Source: Gammaproteobacteria bacterium (GTDB taxonomy: Bacteria > Pseudomonadota > Gammaproteobacteria > Burkholderiales > Rhodocyclaceae). Taken from it: a stretch of DNA of 64,000 nt. The stretch lies in the NCBI GenBank assembly GCA_018828385.1, contig JAHJVE010000007.1:186001-250000 (forward strand), written 5' to 3'. Positions 1-64,000 of this stretch are shown in pieces (within the stretch, counting starts at the first letter, position 1; each line of letters opens with the position of its first letter). Made by a program: the position numbers and the translations under genes. Under the pieces are notes generated by a model. It did no database searches. It was not told the origin of the DNA and saw only the letters and a list, made by a program, of their open reading frames with translations.

Positions 1-798
1 GGCGACTTCGGCCAGTTCCGGATCGTATTCGGCGAGATTGCCGAGCCTAGTGGCAACGCCGTCGATCTGGCGTTCGCAGGCGGCGTCGTCGTCGGAAAGG
101 ACAGCCAGCGCGTACTGCGCGCCTTCGATAAGGCTGGCGGCATGGCCGAGGCGGCGGTGTTCGACGTCGAGCGTCGCCCATTCGTCGTCGCCAAAGGCCA
201 GGGCGTCGAGTTCTCCGATCTGCCATTGCAACTGCTCGCGTTCGCGCTGCAGCATGTCGGCACCGTCGCTGGCCGTGCGCAGCATTTGCTCGGCATCGCG
301 CCAGATTTTCCAGGCCGCGCCAACTTCACGCGCCAGCCCGCTCAGGCCGGCATGGCTGTCGAGCAGCGTGCGCTGGGCGTCGGCCCGGAGCAGCGACTGG
401 TGGGCGTGCTGGCCGTGAATATCGACCAGCCACTCGCCGACTTCGCGCATTTGCTGGACGGTAGCCGGCGAGCCGTTGATGTAGGCGCGCGAACGACCGC
501 CGGCATCGACGACGCGACGGAGCAGCAGTTCGTCGTCGCCATCGAAATCGTTGGCGCGCAGCCACTCGCCGACTTGCGGCTGGGCGGAGATATCGAAAGT
601 GGCGGCAACTTCCGCCTTGTCGCAGCCGGAACGGACAACGCCGGCATCGGCGCGCTCGCCGAGCGCCAGCGCCAGAGCATCGATCAGGATCGACTTGCCG
701 GCCCCGGTTTCGCCGGTCAACGCACCGAAACCGGCCAAAAACGAGAGTTCCAGCCGGTCGACAATGACAAAGTCGCGGATTGTCAGGTGACGCAGCAT
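1..798 (-). CDS. recN: DNA repair protein RecN, 5' part (truncated by window edge)
   Basis: RecN is an SMC-like ATPase that acts in double-strand break repair and recombination. The first 266 codons are present and the gene runs off the window start. The start is [18 protein letters not shown], followed by the Walker A segment GETGAGKSILIDAL at about residue 30, the typical RecN head. The ATG at 798 shares its A with the TGA of nadK, so the two genes are translationally coupled. nadK-recN adjacency is common in proteobacteria. SOS control is known for the family, but the promoter would lie upstream of nadK and no LexA box was recognised there. Confidence 0.93.
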   Translation of the reverse strand, partial: MLRHLTIRDFVIVDRLELSFLAGFGALTGETGAGKSILIDALALALGERADAGVVRSGCDKAEVAATFDISAQPQVGEWLRANDFDGDDELLLRRVVDAGGRSRAYINGSPATVQQMREVGEWLVDIHGQHAHQSLLRADAQRTLLDSHAGLSGLAREVGAAWKIWRDAEQMLRTASDGADMLQREREQLQWQIGELDALAFGDDEWATLDVEHRRLGHAASLIEGAQYALAVLSDDDAACERQIDGVATRLGNLAEYDPELAEVA

Positions 799-1709
799 CA
801 AGTTCCCTTCGGCCGCTCGCTCCACTGCAGCTTCTGGCGCAGCATGGCGAAATAGCTGTAGCCCGGCGGATGCAGGAAGGTGATGGCGTGTTCCGAACGG
901 CGCAGGCGCACGCAATCGCCGCGTTCGAGGTCGAGCGTCACCTGGCCGTCGAAGTGCACGCGCGCGTCTTCGGCATTGGCGATGCGCAGCTCGATGTCGG
1001 CACTGTCATTGACGATGATCGGCCGATTGGTCAGGGCATGCGGGCAGAGCGGGACGAGGGCGATGCCGGCCGTCGTCGGATGCAAAATCGGCCCGCCGGC
1101 CGACATCGAATAGGCCGTCGAGCCGGTCGGCGTGGCGACGATCAGGCCGTCGGAGCGCAGGTTGTAGATGAATTCGCCGTCGATGAACAACTCGAACTCG
1201 ATCATCCGGCCGATGGCGCCCTTGTCGACGACGACATCGTTGAGCGCCAGGTTTTCGGCGATTTCCTTGCCGTCGCGCGTGATTTCGGCGGCGAGCAGCA
1301 TGCGGTTTTCCTGGGCGAAGCGGCCGTCGAGCAGATCGTCCATGCAGGTCAGCAGGTCGTCGCGGGCGATATCGGTCATGAAGCCGAGCCGGCCCTGATT
1401 GACGCCGACCAGCGGCACGCAATAACGGGCCAGGCGACGCGCCGCGTTGAGCATGGTGCCGTCGCCACCGAGCACGATGGCGAGGTCGGCATGGGCGCCG
1501 ATGTCGTTGAAGCCGCAGGTTACCCAGCGCGACAGATCGACCTTCTTGCCAATGTGTTCGGAGGTTTCGCGCTCGATGAACACCGAGACGCCGCGCTCGT
1601 AAAGGTATTCGGCCAGGCCACGCAGGGATTCGGCAATTTCCATGCTGTGGTATTTGCCGACCAGGGCGATGGTCCGGGGATTGCGGAGGGAAGCGAAGCT
1701 TCTGTTCAT
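798..1709 (-). CDS. nadK: NAD kinase
   Basis: Phosphorylates NAD to NADP in the cytosol. The protein begins [20 protein letters not shown] and carries the diagnostic [11 protein letters not shown] motif and the NALND-type segment (here [11 protein letters not shown]), followed by [16 protein letters not shown]. About 303 residues is normal for the family. An upstream in-frame ATG at 1727 exists, but the ATG at 1709 fits the usual N-terminus better. It is divergent from hrcA and overlaps recN by one base. Confidence 0.94.
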
Positions 1710-1774
1710 GGGGCCGAATTCTTGCATAAAAAAGCTGTTGCGGTGCTGACCGCAGATTTTTGTACAATCCGCCC

Positions 1775-2803
1775 ATGCTTGATGATCGCGCGCGCACCCT
1801 GCTCAAAACCCTGGTCGAACACTACATTGCCGACGGGCAACCGGTCGGCTCGCGGGCGCTGTCCAAATTTTCCGGCCTCGATCTGTCACCGGCGACGATC
1901 CGCAACGTCATGGCCGACCTCGAGGAAGCCGGCTTTGTGGCCAGCCCGCACACCTCGGCCGGACGCATTCCGACGGCCCGCGGCTACCGGCTGTTCGTCG
2001 ACCGCCTGCTCACCGTCCAGCCACTCGAAGCCCGGCAGATGGGCGAGATGAAAGAATCGCTGCACGGCTTGCCGAACAGCCAGATCATCTCGAGCGCCTC
2101 GCAACTACTCTCCAGCCTGTCGAATTTCGCCGGCGTCGTCATCGCTCCCCGGCGTCAGGCAAATCGCATCCGCCAGATCGAGTTCCTGAGCCTGTCGGAA
2201 AAACGCATCCTGCTCATCATTGTCACCACCGACGGTGACGTGCAGAACCGCATCGTCAGCAGCGACAAGGCCTACTCGCCATCCGAACTGGTCAGCGCCG
2301 GCAATTACCTGACGCAGAATTTCGCCGGCCTCGATTTCGAGCAGATTCGCCAGCGCCTGGCCAGCGAAATCCAGCAGTTGCGCGAAGATATCAAGCCGCT
2401 CATGGCCTTGGCGCTCGACGCCGGCGACGCGGCGATGGCTGACAACTCAGCCCCCTACGTGATTTCCGGCGAACGCAACCTGCTCGATGTCGAGGAACTG
2501 TCGTCGAACATGAAACGCCTGCGCGAACTGTTCGATCTCTTTGAGCAACGTTCCAGCCTGGTCCGCCTGCTCGACATTTCCAACCGCGCCGAGGGCGTGC
2601 AGATTTTCATCGGCGGCGAATCGGGCATCGCCCCGCTCGACGAATGCAGCGTCATCGCCGCCCCCTACAGCGTCGACGGCCGCATCGTCGGCTCGGTCGG
2701 CGTCATCGGCCCGACCCGCATGGCCTACGAACGCGTTATTCCCATCGTCGACATCACCGCCCGCCTGCTTTCCAGCGCCCTCTCCTACAAGTCGGACAAC
2801 TAA
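1775..2803 (+). CDS. hrcA: Heat-inducible transcription repressor HrcA
   Basis: HrcA represses chaperone genes by binding CIRCE operators. The 342-residue protein starts [26 protein letters not shown], the winged-helix N-terminus, followed by [17 protein letters not shown] and [14 protein letters not shown], which are family hallmarks. An in-frame TTG at 1760 lies upstream, but the ATG at 1775 is the canonical start. Its stop (TAATG) overlaps hemH by one base. I found no CIRCE operator next to grpE, dnaK or dnaJ in this window, so its targets are probably elsewhere (for example groESL). Confidence 0.95.
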
Positions 2804-3906
2804 TGCCCCGTTTTCTTCCGGAACCGCCGCACCGTCACGGCAACGCGGCCAGCACCGCTGTCGTCCTCGTCAATCTCGGCACGCCGGACGCGCCGACCGC
2901 GCCGGCCCTCAAGCGCTATCTCAAGCAATTCCTCTCCGACCCGCGCGTCGTCGAAATTCCCAAACCGCTGTGGTGGCTGATCCTCAACGGCATCATCCTC
3001 AACACCCGGCCGAAGAAATCGGCCGCCAAGTACGCCACCGTCTGGCTGCCGGAAGGCTCGCCGCTGCGCGTGCACACCGAGCGCCAGGCCAAGCTGCTCA
3101 AGGGGCTGATCGGTCAGCGCGGCCATCACGTCACCGTCACCTGGGCGATGCGCTACGGCGCACCGGCGCTGCCCGACGTGCTGGGCCACCTCAAGGCCGA
3201 AGGCGCCAGCCGTATCCTCGTCGTGCCGATGTATCCGCAATACGCGGCGAGCACGACGGCCACCGTCGTCGACGACGCCTGCAACTGGCTGACAAAAACC
3301 CGCAACCAACCGGAAATGCGCTTCACGCGCAATTTCCACGACCACGACGGCTACCTCGCCGCGCTCGAAAAAACCGTGCGCAAACATTGGCAGACGAACG
3401 GCGCGCTGGGTGACAACGACAAACTGCTCATCAGTTTCCACGGTCTGCCCAAGCGCAGCCTGACCCTCGGCGACCCCTACTTCTGCGAATGCCACAAAAC
3501 CGGCCGCCTGCTCGCCGAGCGCCTGAACCTCAAGCCCGAGCAATTCCAGATCTGCTTCCAGTCGCGTTTCGGCAAGGCCGAGTGGCTGCAGCCCTACACT
3601 GCGCCGACGCTCGAGCAATGGGGCAAGCAGGGCATCCGCCGCGTCGACGTCATCTGCCCTGGTTTCGTCGCCGACTGCCTTGAAACGCTCGAGGAAATCG
3701 CCCAGGAAGGCCGCGCCGACTTCATCAAGGCCGGCGGCAAGGAATGCCACTACATCCCGGCGCTCAACGAAGACGACACGTGGATCAGGGCCCTGGCCGA
3801 CATTGTCGAAAGCCATCTGGCCGGCTGGCCGACCAAGGCCGCCATCGAACCGCAGGCACTCGAAACCACCGCCCGGCAAGCTATCAAATTCGGCGCCCGC
3901 TCTTGA
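2803..3906 (+). CDS. hemH: Ferrochelatase
   Basis: Inserts ferrous iron into protoporphyrin IX, the last step of protoheme synthesis. The 367-residue protein has [14 protein letters not shown] near the N-terminus, [11 protein letters not shown] in the middle and [12 protein letters not shown] with the conserved catalytic-region histidine. It ends with the [15 protein letters not shown] block. The start codon overlaps the hrcA stop (TAATG), implying co-transcription. Confidence 0.96.
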
Positions 3907-3957
3907 AATCCGGCACCGGGCACCCATATCAGAAAAACATGATATTTGGAGCGCCCG

Positions 3958-4404
3958 ATGCCTGAAGAAAGCCTGCACGTCGTCTGTCCGCACTGTTCCA
4001 CGGTCAACCGGATTTTTGGCCAAAAATTGAAAGATTCGCCCAACTGCGGCCAGTGCAAGCAGCCGCTGTTCAACGGCGAACCCGCCGAACTGACGGCCGC
4101 CAACTTCGACCGCCACATCTCGCGCAACGACCTGCCCGTTGTCGTCGATTTCTGGGCACCTTGGTGTGGCCCCTGCCGGCAGATGGCGCCGAATTTCCAC
4201 CAGGCTGCCATCGATCTCGAACCCTACGCCCGGCTGGTCAAGGTCGATACCGAAGCCGAACAGCAACTCGCCGCCCGCTTCAATATCCGCAGCATTCCGA
4301 CCCTGGCCATATTTATTAATGGCCGCGAGATCGCCCGCCAGAGCGGCGCGCTCGACCTCGGCTCGCTGAAACGCTGGATACAACCGCATCTCCACCAGCC
4401 TTAA
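3958..4404 (+). CDS. trxC: Thioredoxin 2 (zinc-ribbon thioredoxin)
   Basis: A cytosolic disulfide reductase of the TrxC type. The N-terminal zinc ribbon is CPHC (residues about 10-13) and CGQC (about 30-33), followed by a thioredoxin fold with active site WCGPC in VVVDFWAPWCGPCRQMAP. Length is 148 residues, as in E. coli TrxC (139). The start ATG at 3958 has a GGAG Shine-Dalgarno about 7 nt upstream; an in-frame TTG at 3946 is less likely. The stretch between the two zinc CxxC pairs is encoded by a copy of the dispersed repeat (3997-4032), yet the spacing between the cysteine pairs matches E. coli TrxC. Confidence 0.95.
   Translation: MPEESLHVVCPHCSTVNRIFGQKLKDSPNCGQCKQPLFNGEPAELTAANFDRHISRNDLPVVVDFWAPWCGPCRQMAPNFHQAAIDLEPYARLVKVDTEAEQQLAARFNIRSIPTLAIFINGREIARQSGALDLGSLKRWIQPHLHQP
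3997..4032 (-). repeat. Dispersed 37-bp repeat, copy A (inside trxC)
   Basis: Core read on the + strand is TTCCACGGTCAACCGG, then ATTTTTG, GCC and AAAAATTGAAA. It matches the family consensus apart from a T-tract in place of the first A-tract. It lies in frame in the TrxC zinc ribbon and encodes STVNRIFGQKLKD. Strand is given relative to the orientation in which the core comes last (GGTTGACCG). Confidence 0.8.
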
Positions 4405-4460
4405 CTTCTACCCCCGGCCGCCGTTAATGATGCATCCCAATGCATTCGACGGAGGCCACG

Positions 4461-5513
4461 ATGAAAATTGCCAGCAGCAGCCTGCAAATGGCCTCGTCGC
4501 ATGCCAGCGTCGAGCGCCATGAAGTCCGCGAATCGCTGAAAATGTGGGTCGGGCCGCAGCGCCCGCAGTTTGCCGGCGAAGAGTCGCGCCCCCGCCCGGC
4601 GCGCACCGACAACGTCAGCCTGTCCGATGCCGGCAAGGCGGCCAGCCAGGCCAGCGCCGGTGAAGCCGCCGAGGACGAGCTCGATGCCGATCCGCGGCTG
4701 CGTTTCATTCGCTCCATGCTCGAACTGCTGACCGGACACCGGATTCGCATTTTCGATGCCAGCGAACTCCAACCGAGTTCACAACCCCCAGCCATCGAAG
4801 CGCCACCGGCAACCGGCACACAGGCCCGCCCGACATCCGCCGGCTTCGGCATCGAGTACGACCGCCACGAGTCCTACAGCGAAGTCGAGCAAACGACGTT
4901 TTCTGCCAGCGGCACAGTCAAGACGGCCGATGGTCGCGAAATCAAATTCGACCTGCAGTTGTCGATGGCGCGCCAGTATCACGAAGAAAGCAATGTCAGC
5001 CTCCGTCTCGGCGATGCAGCACGCAAGGTCGATCCGCTCGTCCTCAACTTCGCCGGCACCGCGGCGCAACTGACCGACCAACGCTTCGCCTTCGACCTCA
5101 ATGCCGACGGCAGCACGGAAAACATCAACTTCCTGGCCCCGGGCAGCGGCTTCCTGGCTTTCGACCGCAACGGCGACGGCCGGATCAACGATGGCAGCGA
5201 ACTGTTCGGCCCGACCAGCGGCGACGGCTTTCAGGAATTGGCCGCACTCGATGGCGACCAGAACGGCTGGATCGATGAAAACGATGCGGCATTTAACCAG
5301 TTGTCGCTGTGGACACCTGACAAAATTGACAAAGACACGCTCCAGTCGCTGAGCGCTGCCGGCGTTGGTGCCATCGCGCTAAGCCGCATTGCTACGCCAT
5401 TTGACCTCAAGACAAATGCCAATGAGCTGCTCGGAGAAATTCGCACTTCTGGAATTTTTTTGCATGAAACAGGTACGGCTGGCACAATCCAGCAAATTGA
5501 TCTGACCGCCTAG
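4461..5513 (+). CDS. Uncharacterised protein with EF-hand-like calcium motifs
   Basis: I do not recognise a named family. The 350-residue protein has a charged, Ala/Pro-rich N-terminal 130 residues, then a beta-rich part and an acidic Ca-binding-like region. It has two EF-hand/dockerin-like loops, DRNGDGRINDGSE (from D235) and DGDQNGWIDENDAAF (from D264), preceded by a looser DLNADGSTEN. There is no signal peptide. The ATG at 4461 is preceded by GGAGG 5 nt upstream, so I prefer it to the in-frame ATG at 4440. It sits between trxC and a chemoreceptor. Similar proteins resemble RTX-associated calcium-binding proteins; the function is unknown. Confidence 0.8.
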   Translation: MKIASSSLQMASSHASVERHEVRESLKMWVGPQRPQFAGEESRPRPARTDNVSLSDAGKAASQASAGEAAEDELDADPRLRFIRSMLELLTGHRIRIFDASELQPSSQPPAIEAPPATGTQARPTSAGFGIEYDRHESYSEVEQTTFSASGTVKTADGREIKFDLQLSMARQYHEESNVSLRLGDAARKVDPLVLNFAGTAAQLTDQRFAFDLNADGSTENINFLAPGSGFLAFDRNGDGRINDGSELFGPTSGDGFQELAALDGDQNGWIDENDAAFNQLSLWTPDKIDKDTLQSLSAAGVGAIALSRIATPFDLKTNANELLGEIRTSGIFLHETGTAGTIQQIDLTA

Positions 5514-5546
5514 CTGAAAAATGGTCGCAGTAACAAGAGGAAGAAC

Positions 5547-7166
5547 ATGCCGCGCATCGCCGATTTGAAAATCTGGATCCGCCTTACGGCGGCCATCTGG
5601 GTCGTACTGGCCATCATCTGGGCCGGGGCAATAGTCTGGACCACCCAGGTCAATCGAGAGACAGCGATCCTGCAGGCGCAGGACTTTTCAAAGAGCATCC
5701 ACGAAATGACCATGGCCGGCCTGACCGGCATGATGCTGACCGGCACCGTCGGACAGCGCGAAGTTTTCCTCGACCAGATCGAACAGCTCTCAGTCATCAA
5801 GGACCTGATCGTTGCCCGTAGCGATGCCGTGGTCAAACTGTACGGCCCCGACACCAAGAGTAAGCGGCCGCTCGATGCGCTGGAAAAGGAAGTAATGGCC
5901 AGCGGCAACCCGTATATGTCGGTTGAAAGCGCCAACGGCAGCTCTTTCCTGCACGTCATCAACCCGACCAAGGCCTCGAAAAACTACCTCGGCAAGGACT
6001 GCATCCTTTGCCACCAGGTGCCCGAAGGCACCGTGCTTGGCGTGGTCAGCATGAAGGTGTCACTCGACTCGGTCGAGGCGCAGGTATCGGCCTTCCGTCT
6101 CAAGATTGCCGGCGTTGCAATCGCCGCGCTGGGCGCCCTGCTCGTCCTCATCTACCTGATCACCAACCATTTTGTCAGTAAGCCGCTCGAGGCCATGCGT
6201 AGCGGTCTCGCCGACATCGCCCGGGGCGAAGGTGACCTGACCCGCCGCCTGCCGATCAAGGGCAATGATGAAGTCGGTCGGGCGGCACAGGTTTTCAACG
6301 AAATGATGGAGAACTTCAACCAGCTCGTTCGCCAGGTCCGCGACGCTGCCAGCCAGGTTTCTGCCCGCGTTGCCGCGCTCTCCGACAGCGCCGACCGCGT
6401 CACACAGAGTTCGCATCAGCAGAACGAAAAATCCGATCAGGCCGCCTCGGCCGTCGAGCAATTGGTCTCCAGCATTTCGTCGATTGCCCAGAGCGCCGAA
6501 CATGTCCAGCACCAGTCCCAGGAAAGCCTGTCCCGCGCCAACGAAGGTAGCCGCAACCTCAACGTGCTGCTCGGCGAAATGAACGTCGTCGAAAGCGCAG
6601 TCAAGGAAATGGCCGAGTCGGTAAATAACTTCGTCAAGAACACCGAAGCCATCACGACGATGACCCGCGAAGTCAAGGACATCGCCGAACAAACCAACCT
6701 GCTGGCCCTCAACGCCGCCATCGAAGCGGCGCGCGCCGGCGAACAGGGCCGCGGTTTCGCGGTGGTCGCTGACGAAGTACGCAAGCTTGCCGAAAAATCG
6801 TCGCGCTCCGCCACCGAGATCGACGCCATCACAGCCCAGCTCAGCGCGCAGTCGGTCGCTGTCCGGCGCAGCATCGAGGAAGGCATCGCCCATCTCGAAA
6901 GCAGCCAGAACGCAGTGCATTCAGTATCGGACATCCTGCAGGCGACCAATGGTTCGGTTACCGAAGTCGGCCTCGGCCTTGATGCCATCGCCTCGGCTAC
7001 CGACCAGCAACGCCGTTTCTCGGGCGACGTTGAAAACAGCATCGAAGCCATCGCCGGCATGGCCCGCGAGAACTCGGGTACGGTCGAACAGACGGCTGGT
7101 GCGGCGCACGACCTCAAGCGACTGGCCGAAGGCCTGGCTTCGCTGGTCGGACGATTCAAGGTTTAA
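5547..7166 (+). CDS. Methyl-accepting chemotaxis protein with periplasmic CxxCH heme motif
   Basis: A 539-residue chemoreceptor. It has TM1 at about 13-32, a periplasmic domain of about 150 residues, TM2 at about 187-210, a HAMP domain at about 211-265 and a cytoplasmic signalling hairpin with [20 protein letters not shown] near residue 386. The periplasmic domain contains a single CILCH at residues 152-156, a c-type heme attachment motif, so it may sense redox state, oxygen, NO or another heme ligand. The Shine-Dalgarno is AGAGGAAG. It is followed by a strong hairpin terminator and faces a convergent kinase gene. Confidence 0.93.
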
Positions 7167-7188
7167 GGGTTTTTAATGCCAGACCGTG

Positions 7189-7212
7189 AAACAGCCTCTT
7201 CGGAGGCTGTTT
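7189..7212. terminator. Bidirectional UUCG-loop terminator
   Basis: Stem AAACAGCCTC / GAGGCTGTTT with a TTCG tetraloop, followed by T on the + strand and A-rich sequence on the other. It lies between the convergent chemoreceptor and kinase genes and can serve both. Confidence 0.9.
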
Positions 7213-8571
7213 TTACATCGGCGCCAGCTCGAGATCAAGGCCGCCGGCAGGGCGCGAGCCTCCCGGTCCAGCCTCGCTCCTGACAGCTGGCAAGCCCTGC
7301 GCAGCGGCGATGTGGTTCACTTCGCGCAGGCGCTTGATCATCCTGGTCAGCAGCGTATTGCGCATGCGTTCGAGAAGCTCTTCCGACGACAGGGCGAGTG
7401 CCGCCGCATTGACTTCGAGGAACAGCGTCGGCTCAAGGGTGACTGCCGTCGAACAACGCTGGTCACTGGACGGGTGCAGGTACGACACCTCGCCGATCGG
7501 CTCGCTGCGCCCCAGGCGGCACAGGGCCTTGCCTTCGATCGAGATCTCGACCGAGCCGCTGACGATGATGCCGAAGAACTTGTTGCGCTCGCCTTCGCGG
7601 ATGATCGCGACATTAGGCAGGATCTCGCGCCAGACCGAGACGCGGAGCACTTCCCAGATTTCGACGTTTTCGAACTCAACGAAGAATTCCAGCCCGCGCA
7701 AGGTCTCGAAATGGCTCATGTCCTGCGCGGTTTCGTCCTCTTCGAGGATTTGGTAGCGCACGGCCGACAGATCCTTGGCCATTTCGGCGCCATTCCGGTA
7801 GCGGCTGTAGAGATCCTTCTCCAGTGCCCGGCGCATGATGGCGTTGAGACCTTCCGGCAAGTTCGGGTTGAGCGCCGTGACGGCCGGCGCTTCGGTATTG
7901 ATGATGCGATAGACGAGCGTCGCCTGGTTGTTGGCGCGGAAAGGCAGGCGGCCGGTCAGGAGCTGGAACATGAGCACGCCGAGCGAATAGAGGTCGGTCT
8001 TCTGGTTGAGCGGATAGCCCTTGATCTGTTCCGGCGACATGTAGGCCGGCGAACCGACGCCCATGATGAAGGTCGAGTCGCGGTCCATGTCCTTGTTCAT
8101 GTTCAGGGCCAGACCGAAATCGGCGATTTTCGGCTCGTCGTTGGCGGCGATCATGATATTGGCCGGCTTGATGTCGCGGTGAATGATGCCCTGCCGGTAA
8201 GCCGCGTCGAGCGCCATGCAGCATTTGAAAATGATGCTGATGGCGCGATGCATGGGCAGCAGTTTGTCGATCCGGCAGTTGTCTTCAAGCGTGAAACCTT
8301 CGACATACTCCATGGCCAGATAGGCGAACTCCGGCTCGACCACGGCTTCGTAAACCTGAACGATGTTCGGGTGATTGAGGCGCTTGGAGACCATCCCCTC
8401 GTTCTGGAACAGCTTGCGCATGCGCCGCGACATGGCGGAACTGTCTTTCCCGAACTGGATCACCTTGACGGCGACCTGGCGGTTGGCATCCGGATCGTCA
8501 CAAAGGTAGACGGTCGCCGTCGCCCCCTTGCCCAGTTCCTTGATCACCCGGTATTTACCGATATATTCCAT
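7213..8571 (-). CDS. Ser/Thr protein kinase fused to a cyclic-nucleotide-binding-like domain
   Basis: 452 residues. The N-terminal Hanks-type kinase has glycine loop GKGATATV (14-21), Lys36 in VAVK, the catalytic HRDIKPAN (131-138) and the DFG metal site at 151-153. It is followed by SPAYMSPEQ and the LYSLGVLMFQLLTG helix. The C-terminal part (about 290-420) looks like a cNMP-binding/CRP-type beta-roll (FFGIIVSGSVEISIEGK, IGEVSYL). There is no transmembrane segment, so it is cytosolic. Coupling of a kinase to a nucleotide- or ligand-binding roll suggests allosteric control. It is convergent with the chemoreceptor gene; a partnership is only suggested by position. Confidence 0.92.
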   Translation of the reverse strand: MEYIGKYRVIKELGKGATATVYLCDDPDANRQVAVKVIQFGKDSSAMSRRMRKLFQNEGMVSKRLNHPNIVQVYEAVVEPEFAYLAMEYVEGFTLEDNCRIDKLLPMHRAISIIFKCCMALDAAYRQGIIHRDIKPANIMIAANDEPKIADFGLALNMNKDMDRDSTFIMGVGSPAYMSPEQIKGYPLNQKTDLYSLGVLMFQLLTGRLPFRANNQATLVYRIINTEAPAVTALNPNLPEGLNAIMRRALEKDLYSRYRNGAEMAKDLSAVRYQILEEDETAQDMSHFETLRGLEFFVEFENVEIWEVLRVSVWREILPNVAIIREGERNKFFGIIVSGSVEISIEGKALCRLGRSEPIGEVSYLHPSSDQRCSTAVTLEPTLFLEVNAAALALSSEELLERMRNTLLTRMIKRLREVNHIAAAQGLPAVRSEAGPGGSRPAGGLDLELAPM

Positions 8572-8652
8572 GCAGGATACGCCTCAGATACTCACGGAAT
8601 TATCGTAGCACGCAGGCTGCGGCAGGACAGCCAAAAATAATTCGTCCCGGCA

Positions 8653-8680
8653 CTTGAAAGAACAGTCAAAGCCCCCAGAT
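8653..8680 (+). promoter_or_regulatory. Sigma-32 heat-shock promoter of grpE
   Basis: CTTGAAA (8653-8659), a 13-nt spacer, then CCCCAGAT (8673-8680). This closely matches the RpoH consensus CTTGAAA/CCCCATnT. The grpE ATG lies 29 nt downstream. Confidence 0.85.
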
Positions 8681-8709
8681 AACGAAACAGTATTTTGGGA
8701 GAACAACGC

Positions 8710-9276
8710 ATGAGCAATAACGAAAACCCCCAGGAATCCTTGCTGGGCAATGAAACTGCGGCCGAACCCGCGATCACGCCGACGGCCGAAGCGCCGGCCG
8801 GGGAACACACCGATACCCTGCCCAGCGTCGAGGAGCAATTTCGCGCCCTCGAACTGAAAGCAGCAGAACATTACGACGCCTGGCTGCGCGCCAAGGCCGA
8901 GGGTGAAAACATCCGCCGCCGCGCCCAGGAAGACATTGCCAAGGCGCACAAATTCGCTGTCGAGCGTTTTGCCGGCGAACTGCTGGCCGTCAAGGACAGC
9001 CTCGAAGCGGCGCTGGCCGTGCCGGAGCAGACGGTGGAGAGCTTCAAATCCGGCGTCGAGCTGACACTGAAACAACTGGTTGCCGCTTTCGAGAAGAACG
9101 CGCTAATCGAAGTCAGCCCGGCTGGCGAGAAGTTCGATCCGCACAAGCACCAGGCCATCGGCATGGTCGATTCGGAGCAGGAAGCCAACACCGTCGTCAC
9201 CGTGCTGCAAAAGGGCTACACCATCGCCGACCGCGTGTTGCGTCCGGCCCTGGTCATGGTCGCCAAGGGCAAGTAA
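8710..9276 (+). CDS. grpE: Nucleotide exchange factor GrpE
   Basis: Releases ADP from DnaK. 188 residues with an acidic, disordered N-terminus, then the long helical dimerisation stretch ([35 protein letters not shown]) and the beta-domain ending [13 protein letters not shown]. The start ATG at 8710 has TGGGAGAA upstream; an in-frame TTG at 8695 overlaps that Shine-Dalgarno and is rejected. First gene of the grpE-dnaK-dnaJ chaperone cluster. Confidence 0.96.
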
Positions 9277-9279
9277 GCC

Positions 9280-9316
9280 TTTCAATTTCGGGCGTTTTTT
9301 CCGGTTGACCGTAGCA
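9280..9316 (+). repeat. Dispersed 37-bp repeat, copy B (grpE-dnaK gap)
   Basis: Full copy. Reverse-complement order is TGCTACGGTCAACCGG, AAAAAAC, GCCC and GAAATTGAAA. It begins 4 nt after the grpE stop and ends 5 nt before the -35 element of the dnaK promoter. Confidence 0.9.
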
Positions 9317-9320
9317 GTCC

Positions 9321-9348
9321 CTTGAAAACGGTTTGAACGCCCCCAATT
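9321..9348 (+). promoter_or_regulatory. Sigma-32 heat-shock promoter of dnaK
   Basis: CTTGAAA (9321-9327), a 13-nt spacer, then CCCCAATT (9341-9348). It has the same geometry as the grpE promoter, so dnaK has its own RpoH start in addition to any read-through from grpE. Confidence 0.85.
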
Positions 9349-9384
9349 CACGAACATCAGCAATTCACATTTAGGAAGAACATC

Positions 9385-11325
9385 ATGGGCAAGATCATCG
9401 GCATCGACCTCGGCACCACCAACAGCTGCGTCGCCATCATGGAAGGCGGCCAGCCGAAGGTTATCGAAAACGCAGAAGGCGCGCGCACCACGCCGTCCAT
9501 CATCGGCTACACCGAAGATGGCGAGATCCTGTGCGGCGCCCCGGCCAAGCGCCAGGCCGTGACCAACCCGAAGAACACGCTATACGCCGTCAAGCGCCTG
9601 ATCGGCCGCCGCTTCGAAGAGAAGGAAGTGCAGAAGGACATCTCGCTGATGCCCTTCAAGATCGTCAAGGCCGACAACGGCGACGCCTGGGTTGAAGCGC
9701 GCGACAAGAAAATCGCCCCGCCGCAGGTCTCGGCCGAAGTGCTGCGCAAGATGAAGAAGACCGCCGAAGACTACCTCGGCGAAGAAGTGACCGAAGCCGT
9801 CATCACCGTGCCGGCCTACTTCAACGACAGCCAGCGCCAGGCGACCAAGGACGCCGGCCGCATCGCTGGCCTCGAAGTCAAGCGCATCATCAACGAGCCG
9901 ACCGCTGCCGCCCTCGCCTTCGGCATGGACAAGACCAGCAAGAACGACCGCAAGATCGCCGTGTATGACCTCGGCGGCGGCACGTTCGACATCTCGATCA
10001 TTGAAATCGCCAACGTTGACGGCGAAACGCAGTTTGAAGTGCTGGCCACCAATGGCGACACCTTCCTCGGCGGCGAAGACTTCGACCAGCGCCTGATCGA
10101 CTACATCATCGACGAATTCAAGAAGGAATCCGGCGTCAACCTCAAGGCCGACGTGCTGGCCCTGCAGCGCCTGAAAGAAGCCGCTGAAAAGGCCAAGATC
10201 GAGTTGTCCTCCAGCCAGCAAACCGAAATCAACCTGCCCTACATCACCGCCGATGCATCCGGCCCGAAGCACCTGGCGCTCAAGGTGACCCGCGCCAAGT
10301 TCGAATCGCTGGTCGAGGAACTCGTCGAGCGCACCGTCGCTCCGTGCCTGACCGCGCTCAAGGATGCCGGCTGCAAGATCGGCGACATCGACGACGTCAT
10401 CCTCGTCGGCGGCCAGTCGCGCATGCCCAAGGTCCAGGACAAGGTCAAGGAAGTCTTCGGCAAGGAACCGCGCAAGGACGTCAATCCTGACGAAGCCGTC
10501 GCTGTCGGCGCGGCCATCCAGGGCGGCGTGCTGCAGGGCGAAGTCAAGGACGTGCTGCTCCTCGACGTGACCCCGCTCTCCCTCGGTATCGAAACCCTGG
10601 GCGGCATCATGACCAAGCTGATCAAGAAGAACACGACGATCCCGACCAAGGCCTCGCAAGTCTTCTCGACCGCCGACGACAGCCAGTCCGCCGTGACCAT
10701 CCACGTCCTTCAGGGCGAGCGCGAAGTCGCTGCCGGCAACAAGAGCCTCGGCCAGTTCAACCTCGAAGGCATCCCGCCGGCCCCGCGCGGCACGCCGCAG
10801 ATCGAAGTCATCTTCGACATCGACGCCAACGGCATCATGCACGTGACGGCCAAGGACAAGGCTACCGGCAAGGAAAACAAGATCACCATCAAGGCCAACT
10901 CCGGTCTGTCGGAAGAAGAAATCCAGGCCATGGTCAAGGATGCTGAACTGCACGCCGAAGACGACAAGAAGGCGCACGAGCTGGCCGATGCCCGCAACCA
11001 GGCCGACGGCATGGTGCACATGGTCAAGAAGTCGCTGACCGAGTACGGCGACAAGCTCGACGCCGCTGAAAAGGAAGCCATCGAAGCCGCCATCAAGGAT
11101 GTCGAGGACGTGCTGCGCGACGGCGACAAGGAAACCATCACCGCCAAGACCGAAGCCCTGTCGGCCGCCGCCCAGAAGCTCGGTGAAAAGATGTACGCCC
11201 AGCAACAGGCTGAAGGCGCTGCCGCCGGTGCGGCCGGCCAGCAGGCCGAAGGTGGTGAGAAGACCGTCGAAGGCGATGTCGTCGATGCCGAATTCACGGA
11301 AGTGAACAAGGACAAGAAAGCTTAA
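9385..11325 (+). CDS. dnaK: Chaperone DnaK (Hsp70)
   Basis: An ATP-driven cytosolic chaperone of 646 residues. The sequence shows [17 protein letters not shown] at the start, [46 protein letters not shown] and the interdomain linker region [19 protein letters not shown]. The C-terminus is Ala/Gly-rich with the usual acidic end (VDAEFTEV). It has its own sigma-32 promoter and lies between its cochaperone genes. Confidence 0.98.
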
Positions 11326-11351
11326 AACGGACGCTACCGCGCCGTTTTAAG
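11321..11351 (+). terminator. Hairpin over the dnaK stop codon
   Basis: A perfect 10-bp stem, CTTAAAACGG (11321-11330, including the dnaK TAA) and CCGTTTTAAG (11342-11351), without a clean U-tract. It may slow read-through or stabilise the dnaK 3' end. Confidence 0.5.
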
Positions 11352-11352
11352 T

Positions 11353-11394
11353 GGCCGGATCGAAGCGGACGCCCCGGCACCGCTTGATCCGGCC
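11353..11394 (+). terminator. Hairpin between dnaK and dnaJ
   Basis: GGCCGGATC-G-AAGCGG pairs with CCGCTTGATCCGGCC (15 bp with one bulged G, 11-nt loop), followed by TTTGC. This is a partial terminator or processing site that could set the dnaK to dnaJ ratio. dnaJ has no obvious promoter of its own. Confidence 0.6.
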
Positions 11395-11421
11395 TTTGCA
11401 CAGCATCAGTCGGAATCAGCC

Positions 11422-12555
11422 ATGTCAAAACGCGACTTTTACGAAATCCTCGGCGTCAACCGCGACGCCAGCGATGAAGAAATAAAGAAGGCCTACCGCA
11501 AGCTGGCCATGAAGCATCACCCCGACCGCAACCCGGACAATCCGGGGGCCGAGGAGAAATTCAAGGAAGCCAAGGAAGCCTACGAAATCCTGTCGGATGC
11601 CCAGAAACGCTCGGCCTACGACCAGTTCGGCCACGCCGGCGTCGACCAGCAGGCCGGGATGGGTGGCGGCTTCGGCGGTGGCGCCGGTTTTTCCGATGCC
11701 TTCGGCGGCATTTTCGACGAGATTTTCGGCGGTCGCGGCGGCGGTGGCGGCGGTGGTCGCTCCAACATCTATCGCGGCGCCGATCTGCGCTACAACCTCG
11801 AAATCACTTTGGAGCAGGCAGCCCACGGCACGGAAACCAAGATCCGCATTCCGACCATGGAAGTCTGCGAGCCCTGCAACGGCTCCGGTGCCAAGCCCGG
11901 CACCCAGCCGAAGACCTGCCCGACCTGCGGCGGTTCCGGCCAGGTTCGCCTGCAACAAGGCTTCTTCTCGATCCAGCAGACCTGTCACAAGTGTCACGGC
12001 ACCGGCCGCTTCATCGCCGAGCCGTGCAAGCACTGCGATGGCGCCGGCCGCATCAAGCAACACAAGACGCTGGCCGTCAAGATTCCGGCCGGGGTCGATG
12101 AAGGCGATCGCATTCGTCTATCCGGCGAGGGCGAGCATGGCGTCAATGGCGGCCCGCCGGGCGACCTCTACGTGCAGATTCACCTCAAGCAGCACGCCGT
12201 GTTCACCCGCGACCACAACGACCTGCATTGCGAGATGCCGATATCGTTCACCGCCGCAGCACTCGGTGGCGAAATCGAAATCCCCACGCTGGACGGCGCA
12301 GCCGCCATCAAGATCCCGCCTGAAACCCAGTCCGGGCGCGTCTTCCGTCTGCGCGGCAAGGGCATCAAGGGGGTCCGCAGCCACACCCACGGCGACCTGA
12401 TGTGCCACGTCGTGGTCGAAACCCCGGTCAGCCTGACCGACCGCCAGAAGGAACTGCTGCGCGAACTGGAAGAATCCAGCCGCGACAACAGCGGCAAACA
12501 CAATCCACGCTCGAAGTCGTGGATGGACAAAGTCAAGGATTTCTTCGCCGAGTAG
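11422..12555 (+). CDS. dnaJ: Chaperone DnaJ (Hsp40)
   Basis: Cochaperone that stimulates the DnaK ATPase. 377 residues: a J domain with KHHPDRNP, a Gly/Phe-rich linker with an uninterrupted run of glycines, and four zinc-binding CxxCxGxG repeats ([32 protein letters not shown]). The substrate-binding C-terminal domain follows. A full-length type I DnaJ. Confidence 0.97.
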
Positions 12556-12573
12556 CCGTTTGTCATTGCAAAG

Positions 12574-12613
12574 CAGCCCTGGCCTCCCGGACTTTTTCGG
12601 GACGCCGGGGCTG
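12574..12613 (+). terminator. Rho-independent terminator after dnaJ
   Basis: Outer stem CAGCCCTGGC / GCCGGGGCTG and inner stem TCCCG / CGGGA, followed by TTTCATTTTT. The T-rich tail is itself the start of repeat copy C. Confidence 0.85.
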
Positions 12614-12649
12614 TTTCATTTTTGGCCTTTTTCCCGGTTGACCGTGGCA
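12614..12649 (+). repeat. Dispersed 37-bp repeat, copy C (after the dnaJ terminator)
   Basis: Reverse-complement order is TGCCACGGTCAACCGG, GAAAAAG, GCC and AAAAATGAAAC, about one base shorter than consensus. Its T-rich end doubles as the U-tract of the dnaJ terminator, as terminator-associated uptake sequences do in other bacteria. Confidence 0.85.
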
Positions 12650-12741
12650 TTGAACAAAAAGCCGAAAGTCCGGCCAGCCCTGTTCCCCGTACCATCCCCG
12701 ACTGTTAGAATCATCCGATCCATCTAAGGGGGAGACAAAAA

Positions 12742-13881
12742 ATGCAAGTCCTCAAGCGACTGGCCACCATTGGCGCCATTGCCTTATCCACGATATGCTG
12801 GGCCGAGCCTGGTGTCACCGAGACGACAATCACGCTCGGCATGTCGGCCCCCTTCTCCGGTCCGAATGGCGCCTATGGCCTCGACATGAAACAAACCATC
12901 ACCGCCTATTTCGACCAGGTCAACAAGGCAGGTGGGGTCAATGGCCGCAAACTCGAACTGGTCTCCCTCGACGACGGCTACGAAACGGAGCGCACCGTCG
13001 CCAACACCAGGACGCTGATCAAGGATAAAAATGTCTTCGCGCTGCTCGCCTACTACGGCTCCAGCCCGACGACCGAAGCCATGAACACCGTCTTCGGCCC
13101 GGCCAAGGTGCCGCTGGTCGGCACCATTTCCGGCGCTGCCACGCTGCGCGAGTCGATCGCTGCCAACCCCAACAGCCGCTACATGTTCAACGTCCGCGCC
13201 AGCTACGCCGACGAGGCTGAAGTCATCGTCAACCAATTGCTGTCGCTTGGCATCAAGAATATCGCGGTCTTCTACCAGAACGACGGCTTTGGCAAATCCG
13301 GTCTGGACGGCGTCACCGCCGCGCTCAAAAAGAGCAAGCTCGCCCCCTCCGCCATCGGCACCGTCGAGCGCAACTCGCTTGATGTCAGCAAGGCCGTCGA
13401 AGCGATCGCCAAGGCAAACCCCCAGGCCGTGGTCATGGTCACGCTCTACAAGCCGACCGCCGCTTTCGTCAAAGCCATGAAAAAAGCCGGCCAGTACCCG
13501 ATGCTCATGACCCTGTCGCCGGTTGGCGCCCAGCTACTGGTCCAGGAACTTGGCCCCGATTCGCGCGGCATCGGCGTTTCGCAGGTGGTGCCCTATCCAT
13601 GGAACAACGTCGTGCCTGTCGTTCGCGACTATCAAAAGGTCGCCGACAAAGACAGCCTTTCGTACTACGGCATGGAAGGCTACCTCATGGCCAGGACCAT
13701 GATCGAAGGCCTCAAGCGCGCCGGCAAGGACCTGACCCGCGCCAAGCTGGTAGATTCACTGGAAAGCATGAGCGGCACTGACCTCGGCGGCTACCGCATC
13801 AACTACAGCCCGAGCACCCGGCTCGGCTCGCGATTCGTCGAACTGACCGTCATCGGACAGGGCGGCAAGATCCTGAAGTAA
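12742..13881 (+). CDS. Branched-chain amino-acid-type ABC transporter substrate-binding protein
   Basis: Periplasmic ligand-binding protein of the LivJ/Leu-Ile-Val family, 379 residues. The signal peptide is MQVLKRLATIGAIALSTICWA, followed by ITLGMSAPFSGPNGAYGLDMK and GGVNGRKLELVSLDDGYE, which are family hallmarks. The Shine-Dalgarno AAGGGGGAG is strong. No permease or ATPase genes are adjacent, so it may serve a remote transporter or act as a sensor ligand-binder. The ligand cannot be assigned from sequence. Confidence 0.9.
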   Translation: MQVLKRLATIGAIALSTICWAEPGVTETTITLGMSAPFSGPNGAYGLDMKQTITAYFDQVNKAGGVNGRKLELVSLDDGYETERTVANTRTLIKDKNVFALLAYYGSSPTTEAMNTVFGPAKVPLVGTISGAATLRESIAANPNSRYMFNVRASYADEAEVIVNQLLSLGIKNIAVFYQNDGFGKSGLDGVTAALKKSKLAPSAIGTVERNSLDVSKAVEAIAKANPQAVVMVTLYKPTAAFVKAMKKAGQYPMLMTLSPVGAQLLVQELGPDSRGIGVSQVVPYPWNNVVPVVRDYQKVADKDSLSYYGMEGYLMARTMIEGLKRAGKDLTRAKLVDSLESMSGTDLGGYRINYSPSTRLGSRFVELTVIGQGGKILK

Positions 13882-13892
13882 GGCCTTGCACT

Positions 13893-13940
13893 TGCCCCAA
13901 ATGAAAACGGCCCGATTCAGGGCCGTTTTCATTTGGGGCA
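13893..13940. terminator. Perfect 20-bp inverted repeat, bidirectional terminator
   Basis: Twenty perfectly paired bases (13893-13912 with 13921-13940, arm beginning TGCCCCAAATG) with an 8-nt loop. It lies between the convergent binding-protein and cysS genes. The A/T-rich middle of each arm supplies a weak U-tract in both directions. Confidence 0.85.
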
Positions 13941-13953
13941 CCGATCGAAGCAA

Positions 13954-15324
13954 TCAGGCCCGGCGCCAGGTCGTTCCTTGCGGACTGTCATCCAGCGCAA
14001 TGCCCGCCGCCTTGAGTTCATCGCGAATACGATCCGACTCGGCAAAGTTCTTCGCCTTCTTGGCCGCCGCCCGGTCGGCGATCATCTGCTCGATAGCTGC
14101 CTCATCGAGGCCACCAGCCGCCCCGCCACCCTGCAGGTAAGCCATCGGCTCGCGCTCGAGCAGGCCGATCACGGCGCCCAGCGCCTTGAGCAGACCGGAC
14201 AGTTCGCCACTCTTCTGGCGATTGGCCTCGGCGGCCAGTTCGAAGAGCACCGAAATGGCGCCATGCGAATCGAAATCTTCATTCAGCGCGGCGGCGAAAC
14301 GGGCCGCGAACTCGTTGTTCCAGTCGATGTCGACCGCCACCGCCGGCACGTCGCGCAAGGTGAAATACAGGCTGTCCAGACTGCGCTTGGCATCGTCAAG
14401 ATGCGCATCGGAATAATTCAGCGGGCTGCGGTAATGGGCGCGCAGAATGAAGAAGCGGACAACCTCGGCATCGAACTGTTCGAGCACCGTGCGGATCGTG
14501 AAGAAATTGCCCAGCGACTTGGACATCTTCTCGTTGTCCACGCGGACAAAACCGTTGTGCATCCAGTAATTGACGAAGGAGCACTGGTGCGCCCCCTCGG
14601 ACTGGGCGATCTCATTTTCATGGTGCGGGAACTGCAAGTCCTGGCCACCACCGTGGATGTCGAAATGCTTGCCGAGCAGCTTCGAACTCATGGCCGAACA
14701 TTCGATGTGCCAACCCGGACGCCCCTCGCCCCATGGCGACTGCCAGGCCGGCTCGCCGGGCTTGGCATGCTTCCAGAGCACGAAATCAAGCGGATCCTGC
14801 TTGGCCGAATCGACCTCGACGCGCTCGCCGGCCCGCAGATCGTCAAGCGACTTGCCGGACAGCTTGCCGTAGCCGGGGAACTTGCGCACCGCGTAATTCA
14901 CGTCGCCGTCGGTCGCCTGATAAGCGAGGCCGGTCGCCTCGAGTTTGCCGATCAAATCAAGCATTTCCGGCACGTACTCGGTCGCCCGCGGCTCGAAGTC
15001 AGGACGCAGAACACCCAGCGCATCAGCATCTTCGTGCATGAACGCGATAAAGCGGTTGGTCAGTTGCTGGATCGTCTCGCCATTCTCGATGGCGCGCTTG
15101 ATGATCTTGTCGTCAATGTCGGTAATGTTGCGGACGTAGGTCACGTCGTAACCGCTCGCCTTGAGCCAGCGATAAACCATGTCGAAGACAACCATGACCC
15201 GGGCATGGCCAAGATGACAAAAATCATAAACAGTCATGCCGCAGACATACATGCGAACCTTGTTCGCTTCGATCGGGGTAAAAACCTGTTTTTCGCGCTT
15301 GAGAGAGTTGTAGATCTTGAGCAT
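13954..15324 (-). CDS. cysS: Cysteinyl-tRNA synthetase
   Basis: Charges tRNA-Cys. 456 residues with [20 protein letters not shown] (first zinc cysteine and the HIGH-like HLGHA motif), WHIECSAMS, the [19 protein letters not shown] zinc/active-site block and KMSKSLGNF. The C-terminal DALR-like helical end is complete. Convergent with the binding-protein gene and divergent from the TPR gene. Confidence 0.97.
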
Positions 15325-15428
15325 GCCGGGAGGAATCGGGGCTGGGCCGGCTAGCGAATCCCTATGGAATCACCGGCGTTTTTGGTAGAATCGACGGATT
15401 GTATAACCTCGAAAAGTATAGCATAGCG

Positions 15429-16541
15429 ATGACCTCTATTTCCCTGCTCCAGCCCCGTTTTAGGCAGCTCAAGACGTTGCGTGCAATGGCAATTGGCCTG
15501 GCCATCGGCTTTGCCGTACCGGCATTTGCCGACAACCTCCCGGAAGTCCAGCGCCTGATCAAGCAGGGCCAGTACCCGCAGGCTCTCGACAAAGTCGACG
15601 CCTACCTGAGCAGCCGTCCCAAGGACGCCCAGGGTCGCTTCCTCAAGGGGCTGATCTATACCGAGATGAACAAGCCGGCTGAAGCCATCGGCGTATTCAC
15701 CAAGCTTTCCGAGGACTACCCGGAACTGCCGGAACCCTACAACAACCTGGCCGTGCTCTACGCCCAGCAGAAGCAGTATGACAAGGCCCGCACGGCACTC
15801 GAAATGGCCATCAGGACGCACCCGTCCTACGCCATCGCCTACGAAAACCTCGGCGATGTCTACGCCAAGCTGGCCAGCCAGGCCTATGACAAAGCCCTGC
15901 AACTAGACAACTCCAACTCGGCCACGCAAAACAAGCTGGCCCTCATCCGCGACCTCATCACCACCTCGGGCAAGGGCAACGTCAAGCCGCAGCCGGCAGT
16001 TGTTGCCGCCGCCCCAATTGCTGCCAAGCCGGCCGTTGTTCCGAGCGCTACCATCGTTGCCGCGACGCCAGGTGCCGCTGCCGCCCCGGCGGCACCGGTT
16101 GTACCGGCGACCAAGCCGGTCGTTGTCGCGGCCGCTCCGGCTGCCGCTCCGGCCCCGGCCCCAGCGGCGGCCCCGACTCCTGCACCAGCCAAGGATGCAG
16201 CCGGCAGCGAGGAAGTCGTCGCCGCACTGAACGCCTGGGCTGACGCCTGGTCGCGCAAGGACATGAGAGCCTACCTTGGCGCCTACGCAAACAGCTTCAA
16301 AACGCCCAAGGGCATGAGCCGCAAAGCCTGGGAACAGGAACGTGAACAACGCATCGCCGGCAAGAGCGGCAAGATCTCGGTGTCCTTCGACACCCCGCAA
16401 ATCACCCTCAATGGCAGCACGGCTACCGCCAAGTTCCGCCAGCATTACAAGGCCCCCGGCCTGAGCAGTTCGACGACCAAGACGCTCGTTTTCGTTCGGA
16501 CCGGTAGCAAGTGGCTGATCAAGGAAGAAAACACCCGGTGA
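15429..16541 (+). CDS. Secreted TPR protein with C-terminal Cds6/SnoaL-like domain
   Basis: 370 residues. It has a signal peptide (MTSISLLQPRFRQLKTLRAM... ending AFA/DN), then TPR-like repeats over residues about 35-165 (FLKGLIYTEMNKPAEAIGVF, YNNLAVLYAQQKQYDKA, YENLGDVYAKLA). An Ala/Pro-rich linker of about 75 residues follows, then a SnoaL/DUF4440-type domain (ALNAWADAWSRKDMRAYLGAY to WLIKEEN). The same C-terminal domain recurs in the next gene, whose GTG start overlaps this stop. They are probably partners in the envelope. The start is the ATG at 15429. Confidence 0.88.
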   Translation: MTSISLLQPRFRQLKTLRAMAIGLAIGFAVPAFADNLPEVQRLIKQGQYPQALDKVDAYLSSRPKDAQGRFLKGLIYTEMNKPAEAIGVFTKLSEDYPELPEPYNNLAVLYAQQKQYDKARTALEMAIRTHPSYAIAYENLGDVYAKLASQAYDKALQLDNSNSATQNKLALIRDLITTSGKGNVKPQPAVVAAAPIAAKPAVVPSATIVAATPGAAAAPAAPVVPATKPVVVAAAPAAAPAPAPAAAPTPAPAKDAAGSEEVVAALNAWADAWSRKDMRAYLGAYANSFKTPKGMSRKAWEQEREQRIAGKSGKISVSFDTPQITLNGSTATAKFRQHYKAPGLSSSTTKTLVFVRTGSKWLIKEENTR

Positions 16542-17833
16542 AATTCGGCCGAAAATTAGTTCTATCGGCGCTGGCGGTCGCCCTGGCCGCCGGTGCCGCG
16601 GCCCGACTCAAGGACCAACCGGCAACTCAGGAAGTAAGCGTCAAGGAGCTTTCGGCGATTGCCCTGGCGCGGCCGACGACCGAAAAAACCGGAACCGATT
16701 CGCCTCTGCCGCTGGTCGTTTCCGACTCGGGCCCGGAAGAAATGCTGACGCGCATTTTTGCCGAAATCGAAGCCAACCGTCTGGGCAATGCCCTGCAACT
16801 GACCGAGAGCCTACTCCGTCAGCACCCCAATTACCGGCTCGCCAACCTGATCAAGGGCGATCTGCTGCTGGCCCGCAAGCAACCCATCGACACCTTTGGC
16901 GCACTGAACAACGCGCCGGCTGACAAGGTTGCCGACCTGCGCGCTGAAGCCATCGCCCGTCTCGCCGCCTATCGCGAAAAGCCGCCGGCTGATTTCGTGC
17001 CACGCTATCTGCTGCAGATGCCGCCGGACCAGCGTTTCGCCATCGTCGTCGACACCAAGCGTTCGCGCCTCTACGTGTACGAAAACGACCTCAAGAACGG
17101 CGGCCGGCCGCGTTTCGTGGCCGATTACTACGTCACCCAGGGCAAGCTGGGCGCGGAAAAACTTGTCGAAGGCGACAAGAAAACCCCGGTCGGTGTCTAT
17201 CACGTTACCGCCAACCTGCCCCGTCAAAAGCTGGCCGATCTCTACGGCAACGGCGCCTTCCCGCTCAATTACCCGAACGAATGGGACAAGCGCCAGGGCC
17301 GTGGCGGCAGCGGCATCTGGCTGCACGGCACGCCGTCCGACACCTTTGCCCGTCCGCCGCGCGCCTCCGACGGTTGCGTCGTGCTGACCAACCAGGATCT
17401 CGACGTCGTCGCCAAGAACCTGCAGGTCGGGCTGACGCCGGTGATCATCAGCAATTCGGTCGAATGGCTGTCGCTCGACGACTGGGCCAGGGAACGCAAC
17501 GAACTCAACAAGTCCATCGACGCCTGGCGCGCCGACTGGGAAAGCCGCGACACCGATCGCTACTTGAAGCACTACTCGCAGCGCTTCAAGGCCGGCGAGC
17601 AAAGCCTTGACGAATTCGCGGCGCAGAAAAAGCAGGTCAATGCCGGCAAGGAATGGATCAAGCTCAAGATCGACAATCTCTCGGTGTTCCGCAATCCGGG
17701 CAAGGAAGAAGTGGTCGTCGTGACTTTCGACCAGGATTACCGCAGCAACAACCTCAATAACCAAATGAAGAAACGCCAGTACTGGCTGCGCGAAGGCGGC
17801 CAGTGGAAAATCATTTACGAAGGAAGTGCGTGA
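16538..17833 (+). CDS. L,D-transpeptidase (YkuD) with C-terminal SnoaL-like domain
   Basis: A periplasmic enzyme of the YkuD family, which acts on peptidoglycan stem peptides or anchors proteins. 431 residues from a GTG start overlapping the previous stop (CGGTGA). It has an N-terminal hydrophobic export segment, a helical region, and a catalytic domain from RFAIVVDTKRSRLYVYEN to the active-site block HGTP...RASDGCVVL (Cys nucleophile). The C-terminal domain DAWRADWESRDTDRYLKHYS resembles that of the upstream TPR protein. Operon with the TPR protein and ppiA. Confidence 0.92.
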   Translation: MKFGRKLVLSALAVALAAGAAARLKDQPATQEVSVKELSAIALARPTTEKTGTDSPLPLVVSDSGPEEMLTRIFAEIEANRLGNALQLTESLLRQHPNYRLANLIKGDLLLARKQPIDTFGALNNAPADKVADLRAEAIARLAAYREKPPADFVPRYLLQMPPDQRFAIVVDTKRSRLYVYENDLKNGGRPRFVADYYVTQGKLGAEKLVEGDKKTPVGVYHVTANLPRQKLADLYGNGAFPLNYPNEWDKRQGRGGSGIWLHGTPSDTFARPPRASDGCVVLTNQDLDVVAKNLQVGLTPVIISNSVEWLSLDDWARERNELNKSIDAWRADWESRDTDRYLKHYSQRFKAGEQSLDEFAAQKKQVNAGKEWIKLKIDNLSVFRNPGKEEVVVVTFDQDYRSNNLNNQMKKRQYWLREGGQWKIIYEGSA

Positions 17834-18405
17834 TGTTGAAGAAAATGTCCGTTTTCACCGCCGGATTGCTTGCCGCTGTCGCTGTGTGGGCGGCCCCGGC
17901 TGTCGAGGTCACGACCAATCTGGGCAAATTCACTCTTGAGCTTTATCCGGAAAAAGCGCCGAAAACAGTCGAAATGTTTCTCTACAACGCCAAGCACGGC
18001 TTTTACGAATCGACCATTTTCCACCGCGTCATTGACGGCTTCATGATCCAGGGCGGCGGTTTCAGCATGGCCATGGAAGAGAAGAAGGTGCTGACCCCGG
18101 CCCTCAAGAACGAAGCGACCAACGGCCTGACCAATGACCGCGGCACAGTGGCAATGGCGCGCACCTCCGACCCGCATTCGGCCCGTGTCCAGTTCTTCAT
18201 CAACCTCAAGAACAACGATTTCCTCAATCACAGGACTACCGGCGACCCGCGCGGCTGGGGCTATGCCGTTTTCGGCAAGGTCACCCAGGGCATGGATGTC
18301 GTCGACAAGATTGCCAAGGTGCCGACCGGCAACGCTGGCTATTACGAAAACGTTCCGACGACTCCGGTCGTCATCCAGAACGTCAAAATCATCTCCGACA
18401 AATAA
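17833..18405 (+). CDS. ppiA: Periplasmic peptidyl-prolyl isomerase (cyclophilin A type)
   Basis: 190 residues with a signal peptide (MLKKMSVFTAGLLAAVAVWA) and a compact bacterial cyclophilin domain: FHRVIDGFMIQGGG, VAMARTSDPHSARVQFFINL and WGYAVFGKV. Catalyses proline isomerisation during periplasmic folding. The ATG overlaps the upstream stop (TGATG). The export signal distinguishes it from the neighbouring cytosolic ppiB. Confidence 0.93.
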   Translation: MLKKMSVFTAGLLAAVAVWAAPAVEVTTNLGKFTLELYPEKAPKTVEMFLYNAKHGFYESTIFHRVIDGFMIQGGGFSMAMEEKKVLTPALKNEATNGLTNDRGTVAMARTSDPHSARVQFFINLKNNDFLNHRTTGDPRGWGYAVFGKVTQGMDVVDKIAKVPTGNAGYYENVPTTPVVIQNVKIISDK

Positions 18406-18414
18406 GGATCCCCA

Positions 18415-18912
18415 ATGTCCAAAATCAAGCTCACCACCAACCACGGCGACATCACCCTCGAACTGAACGCCGAGAAGGCCCCGAAGACCGTTGCCAACTT
18501 CATCGCCTACGTTGAAGCCGGCCACTACAACGGCACCATCTTCCACCGCGTCATCAAGAATTTCATGATCCAGGGCGGCGGCATGGAGCCGGGCATGGGC
18601 CAGAAGGCCTGCCAGGCGCCGATCGAGAACGAGGCCGCCAATGGCCTCAAGAACAAGCGCGGCAGCGTCGCCATGGCCCGTACCGGCGACCCGCATTCGG
18701 CCACCGCCCAGTTCTTCATCAACACAGTCGATAACGATTTCCTCGACTTCAAGTCGCCGTCCGGCCAGGGCTGGGGTTACTGCGTCTTCGGTGAAGTCGT
18801 CGAAGGCCTCGATGTGGTCGACAAGATCCGCGCTGTCGCCACCGGCAACAAGGGCTTTCACCAGGACGTGCCGAAGGAAGACGTGATCATCGAGAAGGCC
18901 GAGATCGTTTGA
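18415..18912 (+). CDS. ppiB: Cytosolic peptidyl-prolyl isomerase (cyclophilin B)
   Basis: 165 residues with no signal peptide. Contains [39 protein letters not shown] and [12 protein letters not shown]. The Shine-Dalgarno AAGGA is 7-8 nt upstream. It follows ppiA by 9 nt, and its end overlaps the TTG start of lpxH. Confidence 0.96.
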
Positions 18913-19637
18913 TCTTCTTCATCTCTGATCTGCACCTGTCGCCCCGGTCACCCGGGGCGACTCGTTTGTTCCTGAGTTTTCTGGCCGGCCGCGCCCGCCA
19001 GGCCGAGGCGCTGTACATCCTTGGCGACCTGTTCGAGGTGTGGGTCGGCGACGATATCGACGATCCTTACGCCGCGCAGATCACCGCCGCCCTGCGCGCC
19101 GCCAGCGACGCCGGGCTGAAGATCTGCTTCATGCACGGCAACCGCGATTTCGCCATCGGCGAGCAATTCACCGCTGCCGCCGGCATGACGCTGCTGCCCG
19201 ATCCTTATTTGCTGGTCCTGCCCGAGTGGTCCTTCGTGCTCTCGCACGGCGACGCCCTGTGCATCGACGACCACGCCTACATGGCCTATCGGGCCAAGGT
19301 GCGCGATCCGGAATGGCAGCGGAAGATGCGCGCCAAGCCGCGTTTCCTGCGCAGCCTGCTCGGTCGCTACATCCGCTGGCGCAGCGCCCGCCGCAAGCGC
19401 GACCACGCCTACGTTTACGCCGACCTCAACGGCCCGGCGACCGACGATTTCCTGCGCGAACACGGCTACGCGACCTTCATTCACGGCCACACCCACCGGC
19501 CGGAAAAACACGACCACATCGTCGATGGTATCCACGTCGAACGCTGGGTATTGTCCGACTGGCACGAAGAGCGCGCCGAAGCGCTGCTCTGGGATGGCGA
19601 GCAGTTAAGCCGCGAAGCCATCACTTTTGAAAATTGA
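18909..19637 (+). CDS. lpxH: UDP-2,3-diacylglucosamine diphosphatase
   Basis: Cleaves UDP-2,3-diacylglucosamine to lipid X in lipid A synthesis, at the inner membrane face. The metallophosphatase motifs are present: [32 protein letters not shown] and HGHTHRP. 242 residues. The start is a TTG overlapping the ppiB stop by 4 nt; no ATG is available at the right position. Its stop codon lies inside repeat copy D. Confidence 0.94.
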
Positions 19638-19647
19638 GCAAAATTTC

Positions 19648-19662
<15 letters not shown>
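19624..19662 (+). repeat. Dispersed 37-bp repeat, copy D (lpxH stop / recQ start)
   Basis: Reverse-complement order is TGCTACGGTCGACACG, AAATTTT, GCTC and AATTTTCAAAAG. It spans the lpxH stop (19635-19637) and supplies both candidate start codons of recQ. Confidence 0.8.
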
Positions 19663-21483
<1,821 letters not shown>

Positions 21484-21486
21484 CCC

Positions 21487-22119
21487 GTGAACCGCGACAC
21501 CCTGAACGCCTTACTGGCCGCCATCGTCATCGCGGCACTCGTCGTTTCGGGCATTGCCCCGTTCGACCGCGCAACCTGGGTCATGGAAGTGGCGCCGGTG
21601 CTCATCGCCCTGCCGCTCATGATCGCCACGCGCCAAAGCTATCCGCTAACGATGCTGCTCACGGTGCTGATCGCCGTCCACGCCGTCGTGCTGATTGCCG
21701 GCGGCGCCTACACCTACGCCCGCGTGCCGCTCGGTTTCTGGCTGCAGGACCTGCTCGGCACGGTGCGCAATCCCTACGACAAGATCGGCCATTTACTGCA
21801 GGGCTTCGTCCCGGCCATGGTGGCGCGTGAAATCCTGGTCCGCGGCGGTTACGTCGTCGGCCGCCGGATGACAGGTTTCCTGTGCATCTGCATCGCCATG
21901 GCGATCAGCGCCAGTTACGAGCTCATCGAGTGGGCCGCGGCGCTGGCCATGGGCCAGGGCGCCGATGAATTCCTCGGCACCCAAGGCGACCAGTGGGATA
22001 CGCAATCGGACATGTTCATGGCACTGATCGGATCGAGCGCGGCGATGGTCCTGCTTTCCGGCTGGCATGACCGGCAGCTCAAAGCCCTGATTTCAAAAAT
22101 GGGCAAGATTTCCGGTTGA
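21487..22119 (+). CDS. DUF2238 (YjdF-like) membrane protein
   Basis: 210 residues with a GTG start 4 nt after recQ. About five or six hydrophobic helices (ALLAAIVIAALVVSG, VAPVLIALPLMIA, MLLTVLIAVHAVVLIAG, FLCICIAMAISASYELIEW) and the family signature ASYELIEW...DEFLGTQGDQWDTQSDM. An inner membrane protein of unknown function. The last residues (KMGKISG) are encoded by repeat copy E. Confidence 0.88.
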   Translation: MNRDTLNALLAAIVIAALVVSGIAPFDRATWVMEVAPVLIALPLMIATRQSYPLTMLLTVLIAVHAVVLIAGGAYTYARVPLGFWLQDLLGTVRNPYDKIGHLLQGFVPAMVAREILVRGGYVVGRRMTGFLCICIAMAISASYELIEWAAALAMGQGADEFLGTQGDQWDTQSDMFMALIGSSAAMVLLSGWHDRQLKALISKMGKISG

Positions 22120-22126
22120 CCGTAGG
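22091..22126 (+). repeat. Dispersed 37-bp repeat, copy E (between convergent genes)
   Basis: Reverse-complement order is TCCTACGGTCAACCGG, AAATCTT, GCCC and ATTTTTGAAAT. It covers the stop codon of the DUF2238 gene and fills most of the 33-nt gap to the convergent DUF3334 gene. No separate terminator is visible there. Confidence 0.85.
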
Positions 22127-22152
22127 AATCGCTGGCCAAACGTCGTTGCCAG

Positions 22153-22839
22153 CTACATCCCGAGGGATTTGAGGAAGTCGTCCTGCTCGCTGGCGTCGAC
22201 ACCGTTCGACGGCACGGCAGAGGCGCTCGCCGCATTGGCCTGCTCGATCAGTGCATCCGGATCGGCCTCTTCGCTCTCGAAATCGTTGAGCTTGATGAAC
22301 TCGGTATGGTCGATGGCTAGTTCGAGATAAAAGATGTTGTTGCGACCGGTGAAGAAGGTGACGCGGCGCGCTTCCGGCTTGTCGAGATTGGTGTCGACGC
22401 TGAGCATGACCTGCTTGGTCAGGGCCAGCATTTTCGGCTGGTTCTGCGTGATGTGCGTCTGCAGTTCGCGCGCCACCTTGCCGGTGAAATCGCCGACGAT
22501 CTGGTTCATGAGTTCCCCCATGACATTCGCCACCTCATCCGAAGTGTGCGAACTGGCCAGCCCATCCCTGTCCATGCCCATGCTCAGCATGTAGCTCTCG
22601 TAGAGTTCCATCGCCGCCGCCGCCGAGAAATTGGTGACGACCAGCCCGGAAAAGCCGCCGTCGAACAGGACGAAGCAACCGATGTCCGGCTTCAGGCAGG
22701 TCTTGGTGATGCGCTGGACCATGCCGGAATAATGGATCTGGCTCTGGGTGGCGATGGTCAGCACCTTGGTCACCGAATTGCACAGGCTGCGCAGGATGTC
22801 TTCCGTTCCGTAGACGACGGGGCTTTCGTGCAGGGTCAT
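22153..22839 (-). CDS. DUF3334 protein, CheX-like, at the end of the MSHA locus
   Basis: 228 residues, cytosolic. The central part (IHYSGMVQRITKTCLKPDIG, LFDGGFSGLVVTNFS, SHTSDEVANVMGELMNQIVGDFTGK) matches the DUF3334 family as I know it from Vibrio and Shewanella MSHA neighbourhoods. The GELMNQIVG helix (E109, N112) resembles the E-x-x-N active-site signature of CheC/CheX phosphatases, so a CheX-like fold is my inference. The start ATG at 22839 follows AAGAAGATCACAACC. It is the last gene of the minus-strand MSHA run, 37 nt after mshN. Confidence 0.85.
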   Translation of the reverse strand: MTLHESPVVYGTEDILRSLCNSVTKVLTIATQSQIHYSGMVQRITKTCLKPDIGCFVLFDGGFSGLVVTNFSAAAAMELYESYMLSMGMDRDGLASSHTSDEVANVMGELMNQIVGDFTGKVARELQTHITQNQPKMLALTKQVMLSVDTNLDKPEARRVTFFTGRNNIFYLELAIDHTEFIKLNDFESEEADPDALIEQANAASASAVPSNGVDASEQDDFLKSLGM

Positions 22840-22876
22840 GGTTGTGATCTTCTTGGCAAATGAATAGACAAAATCT

Positions 22877-23944
22877 TCAGCGCAAATGCTGCTCGGCCAC
22901 GGCCGACAATTCGACGGACAGGGTTCCTGTCGCCATGGCGCGGCGTAGCGACTCCTTCGCCTCGGCAACATGCCCGTCGGCCTCCTGCGCCAGACCAAGC
23001 CCGAGCCACCAGCGCCCCTCGTTGGGCGCCAGGCGGGTGGCCCGCTGATAATGTGCCACAGCGGCGCGGCTGGCGCCCTGACGCGACTTGATATGCCCCT
23101 GGAACCCGGCATAGTCGGCGTTGGCCTCGGCATAAACCTGCGAGCGGGCCAGGGTGCGATCAGCCGCCGCAATGTCCTGCTGCTCGAGTTGCAGGCGGGC
23201 CAGCGACATCGCCCACCCGGTCTGCGCCGGCTGGAGCCCAAGCCCCTCCTCGAGCGCGCTCATCGCCTCGTCGATCTTGCGCATTTCCAGCAACTGACGC
23301 AGCAGCAAATGGCGAGCCTGGACGTAGGACGGATCCTGTTTCAGCGCCGCCCGCAAACCGGCGACAGCGTCGGCGTGGCGGCCGGCCGCGATGGCGTTTT
23401 CCGCCTTGCGATATTCGGCATCGGCGCGGTCGCGCGGCGTCGCCAGCACCGGACTCTTTTCGATTTTGACCGGCCCGCCCGACGCATTCGGTGCCACCGG
23501 CGACGGCTTGGCTGGCGCCGGTGCCTCGGCTGCCAGCGCCGGCACCACCGGATCCGGCACGGCCAGGACGGGCGCCACCGGCAGGGGCAGAACGGCGAGG
23601 TTCGAAGCCAGACGCAGTTCGCTTTCCAGAATTGGCTCTTTTTTCTCGTCGACCGTAGCAACCGGCACTACCGCCGGCGGCGCGGCAACCACCGGCACGG
23701 CAGCGGGCGCCACGGCCACCGGCGTCTGGTCAGCAATGCCCAGCCACGGCAGCAAGGTTCCGTTGGCGTGCAGCGCCGCTGCGCCGAGCACCGGCACGGC
23801 AACGATCAGCAGAGGAATCAGCCAGCGCCCGCCGCCACTCGGCGCCGCCGGCAACGAACGGATTTCACGTTGCAGGTTTTGCCGGGCCGGATCGTCGGGG
23901 CGCTTGGCCTCGATGTTGCGCAGCATGTCGTTGATCAGGCTCAT
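22877..23944 (-). CDS. mshN: MSHA biogenesis protein MshN (TPR)
   Basis: 355 residues. The N-terminal MSLINDMLRNIEAKRPD is the MshN signature. It is followed by a single membrane helix (WLIPLLIVAVPVLGAAAL), a long Ala/Pro/Val-rich periplasmic linker and TPR repeats in the C-terminal half (ALKQDPSYVQARHLLLRQLL, RATRLAPNEGRWWLGLGLAQ). An inner-membrane assembly factor of the MSHA pilus. Part of the linker (VATVDEKKEPILESE) is encoded by repeat copy F. Confidence 0.92.
   Translation of the reverse strand: MSLINDMLRNIEAKRPDDPARQNLQREIRSLPAAPSGGGRWLIPLLIVAVPVLGAAALHANGTLLPWLGIADQTPVAVAPAAVPVVAAPPAVVPVATVDEKKEPILESELRLASNLAVLPLPVAPVLAVPDPVVPALAAEAPAPAKPSPVAPNASGGPVKIEKSPVLATPRDRADAEYRKAENAIAAGRHADAVAGLRAALKQDPSYVQARHLLLRQLLEMRKIDEAMSALEEGLGLQPAQTGWAMSLARLQLEQQDIAAADRTLARSQVYAEANADYAGFQGHIKSRQGASRAAVAHYQRATRLAPNEGRWWLGLGLAQEADGHVAEAKESLRRAMATGTLSVELSAVAEQHLR
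23623..23660 (+). repeat. Dispersed 37-bp repeat, copy F (inside mshN)
   Basis: Reverse-complement order is TGCTACGGTCGACGAG, AAAAAAG, AGCC and AATTCTGGAAAG. It lies in frame in the disordered linker of MshN. Confidence 0.8.
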
Positions 23945-23945
23945 C

Positions 23946-24773
23946 TCACCACCATCCTGCTGCCGCCGCGCCTTCGGTATCGGCCGCAGCGCAACGAACG
24001 TGGCCGGGACGCACGGCGTGTTTGCCCTCGCCGAAAACGGCGAGCAGGGACTTGTGGGCAAGAATGTTCAGCAAGCGCGGCGTGCCCCGGCTGGCCTTGT
24101 GCAGGCAGCGCACGGCGCGCGACCCGAAAACGTCCTCACCCCGGTAGCCGGCGACGCGCAGGCGATGCGCCAGATAATTGGCCACCTCTTCCCGGGCCAG
24201 CCCACCAATCCGGTAATGGAAGGCGATGCGCTGGAGCAACTGGCGAACCGACGGCTCGGCCAGCTTGCGGTCGAGTTCCGGCTGGCCGAAGAGAACGATC
24301 TGCAGCAGCTTGCGCTTCTCGGTTTCCAGATTGGAAAGCAGGCGCAGCGATTCCAGCGTTTCGAGCGGCATGGCCTGCGCCTCGTCGATGCAGACGACGA
24401 CCTGACGATCTGCCGCCGCATGGTCGAGCAGCGCCCGGTTGATGCTTTGCAGCAGATGGTAATCGTCGCTGTCGGCGCTGACTTCCAGCCCCAGTTCCTC
24501 GGCCAACGCCAATTGCAGGGTGCGCGGCGCCAGATAGGGATTGGGCAGGTAGGCCGAAACACTGCCCGCGGGCAAGGCCTGCAGCAAGCGGCGGCAGAGC
24601 AGGGTCTTGCCGGTACCGACTTCGCCGGTGATCTTGATGAAGCCCTCGCCGCTGCCCAGCGCGACGAGCAGGGTATTGAGCGCCTCCTGATGGCTGCGCG
24701 TGATGACCGTATAGCTGGTGTCCGGCGTGATACCGAAGGGCAGCTCGCTCAGGCCGAAATGGTCGAGGTACAA
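23946..24773 (-). CDS. mshM: MSHA biogenesis ATPase MshM (ExeA-like)
   Basis: 275 residues of the ExeA/AAA+ type. Motifs: Walker A GEVGTGKTLLCRRLL, Walker B VVVCIDEAQAMP, then LLSNLETEKRKLLQIVLFGQPEL and RIAFHYRIGGL. It starts at TTG 24773, giving MYLDHFGLSELPFGITPD, the canonical N-terminus, with GGAGG 9 nt upstream; no suitable ATG exists. It probably couples ATP to peptidoglycan passage or secretin assembly. Confidence 0.93.
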   Translation of the reverse strand: MYLDHFGLSELPFGITPDTSYTVITRSHQEALNTLLVALGSGEGFIKITGEVGTGKTLLCRRLLQALPAGSVSAYLPNPYLAPRTLQLALAEELGLEVSADSDDYHLLQSINRALLDHAAADRQVVVCIDEAQAMPLETLESLRLLSNLETEKRKLLQIVLFGQPELDRKLAEPSVRQLLQRIAFHYRIGGLAREEVANYLAHRLRVAGYRGEDVFGSRAVRCLHKASRGTPRLLNILAHKSLLAVFGEGKHAVRPGHVRCAAADTEGAAAAGWW

Positions 24774-24795
24774 GGCTGCCCGCCTCCGCTGCCGT

Positions 24796-26535
24796 TCATT
24801 GCCATTCGAGTTTGCGCTGCTGGCGCGGATCGAGTCCCTGCAGGCGATCCTGCACCTCAGCCGAGGCATTGCGCCACGAATTTTCGTCGCGGATGACCGT
24901 CGACCGCATGAGAATGACTAGTTCGCGCTTCTTGTTGGACACGCTCTTCTGGCCGAACAAGGCGCCAACGCCAGGCAAGCCGCTGACCCCGGGCAAGCCG
25001 TAGCGGCTGGTGTTCTGCTCCTGGCTCATGAGGCCGCCGATGGCGACGATGCTGCCATCCTGGACGCGGACGATGCTGTCGGTTTCGTTGATGCTGCTTG
25101 ATGCCAGCGGCAAGGTGAAGGTCCCGAGATCGCCGAGATTGACGTTCTTGGTCTTTTCCTCGACGACGCTGACCGAAGGATGGACGTGCAGGATGATGTT
25201 GCCTTCGTCATCGATCTGCGGCGTCACGTCGAGCGCGATGCCGGAGAAGAAGGGTTGCAGCGTGATGTTCGGCGTCACCACGTTGCCGCTGGCGCTGGTT
25301 GTCGTGTTGGTGCTGATGCCGGTGACGAAGAAATCGTCGGTACCAACCTTGAGCACGGCCTTCTGGTTGTTGGTCGTGGCGATGCGCGGGCTCGACAGCA
25401 CCTGCACGTCACCCTGCCCTTCGAGGAAGGAAAGCAGCGCGGCAAAATTCTGTGACTGGAAAGCCAGGCCGAAGAAGCCGCGGCCGGCTGTCGACGACGT
25501 CAGGCTGCCGTTGCTACCCGGATTGGCATTGACCACGGTGCCGGAAGTGACGCCCGTGGCCGAAGCGCCCAGCGTCGTCGATCCGCTCAGCGTCGCTCCC
25601 GGGCCCAGGGTGCCGAAGGCCAGGTTGCCACCGAGCAGGCCACCGAACTTGCTCCAGTTGATGCCGGTCTGGTACGAGTCATTGAGCGAAACCTCGATGA
25701 TCTTCGCTTCAAGCATGACCTGACGTTCAACCACCAGTTGTGTCGCCCGCAAATACTCCTCGACCGAACGCAATTCGCTCGGCGAGGCCTTGACCAGCAC
25801 CACCCCCGAACCGGCATTGACGATGATGTTGCGCCCATCCGCGCTGCCGACGATGGAGTTCAGGGCCGAGCCGAGATCCTTCCAGAAATCGTAATCCGAC
25901 GTCGTCTGCACGCGCGCGCTGTCGTTGGCCCGCTGCCCCTGGCTGCCGGTCGAGCCGGCCGGCACGCTGCCCGCCCCGCTCGACGCACCACTCGTCGTCG
26001 TTGGCGTAGACCCGGTCGGCGAACTGCCGGTCACCCGCATCTCGCTCATGCCCTGGCGCCGATTGGCCAGATAGTTGATCTTGAAAATACGCGTCTGGAT
26101 GGTGTTTGGCTGCACGATGATGCGCTTTCCCTGCACCCGGTAATCGTAGCCATACACTTCGCGCAGGGTGTCGAGTGCCTCGCGCACTGTCGTGTTCTTG
26201 AGGTTGAGGCTGACCGTTCCCGACAGCTCCGGCGAAAAAAGCACGCTGTACGGCGTGCCGGAAACCAGCGCATTCAAGACCTGGGCGACCGGCGCATTGT
26301 TCACCGCCAGATTGAAACGCGGCTCCGGCTTGGCGGCCACCGGCTGTTCGAGCTGCAGCGGCGGCACCATGGCCTGGGCGACGGCATCGGCCTGCGGCTG
26401 GCTGGTGGCCTTGCTCGCGGCGGCTGCGCCGATTTCCTTGTTGGCTTGCTCGAAGGCGTCGCCCCGGCGCGCATGCTGGTTGCTGCACGCGGTCAGCATC
26501 AGTGCCGACATTCCGATTATCAAAACCTTGCTCAT
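24796..26535 (-). CDS. mshL: MSHA secretin MshL
   Basis: Outer-membrane secretin of the MSHA pilus, 579 residues. Lipoprotein signal peptide MSKVLIIGMSALMLTAC (lipobox LTAC), an N0/STN domain (VNNAPVAQVLNALVSGTPYSVLF), a Ser/Thr/Gly-rich insert around residues 165-205 and the secretin domain with VEEYLRATQLVVERQVMLEAKIIEVSLND. It ends with the late beta-barrel motif (SIVAIGGLMSQ...LPGVGALF). ATGA overlap with mshK. Confidence 0.96.
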   Translation of the reverse strand: MSKVLIIGMSALMLTACSNQHARRGDAFEQANKEIGAAAASKATSQPQADAVAQAMVPPLQLEQPVAAKPEPRFNLAVNNAPVAQVLNALVSGTPYSVLFSPELSGTVSLNLKNTTVREALDTLREVYGYDYRVQGKRIIVQPNTIQTRIFKINYLANRRQGMSEMRVTGSSPTGSTPTTTSGASSGAGSVPAGSTGSQGQRANDSARVQTTSDYDFWKDLGSALNSIVGSADGRNIIVNAGSGVVLVKASPSELRSVEEYLRATQLVVERQVMLEAKIIEVSLNDSYQTGINWSKFGGLLGGNLAFGTLGPGATLSGSTTLGASATGVTSGTVVNANPGSNGSLTSSTAGRGFFGLAFQSQNFAALLSFLEGQGDVQVLSSPRIATTNNQKAVLKVGTDDFFVTGISTNTTTSASGNVVTPNITLQPFFSGIALDVTPQIDDEGNIILHVHPSVSVVEEKTKNVNLGDLGTFTLPLASSSINETDSIVRVQDGSIVAIGGLMSQEQNTSRYGLPGVSGLPGVGALFGQKSVSNKKRELVILMRSTVIRDENSWRNASAEVQDRLQGLDPRQQRKLEWQ

Positions 26536-26918
26536 GGCAGACCCTTCACTGGCCCGAACTTCCCGGCTCTACGGGATTTGGGCGTTTCAATCATGTGTTT
26601 TTCAACGTCGGGCGTCAGGTAAAGGCGGGTCACCCCGTCCGCCCCCTTCAATACGGCTTCACGCTCAGTCAGACGAACCAGCGTCGCCCCGCCAATAGTG
26701 CCCCCCAAAGGTACGGTCTTGCCACCGATAACAGCGACCGGCCGGCCACCTTGCCGCATCAGCACCGACTGCAAGCGCAGGCCGCCGGATGCATCGTCAC
26801 CGGAACCCGCGACAGCATCGGCAGGCGCCAGCCAGGCCGCCGGCGGACGCGTCGGATCAGCCAACTGGGCCGAGGCCGAGCCGGTCACGGCAAGCAGGGC
26901 GAGCACGATCAGTCTCAT
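26532..26918 (-). CDS. mshK: MSHA biogenesis protein MshK
   Basis: 128 residues. A short signal peptide (MRLIVLALLAVTGSASA) is followed by QLADPTRPPAAW, the PilP/GspC-like DPTRP segment, and a small beta domain (LQSVLMRQGGRPVAVIGGKTVPLGG). Periplasmic link between the inner-membrane platform and the secretin. The start at 26918 overlaps the mshJ stop (ATGA). Low conservation outside DPTRP, so assignment leans on position. Confidence 0.86.
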   Translation of the reverse strand: MRLIVLALLAVTGSASAQLADPTRPPAAWLAPADAVAGSGDDASGGLRLQSVLMRQGGRPVAVIGGKTVPLGGTIGGATLVRLTEREAVLKGADGVTRLYLTPDVEKHMIETPKSRRAGKFGPVKGLP

Positions 26919-27598
26919 AGGGTCAGCCATGTCTTGTCAGGGCTCAGGGTATAGACGGTCAGGGTCATTTCGGCCCGTGGGTATTCGCCGACCCGATAGT
27001 TCAATTGCCCCCACAGCAGGCGCTGCGGCAGCTTTTCCAGTTGCGCCAGATATTCCTGCAGTTGGCCATAACTGCCTTCAAGGCGAATTTCGACACCATG
27101 CCGATAGAGATCGAACGAGCGCTCGACCGGTTTGCCATCCGCCTCCTGCGCCTTGTCTCGCAGCAAGACGCTTTGCGGCGCCAGCGTCTTGAGGCTGATC
27201 AGGCGCAAGCCGGCATTGCGGGCCAGCAGACGCTCGAGCAGACCGTTCATTTCCTCGGGCCTGACCAGCGCCGAGCCAAGCTGCCGCAGCTGCTCATCGA
27301 GCTGATCCCGTTGCGCCACGAGCGCGGCCAGCTCGGCCTTGCGGCCGGCGTCGGGGTCGATGCCCAACTCCTGCTGCAGGCTCGCAGCCTGGGTCTGCAT
27401 GGTGGCGAGCGACGCGCTTTCGGTGGCGATGGTGTTCTGCAGCGCCTTGCCGCGCTTCCATTGCGGGTCCACCAACAAGGCATGGCCGATCAACAACGGG
27501 CCAAGGACCAGCGCCGCCGCCAGGAGCAGACGCTCGCGCCGGGAAAGCGCGGCATATTTGCGGCCGAGCTGCTTCCATTGCTGGCGCAGGGCGTTCAT
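26915..27598 (-). CDS. mshJ: MSHA biogenesis protein MshJ (PilO-like)
   Basis: 227 residues: a short cytoplasmic N-terminus, one membrane helix (RLLLAAALVLGPLLIGHALLV), a coiled coil over residues about 50-100 and a C-terminal ferredoxin-like domain (VEIRLEGSYGQLQEYLAQLEKLPQRLLW). This is the topology of PilO/GspM platform proteins. It overlaps its neighbours by ATGA on both sides. Confidence 0.9.
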   Translation of the reverse strand: MNALRQQWKQLGRKYAALSRRERLLLAAALVLGPLLIGHALLVDPQWKRGKALQNTIATESASLATMQTQAASLQQELGIDPDAGRKAELAALVAQRDQLDEQLRQLGSALVRPEEMNGLLERLLARNAGLRLISLKTLAPQSVLLRDKAQEADGKPVERSFDLYRHGVEIRLEGSYGQLQEYLAQLEKLPQRLLWGQLNYRVGEYPRAEMTLTVYTLSPDKTWLTL

Positions 27599-28254
27599 CG
27601 TGCTTTCTCCTGCCCGACGGTCGACTCTGTGCGCAGGGTGAATTCCGTATAAGGCGCCGGCGCCCTCGGCTTGGTCGCCGACGCCGCATCGTTGCGCGGG
27701 TCGTCAACCGGGTCGAAGCTCTTCATGTCGAGCGTGGCAAAGCGACGTCCGACAAAGGCCGGCTCGTCATTGAGCCGGCTGATATAAGTCGGCAGCAGGG
27801 CCGGATCAAGCAGGCGGCCGCGAATCTCGATTTCCTGGCCGGCAAACCCGAAACCGAGCAGCCAGACGCCATCCACGATCTGCCGCGAGAACCCCTGCAG
27901 CAGCCCGGAATAAGCATTGCCCTGCGTCACGTCGCCCTGGGCGATGACGGCCAGCACCTCCTGGCGCTGGGTGACGGCCAGCCGCGTCGCCGCGATTTCC
28001 GTGGCCAGCGCCGTATTGCCCTGGCGCGCGGCGAGCGACTGCCCGAGCGCCTGAACCTGCTGCTGTACGGCAGCCAGTTGATTCCTGATTTCGGCCTCGC
28101 GGTCCTTGAGATTTGCCGCCTGGCTCACGCCCAGCACAGCCAGAATCGCGATCAGCACCAGACCGACCACGGCCGCCCCGGCCACCACCGGCAAAGCCAA
28201 CCAGTCGAAACGCGGACGCAGGGCGGGCAGCAGCAGGTTGATCTGCTGACTCAT
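27595..28254 (-). CDS. PilN-like MSHA inner-membrane protein (MshI2)
   Basis: 219 residues. MSQQINLLLPALRPR is the PilN-type N-terminal peptide that docks on the PilM-like partner. It is followed by one membrane helix (VAGAAVVGLVLIAILAVLGVS), a coiled coil and a periplasmic alpha/beta domain (WLLGFGFAGQEIEIRGRLLD). Overlaps mshI and mshJ by ATGA. Called MshI2 in some annotations. Confidence 0.87.
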   Translation of the reverse strand: MSQQINLLLPALRPRFDWLALPVVAGAAVVGLVLIAILAVLGVSQAANLKDREAEIRNQLAAVQQQVQALGQSLAARQGNTALATEIAATRLAVTQRQEVLAVIAQGDVTQGNAYSGLLQGFSRQIVDGVWLLGFGFAGQEIEIRGRLLDPALLPTYISRLNDEPAFVGRRFATLDMKSFDPVDDPRNDAASATKPRAPAPYTEFTLRTESTVGQEKAR

Positions 28255-29177
28255 GTGCCGCGCCTCAGTGCCGCACCAATGGCGAGCAGGCTTTGCGCCT
28301 GACGCTCGGCGGTACGCAATTCGGGGATGGCCGAAAAGTCGGCAACCGCTGCCAGATCGGCGGCCTGCACTGGCAGGTAAAGGTTTTCAATGAGCCCGGC
28401 CACCGTGCCAGCGCAATCGTAGTCGGATGCCACAAGCAGACGGGAAACCGAGATAAAGCCGTATTGCCGGTCGAAATTATCGAGCGTGCGCTGCAACTCG
28501 AGCGCCAGGCGCTCAAGCATTTGCCGGCGTCGCTCTTCGTCGGCCTTGGCCAGCGCCTCGGAATCGACTTCAATGCGCCGCGACAGGTACAACTCGCCAC
28601 GAAAGGTAATGGTCAGCAGGCCGTAGCCCTGGGCCAGGGCCAGAAAGCCGAGGCCCCGATTTTCTTCCTCGAAGAGCACGGCGACATTGCGCACAGCCAT
28701 TTCGGGAATGTCGATGGCTTCGAGCGGAATCTTCTTTTCATAAAACAGCGCCATCCGCTCGCCAATCACCGAAGCCGGCGAAACAACGGCAAAGACGCTG
28801 GCCTGACGCCCACCCTCGGTAGGAATATCAGCCACGGCAACCGCCGCGTCATCCACCGGAAAATCGACCACATCCTTGAGCCGCCAGCGCAGGGCCTGAA
28901 CCCGTTCTTCGGCAGGCACCGCGGGAGCATCAAGCTGGGCCAGCCGGTAATCGTTTTCGCCGAGCAGGGCAGCACAGCGATAGCGCTTGAGGCCGCGACT
29001 CTGGCCCAAACGGGACAAGGCATCGGCCTCGCTGGTTTCGATGCGGAACGAGTCGCAAACCTTGATTTCAGGGCGCTTGCCAGCTGCACAAATGACATGC
29101 GCAAGATCGATGCGATCGCCATGCCGAACAACCGACATCCACCCCGCCTCGAACTTCACCCCCAAATTAGGCCACAT
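28251..29177 (-). CDS. mshI: MSHA biogenesis protein MshI (PilM-like)
   Basis: 308 residues, cytosolic, with an actin-like PilM fold by analogy. Segments include AALLGENDYRLAQLDAPAVPAEERVQALRWRLKD and YGLLTITFRGELYLSRRIE, typical of MshI. First gene of the second half of the MSHA locus (mshI to DUF3334), 68 nt after mshQ. The upstream region shares the motif AACACCTTAAG with the region upstream of mshE. Confidence 0.9.
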   Translation of the reverse strand: MWPNLGVKFEAGWMSVVRHGDRIDLAHVICAAGKRPEIKVCDSFRIETSEADALSRLGQSRGLKRYRCAALLGENDYRLAQLDAPAVPAEERVQALRWRLKDVVDFPVDDAAVAVADIPTEGGRQASVFAVVSPASVIGERMALFYEKKIPLEAIDIPEMAVRNVAVLFEEENRGLGFLALAQGYGLLTITFRGELYLSRRIEVDSEALAKADEERRRQMLERLALELQRTLDNFDRQYGFISVSRLLVASDYDCAGTVAGLIENLYLPVQAADLAAVADFSAIPELRTAERQAQSLLAIGAALRRGT

Positions 29178-29183
29178 TGTCCC

Positions 29184-29194
29184 AACACCTTAAG
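29184..29194 (-). promoter_or_regulatory. Motif shared by the mshI and mshE leaders
   Basis: On the coding strand CTTAAGGTGTT lies 6 nt before the mshI ATG; the identical 11-mer lies 12 nt before the mshE ATG (40314-40324). AAGGTG may act as the Shine-Dalgarno, but the full 11-nt identity exceeds what that needs. Confidence 0.45.
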
Positions 29195-29245
29195 TTTTTT
29201 CAGAAGGATAGCCAGTAACGCATTATTTTTCAAGGGTTTTCACAA

Positions 29246-32200
29246 TCAGAAACTTTCCCGAAAATAGATCACGGGGGAGCGCGGACCACATGCGCCAAAG
29301 CAGACCCGGGCCGATGGCGCCGACAGCGTCAACCAACTGTTGGCGCCACGCAGGATGGTTCCCGAAATATCAACCAGTCCCGTATTTCCGGTGCCTGGCG
29401 CGGACAGGCGCAACCTGGTATCCCCTGACTGCACCGGCGCATTGAGCGTTGCCGTGGTTTTTGTCGCCAAGGCGTTGGTCAATCCGTTGTTGCCGCTGGT
29501 CGGCACGGTCATGATTGTGCAGCTATCGGCTGAATTCACTACCCAGCCGGCGGATGTCCAATATTGGAGCTTGGCCGGCGCGCTGAGTGGCAGCAATTCG
29601 CTGCCGTAGGCATTGGAGAGTTGCAGACGGCCATCAAGCACCCCTGTCGTCCCCAGCTTTCTGGCCGAACACCCAGCCCCGCTGCACGGTCCGGCACTAG
29701 CGGCATCCATGTCGGCTGCCGTGATCGATGCCCCGGCATCGGCATCGTTCACGGCAACACCGATATCGAGCATCCAGAATGGTCCGCCTGCATTGCTTCG
29801 TGTCGTTGCACAAGTCGCCATAGTCAGCGCAACAGGGGTTGCCGCAGGCAAGGAGAATATGGCCGATGCGGAATCAGGAACATTATTGGCATCGGCGTCA
29901 TTCAACACGAAAAGACCATTCGACCATTGCCCGCCGGCCAAACCATTGATCCGGCTCGCCAGATCGCAACCTTGGTGTACAACAGCCTGATCCTCTGCAA
30001 CCAGAGCCGGGTTCGTCACCGGATAACCGATCGCCAGTGAGTAATTGCTGGTCACCACACCGCTGCCGTTGGTTGCCTGCAGGCGATAGGCCACCCCAAT
30101 CGCTGGCTGCCCCATGTAAGTGAAAGGGATGGCCGAACTGCAAAACTGCGAAACGCCCCCACCCAGATAAACGAAATGATCGGGCACGAAGCGACCGAAC
30201 CAAGACGAATTGGGGGCCGACATCCCGGTCTCGCTAAGTCCGAATGAACAACCGTATTTGCCGCTTGCATCCTTGGTGTTGCTATAGCTGCCAGCCACGC
30301 AATCGTTCTTGGTGGCAGCACTATCGACAGTCACCCAATCATCGTCGTAAATGCCGCGTTGTGAGGTGGTATCGGTGGCTGGGTCGTAGCCAAGAAAGCG
30401 GAAATTGCCGACTTCGGAATATAGAAAACTCCCGCTCGCCGTCGAACTTGAGCCTCCCGACACGGCATTTGGAAAAGTGCTTGGCGAAATAGCACCGAGC
30501 ACCCAAGCCGGTGTGTTGGCAGCCATCGCAGCCGTATTGATTTTGGGCTGACCAGTATAGCCACTGGCATTTGCACTGACCGACAGGGTAAAGCTATCGG
30601 TATTTGCCTTGAATTTCGGGCTGCCGGCCAGCGTTGCGTTTGATGCCGATGAGGCAACGCCCGACAACAGGGTGGGGCGCACGGCAAAGCCATCGATCGA
30701 ACAAGCCGTTGTCGTCCCGTCGCTGATTACCGCGACCAGGCGGGAATAGGCCGAATTCAATGTGAAGTTGCCAGTGGTCTTGACCCCCTTGTCGCTTGAG
30801 CTGAAAGTCAGCGACTGACTACCACCGCTGATCGCCGACTTGGCGTTGCAGGCACTGTTCGCGCAAGCGCTGGCCCGGCTCGCGTCATCTCCGCACAAGC
30901 CATCGCTGTTATCGACCAGCTTGACGGTCACCGTCTTCGTACCGCTCGCCGCGTAAGTCGTCTGGATTTGGCTGTTCGATAGTGCCGCCAGCTTCAGCTT
31001 GAACGGCACCCCGGCCAGTTTTGTGTAAATGTGGCCAGTCAGGAAATTCTGCACCGAACTGGAATAGGCCTCATCAATTGCACTGAAACCCCCGGCCGTT
31101 CCGCCATCGGGGGGGACGTAATATTGGGCGCATATCCGTACCTGGCCCAATTCGTGGATATTGGTCGAACCCCCGGTAGACCCGGTAAAGGAGAGTTGCC
31201 AGTTGGCCGGCACGGGCGCCTGGGTATAACCGGCGGCGCTTGCCGCAGCATAGGCATTGAACGATGGAACGACCGATGAATAGCCAGTCCCCGATCCCGA
31301 CGTATCCCGATTGACCGCAACCCAGGTTTGCCCCAGTGCCGAATTTCTGGCATCGACGATGATTTGGTAGTAATGCCCGTAAGCCGGCGAACTTGAACCG
31401 GCATTGTCGACCCCGGGCAACAGGCTACCACTGGTCCCGCCGAGGTATGGATAGCCGGTAGTTCCCGACCCCGACCCGCGCACAGCAACGCCATCGCGAA
31501 TAAAGCCAACTCCGCCGACCCGCCCTTCGTTCGGATTGGAAAAATTGCCGTACTCGTCGATGCCGACGCCGATCCAACCGCCAGCAAAACCACTAGCCAC
31601 CCCGCTGACGGTTTTCTGGGAATAACCCAAAGAGCCGCCGAAGGCGCCGGGAACGGCCGGGACCGTATAGTCGGATAGCGCCATGGCGATCCCGTCGGCG
31701 CCGCTGCCGTTATAGGCATAGTGCTTGAATTCGACTGAAATATAGTTGCCGGCCGCCGGGAAAAAGCCGGGGGCCGTTGCTGCCTTGGCATTGTTGCCCG
31801 TTCTTTCCGTCAAGCGCAGGAAGCCGCTCGAACTGTTAACGTAGGGCACGATCCCGGTGCTGTCGCTGGTCGACACGATCCAGTTGCTGCTGGTGAACAT
31901 CGGCGACGGATTGAGATCGGGGCGCCCGAAATTGTCACACTGGCATGTCAGGGTCAGCCCAGCCGGCGTATTGGACGGTTGCGGGCAGTTGTTCGGCACC
32001 GTCGACCCGGCTTCGCCAATGGCGAATGCCCCAAAAGTCGTCGCCCCGCTCACCTTTCGGCTGTTGGCCGATGGCGCGGTCGGGGTCAGGATCGACCAAG
32101 AACCGGAGGCCTTTTCGCCGGCGACGAAGTTGGCCGGCGTTGCTGCGGCATCAACGTCGTTCACCGCACAGTCGGTGCTGCCGGTGGCATTGCAATACTG

Positions 32201-33448
32201 GAATGTGGCGTCGTAGGTATAAAAAGTGGCGCCGCCCCCGGCGGCCAAAACCCAGTAGCGATTGACACTCTTCGCACTATCGACGCCGGACGTCCCGGCC
32301 GTCGTGTCCGGATGATCGCCGCTGGTCGTTCCGCCCGTGACGGTGCCGCCGAGGGGGCTGCTGTGCCAGGGATAGGCAAAGGTGATCGGCGCATAGTTGC
32401 TGCTGTCGCCGACATCGAAAATACAGGTGGCGTTCCACGGCGGCATGGTCAGCCGCTGGTTGCCGTCGATCCACGTCCCGGCAGCCCGGCTGATCATGTT
32501 GCCGCCGCAGTTCCTCGGAATGATCACCGCATTGCTGCCGGTGGTCAGCTTGCCGGCGGTCAGGGTCAAGGTTCCCCAGCTACTGTCGCCGATGGTCAGG
32601 TCGCCGGCAATGACCAGGCCGTTGCCGTTATTGAGCGTCATGTTGCGGAAGGCGGCCGCTGCCGAAATATGTTGCGTTGCGCTGCCATTGAAGGTCCACG
32701 TCGTCGAGCCGCCGCTGAATGACGATAGCGTGCCGTCGATCGTCAAGTCGCCGCCCAGCGTGACCGTGCTCACCCCGTTCGTACTCAGCGTCGCCCCGCT
32801 GTTGATCGTCAGGTCGCCGAGGACGATGAAGCTGCTTGACGACACCGTCTTGGTTCCACCACTCACGACCAGATTGGGCATCTGGATGTTGTAGTCGTTA
32901 TAGGACTGGCTGCCGCCATCCAGGTACACGGTGGCAACACGGTTCGGCGATCCGCTATTGTTGAAACCGCCGACATTCTGGAACGGATCGCTATCACTCA
33001 GATGGATGACAGCGGCGGATGCCGGATCAAGCGTCAGCGCGTTCCAGTTGATGTCCAGATAGTCGAGACGGACCGTTCCGTCGCCACTCCAGGTCGATGC
33101 GCCCTGCAAAACGATTCGACTATTGCTCCCGCCCTGAATGCTGATCGTGCCGCTATTGCTCAAATCACCGGCCAGGTAGATCGTTCGGCTGTTGCCATCT
33201 CCAGAAATTGACCCGCCTGAATTCACGGTAAGACTGCTCAGCGAGTTGCTGTTGGTATCGAGCGTAAGGCTATCGTTGCCGCGTACCACCACGGCGTCAC
33301 CGACTGCCGGTGGTCCATTGCGGCTTCCCGAACCGCAGTTCCAGGTGTTGTTCGAGCTCCAATCTCCATCGCGACGACTGGTACAAGTCGCGCCGAAGGC
33401 AGCTACGGTCGACACCGCCAAAAGAAGAAATACCAGTAGCCGAATCAT
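29246..33448 (-). CDS. mshQ: MSHA biogenesis protein MshQ with lectin-like domain
   Basis: A very large secreted protein, 1400 residues, signal peptide MIRLLVFLLLAVSTVAAFGA. The N-terminal 300 residues are a repetitive beta-helix-like region (SLTVNSGGSISGDG, LVVSGGTKTVSSSSF). Residues about 502-773 look like an L-type lectin/concanavalin-like fold (GADGIAMALSD, VGIDEYGNFSN). The C-terminal 600 residues match DUF6701/MshQ (SSWFGRFVPDHFVY). The start ATG at 33448 follows GGGGGGTGGG. Likely the surface or pilus-tip component; it ends the pilin half of the locus. Confidence 0.9.
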   Translation of the reverse strand: MIRLLVFLLLAVSTVAAFGATCTSRRDGDWSSNNTWNCGSGSRNGPPAVGDAVVVRGNDSLTLDTNSNSLSSLTVNSGGSISGDGNSRTIYLAGDLSNSGTISIQGGSNSRIVLQGASTWSGDGTVRLDYLDINWNALTLDPASAAVIHLSDSDPFQNVGGFNNSGSPNRVATVYLDGGSQSYNDYNIQMPNLVVSGGTKTVSSSSFIVLGDLTINSGATLSTNGVSTVTLGGDLTIDGTLSSFSGGSTTWTFNGSATQHISAAAAFRNMTLNNGNGLVIAGDLTIGDSSWGTLTLTAGKLTTGSNAVIIPRNCGGNMISRAAGTWIDGNQRLTMPPWNATCIFDVGDSSNYAPITFAYPWHSSPLGGTVTGGTTSGDHPDTTAGTSGVDSAKSVNRYWVLAAGGGATFYTYDATFQYCNATGSTDCAVNDVDAAATPANFVAGEKASGSWSILTPTAPSANSRKVSGATTFGAFAIGEAGSTVPNNCPQPSNTPAGLTLTCQCDNFGRPDLNPSPMFTSSNWIVSTSDSTGIVPYVNSSSGFLRLTERTGNNAKAATAPGFFPAAGNYISVEFKHYAYNGSGADGIAMALSDYTVPAVPGAFGGSLGYSQKTVSGVASGFAGGWIGVGIDEYGNFSNPNEGRVGGVGFIRDGVAVRGSGSGTTGYPYLGGTSGSLLPGVDNAGSSSPAYGHYYQIIVDARNSALGQTWVAVNRDTSGSGTGYSSVVPSFNAYAAASAAGYTQAPVPANWQLSFTGSTGGSTNIHELGQVRICAQYYVPPDGGTAGGFSAIDEAYSSSVQNFLTGHIYTKLAGVPFKLKLAALSNSQIQTTYAASGTKTVTVKLVDNSDGLCGDDASRASACANSACNAKSAISGGSQSLTFSSSDKGVKTTGNFTLNSAYSRLVAVISDGTTTACSIDGFAVRPTLLSGVASSASNATLAGSPKFKANTDSFTLSVSANASGYTGQPKINTAAMAANTPAWVLGAISPSTFPNAVSGGSSSTASGSFLYSEVGNFRFLGYDPATDTTSQRGIYDDDWVTVDSAATKNDCVAGSYSNTKDASGKYGCSFGLSETGMSAPNSSWFGRFVPDHFVYLGGGVSQFCSSAIPFTYMGQPAIGVAYRLQATNGSGVVTSNYSLAIGYPVTNPALVAEDQAVVHQGCDLASRINGLAGGQWSNGLFVLNDADANNVPDSASAIFSLPAATPVALTMATCATTRSNAGGPFWMLDIGVAVNDADAGASITAADMDAASAGPCSGAGCSARKLGTTGVLDGRLQLSNAYGSELLPLSAPAKLQYWTSAGWVVNSADSCTIMTVPTSGNNGLTNALATKTTATLNAPVQSGDTRLRLSAPGTGNTGLVDISGTILRGANSWLTLSAPSARVCFGACGPRSPVIYFRESF
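31109..31115. repeat. G7/C7 homopolymer inside mshQ
   Basis: Seven G on the + strand (C7 in the mshQ coding strand, encoding the PP of VPPDGG), just after the lectin-like domain. A one-base change would truncate MshQ at about residue 780. Confidence 0.9.
33406..33440 (-). repeat. Dispersed repeat, partial copy G (mshQ signal peptide)
   Basis: Core AGCTACGGTCGACACC on the + strand, followed by GCCAAAAG and AAGAAATACC. Only the core and a loose A-rich flank match. It encodes AVSTVAA in the MshQ signal peptide, comparable to STVA in RecQ. Confidence 0.5.
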
Positions 33449-33461
33449 TCCCACCCCCCGT

Positions 33462-33950
33462 TCAGCAGTCATAAGGCGCCGTCGCTATCAACGGATCCCG
33501 GCATTTTTCCAGCGTCACCTCGACCTGCCGCTCGATGCCCGGCGCCTTGACGCCGGCGGCGGTTGCTTGCGAAACGATACGGTAGATGCGGAGTTGCCGG
33601 GCGCCTTCGGTCGTATCCCAGCTCTGGCAAGTGACCGTCACGGCATGCCCCGGGATGGCTGGCGTGCCATTGACGCAAGCCGGCAACCCGGCGCCCTGGG
33701 CGTTCGGGTCGAGTTGGAACATGCCCCACTCGGCGCCGGCCCGCGCCGCCTGATAGGCCCGCGCGCCACCGATGTCGGCGGCCTGGTTTACATGCGCCGT
33801 CGATACGACATTGGCGATGACGGCGGCCAGAATCGACATCAGCAACAGCAGGAAGACGCCGGTGATGATCGAGACACCGTGCTGGCGTCGCCGCGGGGAA
33901 ATTCCCGAATCCCACGGTCGACCGGAAAAAATGGGCAAATTTGAAATCAT
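33462..33950 (-). CDS. mshP: MSHA biogenesis protein MshP
   Basis: 162 residues, pilin-like. The N-terminus is a long basic leader, then QHGVSIITGVFLLLLMSILAAVIANV, the MshP hydrophobic segment, which lacks the usual Glu5. The rest is a small pseudopilin-type domain (AYQAARAGAEWGMFQL). The start ATG overlaps the mshO stop (ATGA). The first 13 or so residues (MISNLPIFSGRPW) are encoded by repeat copy H. Confidence 0.9.
   Translation of the reverse strand: MISNLPIFSGRPWDSGISPRRRQHGVSIITGVFLLLLMSILAAVIANVVSTAHVNQAADIGGARAYQAARAGAEWGMFQLDPNAQGAGLPACVNGTPAIPGHAVTVTCQSWDTTEGARQLRIYRIVSQATAAGVKAPGIERQVEVTLEKCRDPLIATAPYDC
33911..33948 (-). repeat. Dispersed 37-bp repeat, copy H (mshO stop / mshP leader)
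   Basis: On the + strand TCCCACGGTCGACCGG, AAAAAAT, GGGC and AAATTTGAAAT. It covers the start of mshP and part of the mshO stop. Confidence 0.85.
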
Positions 33951-34765
33951 GGCGTGTTCTGTACATCGACCTGATGCAGCAGCTCGACCGATTCGCCGTT
34001 GCGCGTCAGCGTCAGACGCAGGACGACCAGCCCGTTGCGCTGGAGAATCGCCGGCACGTAGTTGAAGGCGCAGAAAGTCACGTTGTCGGCCATGACCGCG
34101 GCGACGCCGCCCAGCGCGCCAAAGGCGACGGGCTGCGCGGCAAGGAAACCGTAGCCGGAATGGCGAAGCAACGTATTTCCAGCGCACTCATAGGTCACCG
34201 GCGCACCGACGATCTGGAAGCGGTTTTGCGGCGAGGCCAGCGGAAATTGGGTACCGGCCGGGTCAAAGGTGATGTTGTTGAGGCCGGCACCCGGCGTCGC
34301 AGTCCGCCGACTGGTACCTTCATAAACATCGGAACCGGGCTGGCCAAGGTTGAAAACAACCAGCTCATGGCCGGCGGGGATGGTCACCGACGGGCCGAGC
34401 ACATCGAAGGTGCTGTCACTGTTGCTGGCGAAATTCAGAATATCGCCGCCACCGGTTGAATTGAGCTCGGCCCGGTAGCGGCCGGCATCGCGAATCGGCA
34501 CGAATTCGAGAAAGTTGCCGGAGAGGCGCACGCTGTTGGGCAACGCCGCCTGCAGTTCGCGGGCGATCCGGCGCAGGGTCGTATCGGCCGCATCCGACAG
34601 TTCGGCCCGGTTGCCGGCATCGATATAGGCGTCGACCTGGCCGCGCCCGAACATCGCCACCATCGAAACGATAATGCCGGTGATGACAATCGAAATGATC
34701 ATCTCGACCAGTGTGAAGCCACGGTCAACCCGAAAAAACGGCCGAAAATCAAATGCGCGGCGCAT
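33947..34765 (-). CDS. mshO: MSHA biogenesis protein MshO (minor prepilin)
   Basis: 272 residues. Type IV prepilin signal: leader MRRAFDFRPFFRVDRG, then FTLVEMIISIVITGIIVSMVAMFG, with the G/F cleavage site and Glu5. The large C-terminal domain is PilW/MshO-like (ADTTLRRIARELQAALPNSVRL). Starts inside mshD (17-nt overlap). Most of the leader (FDFRPFFRVDRG) is encoded by repeat copy I. Confidence 0.92.
   Translation of the reverse strand: MRRAFDFRPFFRVDRGFTLVEMIISIVITGIIVSMVAMFGRGQVDAYIDAGNRAELSDAADTTLRRIARELQAALPNSVRLSGNFLEFVPIRDAGRYRAELNSTGGGDILNFASNSDSTFDVLGPSVTIPAGHELVVFNLGQPGSDVYEGTSRRTATPGAGLNNITFDPAGTQFPLASPQNRFQIVGAPVTYECAGNTLLRHSGYGFLAAQPVAFGALGGVAAVMADNVTFCAFNYVPAILQRNGLVVLRLTLTRNGESVELLHQVDVQNTP
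34716..34753 (-). repeat. Dispersed 37-bp repeat, copy I (mshD stop / mshO leader)
   Basis: On the + strand AGCCACGGTCAACCCG, AAAAAAC, GGCC and GAAAATCAAAT. It contains the mshD stop codon and encodes the MshO leader up to the prepilin cleavage glycine. Confidence 0.85.
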
Positions 34766-35309
34766 AGCGGAAACGATAGCCGGTCAGAGAAAAGGTTTCG
34801 CTGCCGCGAGTAACGGTCACCGTGACGCTGAGCGCTGCCGAGTCATCGGCCAGGCCCAGGGCAGTTCCGGCAGGTGCAACGGCAACGCTGGCGGAGTAGC
34901 CGGCCATGGCATGGCTGCCGGAGGGATCGTCAATATTGGCCCAGGAATGGCCGCCGTAGTCGGAAACGTTATCGAAAGGCGAATCAGGCGCAACGCCAAA
35001 GCGGGTCTCGGCACCGCTGAATGAGGCCGTGGTATTGGTGTTCTGCGGGCTGGCGCAATCGCCGTAAGACAGTGCCGTCGACGCCGCCGGATCATCCGGA
35101 TCACACCACGTAAACGGCTGGTGCATGACCTCGTTGAGCAGCGATTCGGCAATGGCAACCAGTTGCTTGGTCAGCATCGGATCGGCGCTGGCCCGGATGG
35201 CCGGATTCATCACGGAGACGAGGCCGATCACGCCAACGCTGACGATGATGATGAACATGATCTGCTCGATCAGCGTGATACCGCGCTGCAGGGCAGGCCT
35301 AGTGGACAT
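34749..35309 (-). CDS. mshD: MSHA biogenesis protein MshD (minor prepilin)
   Basis: 186 residues. Prepilin signal MSTRPALQRG / ITLIEQIMFIIIVSVGVIGLVSVM, PilV/MshD type. It contains NEVMHQPFTWCDPDD, typical of MshD. The start at 35309 overlaps the mshC stop; an in-frame ATG at 35327 would add six residues. Confidence 0.91.
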   Translation of the reverse strand: MSTRPALQRGITLIEQIMFIIIVSVGVIGLVSVMNPAIRASADPMLTKQLVAIAESLLNEVMHQPFTWCDPDDPAASTALSYGDCASPQNTNTTASFSGAETRFGVAPDSPFDNVSDYGGHSWANIDDPSGSHAMAGYSASVAVAPAGTALGLADDSAALSVTVTVTRGSETFSLTGYRFRYAPRI

Positions 35310-35811
35310 AACCCGTTTCCGCTTCAACGGTGATCGCCAGTGCCGCGGGAAGGCCGGTCACGCTGATTACCGCGCCGCTGGCCGGCCGGCCGGCCGCATC
35401 AAAGACGATATTGGCCGGCAGCGCGGAGAAGGTGACATTTCCCGTCGCTGTCACGACCAGCGGATTGGTATCCGGCCCGGCCAGCGCATTGCCGACCGCG
35501 CAATTGGCGGCACCGTTGGCGGTCGAGATCGCAAAAGTAACGCTCGCCGGCGGCGAGGAAAAACTGGCGCAAACCGTCCGCCGGGCAGCAATGGCGGATT
35601 TCTGTGCGTAGCGCAGGCCGGCGACGACGCGGTCGCGAAAGCCGCGTTCGTCGAAACCGGAAGTGCCGCTCCATTTTGGGAATACCACCACGGCGAGAAT
35701 TCCGATGATGACTATCGTCGCAACCAACTCAATCAGCGTAAATCCATTTTCCAAAGACGAAAACCCGCCACTGGGCGGGTTTTCAGCTGATTCGCAGACC
35801 GCAGGCCGCAT
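35299..35811 (-). CDS. mshC: MSHA biogenesis protein MshC (minor prepilin), start uncertain
   Basis: Minor pilin with ENG / FTLIELVATIVIIGILAVVVFPKW and FRDRVVAGLRYAQKSAIAARRTVC, typical of MshC. Two starts are possible. ATG 35811 gives a 27-residue leader and 170 residues in all, but its first codons would include an 11-bp terminator-like hairpin. TTG 35754 gives the compact leader MENG just after the hairpin (151 residues), like the leaders of neighbouring pilins. Neither has a strong Shine-Dalgarno. Confidence 0.88.
   Translation of the reverse strand: MRPAVCESAENPPSGGFSSLENGFTLIELVATIVIIGILAVVVFPKWSGTSGFDERGFRDRVVAGLRYAQKSAIAARRTVCASFSSPPASVTFAISTANGAANCAVGNALAGPDTNPLVVTATGNVTFSALPANIVFDAAGRPASGAVISVTGLPAALAITVEAETGYVH
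35759..35784 (-). terminator. Hairpin at the mshC start (attenuator candidate)
   Basis: Perfect 11-bp stem GAAAACCCGCC / GGCGGGTTTTC with a 4-nt loop, followed on the minus strand by GTCTTTGG. It lies about 90 nt after the pilin stop and would lower transcription of mshC-Q relative to the pilins. Confidence 0.7.
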
Positions 35812-35845
35812 TGACAGCGACCTGACTAATTCACGAAACAACGAT

Positions 35846-35863
35846 AAAGAGGATCGCCTCTTT
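35846..35863. terminator. Small hairpin after the pilin gene
   Basis: AAAGAGG / CCTCTTT with a 4-nt loop, 13 nt after the pilin stop codon and upstream of the larger hairpin. Its T-run is longer on the + strand; on the minus strand CCTCTTTATCG follows. Confidence 0.45.
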
Positions 35864-35875
35864 TGCGTCGCTGCA

Positions 35876-36274
35876 TTACTGCCCGGCACCAATGCCGCTA
35901 AAGGTCGTCGGCCCGGTGGGCGTGTAGCCTGTCAGTACCAGAGTGCAGCTCACGTTCGTCCCGTTGCCAGCAATCGCGGCTGCGGTAACACTGTAACCGG
36001 TAGGCAGGCCACCCTGCATAATGGAACCGGTGTCATCGCAGTTATCGACCGCGACGCACTTGTTCGCAGTGACAACATTGTTCTTTGCCGCGCAACCGGC
36101 GTAGTTCACTGTCATCGCCGATGCAGCCCCCCCCCGGACACCCTGATACGCTGCTTCATTGGCCTCCGAACGCAGATCAATAAACTTCGGCAATGCCGTC
36201 GCCGCGAGAATGCCAAGAATGACAATCACGACCACCAGTTCGATCAGGGTAAAACCTTTTTGCATAGCTTTCAT
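35876..36274 (-). CDS. mshA: MSHA-type prepilin (mshA position)
   Basis: Major or minor type IV prepilin, 132 residues. Leader MKAMQKG, then [38 protein letters not shown] and a short C-terminal domain with cysteines ([25 protein letters not shown]) for disulfide loops. The AGGAG Shine-Dalgarno lies 6 nt before the ATG. It occupies the mshA place in the Vibrio order, but which of the two pilins here is the major subunit cannot be told from sequence. Contains a G9 tract. Confidence 0.87.
36127..36135. repeat. C9/G9 homopolymer inside the pilin gene
   Basis: Nine C on the + strand, read as CGG GGG GGG G in the pilin coding strand (Arg-Gly-Gly-Ala of VRGGAAS). Slippage by one base would frameshift the pilin after about 50 residues. 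Confidence 0.95.
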
Positions 36275-36298
36275 CACCAACTCCTAAAAATTAAAAAA

Positions 36299-36901
36299 TC
36301 AACATCCGGTCGTAGTCAGCCCGCTGATCGTTGCCGCAGTATTCGGCGCCGTCGGTTGGGTATAGGTAAAGAAACAGGTCGCTGCTGTTGTTGCGCCGAG
36401 GACGCCAAAGGTGGCGACACCGCCGGCGACGTCATAGGTATAGCCCTCAGCCTGCAATTGCGCAGCGGTCGGGTTGAAAACACCGGTCAGGCCGGCCATG
36501 GACAGGACACCTGCAGTGCCTATCGCCGTCACCGCCGGGTAGGCGTAGACCATGTTGATGAGGCCGCTTTCAGTACAAATGGTGCCGCTCGCCCCGGTCG
36601 CGTTATCCGCCGTGCCACCACCGGCGCAAGGTGCCGTATCGGCAATGCCGGCCCGCGAAAACGCCGTGGCATGGACCAGCGCCGAGGCGGCCGAAACGCT
36701 GCCACGAGCTGCCTGCAGCTTGGCGATACGGGCATCGCGCTGCAGATTGACGAAACGCGGCAAGGCAACCGCCGCCAGAATGCCGAGAATGATGACGACG
36801 ACAATCAGCTCGATCAGCGTGAAGCCGAACTGGCCTTGCCTGGGCGTGGATTTACGGTTCATGTCGTCATTAACGGGTAGAAGTTTTATTACTTTAGACA
36901 T
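36299..36901 (-). CDS. mshB: MSHA-type prepilin (mshB position)
   Basis: 200 residues. The start ATG 36901 has AAGGAA upstream and gives a long leader ([17 protein letters not shown]...QFG) before [41 protein letters not shown], which is very similar to Vibrio MshA/MshB. A later ATG at 36862 would give a 13-residue leader. The C-terminal domain holds paired cysteines (APCAGG, TICTE, ATCFF, TTGC). Symbol given by gene order; it could equally be the major MshA-like pilin. Confidence 0.85.
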
Positions 36902-36922
36902 ATTCACTTTCCTTCTCAACAC

Positions 36923-37351
36923 TTATTCTCGTTGATCTTCAAGTCGCAACAACCCGACCCCTGCCACAACAGCCCTCTGGCTCTCGATATTGCTATCGCG
37001 ACTGAGCCTGAACCTGGCCCGATGCCCGTCGCGAAAACGGTAAACCAACTCCCTCGCCCTGCGGTCGAAATACCAGACCGCCTCACTGTCCGGCACGCCG
37101 TCCACTTCCCCCAGGTAGTTTGCCGGCCGACTGGCAACCCAGTCGAGCGGGTTGTCACTCTTCGGCAAACTGCCGCCAAAGGTTTCGCGGTGTGCCACCA
37201 CCTCCATCAAGCCGATGCGTATCGCCGACACTTCAGACTGCACACCTGCCTCTTCCATTTCATTGCTCGTCCGCCCTAGCGCCTTCAAGAGCACTAAGGC
37301 GAGGATGCTGATCAGGACGACGGCAACCGCGAATTCGTAATAGCGCCGCAT
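36923..37351 (-). CDS. mshF: MSHA biogenesis protein MshF
   Basis: 142 residues: MRRYYEFAVAVVLISILALVLLKALGR is a membrane segment, followed by a small periplasmic domain (RIGLMEVVAHRETFGGSLPKSDNPLDW, RELVYRF). Little conserved across species; identification rests on position between mshG and the pilins and on this layout. The start lies 8 nt after the mshG stop. Confidence 0.8.
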   Translation of the reverse strand: MRRYYEFAVAVVLISILALVLLKALGRTSNEMEEAGVQSEVSAIRIGLMEVVAHRETFGGSLPKSDNPLDWVASRPANYLGEVDGVPDSEAVWYFDRRARELVYRFRDGHRARFRLSRDSNIESQRAVVAGVGLLRLEDQRE

Positions 37352-37358
37352 GGCCGCA

Positions 37359-38585
37359 TCAGCGCTTGATGGCGACCTTGCCGAGGTCCCACATCGGCAG
37401 GAAGATGCCGAGCGCCAGCACCAGCACCAAGGCACCCAAACAAACGATGAGAATCGGCTCGATCTGCTGGCCGAGCGTTTTCAGTTCATATTCGACTTCG
37501 CGCTGGTACATCTGGCCGACCTCTTCGAGCATGTCGTCGAGCGCCCCGGATTCCTCACCGACCGAGATCATCTGGAGCACCACTGGCGAGAAAAACCCCG
37601 AGGCGATGGCCGAACGGACGACGCTTTCGCCGCGCTCGACGGTATCTCGCATGCCTTCGATCTTGGCCGCGATGTAGCTGTTATCAACGGTTTGCGATGA
37701 ATTGGTCAGGGCCTGCATGACCGGCACGCCGCTGCGCATGCCGAGCGCGAAGCTGCGCGCGAAACGGGCCATCGCCGCTTTGCGGACGATTTTCCCGGCA
37801 ATCGGGAAGCGCAGCACGAGCGACTCCCATTGCATGCGCCCCGCCGTCGTGCCTACCCAGGCACGAAAAACAAAGATGGCGGCGATGGTGCCGACGAGCA
37901 TGGCCGGCCACCAAGCGACCATGAAATTCGAAAAACCAAGCAGTATCTGCGTCATGAACGGCAGATCGGCGCCAAAGCCCTCGAAAACCTTGGCGAAGGC
38001 CGGGATGACGAAGATATTGACGACGACGATGGCTGCCGCCATGGCCATGACGACAAACATCGGGTAGCGCAGCGCCGATTTAACCTGTTCGCGCATGAAA
38101 CGCTCGAACTCGAGGTGATCGAAGAGGCGCAGGAAGATTTCGTCGAGCAGGCCGGTTGCCTCGCCGACCCGGACCATGGAAATGTAGAACGGGTTGAATA
38201 CCTTGGGATGGCGCGCCAGCGAGACCGACAATTCACGGCCGGCCTCCAGGCTCTCGCGCACGTCGCGAATAACTTCCTTCATCGCCGGATTGGTCGCCGA
38301 CTCCTGCAGGCCGTTCAGGGCGCGCATGATCGGCACGCCGGATCTCAACAAGGTGTGAATCTGCCGCGAGAAAAGCAGGATATCGACGTGCTCGACCTTG
38401 GGCTTGAACAAATCGAAGCCACCATCGCCGGCGCTGTTTGCCGCGGCCCGGGTTTCCTGGATCGAAACCGGCGTGATGCCGCGCCCGAGAAGCACGTCGG
38501 CGACGCCACCCGAGCTGGCGCCTTCGAGCACCCCCTCGATCAGCTTGCCGCCACCGTCCCGTCCCTTGTAGGCAAAGTTGGCCAC
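37359..38585 (-). CDS. mshG: MSHA inner-membrane platform protein MshG (GspF/PilC family)
   Basis: 408 residues. Two tandem GspF domains with LFSRQIHTLLRSGVPIMRALNGL and FARSFALGMRSGVPVMQALTNSS, and three hydrophobic helices (YPMFVVMAMAAAIVVVNIFVIP, MVAWWPAMLVGTIAAIFVF, PILIVCLGALVLVLALGIFLPM). Integral membrane scaffold on which the MshE ATPase works. Follows mshE by 6 nt. Confidence 0.95.
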   Translation of the reverse strand: MANFAYKGRDGGGKLIEGVLEGASSGGVADVLLGRGITPVSIQETRAAANSAGDGGFDLFKPKVEHVDILLFSRQIHTLLRSGVPIMRALNGLQESATNPAMKEVIRDVRESLEAGRELSVSLARHPKVFNPFYISMVRVGEATGLLDEIFLRLFDHLEFERFMREQVKSALRYPMFVVMAMAAAIVVVNIFVIPAFAKVFEGFGADLPFMTQILLGFSNFMVAWWPAMLVGTIAAIFVFRAWVGTTAGRMQWESLVLRFPIAGKIVRKAAMARFARSFALGMRSGVPVMQALTNSSQTVDNSYIAAKIEGMRDTVERGESVVRSAIASGFFSPVVLQMISVGEESGALDDMLEEVGQMYQREVEYELKTLGQQIEPILIVCLGALVLVLALGIFLPMWDLGKVAIKR

Positions 38586-38591
38586 GCCGGC

Positions 38592-40301
38592 TTATTCCTC
38601 GAACTGGTTGCTGATGCGCATGGCTTCGGAAACCGTCGTGCGGCCAGCCAGGACCAGACGGACGGCATCTCGGCGCAGGGTTTCGCCACCCATCTGCTGA
38701 CGGGCGACGCGCATGAATTCGCCCGGATCTTCGTGGTTGATCGCTTCAACCACGGTATCGCTCATCTCGAGGAATTCGTAGACGCCGCTTCGCCCCTGAT
38801 AACCGGTGTTGGCGCAGTGCGTACAGCCGCGACCATGATGGTAGATGTGGTCATCGATACCGTTGCCCAACTCATAGCGCAGCCATTCATGCTCGTTCGG
38901 CGTCAGCGCACAGGCTTCGCGACAGTTGCTGCAGATCAGCCGGACCAGACGCTGGGCGATGACCATGTGCACCGACAGCGCCACCATGTAGCGCGGCACG
39001 CCCATGTCGAGCAGGCGAATCGGCGTCGATACGGCGTCGTTGGTATGCAGCGTGGACAACACGAGGTGGCCGGTCATGGCGGCGCGCATGCCGATTTCGG
39101 CCGTTTCCTGGTCGCGCATTTCGCCGATCAGCACGATGTCCGGGTCTTGCCGCAGCACAGTGCGCAGCACGCGCGAGAAAGAGAGATCGATCTTTTCGTG
39201 CACCTGCACCTGGTTGAGGCCGCCAAGCCGGTATTCGACCGGGTCTTCAACGGTGATGACCTTCTTTTCCGGACTGTTCAGTTCGTTCAGTGCGGCGTAG
39301 AGGGTCGTCGTCTTGCCGGAACCGGTCGGGCCGGTGACGAGCACCATGCCGCTCGGCCGCTTGAGGGCGTGGCGCAGGCGATCGAGGACGCGCTCCGGCA
39401 TGCCGATCTTGTCCAGTTCGAGCAGGCCGGTGTTTTGGGCGAGCAGGCGCATGACGACCGATTCGCCATACTGGGTGGGCAAGGTCGAGATACGGACGTC
39501 GACCGGATTGCCGCGTACCTTGATATTGAAGCGGCCATCCTGCGGCAGGCGTTTTTCGGAAATGTCGAGCCCTGACATCAGTTTCAGACGCAGGGCGACA
39601 GCCGATGAAACCTTGCCGTCGGCTTCGGTCTGGATGTGCAACACGCCGTCGATACGAAAACGGATGCGCAGCGATTTTTCCTGTGGCTCGAAATGGATGT
39701 CGGAGGCGCGCAGACGCATCGCTTCCTCGAACACCGTTTGCAGCAGTTTGACGACCGGCGCATCTTCGGCGCCCGGATTGAGGCCGAGCAAGTCGCCGAA
39801 CTCGATCGGGATGTCGCCGAGCTCTGCGGTCAGTTCCTTGGCCAGGCCGGTAATCTGCTCGCCACGGTGATAGACGCGGTCGACCATGGCCAGCAACTGG
39901 CTTTCGGCAACGACGGCAAGGTCGATCTCGCGTTTGACCAGACGGGTAATTTCGTCATAGGCCTGAAGGTCGGTCGGATCGGACAGGCCAACCTGAAGGC
40001 GGCCATCGGGCAATTGGTCGAGCACCATGGCCCGGAAACGCCGTGCCGGGGCTTCCGGTAACAGTTTGATCAGTTCCGGCTTGGGCGTGAAATTCTTGAG
40101 GTCAATAAAGGGAATTTGCAACTGCCGGGCCAGCGCCTGCGAGATGCCTTCCTCGGTGACGAAACCACTCTCGACAAAAACGCGTCCAAGCTTGCGCCCC
40201 GTGCGTTTTTGCTCGTCGAGCGCAATTTTCAGCTGTTCATCGGTCAGCAAACCATGCTGGATCAGCAGGTCACCGAGCCTGACTTTTTGCGGGGGGGGCA
40301 T
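38592..40301 (-). CDS. mshE: MSHA assembly ATPase MshE with c-di-GMP-binding type N-terminus
   Basis: Hexameric extension ATPase, 569 residues. The N-terminus has two MshEN-type 24-residue motifs, RLGDLLIQHG...ALDEQ (8-31) and KLGRVFVESG...ALARQ (37-60), known in Vibrio MshE to bind c-di-GMP. Walker A is GPTGSGKTTTLY, followed by Asp and His boxes (VEDPVEYRLGG, STLHTNDAVS) and a zinc site CSNC...CTHC. The ATG at 40301 has GGAGG 5 nt upstream and is followed directly by a C8 tract. First gene of the MSHA locus. Confidence 0.96.
   Translation of the reverse strand: MPPPQKVRLGDLLIQHGLLTDEQLKIALDEQKRTGRKLGRVFVESGFVTEEGISQALARQLQIPFIDLKNFTPKPELIKLLPEAPARRFRAMVLDQLPDGRLQVGLSDPTDLQAYDEITRLVKREIDLAVVAESQLLAMVDRVYHRGEQITGLAKELTAELGDIPIEFGDLLGLNPGAEDAPVVKLLQTVFEEAMRLRASDIHFEPQEKSLRIRFRIDGVLHIQTEADGKVSSAVALRLKLMSGLDISEKRLPQDGRFNIKVRGNPVDVRISTLPTQYGESVVMRLLAQNTGLLELDKIGMPERVLDRLRHALKRPSGMVLVTGPTGSGKTTTLYAALNELNSPEKKVITVEDPVEYRLGGLNQVQVHEKIDLSFSRVLRTVLRQDPDIVLIGEMRDQETAEIGMRAAMTGHLVLSTLHTNDAVSTPIRLLDMGVPRYMVALSVHMVIAQRLVRLICSNCREACALTPNEHEWLRYELGNGIDDHIYHHGRGCTHCANTGYQGRSGVYEFLEMSDTVVEAINHEDPGEFMRVARQQMGGETLRRDAVRLVLAGRTTVSEAMRISNQFEE
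40291..40298. repeat. C8 homopolymer directly after the mshE start codon
   Basis: Eight G on the + strand, read ATG CCC CCC CCG CAA in mshE. A slip of one base would put nearly the whole ATPase out of frame. Confidence 0.95.
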
Positions 40302-40313
40302 CCCGACCTCCAA

Positions 40314-40324
40314 AACACCTTAAG
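40314..40324 (-). promoter_or_regulatory. Motif shared by the mshE and mshI leaders
   Basis: CTTAAGGTGTT on the coding strand, identical to the motif before mshI. A second CTTAAG lies further upstream at about 40353. No convincing sigma-70 or sigma-54 promoter could be placed. Confidence 0.45.
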
Positions 40325-40382
40325 AAACTGCGTTAACAATATGAAGTTACGGCTTAAGTTTCCACAGTAGACGTTTTTTGCG

Positions 40383-40400
40383 GGGCCGACAAGTCGGCCC
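40383..40400. terminator. Hairpin after rhlE
   Basis: GGGCCGA / TCGGCCC stem with a CAAG loop, 29 nt after the rhlE stop. There is no U-tract downstream on the minus strand, so it is only a possible terminator. Confidence 0.4.
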
Positions 40401-40428
40401 TTATGGCGTCGGGGTTATTACCCGCCGA

Positions 40429-41703
<1,275 letters not shown>

Positions 41704-41776
41704 GGGAATCCTTGGATAAAGCCCGGCCAGACAAGGCCGGGGAGCGACGAGACAGCGAGGGTCAGGAGAAACCGGA

Positions 41777-41813
41777 TTTCGATTTTGGGCATTTTTTCCG
41801 GTTGACCGTAGCA
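41777..41813 (+). repeat. Dispersed 37-bp repeat, copy K (rhlE-metZ gap)
   Basis: Closest to consensus. Reverse-complement order is TGCTACGGTCAACCGG, AAAAAAT, GCCC and AAAATCGAAAT. Lies in the non-coding gap between metZ and rhlE. Confidence 0.95.
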
Positions 41814-41815
41814 AA

Positions 41816-41841
41816 CCCGGTTAACCGAAAAATAACGCCCT
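41816..41841 (-). repeat. Degenerate inverted partner of copy K
   Basis: AACCCGGTTAACCGAAAAATAACGCCC reads as a degraded repeat in the opposite orientation (GGTTAACCG, AAAAATAA, CGCC). Together with copy K it can form a stem that would terminate purF-metZ transcripts. Confidence 0.55.
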
Positions 41842-41891
41842 GCTCCGGTTGTGTGCGCCCCCTCGCTGGCGGCGCGTGAAAATTCAGACGA

Positions 41892-43076
41892 TCAGATCAG
41901 GCTCAGGCCACGCTCGAGATCGGCCTTCAGATCCTCCACCGCTTCGAGGCCGACGGCGATACGCAGCAGCCCTTCGCTGATGCCGGCCGCGGCCCGGGCT
42001 TCCGGGGAAATGCGGCCATGCGTGGTGGAGGCGGGATGGGTAATGGTCGTTTTAGTGTCGCCGAGATTGGCGGTAATGGACAGCAGGCGGCAATTATCGA
42101 CGACCTGCCAGGCTTGTTCGCGGGCGCCCTTGACCTCGAAGGCAACGATGGCGCCGCCCGATTTCTGTTGGGTTTTCGCCAGCTCGTGTTGCGGATGCGA
42201 GGGCAGACCGGGGTAGAAAACGCGCGCCACTTTTGGATGCGCTTCGAGCCAGGTCGCCAGTTGCGCGGCATTGGCCGATTGCGCCTCAACGCGCAGCTTG
42301 AGTGTTTCGAGACCCTTGAGCAGCACCCAGGCATTGAAGGCCGACAGCGTCGGACCGGCCGTGCGCAGGTATTTGAAGACTTCTTCGGTCAGCTTCTTCG
42401 GGCCGCAGACTGCGCCGCCCAGCACCCGGCCCTGACCGTCGAGGAACTTGGTCGCCGAATGGATGACCAGATCAGCCCCCATGTCGAGCGGACGCTGCAG
42501 GATGGGCGTGCAGAAACAGTTGTCGACGGCGACCAGGATGCCCTTGGCGTGAGCGATGTCGGCCAGCTGGCGGATGTCGGCGATTTCAGTCAGCGGATTG
42601 GACGGCGTCTCGAGGAAAAACAGTTTGGTTTCCGGCCGGATCGCCGCGGCCCACGCTGCCGGATCGGTATGCGACACGAAGGTGGTCGTGATGCCGGTGC
42701 GCGACAGGATGTTGTTGAACAGCTGCACGGTGGCGCCGAACAGGCTGTTCGAAGCGACGATGTGGTCGCCCTGCTTCAAATGGGCGAGCACGGCGGCCAT
42801 GATCGCCGCCATGCCGCTGGCCGTGGCGACGCAATCCTCGGCGCCTTCGAGGGCGGCAAGGCGTTCCTCGAACATGGTGACGGTCGGATTGGTGAAGCGG
42901 GCGTAGACGTTGCCCTCCTCCTCGCCGGAAAACCGCTTGGCTGCTGCCGCGGCGCTCGGGAAGACGAAACTGGAGGTGAGGTAGAGCGCCTCCGAATGCT
43001 CGCCGAACTGGCTGCGCTGCTGGCCGGCACGAACGGCCAGCGTCTCTGGGCGGTAATCCGGCACTTCAGCCATCAT
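41892..43076 (-). CDS. metZ: O-succinylhomoserine sulfhydrylase
   Basis: PLP enzyme that makes homocysteine from O-succinylhomoserine and sulfide. 394 residues with [51 protein letters not shown] and the PLP-lysine motif HSATKFLDG. The ATG overlaps the purF stop; a second ATG at 43073 is equally possible. purF-metZ adjacency is typical of betaproteobacteria. Family members can be hard to tell from cystathionine gamma-synthase; gene context favours MetZ. Confidence 0.93.
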
Positions 43077-44611
43077 TCCTGCCCGCCATTCGACAGGCCG
43101 AGCACCATCTGCTGCGACGAACGGCCATCGCTGTCGTCATCGCTCTTGGCCGGTTTGCCGCCCCGCTTGCTCTCGACGGCGTCGAGGTAATAATCGTCGA
43201 TATCGCCGGTGATGTAGCAACCGTCGAAACACGAGGCATCGAATACGGTCAGGTCGGCACGCAGGTTGGTAATCGACTGCTTGAGCGCTTCGATATCCTG
43301 ATAGACCAGCGCATCGGCGCCGATTTCGGCTGCGATCTGCTCGTCGTTGCGGCCAGTCGCGATCAGTTCGGCGCGGGTCGGCATGTCGATGCCGTAAACG
43401 TTTGGAAAGCGCACCGGCGGCGCCGCCGAGGCAAAATAGACTTTGACTGCGCCGGCGGCGCGGGCCATCTCGACGATTTCGTGACTGGTCGTGCCGCGCA
43501 CGATGGAGTCGTCGACCAGCAGCACGCGCTTGCCCTTGAACTCCTGGCCGACCGTGTTGAGCTTCTGGCGCACCGATTTCTTGCGCATCGCCTGCCCGGG
43601 CATGATGAAGGTCCGGCCGACATAGCGGTTCTTGACGAAACCTTCGCGGAACGGGATGTTCAGCACCTGCGCCAGTTGCATGGCCGACGGACGGCTCGAA
43701 TCGGGAATCGGGATGACGACGTCGATTTCCTCGATCGGGATGGTTTTCCTGACCTTCTCGGCGAGCAGTTCGCCCATGGCCAAACGCGCTTCGTAGACCG
43801 ATACGCCGTCGATCACGGTATCCGGCCGGGCCAGATAGACGTATTCGAAGATGCACGGCGCGTACATCGGCTGCTGCGCGCACTGGCGGCTGTGGAACTG
43901 GAAGTTGAAATCGATGAAGACCGCTTCGCCCGGCTCGATGTCGCGCACCATCTTGAACCCCAGGGTATCGAGGGCGACGGATTCGGACGAAACGAGATAC
44001 TCCATGCCTTCCGGCGTTTCGTTCTGGCCATAGACCAGCGGCCGGATGCCGTGCGGGTCGCGGAAGGCGAGCAGGCCATAACCGGCGATCAGGACGACCA
44101 CAGCATAAGCCCCACGGCAGCGGCGATGCACACCGCCAACCGCCTGGAAGATGGCGTCGACGTCGAGTTCGTAGCCATGCGCTGCCGACTGCAGCTCGTG
44201 GGCCAGGACGTTGAGCAAAACTTCGGAATCAGAGTTGGTGTTGATGTGCCGACGGTCGAGACGGAACATCTCGCCCTTCAGCTGCTCGGCATTGGTCAGG
44301 TTGCCGTTGTGGCCGAGACAGATGCCGAATGGCGAATTGACGTAGAACGGCTGCGCCTCGGCGAAGTTGTAGGCCGAACCGGCCGTCGGATAACGGACGT
44401 GGCCGATACCGCAATTACCCGGCAAGGCACGCATGTTGCGGGTACGGAAAACGTCGCGGACCAGCCCCGGCCCCTTGTGCAGGTGAAAAGTATTGTTCTC
44501 CGCCGTGGCGATCCCGGCTGCATCCTGGCCGCGGTGCTGAAGCACCATGAGGCCATCGTAAAGCAGCTGATTGACCGGCGTTGTCGCCATTACACCCAAA
44601 ATCCCGCACAT
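43073..44611 (-). CDS. purF: Amidophosphoribosyltransferase
   Basis: First committed step of purine synthesis: PRPP plus glutamine to phosphoribosylamine. 512 residues with the N-terminal catalytic Cys2 (MCGILGV), the glutaminase segment HRGQDAAGI, GHVRYPTAGS and the PRPP loop VLLVDDSIVRGTTS. Follows cvpA by 13 nt, the usual cvpA-purF operon order. Confidence 0.97.
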   Translation of the reverse strand: MCGILGVMATTPVNQLLYDGLMVLQHRGQDAAGIATAENNTFHLHKGPGLVRDVFRTRNMRALPGNCGIGHVRYPTAGSAYNFAEAQPFYVNSPFGICLGHNGNLTNAEQLKGEMFRLDRRHINTNSDSEVLLNVLAHELQSAAHGYELDVDAIFQAVGGVHRRCRGAYAVVVLIAGYGLLAFRDPHGIRPLVYGQNETPEGMEYLVSSESVALDTLGFKMVRDIEPGEAVFIDFNFQFHSRQCAQQPMYAPCIFEYVYLARPDTVIDGVSVYEARLAMGELLAEKVRKTIPIEEIDVVIPIPDSSRPSAMQLAQVLNIPFREGFVKNRYVGRTFIMPGQAMRKKSVRQKLNTVGQEFKGKRVLLVDDSIVRGTTSHEIVEMARAAGAVKVYFASAAPPVRFPNVYGIDMPTRAELIATGRNDEQIAAEIGADALVYQDIEALKQSITNLRADLTVFDASCFDGCYITGDIDDYYLDAVESKRGGKPAKSDDDSDGRSSQQMVLGLSNGGQE

Positions 44612-44624
44612 AGTTTTTTCCTGC

Positions 44625-45116
44625 CTAGCTAAATCGAATTCGTTTTGCCAAATCGTCCGGCAACCAGGGCATGGCAGCCAAAACGACCGTTTCCAGAGGC
44701 GCCGACAACATCGCGTTCCGCCACCACGGCTGTATCGGCGCGGAAGTCATGCCGCCCAGTCCGACCAACACCATGACTACCACCACCCCACGCGCCAGCC
44801 CGAAGAGCATGCCGAGCAGACGGTCCGAGACGGACAAGCCGAGGGCTTTGACCATGCTGCGCACCACCATGTTCAACACCGCCATCGTGACGAGGATGCC
44901 GACAAAGATCACCACGCAGCCGGCCAGCGTCCGCAAGGCCGGGTCGCTCAAACCGGCGAAAACCGAGTTCCCGACAGTGGTGCCAAACTCGATTGCGGCA
45001 AAAATCCCGACTCCCCAGGCCACCAGGGCGATCACCTCGCCAACCACACCGCGCCACAAGCCAAACAGCAGCGACACGCTGACAATCCCTATCACGACGT
45101 AGTCAAAACCAGTCAT
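44625..45116 (-). CDS. cvpA: CvpA family inner-membrane protein
   Basis: 163 residues with four predicted membrane helices (FDYVVIGIVSVSLLFGLWRGVV, VIALVAWGVGIFAAIEF, TLAGCVVIFVGILVTMAVLNMV, LLGMLFGLARGVVVVMVLVGL). CvpA homologue, linked in E. coli to colicin V production and envelope stress. Overlaps the SPOR gene by 4 nt. Confidence 0.92.
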   Translation of the reverse strand: MTGFDYVVIGIVSVSLLFGLWRGVVGEVIALVAWGVGIFAAIEFGTTVGNSVFAGLSDPALRTLAGCVVIFVGILVTMAVLNMVVRSMVKALGLSVSDRLLGMLFGLARGVVVVMVLVGLGGMTSAPIQPWWRNAMLSAPLETVVLAAMPWLPDDLAKRIRFS

Positions 45117-45829
45117 GGCTTGGCCGCAACGACTCCGCTGACACCGATGCGCTTCATTTTCTCGAGCGCCTTGTCGGCCGCCTCGCGACTCGCGAACGGC
45201 CCGGCCCGGACGCGGGTTTTCTTGCCCTGCGGCGTATCGAGCGGCTCGCTGAAGGTCTTGATTCCCTGCTCGCTGAGTTTGCTCCGCAGATTCCTGACAT
45301 TGGCCTCGTTGGAAAAGGCACCGATGAGGATCAGGTATTCGCCATTCTTCGCGACCGGTTTGGCATCCGGGGTCTGACCCGCCAGAATCGCTGCGGCGCG
45401 TTTCGCCTCGTCGGCCCGAGGCTTCTCGGCTGGTTTTTCGGGTGCTTTGGCCGCCGGCTTTTCAGGTGCTTTTTCGGGCTTGCCGACCGGTTTTTGAACG
45501 GCCTTCTCAACCGGTTTGGGATCCTTGACGGCCTCGACAACGCGGGCAGTCGGCTTGACCGCCGGCTCGGCAACGACAGCGGGCGGCGCCACCGGAGTCT
45601 CCACCGCCTTGGGGGCAGTTCGCACAGCCGGCGATGCGGCAAATTTCGGCGCAAACGGCTTTTCATCCTGCCCCGGAATGCGGATTTCGACGTCCTGCAC
45701 GGTCTGGCGCGGCTCGTGATCCATCACCATGGGCAGCGCGATTGCCACCACGGACACGAAAAATACGGCCCCGACCAGACGGCGGCGGGCGCGTTTCTTG
45801 AGGTACAACTGGGCGTCGTTGTCGTCCAT
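45113..45829 (-). CDS. SPOR-domain protein (DedD-like)
   Basis: 238 residues. Short cytoplasmic N-terminus, one membrane helix (RRRLVGAVFFVSVVAIALPMVM), a Pro/Ala/Lys-rich linker (repeated EKPA/PKPVEKA) and a C-terminal SPOR domain (YLILIGAFSNEANVRNLRSKLSEQG to FASREAADKALEKMKRIG) that binds denuded septal glycan. Same topology and context (folC-dedD-cvpA-purF) as E. coli DedD. Confidence 0.92.
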   Translation of the reverse strand: MDDNDAQLYLKKRARRRLVGAVFFVSVVAIALPMVMDHEPRQTVQDVEIRIPGQDEKPFAPKFAASPAVRTAPKAVETPVAPPAVVAEPAVKPTARVVEAVKDPKPVEKAVQKPVGKPEKAPEKPAAKAPEKPAEKPRADEAKRAAAILAGQTPDAKPVAKNGEYLILIGAFSNEANVRNLRSKLSEQGIKTFSEPLDTPQGKKTRVRAGPFASREAADKALEKMKRIGVSGVVAAKP

Positions 45830-45831
45830 GA

Positions 45832-47139
45832 CTAGGGTCTTTTCCGAAGCGTTTCTAGCGCGCCGGCTACCGTGTGGAAGGATCCAAAGGCGAGGATTCT
45901 ATCACTTTCAGCGGCCTGCCCCTTGGCTGCTTGCGTGGCCAACTGAGGTGAAGCATGGCAAATCACCTCGCCACCCAGCCCGTTGTCGACGATGATCCCG
46001 GCCAGCGTCTCGGCGCTCGTCCCGCGCGGCCCGCTCAGGGTGGCCAGATGCCAGACATCGACCTTGCCCTTCAAGGGCGTCAGGGCGCCGACGATATCCT
46101 TGTCGCGCAACATGCCGAGCACGGCAAAGGTCCGGTCGAAAAAGCCCATGCTCGACAGGTTGTCGGCAAGCACGCGGATGGCCTGCGGATTGTGGCCGAC
46201 ATCGAGGACAATGGCCGGCTTGCCGGGAATGACCTGAAAGCGGCCGGGCAACTCGGTTTCGATCATCCCGGGGCGAATCGCCTGCATGGTCACCGGCAGT
46301 TTCCCGCCGAGCGCATCGAGTGCGGCCAGCGCGACGGCCGCGTTGTAGAGCTGGGTCGGGCCGCGCAATCCGGGATAGGCCAGCGCACGCTTGATCAACT
46401 GGCCGCCGGAACGGCACCACCAGCGCCATTGCAGGCGGTTTTCGTTGGTTTCGGCGCTCGGCCGCTCGAAACCGAAATCGCGACCGATCAGACGCAAATC
46501 GGCGCCTATGGCTGCCGCGTGATCGAGCAGGCTTTGCGGCGGATTCGGGTCGGCACACAAGGCCGGCTTGCCGGGGCGGTAGATGCCGGCCTTTTCGAAG
46601 CCGATGCTCTCGCGATCCGGTCCCAGCCAATCGGTGTGATCGAGTGCGACGGTGGTGACGATGGAAACATCGGGTTCATAGATGTTGACCGCATCAAGGC
46701 GGCCACCGAGACCGACCTCGAGAATCGCCGCGTCGATACCAGCCTCGGCAAAGACTTCCCAGGCGGCCAGCGTGCCGAATTCGAAATAGGTCAGCGCAAC
46801 GTTGCCGGCCTTCTGGCGTGCCGCTTCGACGCGTGCAAAGGCGGCACACAGAGCTTCGTCACTGACCGACCGACCGTTCAGGCGGACCCGCTCGTTGTAG
46901 TCGAGCAGATGCGGCGAGGTGTAACAGCCGACCTTGTAGCCTGCGCGGTCGATGATGTTTTCCAGGTAGGCGCAGGTCGAACCCTTGCCGTTGGTACCGC
47001 CGACCACGATGACCGGGCAGTGCTGCGTCTGTCCCAGGGCATCCTTGACGAGGCGGATGCGGTCGAGGCCCAGTTCGATGCCGGCCTGACCTTTCGGGTG
47101 CAGGCCTTCGAGGTGGGCCAGCCAGTCTTCTTTAGTCAT
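45832..47139 (-). CDS. folC: Dihydrofolate synthase / folylpolyglutamate synthase
   Basis: Mur-ligase family enzyme that adds glutamate to dihydropteroate and folates. 435 residues with VVGGTNGKGSTCAYLENII (P-loop), GCYTSPHLLDYNERVRLNG, ILEVGLGGRLDAVN and VALDHTDWLG. Preceded by a CTAG-rich repeat in the accD-folC gap. Confidence 0.95.
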   Translation of the reverse strand: MTKEDWLAHLEGLHPKGQAGIELGLDRIRLVKDALGQTQHCPVIVVGGTNGKGSTCAYLENIIDRAGYKVGCYTSPHLLDYNERVRLNGRSVSDEALCAAFARVEAARQKAGNVALTYFEFGTLAAWEVFAEAGIDAAILEVGLGGRLDAVNIYEPDVSIVTTVALDHTDWLGPDRESIGFEKAGIYRPGKPALCADPNPPQSLLDHAAAIGADLRLIGRDFGFERPSAETNENRLQWRWWCRSGGQLIKRALAYPGLRGPTQLYNAAVALAALDALGGKLPVTMQAIRPGMIETELPGRFQVIPGKPAIVLDVGHNPQAIRVLADNLSSMGFFDRTFAVLGMLRDKDIVGALTPLKGKVDVWHLATLSGPRGTSAETLAGIIVDNGLGGEVICHASPQLATQAAKGQAAESDRILAFGSFHTVAGALETLRKRP

Positions 47140-47212
47140 TAGTTATTAGTCGCTAGTCACTAGCTTCTGGCCTTTAGCTAACAACTAAAGACTATCAACT
47201 AGCGACTCGCCG
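47140..47212. repeat. CTAGT-rich short repeat in the accD-folC gap
   Basis: The 76-nt gap is filled by variants of TTAGT/CTAGT (TAGTCGCTAGTCACTAG, CAACTAGCGACTCG) including the inverted pair AGTCGCTAGT and ACTAGCGACT. It is unlike the surrounding GC-rich DNA. No promoter is obvious in it. Confidence 0.75.
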
Positions 47213-47215
47213 CCG

Positions 47216-48085
47216 TCAGGCGGCAACAGGCAGCTTGAGTAAAAGCGCCAGTACGCGGGCAACCTGATCACGCAGCTCGCGACGGTCGACGATCATGTCG
47301 ATGGCGCCCTTTTCCATGATGAACTCGGAACGCTGGAAGCCTTCCGGGAGCTTTTCGCGCACGGTTTGCTCAATGACGCGCGGACCGGCAAAGCCGATCA
47401 GCGCCTTGGGCTCGGCAATGACCACGTCGCCGACAAAGGCGAAGGAGGCCGAAACGCCACCCATGGTCGGATCGGTCAGGATGGAGATAAAAGGCAGGCC
47501 GGCTTCGGAGAGTTTGGTCAGCGACGCCGTCGTCTTGGCCATCTGCATCAGCGAGAACAGGCCTTCCTGCATGCGGGCGCCGCCGGAAGCGGTGATGCAG
47601 ATGAAGGGCGATTTTTGTTCGATTGCCGCCTGAACGCCGCGCACAAAACGTTCGCCAAGCACCGAACCCATCGAACCGCCCATGAAATCAAACTCGAAGG
47701 CGGCAGCAACGACCGGCATGGTCTTGATGGCACCTTGCAGAACGACCAGCGAATCACTTTCGCCGCTCGATTCGTTGGCATCCATGAGACGGTCGGGATA
47801 TTTCTTGGAATCCTTGAACTTGAGGCTATCGACCGGCAAAACCTCAGCGCCGATCTCAAAACGGCCTTCCGCATCGAGCAGGATCTCGAGGCGCTGGCGG
47901 GCATTCAGGCGGTTGTGGTGGCCACACTTGGGGCAGACCTGCAGGTTGTTTTCAAGGTCAGTAGCGTAGAGCACGGCCTCGCAGGACGGGCACTTGCTCC
48001 ACAGGCCTTCGGGCAGGTTGCCGCGGCGCTGGGCGCCTTGCTCGCGCTTGATCTTGGGGGGCAGCAGTTTGGTCAGCCAGCTCAT
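47216..48085 (-). CDS. accD: Acetyl-CoA carboxylase carboxyltransferase beta subunit
   Basis: Transfers carboxyl to acetyl-CoA in fatty-acid synthesis, with AccA. 289 residues with the N-terminal zinc ribbon ([32 protein letters not shown]), [19 protein letters not shown] and [14 protein letters not shown]. Overlaps trpA by 4 nt, a common betaproteobacterial trp-accD-folC order. Confidence 0.97.
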
Positions 48086-48888
48086 TTTTTCACCTCATCC
48101 ACACCGCGGCGAATGTCTGCAACCAGGGCCTTCACGTTGGCGCAGGCTGTTTCCGCGGTCGATTTTTCAATTTCTTCGATAATCCGACTGCCGACGACAA
48201 CGGCGTCGGCGATAGCGGCAATGCGTGCTGCGGTCGACGCGTCACGGATGCCAAAACCGACGCCGACCGGCAGGCCGGTCTTTTCGCGGATCAGCGGCAG
48301 ACGCTCGGCGACCGCCTCAACGTTGAGCGCGCCGGAACCGGTAACACCAGCCAGCGAGACGTAATAGACGTAACCGCTGGCGATTTCGGCCACCTGAGCA
48401 ATGCGCTCGGCGTTGGAAGTCGGCGCCAGCAGGAAGATCGGATCCATGCCGTGCGCCTTCATCGCGGCACCGAAGTTGACCGCTTCTTCCGGCGGGTAAT
48501 CGACGACGAGAACGCCATCGACCCCTGACTGTGCGGCCTTTTCGGCAAACTTCTCGAGGCCCATCGCCTCGATCGGATTGGCGTAGCCCATCAGGACGAC
48601 CGGCGTCTTGTCATCAGTCTTGCGGAATTCGACAACCAGTTGCAACACCTTGCGTAGCGTCATGCCCTTGGCCAGAGCGCGCTCGGAAGCACGCTGGATG
48701 GTCGGGCCGTCGGCCATCGGATCAGAAAACGGCACGCCGAGTTCGATGACATCGGCGCCAGCTTCAACCAGCGTGCGCATGAGCGGCAGGGTCAGCGCGG
48801 CATCCGGATCGCCGGCGGTGATGAAGGGAATCAGCGCCTTGCGGCCTTCGGCGTTGAGCCGGTCAAATGCGGTCTTTATGCGCGACAT
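48082..48888 (-). CDS. trpA: Tryptophan synthase alpha chain
   Basis: Cleaves indole-3-glycerol phosphate to indole. 268 residues with [31 protein letters not shown] (catalytic Glu and Asp), LMGYANPI and [14 protein letters not shown]. The ATG touches the trpB stop. Confidence 0.97.
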
Positions 48889-50087
48889 CAGAAAACGATC
48901 CCCGACTTCTCGGCCACGGTATGCATGTCCTTGTCACCCCGGCCGGAGAGATTGACCAGCAGAATCTTGTCTTTCGGCAGCGTCGGCGCCAGTTTGGCGG
49001 CGTAAGCCAGCGCATGGCTGGACTCAAGCGCCGGGATGATGCCTTCGATGCGACAGAGCGTGTGGAAAGCGGCCAGCGCCTCGCTGTCGTCGATGGGCTG
49101 GTATTCGGCGCGGCCGATATCCTTGAGCCAGGCGTGTTCCGGGCCGACGCCGGGGTAGTCGAGACCGGCCGAGATCGAATGCGTCTCGATGATCTGGCCA
49201 TCTTCATCCTGCAGCAGATAGGTCCGGTTGCCGTGCAGCACGCCGGGCACGCCGGCAGTCAGCGACGCCGAGTGGCGGCCGGTTTCCATGCCGTCACCGG
49301 CGGCTTCGACGCCGATCAGGCGAACGCCCTCGACGTCGATGTACGGGTAGAAAATACCCATGGCATTGGAACCGCCGCCGACACAGGCAATCACCGCATC
49401 GGGCTGACGACCGGTCATTTCGGGCATCTGGACCAGGCATTCCTCGCCAATGATTTTCTGGAAGTCGCGAACCAGCATCGGATACGGATGCGGACCGGCG
49501 ACCGTACCGATGATGTAGAAAGTGTTGTGGATGTTGGTAACCCAGTCGCGCATCGCTTCATTTAGCGCATCCTTGAGCGTCTTCGAGCCGGATTCGACCG
49601 GCACGACGGTGGCGCCGAGCAGTTTCATGCGATAGACGTTGGCCGCCTGGCGCTTGACGTCCTCGCTGCCCATATAGACCACGCATTCCATGCCGTAGCG
49701 GGCGGCCACCGTCGCCGTCGCCACGCCGTGCTGGCCGGCGCCGGTTTCAGCGATGACGCGCGGTTTGCCCATGCGCTTGGCGAGCATGGCCTGGCCGATG
49801 CAGTTGTTCACCTTGTGGGCGCCGGTGTGGTTGAGGTCTTCGCGCTTGAGGTAGATCTGCGCCCCGCCAAGCATTTCCGACCAGCGCTTGGCGTGGTAGA
49901 TCGGCGACGGACGACCAACGAAATGTTTCAACTCATATTCGTATTCGGCCCGGAAGGCCGGGTCGGCCTGCGCGGCAGCGTAGGCTTCCTTCAATTCATC
50001 GAGCGCGCCAAACAGCGTCTCGGCCACGAAGACGCCACCGTAGGGGCCAAAATGGCCCTTGGCGTCGGGGAAGTTATATTGACTCAT
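48888..50087 (-). CDS. trpB: Tryptophan synthase beta chain
   Basis: PLP enzyme condensing indole with serine. 399 residues with [14 protein letters not shown], the PLP lysine in [30 protein letters not shown] and [13 protein letters not shown]. Overlaps trpF by 14 nt. Confidence 0.98.
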
Positions 50088-50700
50088 CGGCTTTCCGTAC
50101 GGCCGCCACGAAGGCAGCGATTTTCGAGTGATCCTTGATTCCCTTGCTCATTTCGACGCCGGACGAGACATCGACCGCCACCGGGCGCACGCGCCGTACG
50201 GCTTCATCGACATTTGCTACGGTCAACCCGCCGGAAAGCACCAAAAACGAAGGAAGATCCGGCGGAATCAGCGTCCAGTCGAAGACATGGCCACCGCCGC
50301 CGTAGCCCTCGACAAAGGCATCCAGCAACAGCCCCCGGGCATCGGGAAACGAGCCGGCGAATTCTACCAGATCAAGCCCCGGCCTCACCCGTGCCGCCCG
50401 CAGATAGGGCCGGGCGAACTGGCGGCAATAAGCTGCATCCTCGTCGCCGTGAAATTGCAGGATGTTGATAGGCAGGGCTTCGCAGGCAGCGCGGACGACT
50501 TCCGGCGCTTCGTTCACGAAGAGGCCGACGACATCGACAAAAGGCGGAATTCTCCGGGCCAGTTCGGCGGCACGCTGTAGGGTAACGTAACGCGGACTGG
50601 GCGGATAGAAGACGAAGCCGATTGCATCGGCACCAGCCGCGACGGCCGCATCGACATCTTCTTCGCGGGTCAGGCCACAGATTTTGATCCGTGTTTTCAT
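50074..50700 (-). CDS. trpF: Phosphoribosylanthranilate isomerase
   Basis: Third step of tryptophan synthesis. 208 residues with [28 protein letters not shown] (catalytic Cys) and [27 protein letters not shown] (catalytic Asp). The core of partial repeat copy L coincides with the SGGLTVAN codons, a place where the family itself is conserved as SGGL-x-x-x-N. trpF-B-A are a tight operon. Confidence 0.96.
50216..50250 (-). repeat. Dispersed repeat, partial copy L (inside trpF)
   Basis: TGCTACGGTCAACCCG on the + strand, then CCGGAAAGCACC and AAAAACGAAGG. A good core with a displaced A-rich flank. The core overlaps a conserved TrpF motif, so chance is not excluded. Confidence 0.45.
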
Positions 50701-50711
50701 GAATTCTTGAC

Positions 50712-50748
50712 TCCTACGGTCAACCGAAAAAAACGGCCAAAATTGAAA
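50712..50748 (-). repeat. Dispersed 37-bp repeat, copy M (truA-trpF gap)
   Basis: On the + strand TCCTACGGTCAACCGA, AAAAAAC, GGCC and AAAATTGAAAT. Near-consensus and non-coding, just upstream of trpF. Confidence 0.92.
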
Positions 50749-50763
50749 TCGTTGCCGCCCAAC

Positions 50764-51552
50764 TCATTTGAGCAGCCCATCGAGAAAATCGTCATCCGGA
50801 TCGGGCAACCCCCAGTGCGGTTCGTAGATCGGGCCGCGGAAATACAGGCCGTCCGGCGAGAAGGTAGGCGCAGCCAGTGTTCGGTCCTGCCTCTGCAGCA
50901 GTTTATCGATCCAGCCGGGCGACTGCACCCCCTTGCCGATATAGACCAGCGTACCGACCAAATTGCGCACCATATGATGCAGAAAGGCGCTGGCCTCGAA
51001 ATCGAAGACGAACATATTGCCGCACTGCCGGACTTCAGCCCGTGTCAGCGTCTTGACCGGCGACTTGGCCTGACAACCGGCAGCCCGAAAAGCCGAGAAA
51101 TCATGCTCGCCGAGCAGTCGACCGCAGGCATCCTGCATCGCCGCCAATTCGAGAGTTCCGTGAAACCAGCCGACCCGCCCCGCCCACAAACCCGGCCTCT
51201 GCGGCCGATTGAGCAGCAAATAGCGGTAACGCCGCCCCCGGGCGCTGAAACGCGCATGAAACTCGTCATCCACCGCCTGCGCCCAGCGCACGGCAACGCC
51301 TTCCGGCAAATTCGAATTGACGCCGCGCACCCAGGCCGTCAGAGGACGCTCTACCGAGGTTTCAAAATGCACGACCTGATGGCTCGCATGCACGCCGGCG
51401 TCGGTTCGCCCGGCGCACATGACGCCAACCGGGATCCCGGCTATTTCACGCAGCGCGGACTCCAGCGCATCCTGTACCGTGCCGCCGCCAGCCTGGCTTT
51501 GCCAGCCATGAAAGGCAGTACCGCAATATTCGACACCCAACGCAATTCTCAC
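50764..51552 (-). CDS. truA: tRNA pseudouridine synthase A
   Basis: Makes pseudouridine at tRNA positions 38-40. 262 residues from GTG 51552, overlapping the upstream stop (GTGA): MRIALGVEYCGTAFHGWQSQ, then the catalytic CAGRTDAGVHASHQVVHF and FLHHMVRNLVGTLVYIG. The longer frame to 51618 is rejected because the family starts at RIALGVEY. Confidence 0.95.
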   Translation of the reverse strand: MRIALGVEYCGTAFHGWQSQAGGGTVQDALESALREIAGIPVGVMCAGRTDAGVHASHQVVHFETSVERPLTAWVRGVNSNLPEGVAVRWAQAVDDEFHARFSARGRRYRYLLLNRPQRPGLWAGRVGWFHGTLELAAMQDACGRLLGEHDFSAFRAAGCQAKSPVKTLTRAEVRQCGNMFVFDFEASAFLHHMVRNLVGTLVYIGKGVQSPGWIDKLLQRQDRTLAAPTFSPDGLYFRGPIYEPHWGLPDPDDDFLDGLLK

Positions 51553-52163
51553 AACAATGCCGCTCCCATCAAGCCAATGCCTGAGGCCACCACCAGCAAG
51601 CTGTCGCGCATATGCCATGGTGCCAAACTCAGATGCAGAGATTCCTGCCCGGCCGACACCGACGGCTGGTCCGCCAGCATCTGTTTCCAGGCTCCTTTTT
51701 CCGGCGGTTCCTGAAGATTTTCAAGAACCAGCGACAGACGGACGACAACCCGCTCGACATCAAAACCCAGGGCACGAACCGGCTGCAACAGCCCCCACAG
51801 GCCGGCGATCATCCCTTCGTGACCGAGGCACCGGAACAACCAGGCCAGACAGGCCAGCATCGTCACCAGGCGGGCGGCCTGCAGATTGGCTTCGGCCATG
51901 CCTTCAAAGGTTGGCACCCAGGACATGTCGAGCAATGCCTCACCCGGCGTGTTGTAAGCCAGAATCAACCAGAGGGTGAGCAGCAACCAGCGAGCCCGCC
52001 AGACGTAAGCCGACCAGCGGCCAGCCAGGGCCGGCGTCAGCAACAAGGCCCCGGCAATGAGAAGGAGCATGGCGGCATAGCCGACGAACTGAACGCTGAC
52101 AACTGCTGCCAGCCAGATGATCAATGCGCAAGAAGGATGCAAAACCGGGCTCCGAAAATGCAC
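51549..52163 (-). CDS. CbiQ/EcfT-like membrane protein
   Basis: 204 residues with several hydrophobic helices (CALIIWLAAVVSVQFVGYAAMLLLIAGALLL, RWLLLTLWLILAYNTPG, LLVVASGIGLMGAAL) and a CbiQ-type end. Resembles the transmembrane T component of energy-coupling factor transporters, but no EcfA-type ATPase or substrate component is nearby. Lies between fimV and truA; function unknown. Confidence 0.75.
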   Translation of the reverse strand: MHFRSPVLHPSCALIIWLAAVVSVQFVGYAAMLLLIAGALLLTPALAGRWSAYVWRARWLLLTLWLILAYNTPGEALLDMSWVPTFEGMAEANLQAARLVTMLACLAWLFRCLGHEGMIAGLWGLLQPVRALGFDVERVVVRLSLVLENLQEPPEKGAWKQMLADQPSVSAGQESLHLSLAPWHMRDSLLVVASGIGLMGAALL

Positions 52164-52205
52164 ACAGCCCCTTGCGGGGCCATGTGCCGATCACAAGCCT
52201 GAATT

Positions 52206-55200
52206 CTACCCGCCTATACGGCCGAGTATCGTGCGAGCCTGTTCAACCAGATCAACCGAACCCTCGCCGACCACTTCCTGGAGCAGTTCCCGTGCCCCTT
52301 CAAGGTCGCCCATTTCTTCATAGGCCTTGGCCAGATCGAGCTTGGTATTGACCTCTTCCCAATGCTCGTTGTGCACTGGCGCCTCTTCCTCGACAGGCGC
52401 CTCGACTGATGGCGCATCAAGCGCAGTCGCTTCTACCGGCGCAACACCGACGTCGGCCAGCGCATCAGGCGCAGCTTCCGGCGGCGTGGACAAATCAAGA
52501 TTGATCGAACCGATATCGAACTCTTGCGCCCCCATGGGCTGCCCCAGGAACATCGAGTCGGTCAGCTTGACGTCGAACTCCAGCGAATCACTATCGACGA
52601 CGGCGGAGTTGACGACCGTCTGATCAAGCTTGTCATTGTGTTCATCACCACCGAAGTTCAGGATATTGGAATCAATCAGTGTATCCGTACCCGACAGGTG
52701 ATTAACCACGGTCTGCGTCAGAGCCTTGTCCTCGTCATTACCCAACGCGGAGGCAGGAGGCACATCCTCGGGCAGTGATTCGGCATGCAACTCATCGGAA
52801 ACTTCCTCCCCTCCCACCCAGGTGCCGAGGCCGACATCGATATCTTCAGCCATCTCGGCCACCGCCGACGGCATTACCAGCGTACCATCCGGCGAAAAAT
52901 CGGGCGCCGGCGCAGCAGGCTCTTCACCCAGAGCACCCTCTGCCGCGCTCAGATCAAGATCCTCGTTTGCCGAATCCGCGTCCTCTTCGTTGGTCAACAC
53001 ATCAGGAACCGCCGACTCTTCGACCACGGGAGCGAGTTCGCCACCAAGGTCAAAATCGAGCGCGTCAGTGTCGCTTACCGAAACCACGGTGTCGGTGTAT
53101 GGCTCAGCTTCTGCAGCACTCTGGCTGACGATCTCGGGAGCAACCGTCTCCTCGCCGAGATCAAAATCAAGGGTCATTGCATCTGACCCAAAATCCAGCG
53201 TCTCGCCGGCGGCATCATCAACGATTTCGACCTCCGGCTCTTTCGGAAGAACCAGCGTGTCGTGCTCAAACCCTTCCGAGAGATCAAGCGCCACCGGAGC
53301 ATCCTCCGCTTCAGGCTCAATATCCGACCCTGATCCTGGCTCTGGTTCGGGGAAAGTCGCCAGCGACTCTGCTACCTCAACAGGAACTTCGGCCTGAAGA
53401 TCAGCAGGGGCATCAGCCAGCTCGAGCAATGACCCGTCCACCACTTCCGGCGCTGCCTGCGCCTGTGATGCAGAGTACAACGGATTATTCGGGTCAAGCT
53501 CCAACCCCAATACGGCTACCTTGGCCCAATCGGGACCGACGCCGGCGGTCTGGGCATAAAGCTCGCCAGCCAGCGTTTCAAACTGCTTGACGCTGTGACG
53601 GTTGGCATAAATCTCGAGCAACTTGGCATGGATGGCAGTGCGCTGCGGATCCTTCTGCAAGGCCTCGAGCAAAATCTCCTCGGCTTGGGTATCACGACCA
53701 TAGGCCATGTATACGTCCGCCTCGGCAACCGGATCGACTTCATCGGTATCGATGGTTCCCGGACCGGTCTGGCTAAACTCGCCGGTTTGCGGCGGCGTGT
53801 TGCCCGTGTCGATACTCTGGCCACCGGTCATGCGGAACACAGAGTTGGGGCCAAGACTGGACGGCATCGGCAGCGCCGTCGTCTCAACCGATGAGCTCCT
53901 GGTGCGCCGACGGCTGTACAAGAAGTAACCAGCCAGTAGCGCCAGAACACCACCGCCGCCAACCAGAGGCAATGGATCCTCAAGCAGCGAGTCGACAAAA
54001 CTGGGCTCATCCTGCACCTGTTCCATAGGAGGAGCTACAGTTGGCGGAACAACTGGTTTTGCCTCTTCCGCCGGCTTGGGCGGCTCGACCGGCTTGGCCG
54101 CATCAGGGACCTTTGGCGACTCGACGGGGCTTGCCACTTCAGCCGGCTTAGGTTCAGGCGCCTTTGCCGTCTCGGCTGATTTCGATGGCTCGACCGGCTT
54201 TGTCACCTCGGCAACCTTGGGTTCATCCTTCATGACCGGCGGTTGCTGAAGCTCGGCCAACTTCTGGTTTTTCAACTCCAGTAGCTTTTGCAACTCATTG
54301 ACATTTTTTTCCAGCGCCTGGAGGCGATCCTGCGCATCCTTGAGGGCCTTGTCCTTGGCCACCTGATCGGCCGCTTCTGCTGCCTTGCCTGCCGCAGCGC
54401 CCTTGGCTGCTGGGTCGGTGCGCGCAACCTTGACCTGATCCTTGGATTGCTCTTCCGGAGCGATCTTCTCGTCTACCTTGGCGGTGATTTTTCCGGTGCT
54501 GGTCTGCGTAGCTACGCCATCGGCGGCTGGCGTTTTGGCAGTCGAAGCAGCCAGCTTTTGCCGGTAGGCATTCCAGTCACGCGCATGGGCGACGTAGATT
54601 TTTCTTGCTTCGGCCGGCGAAACCGACTCGACTGCCGACTGTTCAGGAACATTCAGAATTGCACCGGCCTTGAGACGATTAACATTCTCGGCCACAAAGG
54701 CATCAGGATTGCTCTGGAACAAGCCGATAAGCATCTGCTCCAGAGACACGCCGTCATACTTGTTTTCAGAAGCAATCTGACGCAGCGTTTCACCCGACTT
54801 AACGACATGGACACCGGGACTTTCCATCCTCCGCCCTGGCTCGGAGGCCACTTTTGACTCCGGGGCATTACGAGGAGCAGTCCTGAGCGGAGCAGGTCTT
54901 GACTCACCGGCACTACCACCACCGCGTACCGTTTCCACAATCCGCGCATCCGCTACTGAGCGCGACGATTGGGCAGCCCGCATTTCCGGCGGGTCGAGGA
55001 GGAAGGTGTATTCGCGGACCAGACGCCCGGCCGGCCAGTTCAGCTCAACCAGAAAGTCGAGGAATGGTTCGTTGATCGGCTTGACAGAACTGACCTTGAC
55101 GATCGATTGACCACCAGGCCGCTTCTCGACGGCAAAACGGAGATCCAGCAACACCGAGGCAAAATCCACCCCAGCCTGCTTGAACACATCCTGAGGCGCC

Positions 55201-55400
55201 AGACGAGCACTCATGCCACCGAGTTCCTCTCTTGTTGCACCGATGTCGAGCTCGGCCCGCAAGGGCTGCCCAATCCCGGACAACACCGTGAGCTTGCCCA
55301 GGCCGGCAGCCTCTGCAATCCACGGAGAAATCGAAAGACAAGAAGCAACGGCAAGCGCAACTGCGCGTTTCTTGAACCTGGTATGTACAGTTCCGTTCAC
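52206..55400 (-). CDS. fimV: Pilus assembly/polarity protein FimV
   Basis: Large inner-membrane protein of 1064 residues. Signal peptide to about residue 31 (SPWIAEA), then the FimV N-terminal domain (LGKLTVLSGIGQPLRAELDI), LysM peptidoglycan-binding motif near residue 197 (HVVKSGETLRQIASENKYDG), a coiled coil, a Pro/Lys-rich linker (KPVEPPKPAEEAKPV), a membrane helix near 480-497 (GGGGVLALLAGYFLYSRRR) and a long acidic cytoplasmic part. The C-terminal TPR-like helix pair is KLDLAKAYEEMGDLEGARELL. In Pseudomonas FimV supports type IV pili and polar signalling. The fimV-truA neighbourhood is conserved. Confidence 0.93.
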   Translation of the reverse strand: MNGTVHTRFKKRAVALAVASCLSISPWIAEAAGLGKLTVLSGIGQPLRAELDIGATREELGGMSARLAPQDVFKQAGVDFASVLLDLRFAVEKRPGGQSIVKVSSVKPINEPFLDFLVELNWPAGRLVREYTFLLDPPEMRAAQSSRSVADARIVETVRGGGSAGESRPAPLRTAPRNAPESKVASEPGRRMESPGVHVVKSGETLRQIASENKYDGVSLEQMLIGLFQSNPDAFVAENVNRLKAGAILNVPEQSAVESVSPAEARKIYVAHARDWNAYRQKLAASTAKTPAADGVATQTSTGKITAKVDEKIAPEEQSKDQVKVARTDPAAKGAAAGKAAEAADQVAKDKALKDAQDRLQALEKNVNELQKLLELKNQKLAELQQPPVMKDEPKVAEVTKPVEPSKSAETAKAPEPKPAEVASPVESPKVPDAAKPVEPPKPAEEAKPVVPPTVAPPMEQVQDEPSFVDSLLEDPLPLVGGGGVLALLAGYFLYSRRRTRSSSVETTALPMPSSLGPNSVFRMTGGQSIDTGNTPPQTGEFSQTGPGTIDTDEVDPVAEADVYMAYGRDTQAEEILLEALQKDPQRTAIHAKLLEIYANRHSVKQFETLAGELYAQTAGVGPDWAKVAVLGLELDPNNPLYSASQAQAAPEVVDGSLLELADAPADLQAEVPVEVAESLATFPEPEPGSGSDIEPEAEDAPVALDLSEGFEHDTLVLPKEPEVEIVDDAAGETLDFGSDAMTLDFDLGEETVAPEIVSQSAAEAEPYTDTVVSVSDTDALDFDLGGELAPVVEESAVPDVLTNEEDADSANEDLDLSAAEGALGEEPAAPAPDFSPDGTLVMPSAVAEMAEDIDVGLGTWVGGEEVSDELHAESLPEDVPPASALGNDEDKALTQTVVNHLSGTDTLIDSNILNFGGDEHNDKLDQTVVNSAVVDSDSLEFDVKLTDSMFLGQPMGAQEFDIGSINLDLSTPPEAAPDALADVGVAPVEATALDAPSVEAPVEEEAPVHNEHWEEVNTKLDLAKAYEEMGDLEGARELLQEVVGEGSVDLVEQARTILGRIGG

Positions 55401-55510
55401 GGCAAAACCCTGAGCGTCAAATTTGGGACTTTCAAATTAACATCATGTACTTAGCAATGCAAGCTAAACCCGCTTCTCAAACCCGCCAATTTGCATATCC
55501 CCAACAAATA

Positions 55511-55538
55511 AAATGCCGGGGTCAAAGCCCCGGCATTT
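55511..55538. terminator. Bidirectional terminator between fimV and asd
   Basis: AAATGCCGGGG / CCCCGGCATTT, 11-bp perfect stem with a 6-nt loop, followed by T-runs on both strands. Serves asd on the minus strand and lies upstream of fimV. Confidence 0.92.
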
Positions 55539-55559
55539 TTTGCGCAAAGATGATACCGA

Positions 55560-56693
55560 TCAAGCGTCTAGCAGAATCCGCAGCATGCGACGCAGCGGCT
55601 CTGCAGCCCCCCACAGCAGTTGGTCGCCGCAGGTAAAGGCAGCCAGGTATTCCGGGCCCATTGCCATCTTGTGCAGACGACCAACCGGGACGGTCAGAGT
55701 ACCGGTCACGGCCGCCGGGGTCAGCTCGCGCTCGGATATCTCCCGGTCATTCGGCACAACCTTGGCCCATGGATTGGCCTTGGCCAGCATGTCACTAATT
55801 TCGTCGAGCGGCACATCCTTCTTGAGCTTGATGGTCAGCGCCTGGCTATGGCAACGCATGGCACCGATGCGCACGCACAGGCCGTCGATGGGGATCGAAC
55901 CAGCCGAGCGGAAAGCCGGCTTGCCGAGAATCTTGTTGCATTCGGCGCCGCCCTTCCACTCTTCCTTGGACTGGCCATTCTCGTAGGGCACGTCGATCCA
56001 CGGGATCAGCGAGCCGGCAAGCGGCGTGTTGCGGAAGTTCTTCTTCGGGAAGGCATCGGAACGGATGGTTTCGGCCACCTTGCGGTCGATGTCGAGAATG
56101 GCGGAAGCCGGATCGGCCAGCAGGTCTGCCACGGATGAGTGAATGGCACCCATCTGCGAGATCAGTTCGCGCATGTTCTGAGCACCGGCACCGGAAGCGG
56201 CCTGATAGGTCATGGACGTAGCCCATTCGATCAGGTCGTTCTGGAACAGGCCGCCCAGACCCATGAGCATCAGGGACACCGTGCAGTTGCCGCCGATCCA
56301 GTTCTTGCCGCCCTTGGCCAGCGCATCCTTGATGACGTGCATGTTCACTGGATCGAGAACGATCACCGCATCGTCAGCCATGCGCAGCGACGACGCCGCA
56401 TCGATCCAGTGACCGTTCCAGCCAGTAGCGCGCAGTTTGGCGAAGACTTCCTTGGTGTAGTCGCCCCCCTGGCAGGTGATGATGATTTCGCAGGCCTTCA
56501 GGGCTTCGATATTGGATGCATCCTGCAGCGGCAGCGAGGCTTCCTTGCCGCCAAATACGGGAGCCTTACCCCCGGCAGCCGAAGTCGAGAAATACACCGG
56601 ATCGATATGGGCAAAATCGCCCTCTTCCACCATGCGCTGCATGAGGACCGAACCGACCATACCGCGCCATCCAACCAGACCAACCTTCTTCAT
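55560..56693 (-). CDS. asd: Aspartate-semialdehyde dehydrogenase
   Basis: NADPH-dependent enzyme of the aspartate family pathway (Lys, Met, Thr, diaminopimelate). 377 residues with [35 protein letters not shown] (catalytic Cys) and CNKILG. Starts 27 nt after leuB; ends at a strong terminator. Confidence 0.97.
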
Positions 56694-56720
56694 CTCGTCA
56701 CTCTCCGTGAAAAATCTTTT

Positions 56721-57773
56721 TTACAGCGCAGCCAGCACGGCGTCGCCCATTTCCTTCGTACCCACCTTGTTGGTGCCGCGCTCGTAAATATCACCTGTCC
56801 TATAGCCTTGGGCCAAGACCTTTTTGACCGCATTTTCGACACGCAGTGCCTGCTCTTCGAGGCCAAATGTGTAGCGCAGCAACATCGCCACCGAGAGGAT
56901 GGTCGCCAGCGGATTGGCCACGCCCTGACCTGCAATGTCAGGTGCCGAACCGTGCGACGGCTCGTACATTCCTTTGTTGTTGGCATCGAGCGAGGCCGAC
57001 GGCAGCATGCCGATCGAGCCGGTCAGCATGGAAGCCTCATCGGACAGGATGTCGCCGAACATGTTGCCGGTGACCATCACGTCAAACTGCTTCGGCGCCT
57101 TGACCAGTTGCATGGCAGCGTTGTCGACCAGCATATGGCTGAGCTCGACATCCGGATAATCATGTGCGATTTCGATCATCACATCGCGCCAGAGCTGGGT
57201 TGTTTCCAGCACGTTCATCTTGTCGACCGAGCACAGCTTCTTGTTGCGTTTCTGCGCTGCCTGGAAGGCGACATGGCCGATGCGGCGAATTTCCGACTCG
57301 CTGTAGACCATGGTATTGAAGCCGACACGCTCGCCGTTTTCTTCGCGGATGCCGCGCGGCTGGCCGAAATAGATGTCGCCAGTCAATTCGCGAACGATCA
57401 GGATGTCCAGACCGGAAACGACCTCCGGTTTCAGCGTCGAGGCATTGGCCAGTTCCGGGTAGAGAATCGCCGGGCGCAGATTGGCGAACAGTCCGAGATC
57501 CTTGCGAATACCTAGCAGGCCGCGTTCCGGACGCAACTCGCGGGCGAGCACGTCCCATTTCGGGCCGCCGACGGCGCCGAGCAGGATGGCATCGGCTTCT
57601 GCAGTCAGCTTCTTGGTCGCTTCAGGATACGGCGTTCCCGTCGCATCAACGGCGCCACCACCGATCAGGCCTTCTTCCAGTTCCAGCTTGAGGTCAAGTG
57701 ACGTGAGCACACGCACGGCTTCAGCAACGATTTCCGGACCAATGCCGTCACCCGGCAGAACACAAATCTTCAT
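56721..57773 (-). CDS. leuB: 3-isopropylmalate dehydrogenase
   Basis: NAD-dependent leucine biosynthesis enzyme. 350 residues with [43 protein letters not shown] and [26 protein letters not shown], ending with the C-terminal [11 protein letters not shown] segment. Follows leuD by 12 nt. Confidence 0.97.
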
Positions 57774-57785
57774 GGTTTTTCCTTA

Positions 57786-58424
57786 TTACGCAAACAGCCA
57801 GGGCTGGTTGATGCGACGTTTTTCTTCGAATTCGCGGATCTTCTCGGCGTGACGCAAGGTCAGGCCAATGTCGTCCCAGCCGTTGATCAGGCATTCCTTG
57901 CGGAAGGCATCGATCTGGAATGGAATGCCATAGCCATCGGGGCGAACCACGGCCTGCGCCTGCAGGTCGACAACAAGCTTGTACCCGGGCGTCGCCTCGA
58001 CCTGCTTGAACAAGGCTTCGACCTCGGCTGCCGGCAAAACGATCGGCACGATGCCATTTTTGTAGCAGTTGTTGAAGAAGATGTCGGCGAACGATTCGGC
58101 GATGATGGCCTTGAAACCAAAATCGAGTAGAGCCCACGGCGCATGTTCACGCGAACTACCACAGCCAAAATTGGCACGAGTCAAAAGCACCTGCGCACCT
58201 TGATAACGTGGCTGGTTCAGCACGAAATTCGGATTTTTCGGCCGCCCGGAGGCATCCTGTCCCGGCTGTCCGACATCCATGTAGCGCCATTCATCAAAGG
58301 CATTCGGCCCGAAGCCTGAACGCTTGATGGACTTGAGAAACTGCTTGGGGATGATCGCATCGGTATCGACGTTGTTGCGGTCGAGAGGCGCCACCAAACC
58401 TTCCAGACGAACGAATTTATCCAT
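57786..58424 (-). CDS. leuD: 3-isopropylmalate dehydratase small subunit
   Basis: Partner of LeuC. 212 residues with [34 protein letters not shown] and [14 protein letters not shown]. The ATG overlaps the stop of the small lipoprotein gene (TAATGG). Confidence 0.97.
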
Positions 58425-58639
58425 TACTCCACCACTTTCTGCACGGCGTCGCCACCCTTCTTGAGGGCACCGCCCACCGCCTCGCCACTTTTTTGCAGGG
58501 CGCTCCCGACGGCTTCGCCGCCCTTTTGCAAAGCCTCACCGGTCTTTTCAGCGCCGATGGCGACATCCTTCTTGACGCCCTGCGCGGTATTGCAAGCGGC
58601 CAAACCAAGCACAACAAGCAAGACAAGCCAATTCTTCAT
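58424..58639 (-). CDS. Small entericidin-like lipoprotein between leuC and leuD
   Basis: 71 residues. Signal peptide [16 protein letters not shown] with lipobox LAAC (Cys16). The mature part is mostly four related 11-residue units of the type [11 protein letters not shown] / [11 protein letters not shown] / [11 protein letters not shown], amphipathic and Gly/Lys-rich, reminiscent of entericidin. It interrupts the leuCD pair, with its end overlapping the leuD start. Its Shine-Dalgarno is GGAGCGAC. Probably a membrane-anchored lipoprotein; role unknown. Confidence 0.85.
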
Positions 58640-58654
58640 GATCGTCGCTCCTTC

Positions 58655-60061
58655 TTACAGAACGTCGCGCACGTCGGCGAAACGACCGGCAATCGCGGCG
58701 GCGGCGGCCATTGCCGGGCTGACCAGATGAGTCCGTCCGCCCGGACCCTGACGGCCTTCGAAATTGCGGTTGGAGGTCGAGGCACAACGCTCGCCCGGTT
58801 CCAGACGGTCGGCATTCATCGCCAGACACATCGAACAACCCGGTTCACGCCATTCGAAACCAGCCGCGATGAACACCTTGTCCAGCCCTTCCGCTTCGGC
58901 CTGACGCTTGACCAGGCCGGAACCCGGGACGGCCAGGGCCAGCTTGACGGTCGCGGCGACATGACGCCCCTTCAGCACACCTGCCGCCTCACGCAAATCT
59001 TCGATGCGTGAGTTGGTGCAGGAGCCGATGAAGACCTTGTCGATGGCGATCTGGTTGATCGGCGTATTGGGATTGAGACCCATGTATTGCAGGGCGCGTT
59101 CCATGCCTTCGCGTTTGACCGGATCGGCCTGCTTGGCCGGATCGGGAACGACGGCGTCGATGGCAACGACCATTTCGGGCGAAGTACCCCAAGTCACCTG
59201 CGGACGAATCTCTTCGGCCTTCAGCGTGACGATGCGGTCGAACTGCGCGCCGGCGTCAGAATGCAGCGTGCGCCAATAGGCGACCGCTTGTTCCCAGACG
59301 TCACCCTTCGGTGAGAACGGGCGGCCTTTCAAATAATCGATGGTTTTGTCGTCGACCGCAACGAAGCCCATGCGCGCACCGCCTTCGATGGCCATGTTGC
59401 ACAGGGTCATGCGACCTTCCATGCTCAGGCCGCGAATGGCGCTGCCGCCGAATTCGATGGCGTAGCCGTTGCCGCCGGCCGTGCCGATGGTGCCGATGAT
59501 GGCCAGCGCCACATCCTTGGCGGTGACGCCTTTGCCGAGCTTGCCGTCGACGGCGATCAGCATGGTCTTCGATTTCTTTTGCAGCAGGCACTGGGTGGCC
59601 AGCACGTGCTCGACTTCCGAGGTGCCGATGCCGTGCGCCAGACAGGCAAAGGCGCCGTGCGTTGAGGTATGCGAATCACCGCAAACGACCGTCATTCCGG
59701 GCAGCGTGGCACCATTTTCCGGACCAACGACGTGCACAATGCCCTGCCGCGCGTCCTTGAACGGGAAGTAGGCCAGCGCGCCGACTTCGCGGATATTGTC
59801 ATCCAGCGTTTGCACTTGCTGACGCGAAACCGGGTCCTTGATGCCTTCGTCCCAGTGATCGGTCGGCGTATTATGGTCGGCCGTCGCGACGATGGACGAG
59901 ATGCGCCACGGCTTGCGGCCGGCCAGCTTGAGGCCTTCGAAAGCCTGCGGGCTGGTGACTTCATGCACGAGGTGACGATCAATATAGAGAAGGGCCGTGC
60001 CATCAGCTTCCTGATGGACGACGTGGTTCTCCCAAAGCTTGTCGTAAAGGGTCTTCGACAT
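58655..60061 (-). CDS. leuC: 3-isopropylmalate dehydratase large subunit
   Basis: Aconitase-family [4Fe-4S] enzyme of leucine synthesis. 468 residues with [46 protein letters not shown] and [13 protein letters not shown] (cluster cysteines). First gene of leuC-lipoprotein-leuD-leuB-asd. Confidence 0.97.
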
Positions 60062-60091
60062 GGTGCGTAATGTGGGCTGTAAAGCCTTGAA

Positions 60092-61276
60092 TTATTGCAC
60101 AGGATCTTTCGTTTTTGCCCTGTTTTCCCGGTTGACCGTAGCATTCGCACCGACCCAGCCCCAGACCAGCACGAAGCCGACCAGCGCGAACAGCGAACCG
60201 AGGGTAAAGGTCCAGCCGGAACCCAGCGAATCCCAGGTTCGGCCGCTGATCAGCGCGCCGAGCAAGCCGCCGGCGCCGAACGACAGGCTGGAATACAGCG
60301 CCTGCCCCCGTCCTTGCGCCCGGCCCGGAAACCACTGATTCACCGCAGCAATGGAAGCCGCGTGGTAGGCGCCGAATGTCAGGCCATGCAGTAGCTGGAC
60401 GACAATCATGATGGTAGCCGACTCGACGCCCCAGCCCATGAGCAGGAAGCGAACAATCGCCGCGCCAAAACTGGCGAGCAGGATGGCCCGCAGCGAGAAT
60501 CGTCGTGACAGCCGGGCCATGAACATGAAGACGGCGATTTCAGCCACCACGCCGAGCGACCAGAGCAAGCCGACCTCTGTCTTCGAATAGCCGTGGGCAT
60601 CAAGGTGAATCGAGTAAAAAACGTAGAACGCGCCATGTGCCGCCGACATCGCGAAGCAGGCGGTCATCAGCGCGATCACTTTCGGCTGACGCAGGATTTC
60701 GCCAATTGGCTGAACCCCGCTGTGCTCAACCAACGTCGCCTCGGGCAAGGTCAGCGCATAGAGCAAGATTCCCACGAGAATCCCCCAGCACACCCAAACC
60801 ACGCCGACCGGCGGCGCCATGTCGAGCAACGCGCCGGTCCCCATCACGGCGACGATGAAGCCGATTGAACCCCACAAGCGGATGCGGCTGTAACGGCCAC
60901 GCTCTTCGCGCAGATGGTCGAAAGTCAACGTCTCGACCAACGGCAACGCAGCACTCCAGAAGAAGGCCAGGATAGCCATCGCCAGCAGCATGCCGGGCAA
61001 TTTGTCGAGCCAGAAAAAGGCGGTGAATCCGGCCAGACCGATCACTGCCGCCAGTCGGATGATCGCCATGCGCCGACCGAAATGGTCAGCCAGCCAGCCC
61101 CACAAATTGGGTCCAAAAAGGCGCATCAACTGCATCTGCGACATCAGCAGACCGATGTCCCAGGCAGAAAAATTCAGGGATTGGAGATAGAGCCCGAAAT
61201 AGGGGGAGAAGGCGCCAATGAAGGCGAAATAGAAAAAGTAGTAGCCCGAGAGGCGCCAGTAAGGCAATGCATGCAT
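60092..61276 (-). CDS. Major facilitator superfamily transporter (HcaT/MFS_1-like)
   Basis: 394 residues with about twelve hydrophobic helices. N-terminal WRLSGYYFFYFAFIGAFSPYFGLYL and NLWGWLADHFGRR (the MFS loop 2-3 motif) fit the HcaT/lacY-related sugar-proton group. Substrate cannot be assigned. The cytoplasmic C-terminus (after residue about 375) is encoded by repeat copy N. Confidence 0.86.
   Translation of the reverse strand: MHALPYWRLSGYYFFYFAFIGAFSPYFGLYLQSLNFSAWDIGLLMSQMQLMRLFGPNLWGWLADHFGRRMAIIRLAAVIGLAGFTAFFWLDKLPGMLLAMAILAFFWSAALPLVETLTFDHLREERGRYSRIRLWGSIGFIVAVMGTGALLDMAPPVGVVWVCWGILVGILLYALTLPEATLVEHSGVQPIGEILRQPKVIALMTACFAMSAAHGAFYVFYSIHLDAHGYSKTEVGLLWSLGVVAEIAVFMFMARLSRRFSLRAILLASFGAAIVRFLLMGWGVESATIMIVVQLLHGLTFGAYHAASIAAVNQWFPGRAQGRGQALYSSLSFGAGGLLGALISGRTWDSLGSGWTFTLGSLFALVGFVLVWGWVGANATVNRENRAKTKDPVQ
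60107..60143 (+). repeat. Dispersed 37-bp repeat, copy N (MFS C-terminus)
   Basis: Reverse-complement order is TGCTACGGTCAACCGG, GAAAACA, GGGC and AAAAACGAAAG. It encodes ATVNRENRAKTKD, the last residues of the MFS carrier, and ends 46 nt before leuC. Confidence 0.88.
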
Positions 61277-61317
61277 CCGGCGATTTTACCGGATGCATCC
61301 TCGGACACAGCCCCTAA

Positions 61318-61584
61318 TCAGGCCTTGACCGATTGCTGACCGGCGCGGAAGGCAAGCAACAAATGGTAGATTTCATCCTTCAATTTGACGCGCTGCTTCT
61401 TCATATCCTCAATGGTGAAGTCGCCGACCGGCATGTCATGCTCCTCCAGATCCTCGACCTTGCCGGTCAGACGGTTGTAGGAAGCGAACTGCCGGGAAAA
61501 ATAGGCGTTGCCAGCCTTGAGGACATCGATGGCGTCCCTGAACTCAGGAAACTCCTGGTACAGATCATGGTGATCAACTTGCAT
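61318..61584 (-). CDS. YdcH-like protein (DUF465)
   Basis: 88 residues, helical and charged: MQVDHHDLYQEFPEFRDAIDVLK, then VEDLEEHD and KKQRVKLKDEIYHLLL, the DUF465/YdcH pattern. The start at 61584 follows GGGAGAGAAACC; upstream in-frame codons are rejected. Cytosolic, unknown role. Confidence 0.85.
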   Translation of the reverse strand: MQVDHHDLYQEFPEFRDAIDVLKAGNAYFSRQFASYNRLTGKVEDLEEHDMPVGDFTIEDMKKQRVKLKDEIYHLLLAFRAGQQSVKA

Positions 61585-61636
61585 GGTTTCTCTCCCTGTT
61601 GCGATGACCAGCCGCCTGAGCGGCAACGTAGAAATA

Positions 61637-62737
61637 TTACGCGGATTTCCCCGGAATGCGCGGCGTAGCACACACCACGTCACCACACTGGGCACGGTGG
61701 CGCAGAGCATGATCGATCAACACCAGCGCCAGCATGGCCTCGGCAATCGGCGTCGCGCGAATGCCGACACAGGGATCGTGCCGCCCCTCGGTCGCCACCT
61801 CGATGGCGTTGCCCTGGCGATCGATCGAGTGACGCGACTGGGCAATGGACGAGGTGGGTTTGATCGCCATGTTGACGATGATGTCCTGACCGGTCGAAAT
61901 GCCGCCCAGCACGCCGCCAGCATGGTTGGTCTTGAAGCCCTGCGGAGTCATTTCATCACCGTGTTCGCTGCCTGTTTGGGTAACCGAAGCGAAGCCGGCT
62001 CCGATTTCGACCCCCTTGACGGCATTAATGCCCATCATGGCGTAGGCGATTTCGGCATCAAGCCGGTCATAAACCGGCTCACCCCAGCCCGGCGGCACAC
62101 CGGTGGCCGTCACGGTAATTTTGGCACCCACCGAATCCAACGACTTGCGCAGGCTGTCCATGTAGCTTTCGAGCTCTGGCACCAGCGCTGCATTCGGCGC
62201 AAAAAACGCATTTTCGCGAATATCGTCGGCCGAAACGAAAGGAATCTCGATCGGCCCCAGCGCACTCATCCAGCCACAAATAGTGACGCCATAGCGTTCA
62301 TTCAGCCACTTTCTGGCAATCGCACCAGCCGCCACGCGCACGGCGGTCTCACGAGCTGACGAACGACCACCGCCACGGTAATCGCGGAAACCGTATTTCT
62401 GGGTGTAGGTGTAATCGGCATGGCCAGGCCGGAAGGTATCGGCGATATTGCCGTAGTCCTTGCTGCGCTGATCCTGGTTGCGAATGAGCAGACCAATCGG
62501 GGTGCCGGTAGTCTTGCCTTCGAATACGCCGGAAAGTATCTCGACGGTATCAGGCTCGCGGCGCTGCGTCACATGACGCGACGTTCCTGGCTTGCGGCGA
62601 TCAAGCTCAGCCTGAATATCGGCCTCGCACAGGGCCAACCCGGGTGGGCAACCGTCGACGACGCAGCCGATCGCCGGGCCGTGTGACTCGCCAAAGGAGG
62701 TAACGGTAAACAAGGAGCCGAAAGTATTGCCTGACAT
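61637..62737 (-). CDS. aroC: Chorismate synthase
   Basis: Final shikimate-pathway enzyme, needs reduced FMN. 366 residues with [31 protein letters not shown] segment (here [17 protein letters not shown]), [17 protein letters not shown] and [20 protein letters not shown]. The start ATG at 62737 fits the family. Confidence 0.96.
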
Positions 62738-62858
62738 GGAAGCTGGGTTCTATATATGGAAGCGAGAAGTTTACCACGCCAGGCGGGATGCCTCCCCCAC
62801 GCCGCACCGAGATGCCGGACAAGCATCGACTTCGTGCCAATCGCCGGCCGTAAACGAC

Positions 62859-62882
62859 GAAAGGCAGCCAAAGCTGCCTTTC
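62859..62882 (-). terminator. Terminator after the CBS-domain gene
   Basis: GAAAGGCAGC / GCTGCCTTTC, 10-bp perfect stem with a 4-nt loop, 16 nt after the stop codon of the CBS gene. The rest of the gap to aroC shows nothing recognisable. Confidence 0.8.
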
Positions 62883-62897
62883 GAACAAGCTGGCGAC

Positions 62898-63344
62898 TCA
62901 GGCCTCCTGGTCAGTTGGCCAGTTCTTGATATAGCTCTTCAGCATCTTGTTCTCGAAACTCTGCTCCTCAAGCACCGCCTTGGCCACATCGAGAAACGAG
63001 ATGACGCCCATCAGCGTGCCCTCTTCGACGACCGGCAGATATCGCGAGCGCTTTTCGATCATGAGCCGACGCAGGTCGTTCGCCTCCATATCGGGATAGG
63101 CGGTCACCGGATGCGTAACCATGACATCGCCGACGGTCAGACTTTCTGCCGTTGCCGCCTTGCCCTTGAGAGCCATGAGAACTTCGCGGAAGGTCAGCAT
63201 GCCGACCATCTTGCCGCCATCCATGACCACCAGCGAGCCGACATCGAGGTCGGCCATGCTATCCACAGCAAAAGCCAGAGACTGTTGCGGCGCAACTGTA
63301 AACAACGTTCCGCCCTTGACCCGCAGTATTTCCCGAACCTGCAT
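62898..63344 (-). CDS. CBS-domain protein
   Basis: 148 residues made of two CBS modules (FTVAPQQSLAFAVDSMADLDVGSLVVMDGGK and VGDVMVTHPVTAYPDMEANDLRRLMIEKRSRYLPVV). Such stand-alone CBS pairs bind adenosine nucleotides and act as small sensors. Start ATG 63344 has GGGAGAG upstream; a GTG at 63359 is less likely. Single gene with its own terminator. Confidence 0.88.
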   Translation of the reverse strand: MQVREILRVKGGTLFTVAPQQSLAFAVDSMADLDVGSLVVMDGGKMVGMLTFREVLMALKGKAATAESLTVGDVMVTHPVTAYPDMEANDLRRLMIEKRSRYLPVVEEGTLMGVISFLDVAKAVLEEQSFENKMLKSYIKNWPTDQEA

Positions 63345-63614
63345 TGCGCTCTCCCGCACTCGGTTTTAATTGGTCGGATGATCTTAGAGCATCCTCCGCA
63401 ATTCGGAAAGGATAACGGCACTTCTCGTCTCGCATAAGGTCGAAGGGCTATGGCAAGAGCACCAGGTGTTACAAAAAGTCACGCGAATTTAACAAATTTA
63501 TTGGCATTGCCACTTGCGAAATGTCATAACCATCTATACACTTGGTCATATCACCTAAGGCATATATCGCTAGGATGCTTGGGTAACCCTATTACACTAG
63601 CGTATGGAGATTGA
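63345..63614. promoter_or_regulatory. Regulatory region between the CBS and HTH genes
   Basis: 270 nt, A/T-rich toward the HTH gene. It contains the palindrome TGGCATTGCCA (63502-63512), an inverted pair AATTT/AAATT at about 63486-63498 and a loose promoter-like pair TTGCGA (63514) and TATACA (63535) with a 15-nt spacer. The palindrome could be an operator for the downstream HTH protein. Confidence 0.4.
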
Positions 63615-63923
63615 ATGATGTCTAACGTTAAAACCATCGAGAAAATCGACGCTCGTGAAATCCGTCGCAAGCTTGGCCTGAACCAGCAACAGTTCTGGTC
63701 CACCCTCGGCGTCACGCAGAGTGGCGGTTCCCGCTACGAAAGCGGCCGCAACATGCCGAAGCCGGTGCGCGAATTGCTGCGTCTGGTTCATGTCGAACAA
63801 GTCGATATCAAGAACATCAAGCGCGACGATATCGAAGTCGTCGAATATTTGAAGTCTCAGGAACCGGAGCTGTTCAAGTCCCTGAAGAAATCGGCTCGCG
63901 CTCACGCCAAAAAAGCGGCCTGA
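63615..63923 (+). CDS. Small helix-turn-helix DNA-binding protein (Xre/Cro type)
   Basis: 102 residues. The HTH lies at about residues 14-50 (IRRKLGLNQQQFWSTLGVTQSGGSRYESG), followed by a helical basic tail ending KSARAHAKKAA. No toxin, phage or partner gene is adjacent within the window. GGAG lies 5 nt before ATG 63615 (8 nt before the second ATG 63618). It may bind the upstream palindrome; target unknown. Confidence 0.82.
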   Translation: MMSNVKTIEKIDAREIRRKLGLNQQQFWSTLGVTQSGGSRYESGRNMPKPVRELLRLVHVEQVDIKNIKRDDIEVVEYLKSQEPELFKSLKKSARAHAKKAA

Positions 63924-63955
63924 TTTTTGCCCCGAAAGGGGCGTCGACCGTAGCA
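63921..63955 (+). repeat. Dispersed repeat, partial copy O (after the HTH gene)
   Basis: Reverse-complement order is TGCTACGGTCGACGCC, CCTTTCG, GGGC and AAAAATCAG. The core is good but the first A-tract is replaced by a GCCCC-GAAA-GGGGC hairpin. It starts within the stop codon of the HTH gene. Confidence 0.65.
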
Positions 63956-63993
63956 ACGGGCATCACGGGGAAACAATGACCCGGATGCCCGTT
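63955..63993 (+). terminator. Terminator after the HTH gene
   Basis: AACGGGCATC / GATGCCCGTT with an inner CGGG/CCCG, followed by TTCTTTTT. It follows repeat copy O directly. Confidence 0.85.
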
Positions 63994-64000
63994 TCTTTTT

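What the first reader, a model, noticed from the sequence alone, without database searches (positions are those of the whole stretch)
3997..63955. Dispersed 37-bp repeat resembling a DNA uptake signal (core plus two phased A/T tracts)
The unit is TGCTACGGTCRACCGG, then AAAAAA plus one base, a 4-nt G/C block, then AAAATTGAAA(T). I count 11 good copies (3997, 9280, 12614, 19624, 22091, 23623, 33911, 34716, 41777, 50712, 60107) and 4 partial (33406, 40457, 50216, 63921), on both strands, about one per 4-6 kb. The 9-mer ACGGTCRAC would be expected about once in 64 kb by chance; I see 16, of which only two (near 27604 and 47282) lack A/T flanks. The two A/T blocks are centred about one helical turn apart. 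Pasteurellaceae uptake sequences have that same layout, a core followed by two A/T tracts. Copies sit in intergenic DNA, at stops and starts, near terminators and in frame inside genes. There are no inverted ends or target duplications, so it does not look like a transposon.
Basis: partly seen in the sequence, partly recalled or inferred. Interest (0 to 1): 0.93.

Follow-up and report, generated by a model that had tools for sequence, protein, structure and literature searches.

The report
Genome-wide DNA uptake signal in Azonexus
A roughly 40-base sequence, estimated at about 1,100 copies in this bacterium's genome (probably an Azonexus) and present in several dialects in its genus, is likely a tag by which the cells would recognise and take up their own kind's DNA, which would be only the third such system known.

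Summary
The repeat is real and genome-wide. All 11 'good' window copies score 41-63 bits with a matrix trained outside the window. The genome holds 623 near-matches to a 17-base stretch; the reversed control has 2. A 595-kb sample extrapolates to about 1,100 copies. In the genus, probably Azonexus, matches run from 0 to 586 per genome (76 genomes), in at least three dialects; elsewhere in the order they are at background. About 55% of copies lie in genes, with a frame preference. Several genic copies replace motif-less sequence without gaps. The consensus carries 43 bits where 13 would suffice. A sister species with a frameshifted comEC has lost the motif. A 33.6-kb island in another relative's comEC lacks it. 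No Y1 transposase was found. Best reading: an independently evolved DNA uptake sequence, laid out like the Pasteurellaceae USS but in Betaproteobacteria. Not shown: uptake, competence, receptor. comEC status does not sort the genus in general.

The parts
3993..4033 (+). motif copy inside gene 3946-4404 (trxC-like by eye), in frame
   Evidence: 42.6 bits; relative G035 has an ungapped, motif-less orthologous stretch; encodes STVNRIFGQKLK
9279..9319 (-). motif copy, grpE-dnaK spacer
   Evidence: 56.9 bits; orthologs in 5 of 7 relatives score 31-57 bits, G089 and G080 lack the whole stretch (alignments)
12612..12652 (-). motif copy, downstream of a dnaJ-like gene
   Evidence: 44.8 bits; 45-53 bits in G090, G105, G117, none in G035 and G089
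19625..19665 (-). motif copy at the start of gene 19627-21483 (recQ-like by eye)
   Evidence: 43.8 bits; same-length motif-less ortholog in G035
22090..22130 (-). motif copy at the end of gene 21487-22119
   Evidence: 52.7 bits; 47-48 bits in G090 and G105
23623..23663 (-). motif copy inside gene 22877-23944, in frame
   Evidence: 44.9 bits; absent from the orthologs in G105, G090 and G035; encodes ATVDEKKEPILE
33907..33947 (+). motif copy at the start of gene 33462-33950 (MSHA-like operon by eye)
   Evidence: 56.6 bits; G089 and G080 have a shorter, motif-less stretch
34714..34754 (+). motif copy at a junction of pilin-like genes
   Evidence: 41.2 bits; same-length motif-less orthologs in G080 and G089
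40454..40494 (+). weaker motif copy, 3' end of gene 40429-41703 (DEAD-box helicase by eye)
   Evidence: 27.6 bits
41776..41816 (-). motif copy, intergenic, strongest in the window
   Evidence: 62.7 bits; 54-63 bits in G090, G105, G117
50212..50252 (+). marginal copy inside gene 50074-50700 (trpF-like by eye)
   Evidence: 11.9 bits, below the 15-bit threshold; ungapped motif-less orthologs in 4 relatives
50709..50749 (+). motif copy in the spacer 50700-50764
   Evidence: 51.6 bits
59326..59366 (-). doubtful copy inside gene 58655-60061 (leuC-like by eye)
   Evidence: 15.4 bits; may be chance in a conserved gene
60106..60146 (-). motif copy, C-terminal coding end of gene 60092-61276 (MFS-like by eye)
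   Evidence: 52.8 bits; encodes ATVNRENRAK
63918..63958 (-). weaker motif copy at the end of gene 63615-63923
   Evidence: 22.4 bits

Best explanation
The repeat is likely a DNA uptake signal: a polar ~41-bp site (core TGCTACGGTCRACCGG, then two A/T tracts 11-13 bp apart) predicted to be bound by a surface receptor of a type IV-pilus competence machine, so that DNA of the cell's own kind would be taken up preferentially. Shown here: the site is genome-wide and lies on both strands; no replication polarity was seen on one complete relative. In the genomes searched it is confined to one genus, where matches range from 0 to 586 per genome, and it comes in dialects, including a symmetric one with two A/T tracts on each side. 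Several genic copies stand where relatives have ungapped, motif-less sequence, and sense copies prefer a frame encoding TVN or TVD. It is absent from a 33.6-kb island in a relative and decayed in a sister species whose comEC is frameshifted. Inferred: the receptor prefers such fragments, ComEC imports them and recombination fixes them, so copies accumulate and are repaired by molecular drive; the A/T tracts would stiffen or bend the DNA for entry, as proposed for the USS. The receptor is unknown; a minor pilin or another surface protein shared by the motif-bearing species is the most likely place to look.
For: Copy number: 623 against 2 in the reversed control; 156 matrix sites in 601 kb against 0, 154 after removing duplicates, about 1,114 extrapolated. 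Unsupervised word count: 13 of the 14 listed top ten-mers in G000 are motif words, z up to 45.6. Over-specification: 43.0 bits against 12.9 needed. Evenness: variance 4.2, mean 5.2 per 20 kb in 29 windows; 85 exact sites on the complete G090 chromosome show no half-chromosome strand bias, p 0.93. 86 of 156 sites genic at 87.8% coding; 32 of 49 sense sites in one frame. Ungapped absence: 14 of 33 motif-less orthologs keep the spacing within 1 base, 8 of 25 without the two weak sites 50210 and 59323 (trxC-like alignment). Genus restriction: 18 of 76 genus genomes have at least 100 matches; 7 of 7 family members of other genera have 0 and 386 other order members at most 4. Dialects. G035, sister of G000 inside a clade whose other members have 539-586 matches, has 5, a comEC split between two frames, and keeps 1 of 11 orthologous sites against 10 of 14 in G090, 11 of 14 in G105 and 11 of 12 in G117. 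G002: 0 sites in the 33.6-kb comEC island against 8.7 expected, 7 in 26.4 kb of flanks. ComEC is intact in G000.
Against: No uptake or transformation data; I found no report of competence in this group. comEC status does not sort the genus: of 31 genus genomes with 10 or fewer matches, 23 have an unbroken Competence-domain match, 3 (G035, G108, G018) an in-contig break, 1 (G006) a match at a contig edge and 4 none found; G008, with a stop in comEC, has 73 matches, and G002 keeps 546 despite its disrupted comEC. No receptor found: a ComP_DUS pilin occurs in motif-rich and motif-poor genomes alike, and G090, with the same motif as G000 and G105, carries it in a differently built cluster; the PilA-like pilin of G000 is not tied to the motif either. 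19 of 33 motif-less orthologs do show length changes, including whole-motif indels between genes. A near-palindromic core also fits a dimeric intracellular protein. Site strand differs between contigs in G000 (p 0.026). Only one dialect core was searched order-wide, so other motifs elsewhere would be missed.
Confidence: 0.8

Rival explanations
1. A genome-wide binding site of an intracellular chromosome-organising or nucleoid protein (a dimer on the near-palindromic CGGTCRACCG core, helped by A-tracts), unrelated to DNA uptake.
For: The core is nearly palindromic and fully so in the G081/G031 dialect; the spread is even. A-tracts in nucleoid-protein sites: recalled.
Against: 43 bits where 13 suffice; matches differ between sister species, 543 against 5; no strand polarity in G090; about half the copies inside genes with a frame preference. 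Absence from the island would fit this too, so it does not discriminate.
Confidence: 0.12
2. A mobile or copied short repeat (REP/MITE-like) that spreads by a transposase.
For: Very strong consensus; whole-motif length differences between relatives at the grpE-dnaK spacer, 33907 and 50709.
Against: No Y1 (RAYT-type) transposase match in the genome; 86 of 156 copies in genes; at several genic sites relatives have ungapped, motif-less codons; dialects differ genome-wide. I saw no target duplications in the alignments read, but did not test for them systematically.
Confidence: 0.04
3. A regulatory or termination element (transcription factor site or terminator half) selected at gene ends.
For: 57 of 156 copies intergenic and 13 straddling gene ends, an excess over the 12% non-coding share; one G081 copy read is a perfect 40-bp inverted repeat.
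Against: 86 copies are inside genes; 43 bits of information and a 100-fold difference between sisters are not expected of regulatory sites.
Confidence: 0.04

Closest known systems
Uptake signal sequence (USS) of Pasteurellaceae (Hin type AAGTGCGGT, Apl type ACAAGCGGT)
   Same: Core followed downstream by two A/T tracts about one helical turn apart; CGGTC in the core (the G117 dialect reads TGCGGTCAAC, containing GCGG); the second tract AAAATTGAAAT resembles the Apl segment AAAATTTTGCAAAT (PMC1626085, passage); many copies, dialects, point-mutation origin, over-strong consensus, underrepresented in acquired DNA (PMC1626085 and PMC7811141, passages), weaker and rarer where competence genes are broken (H. 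ducreyi, PMC1626085, passage).
   Different: Probably Betaproteobacteria, not Pasteurellaceae; the G000 consensus has ACGG rather than GCGG; the first tract begins about 8 bases after CGGT rather than just 3' of the core; lower density (~0.26/kb against about 1/kb); a symmetric dialect with tracts on both sides; uptake bias not shown.
DNA uptake sequence (DUS) of Neisseriaceae (GCCGTCTGAA and dialects), receptor ComP
   Same: Same class (Betaproteobacteria, if the host is Azonexus); genome-wide with dialects; a PF16732 ComP_DUS pilin is present in the genome.
   Different: The consensus is not related to GCCGTCTGAA; DUS has no flanking A/T motifs and extends to about 13 nt (PMC1626085 and PMC12616744, passages/introduction); the ComP_DUS pilin sits in differently built clusters in relatives that share this motif, so it is not supported as the receptor.
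REP/RAYT repeats
   Same: Hundreds of short dispersed copies with a strong consensus.
   Different: No Y1 transposase, half the copies genic, several genic sites ungapped against motif-less orthologs. REP features are recalled.

Membership tests
Pasteurellaceae USS | 9-nt core AAGTGCGGT or ACAAGCGGT with inner core GCGG | tested here: not met
   G000 matrix reads TACGGTCAAC; of six genomes' dialects read, only G117 contains GCGG
Pasteurellaceae USS | two A/T tracts downstream of the core, about 12 positions apart | tested here: met
   tracts at +12..17 and +23..28 (to +32) from the A of ACGG; definition from PMC1626085 and PMC12616744. The distance of the first tract from the core differs.
Pasteurellaceae USS | host in Pasteurellaceae | tested here: not met
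   GrpE relatives that bear a name: Azonexus, Dechloromonas, Quatrionicoccus; Azonexus is Rhodocyclales, Azonexaceae
Neisseriaceae DUS | motif related to GCCGTCTGAA (inner core CTG) | tested here: not met
   G000 consensus lacks CTG; G117 has CTG inside CTGCGG but not in the DUS context
uptake sequences as a functional class | hundreds to thousands of copies in the genome, both strands | tested here: met
uptake sequences as a functional class | dialects within the group | tested here: met
   TAC form in G000, G090, G105; TGC form in G117; symmetric form in G081, G031; six genomes read, tree
uptake sequences as a functional class | arise by point mutation, not insertion | tested here: inconclusive
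   14 of 33 motif-less orthologs length-preserving (8 of 25 without two weak sites), but 19 of 33 show length changes, several of them whole-motif indels between genes
uptake sequences as a functional class | underrepresented in recently acquired DNA | tested here: met
   0 sites in a 33.6-kb island, 8.7 expected; one island only
uptake sequences as a functional class | organism is naturally competent and takes up motif DNA preferentially | not testable with these tools
   needs an uptake experiment; comEC is intact in G000
uptake sequences as a functional class | a receptor that binds the motif | tested here: inconclusive
   17 N-methyl pilin matches in G000, 14 over the cut-off, one a ComP_DUS; the two pilin families compared across genomes do not track the motif
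REP/RAYT | Y1 (RAYT) transposase in the genome | tested here: not met
   PF01797: 0 matches at E 0.001 in G000, 5 of 14 control genomes ring

The most novel reading that the evidence does not exclude
A third, independently evolved self-DNA recognition system for natural transformation, in environmental Azonexus. It has converged on the Haemophilus layout (CGGTC core plus two phased A/T tracts) although its host is nearer to Neisseria, it uses a receptor that is neither the known ComP nor ComN, and within one genus it has switched between a one-way signal and a symmetric two-way signal with tracts on both sides.
Probability: 0.6. Interest if true: 0.93.

Novelty: new variant of a known kind. 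Interest (0 to 1): 0.87.

Why it matters
[quoted passage not shown] A third, independent case within one genus, with species ranging from 0 to 586 matches and readable dialects, would let long-open questions (do uptake sequences spread by drive or by selection, what do the A/T tracts do, how do receptor and motif co-evolve) be tested by comparing close relatives. Convergence on core-plus-phased-A/T-tracts would point to a shared mechanical need of DNA entry. It might also offer a way to transform Azonexus/Dechloromonas-type environmental bacteria.

Tried and rejected
Considered and rejected. (1) Replication-polar element (KOPS/Chi-like, recalled): the listed strands looked biased for G081, but the sequence shows both strands, and 85 exact sites on the complete G090 chromosome show no polarity. 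In G000, 84 sites lie on the G-rich and 70 on the C-rich strand, p 0.29. Contig heterogeneity in G000 (p 0.026) is left unexplained. (2) REP/RAYT. (3) The PilA-like pilin of G000 as receptor: near full-length relatives (68 bits or more) occur in 24 of 76 genomes by my count of the listed rows, motif-rich and motif-poor; motif-rich G096, G012, G110 and G117 have none. (4) The ComP_DUS pilin as receptor. (5) comEC integrity as a genus-wide predictor: does not hold. (7) Paper searches for the motif letters and for uptake sequences or competence in Dechloromonas, Azonexus, Rhodocyclaceae, Rhodocyclales and betaproteobacteria listed nothing relevant. The listed papers holding such a genus name were checked by passages: PMC7593972 has Azonexus only in a reference, PMC3364145 has Dechloromonas only in a list of genera, PMC12649708 only as a correlate of resistance genes. 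Only listed rows were seen otherwise; many subscription papers and bioRxiv preprints are not held.

Limits: other competence genes (comEA, pilQ, dprA, comM) were not searched for. Gene calls are from my own simple caller. Apart from GrpE, ComEC, the pilins and the recombinases, gene names are my reading of the translated starts, without a family search. Searches count 156 sites, two of them duplicates from overlapping stretches (154). The dnaK tree rests on one gene and 52 of 76 genomes. The spacing test covers the window only, 15 sites and 7 relatives. The word count had 60-160 kb per relative; the top words in motif-poor G086, G108, G035 and G080 reach z 5.7-8.8, while the motif in only 60 kb of G105 reaches 9.9, so a weak signal there could be missed.
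Full report
Observation. The 9-mer ACGGTCRAC occurs 17 times in the window against 0.95 expected. Over 601 kb of this genome there are 156 sites at 15 bits or more, 124 at 30 or more, only 9 between 8 and 15, and none in the reversed control. The consensus is gATGCTACGGTCAACCGG-AAAAAA-N-GGCC-AAAATTGAAAT.

Genome and genus. The genome (4.30 Mb, 24 contigs) has 290 + 333 matches to ACGGTCRACCGGAAAAA with up to 2 mismatches, and 2 + 0 for the reversed pattern. The 154 unique sites in about 595 kb extrapolate to about 1,114. The host's GrpE is closest to proteins named Azonexus, Dechloromonas or Quatrionicoccus where an organism is given; Azonexus is Rhodocyclales, Azonexaceae. So the genus is probably Azonexus in the broad sense. 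Among 76 genus genomes, 18 have at least 100 matches to ACGGTCRACCGNAAAA (1 mismatch), 31 have 10 or fewer and 27 are between. Among 399 genomes of the order, the seven of other genera in the family have none and 386 others have at most 4. The 24 order relatives and 20 named genomes including Zoogloea and Accumulibacter have at most 4 matches to the 17-base pattern with 2 mismatches. A motif unrelated to this core would not be seen by these searches.

Dialects. An unsupervised word count puts the motif first in G000 (13 of 14 listed ten-mers) and finds TGCGGTCAACCGG in G117 and CACGGTCGACCG in G081 and G031. In motif-poor G086, G108, G035 and G080 the top words reach z 5.7-8.8 and are not related to it (60-160 kb each). 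In G081 the site is symmetric: 39 matches give two phased A/T tracts on each side of ACGGTCGACCGT. G000 keeps only a trace of the left half.

Where the copies sit and how they arise. 86 sites lie in genes, 57 between genes and 13 straddle ends, in sequence that is 87.8% coding; for comparison, a passage of PMC2346458 quotes 65% genic for H. influenzae USS at ~86% coding. Sense-strand genic copies prefer one frame (32 of 49); 26 of 28 rows listed at 25 bits or more read TVN or TVD, 12 of them followed by R, two rows being one site. In the trxC-like gene the relative G035 has the same stretch without a gap and without the motif. Over the window's 15 sites and 7 relatives, 14 of 33 motif-less orthologs keep the spacing within one base; leaving out the two weak sites 50210 and 59323 it is 8 of 25. 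The other 19 show length changes. At the grpE-dnaK spacer the motif is present or absent as a whole stretch. So substitution is seen in genes, and between genes turnover by indel is common.

Information. The motif carries 43.0 bits; locating that many sites needs 12.9. A passage of PMC1626085 calls the very strong USS consensus anomalous for a binding site. Counts per 20 kb are slightly more even than random (mean 5.2, variance 4.2), and 85 exact sites show no half-chromosome strand bias on G090.

Link to transformation. G000 has an intact 772-aa ComEC. G035 is its sister in a dnaK tree (support 97/98) within a clade whose other members have 539-586 matches. G035 has 5, its comEC reads in two frames, and only 1 of 11 orthologous sites survives, against 10 of 14 (G090), 11 of 14 (G105) and 11 of 12 (G117). 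This parallels H. ducreyi in PMC1626085 (passages). In G002 a 33.6-kb island with a large serine recombinase splits comEC near codon 255; the island has no motif (8.7 expected from the G000 density), its 26.4 kb of flanks have 7. comEC is interrupted at the same place in G108, and the G018 match starts there. Against this: of the 31 genus genomes with 10 or fewer matches, 23 have an unbroken Competence-domain match, and G002 keeps 546 matches, which I read as a recent insertion.

Receptor. G000 has 17 N-methyl pilin matches, 14 over the cut-off. One, heading a minor pilin cluster, matches Pfam ComP_DUS (42.5 bits, cut-off 27.3). So does one pilin from each of the eight other genomes tested, motif-rich or not, and G090 has its own in a differently built cluster although it shares the motif. 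I therefore do not name a receptor.

Reading. An uptake signal explains these together: genome-wide abundance, dialects, motif-less codons replaced in genes, over-specification, island avoidance and decay beside a broken comEC. It works like a USS but is not a member of the USS or DUS families by sequence or host. PMC12616744 (introduction) states that only Neisseriaceae and Pasteurellaceae are known to do this; my paper searches (with checks in 70-72) listed no report for this group. Uptake, competence and receptor remain to be shown.

Noticed in passing
G002:C33 about 109609-143235 (L328-L330); L331-L332 (G108); L333 (G018): comEC is interrupted at about codon 255 by a ~33-kb genomic island with a large serine recombinase in two species, and the G018 comEC match begins at the same place: an integration site inside a competence gene.
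   Followed up: partly
L155 (G035:C1:1950001-1970000), 8341-10654: comEC of a close relative reads in two frames (frameshift) in a single-contig genome that has also lost the motif.
   Followed up: yes
window 22877-40313: A long MSHA-like pilus operon (label by eye) with five N-methyl pilin matches lies in the window; motif copies sit within it.
   Followed up: no
L163 and L259 versus L258: The type IV minor pilin cluster differs in build between relatives with the same motif (G000/G105 against G090).
   Followed up: partly
L160:8726-9073: A short (115 aa) PilA-like pilin with four cysteines, with near full-length relatives in 24 of 76 genus genomes.
   Followed up: partly
L016 (G000:C4:1-20000): A 20-kb stretch whose genes look like metal efflux and resistance genes (by eye) has no motif copy (about 5 expected); possibly acquired DNA.
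   Followed up: no
L173:19005-19025 (G081): One copy of the symmetric dialect is a perfect 40-bp inverted repeat that could double as a terminator.
   Followed up: no
G000 contig C6: Sampled sites on contig C6 are mostly on one strand (23 of 30) while the sample is nearly balanced (70 and 84); contig heterogeneity p 0.026, unexplained.
   Followed up: partly
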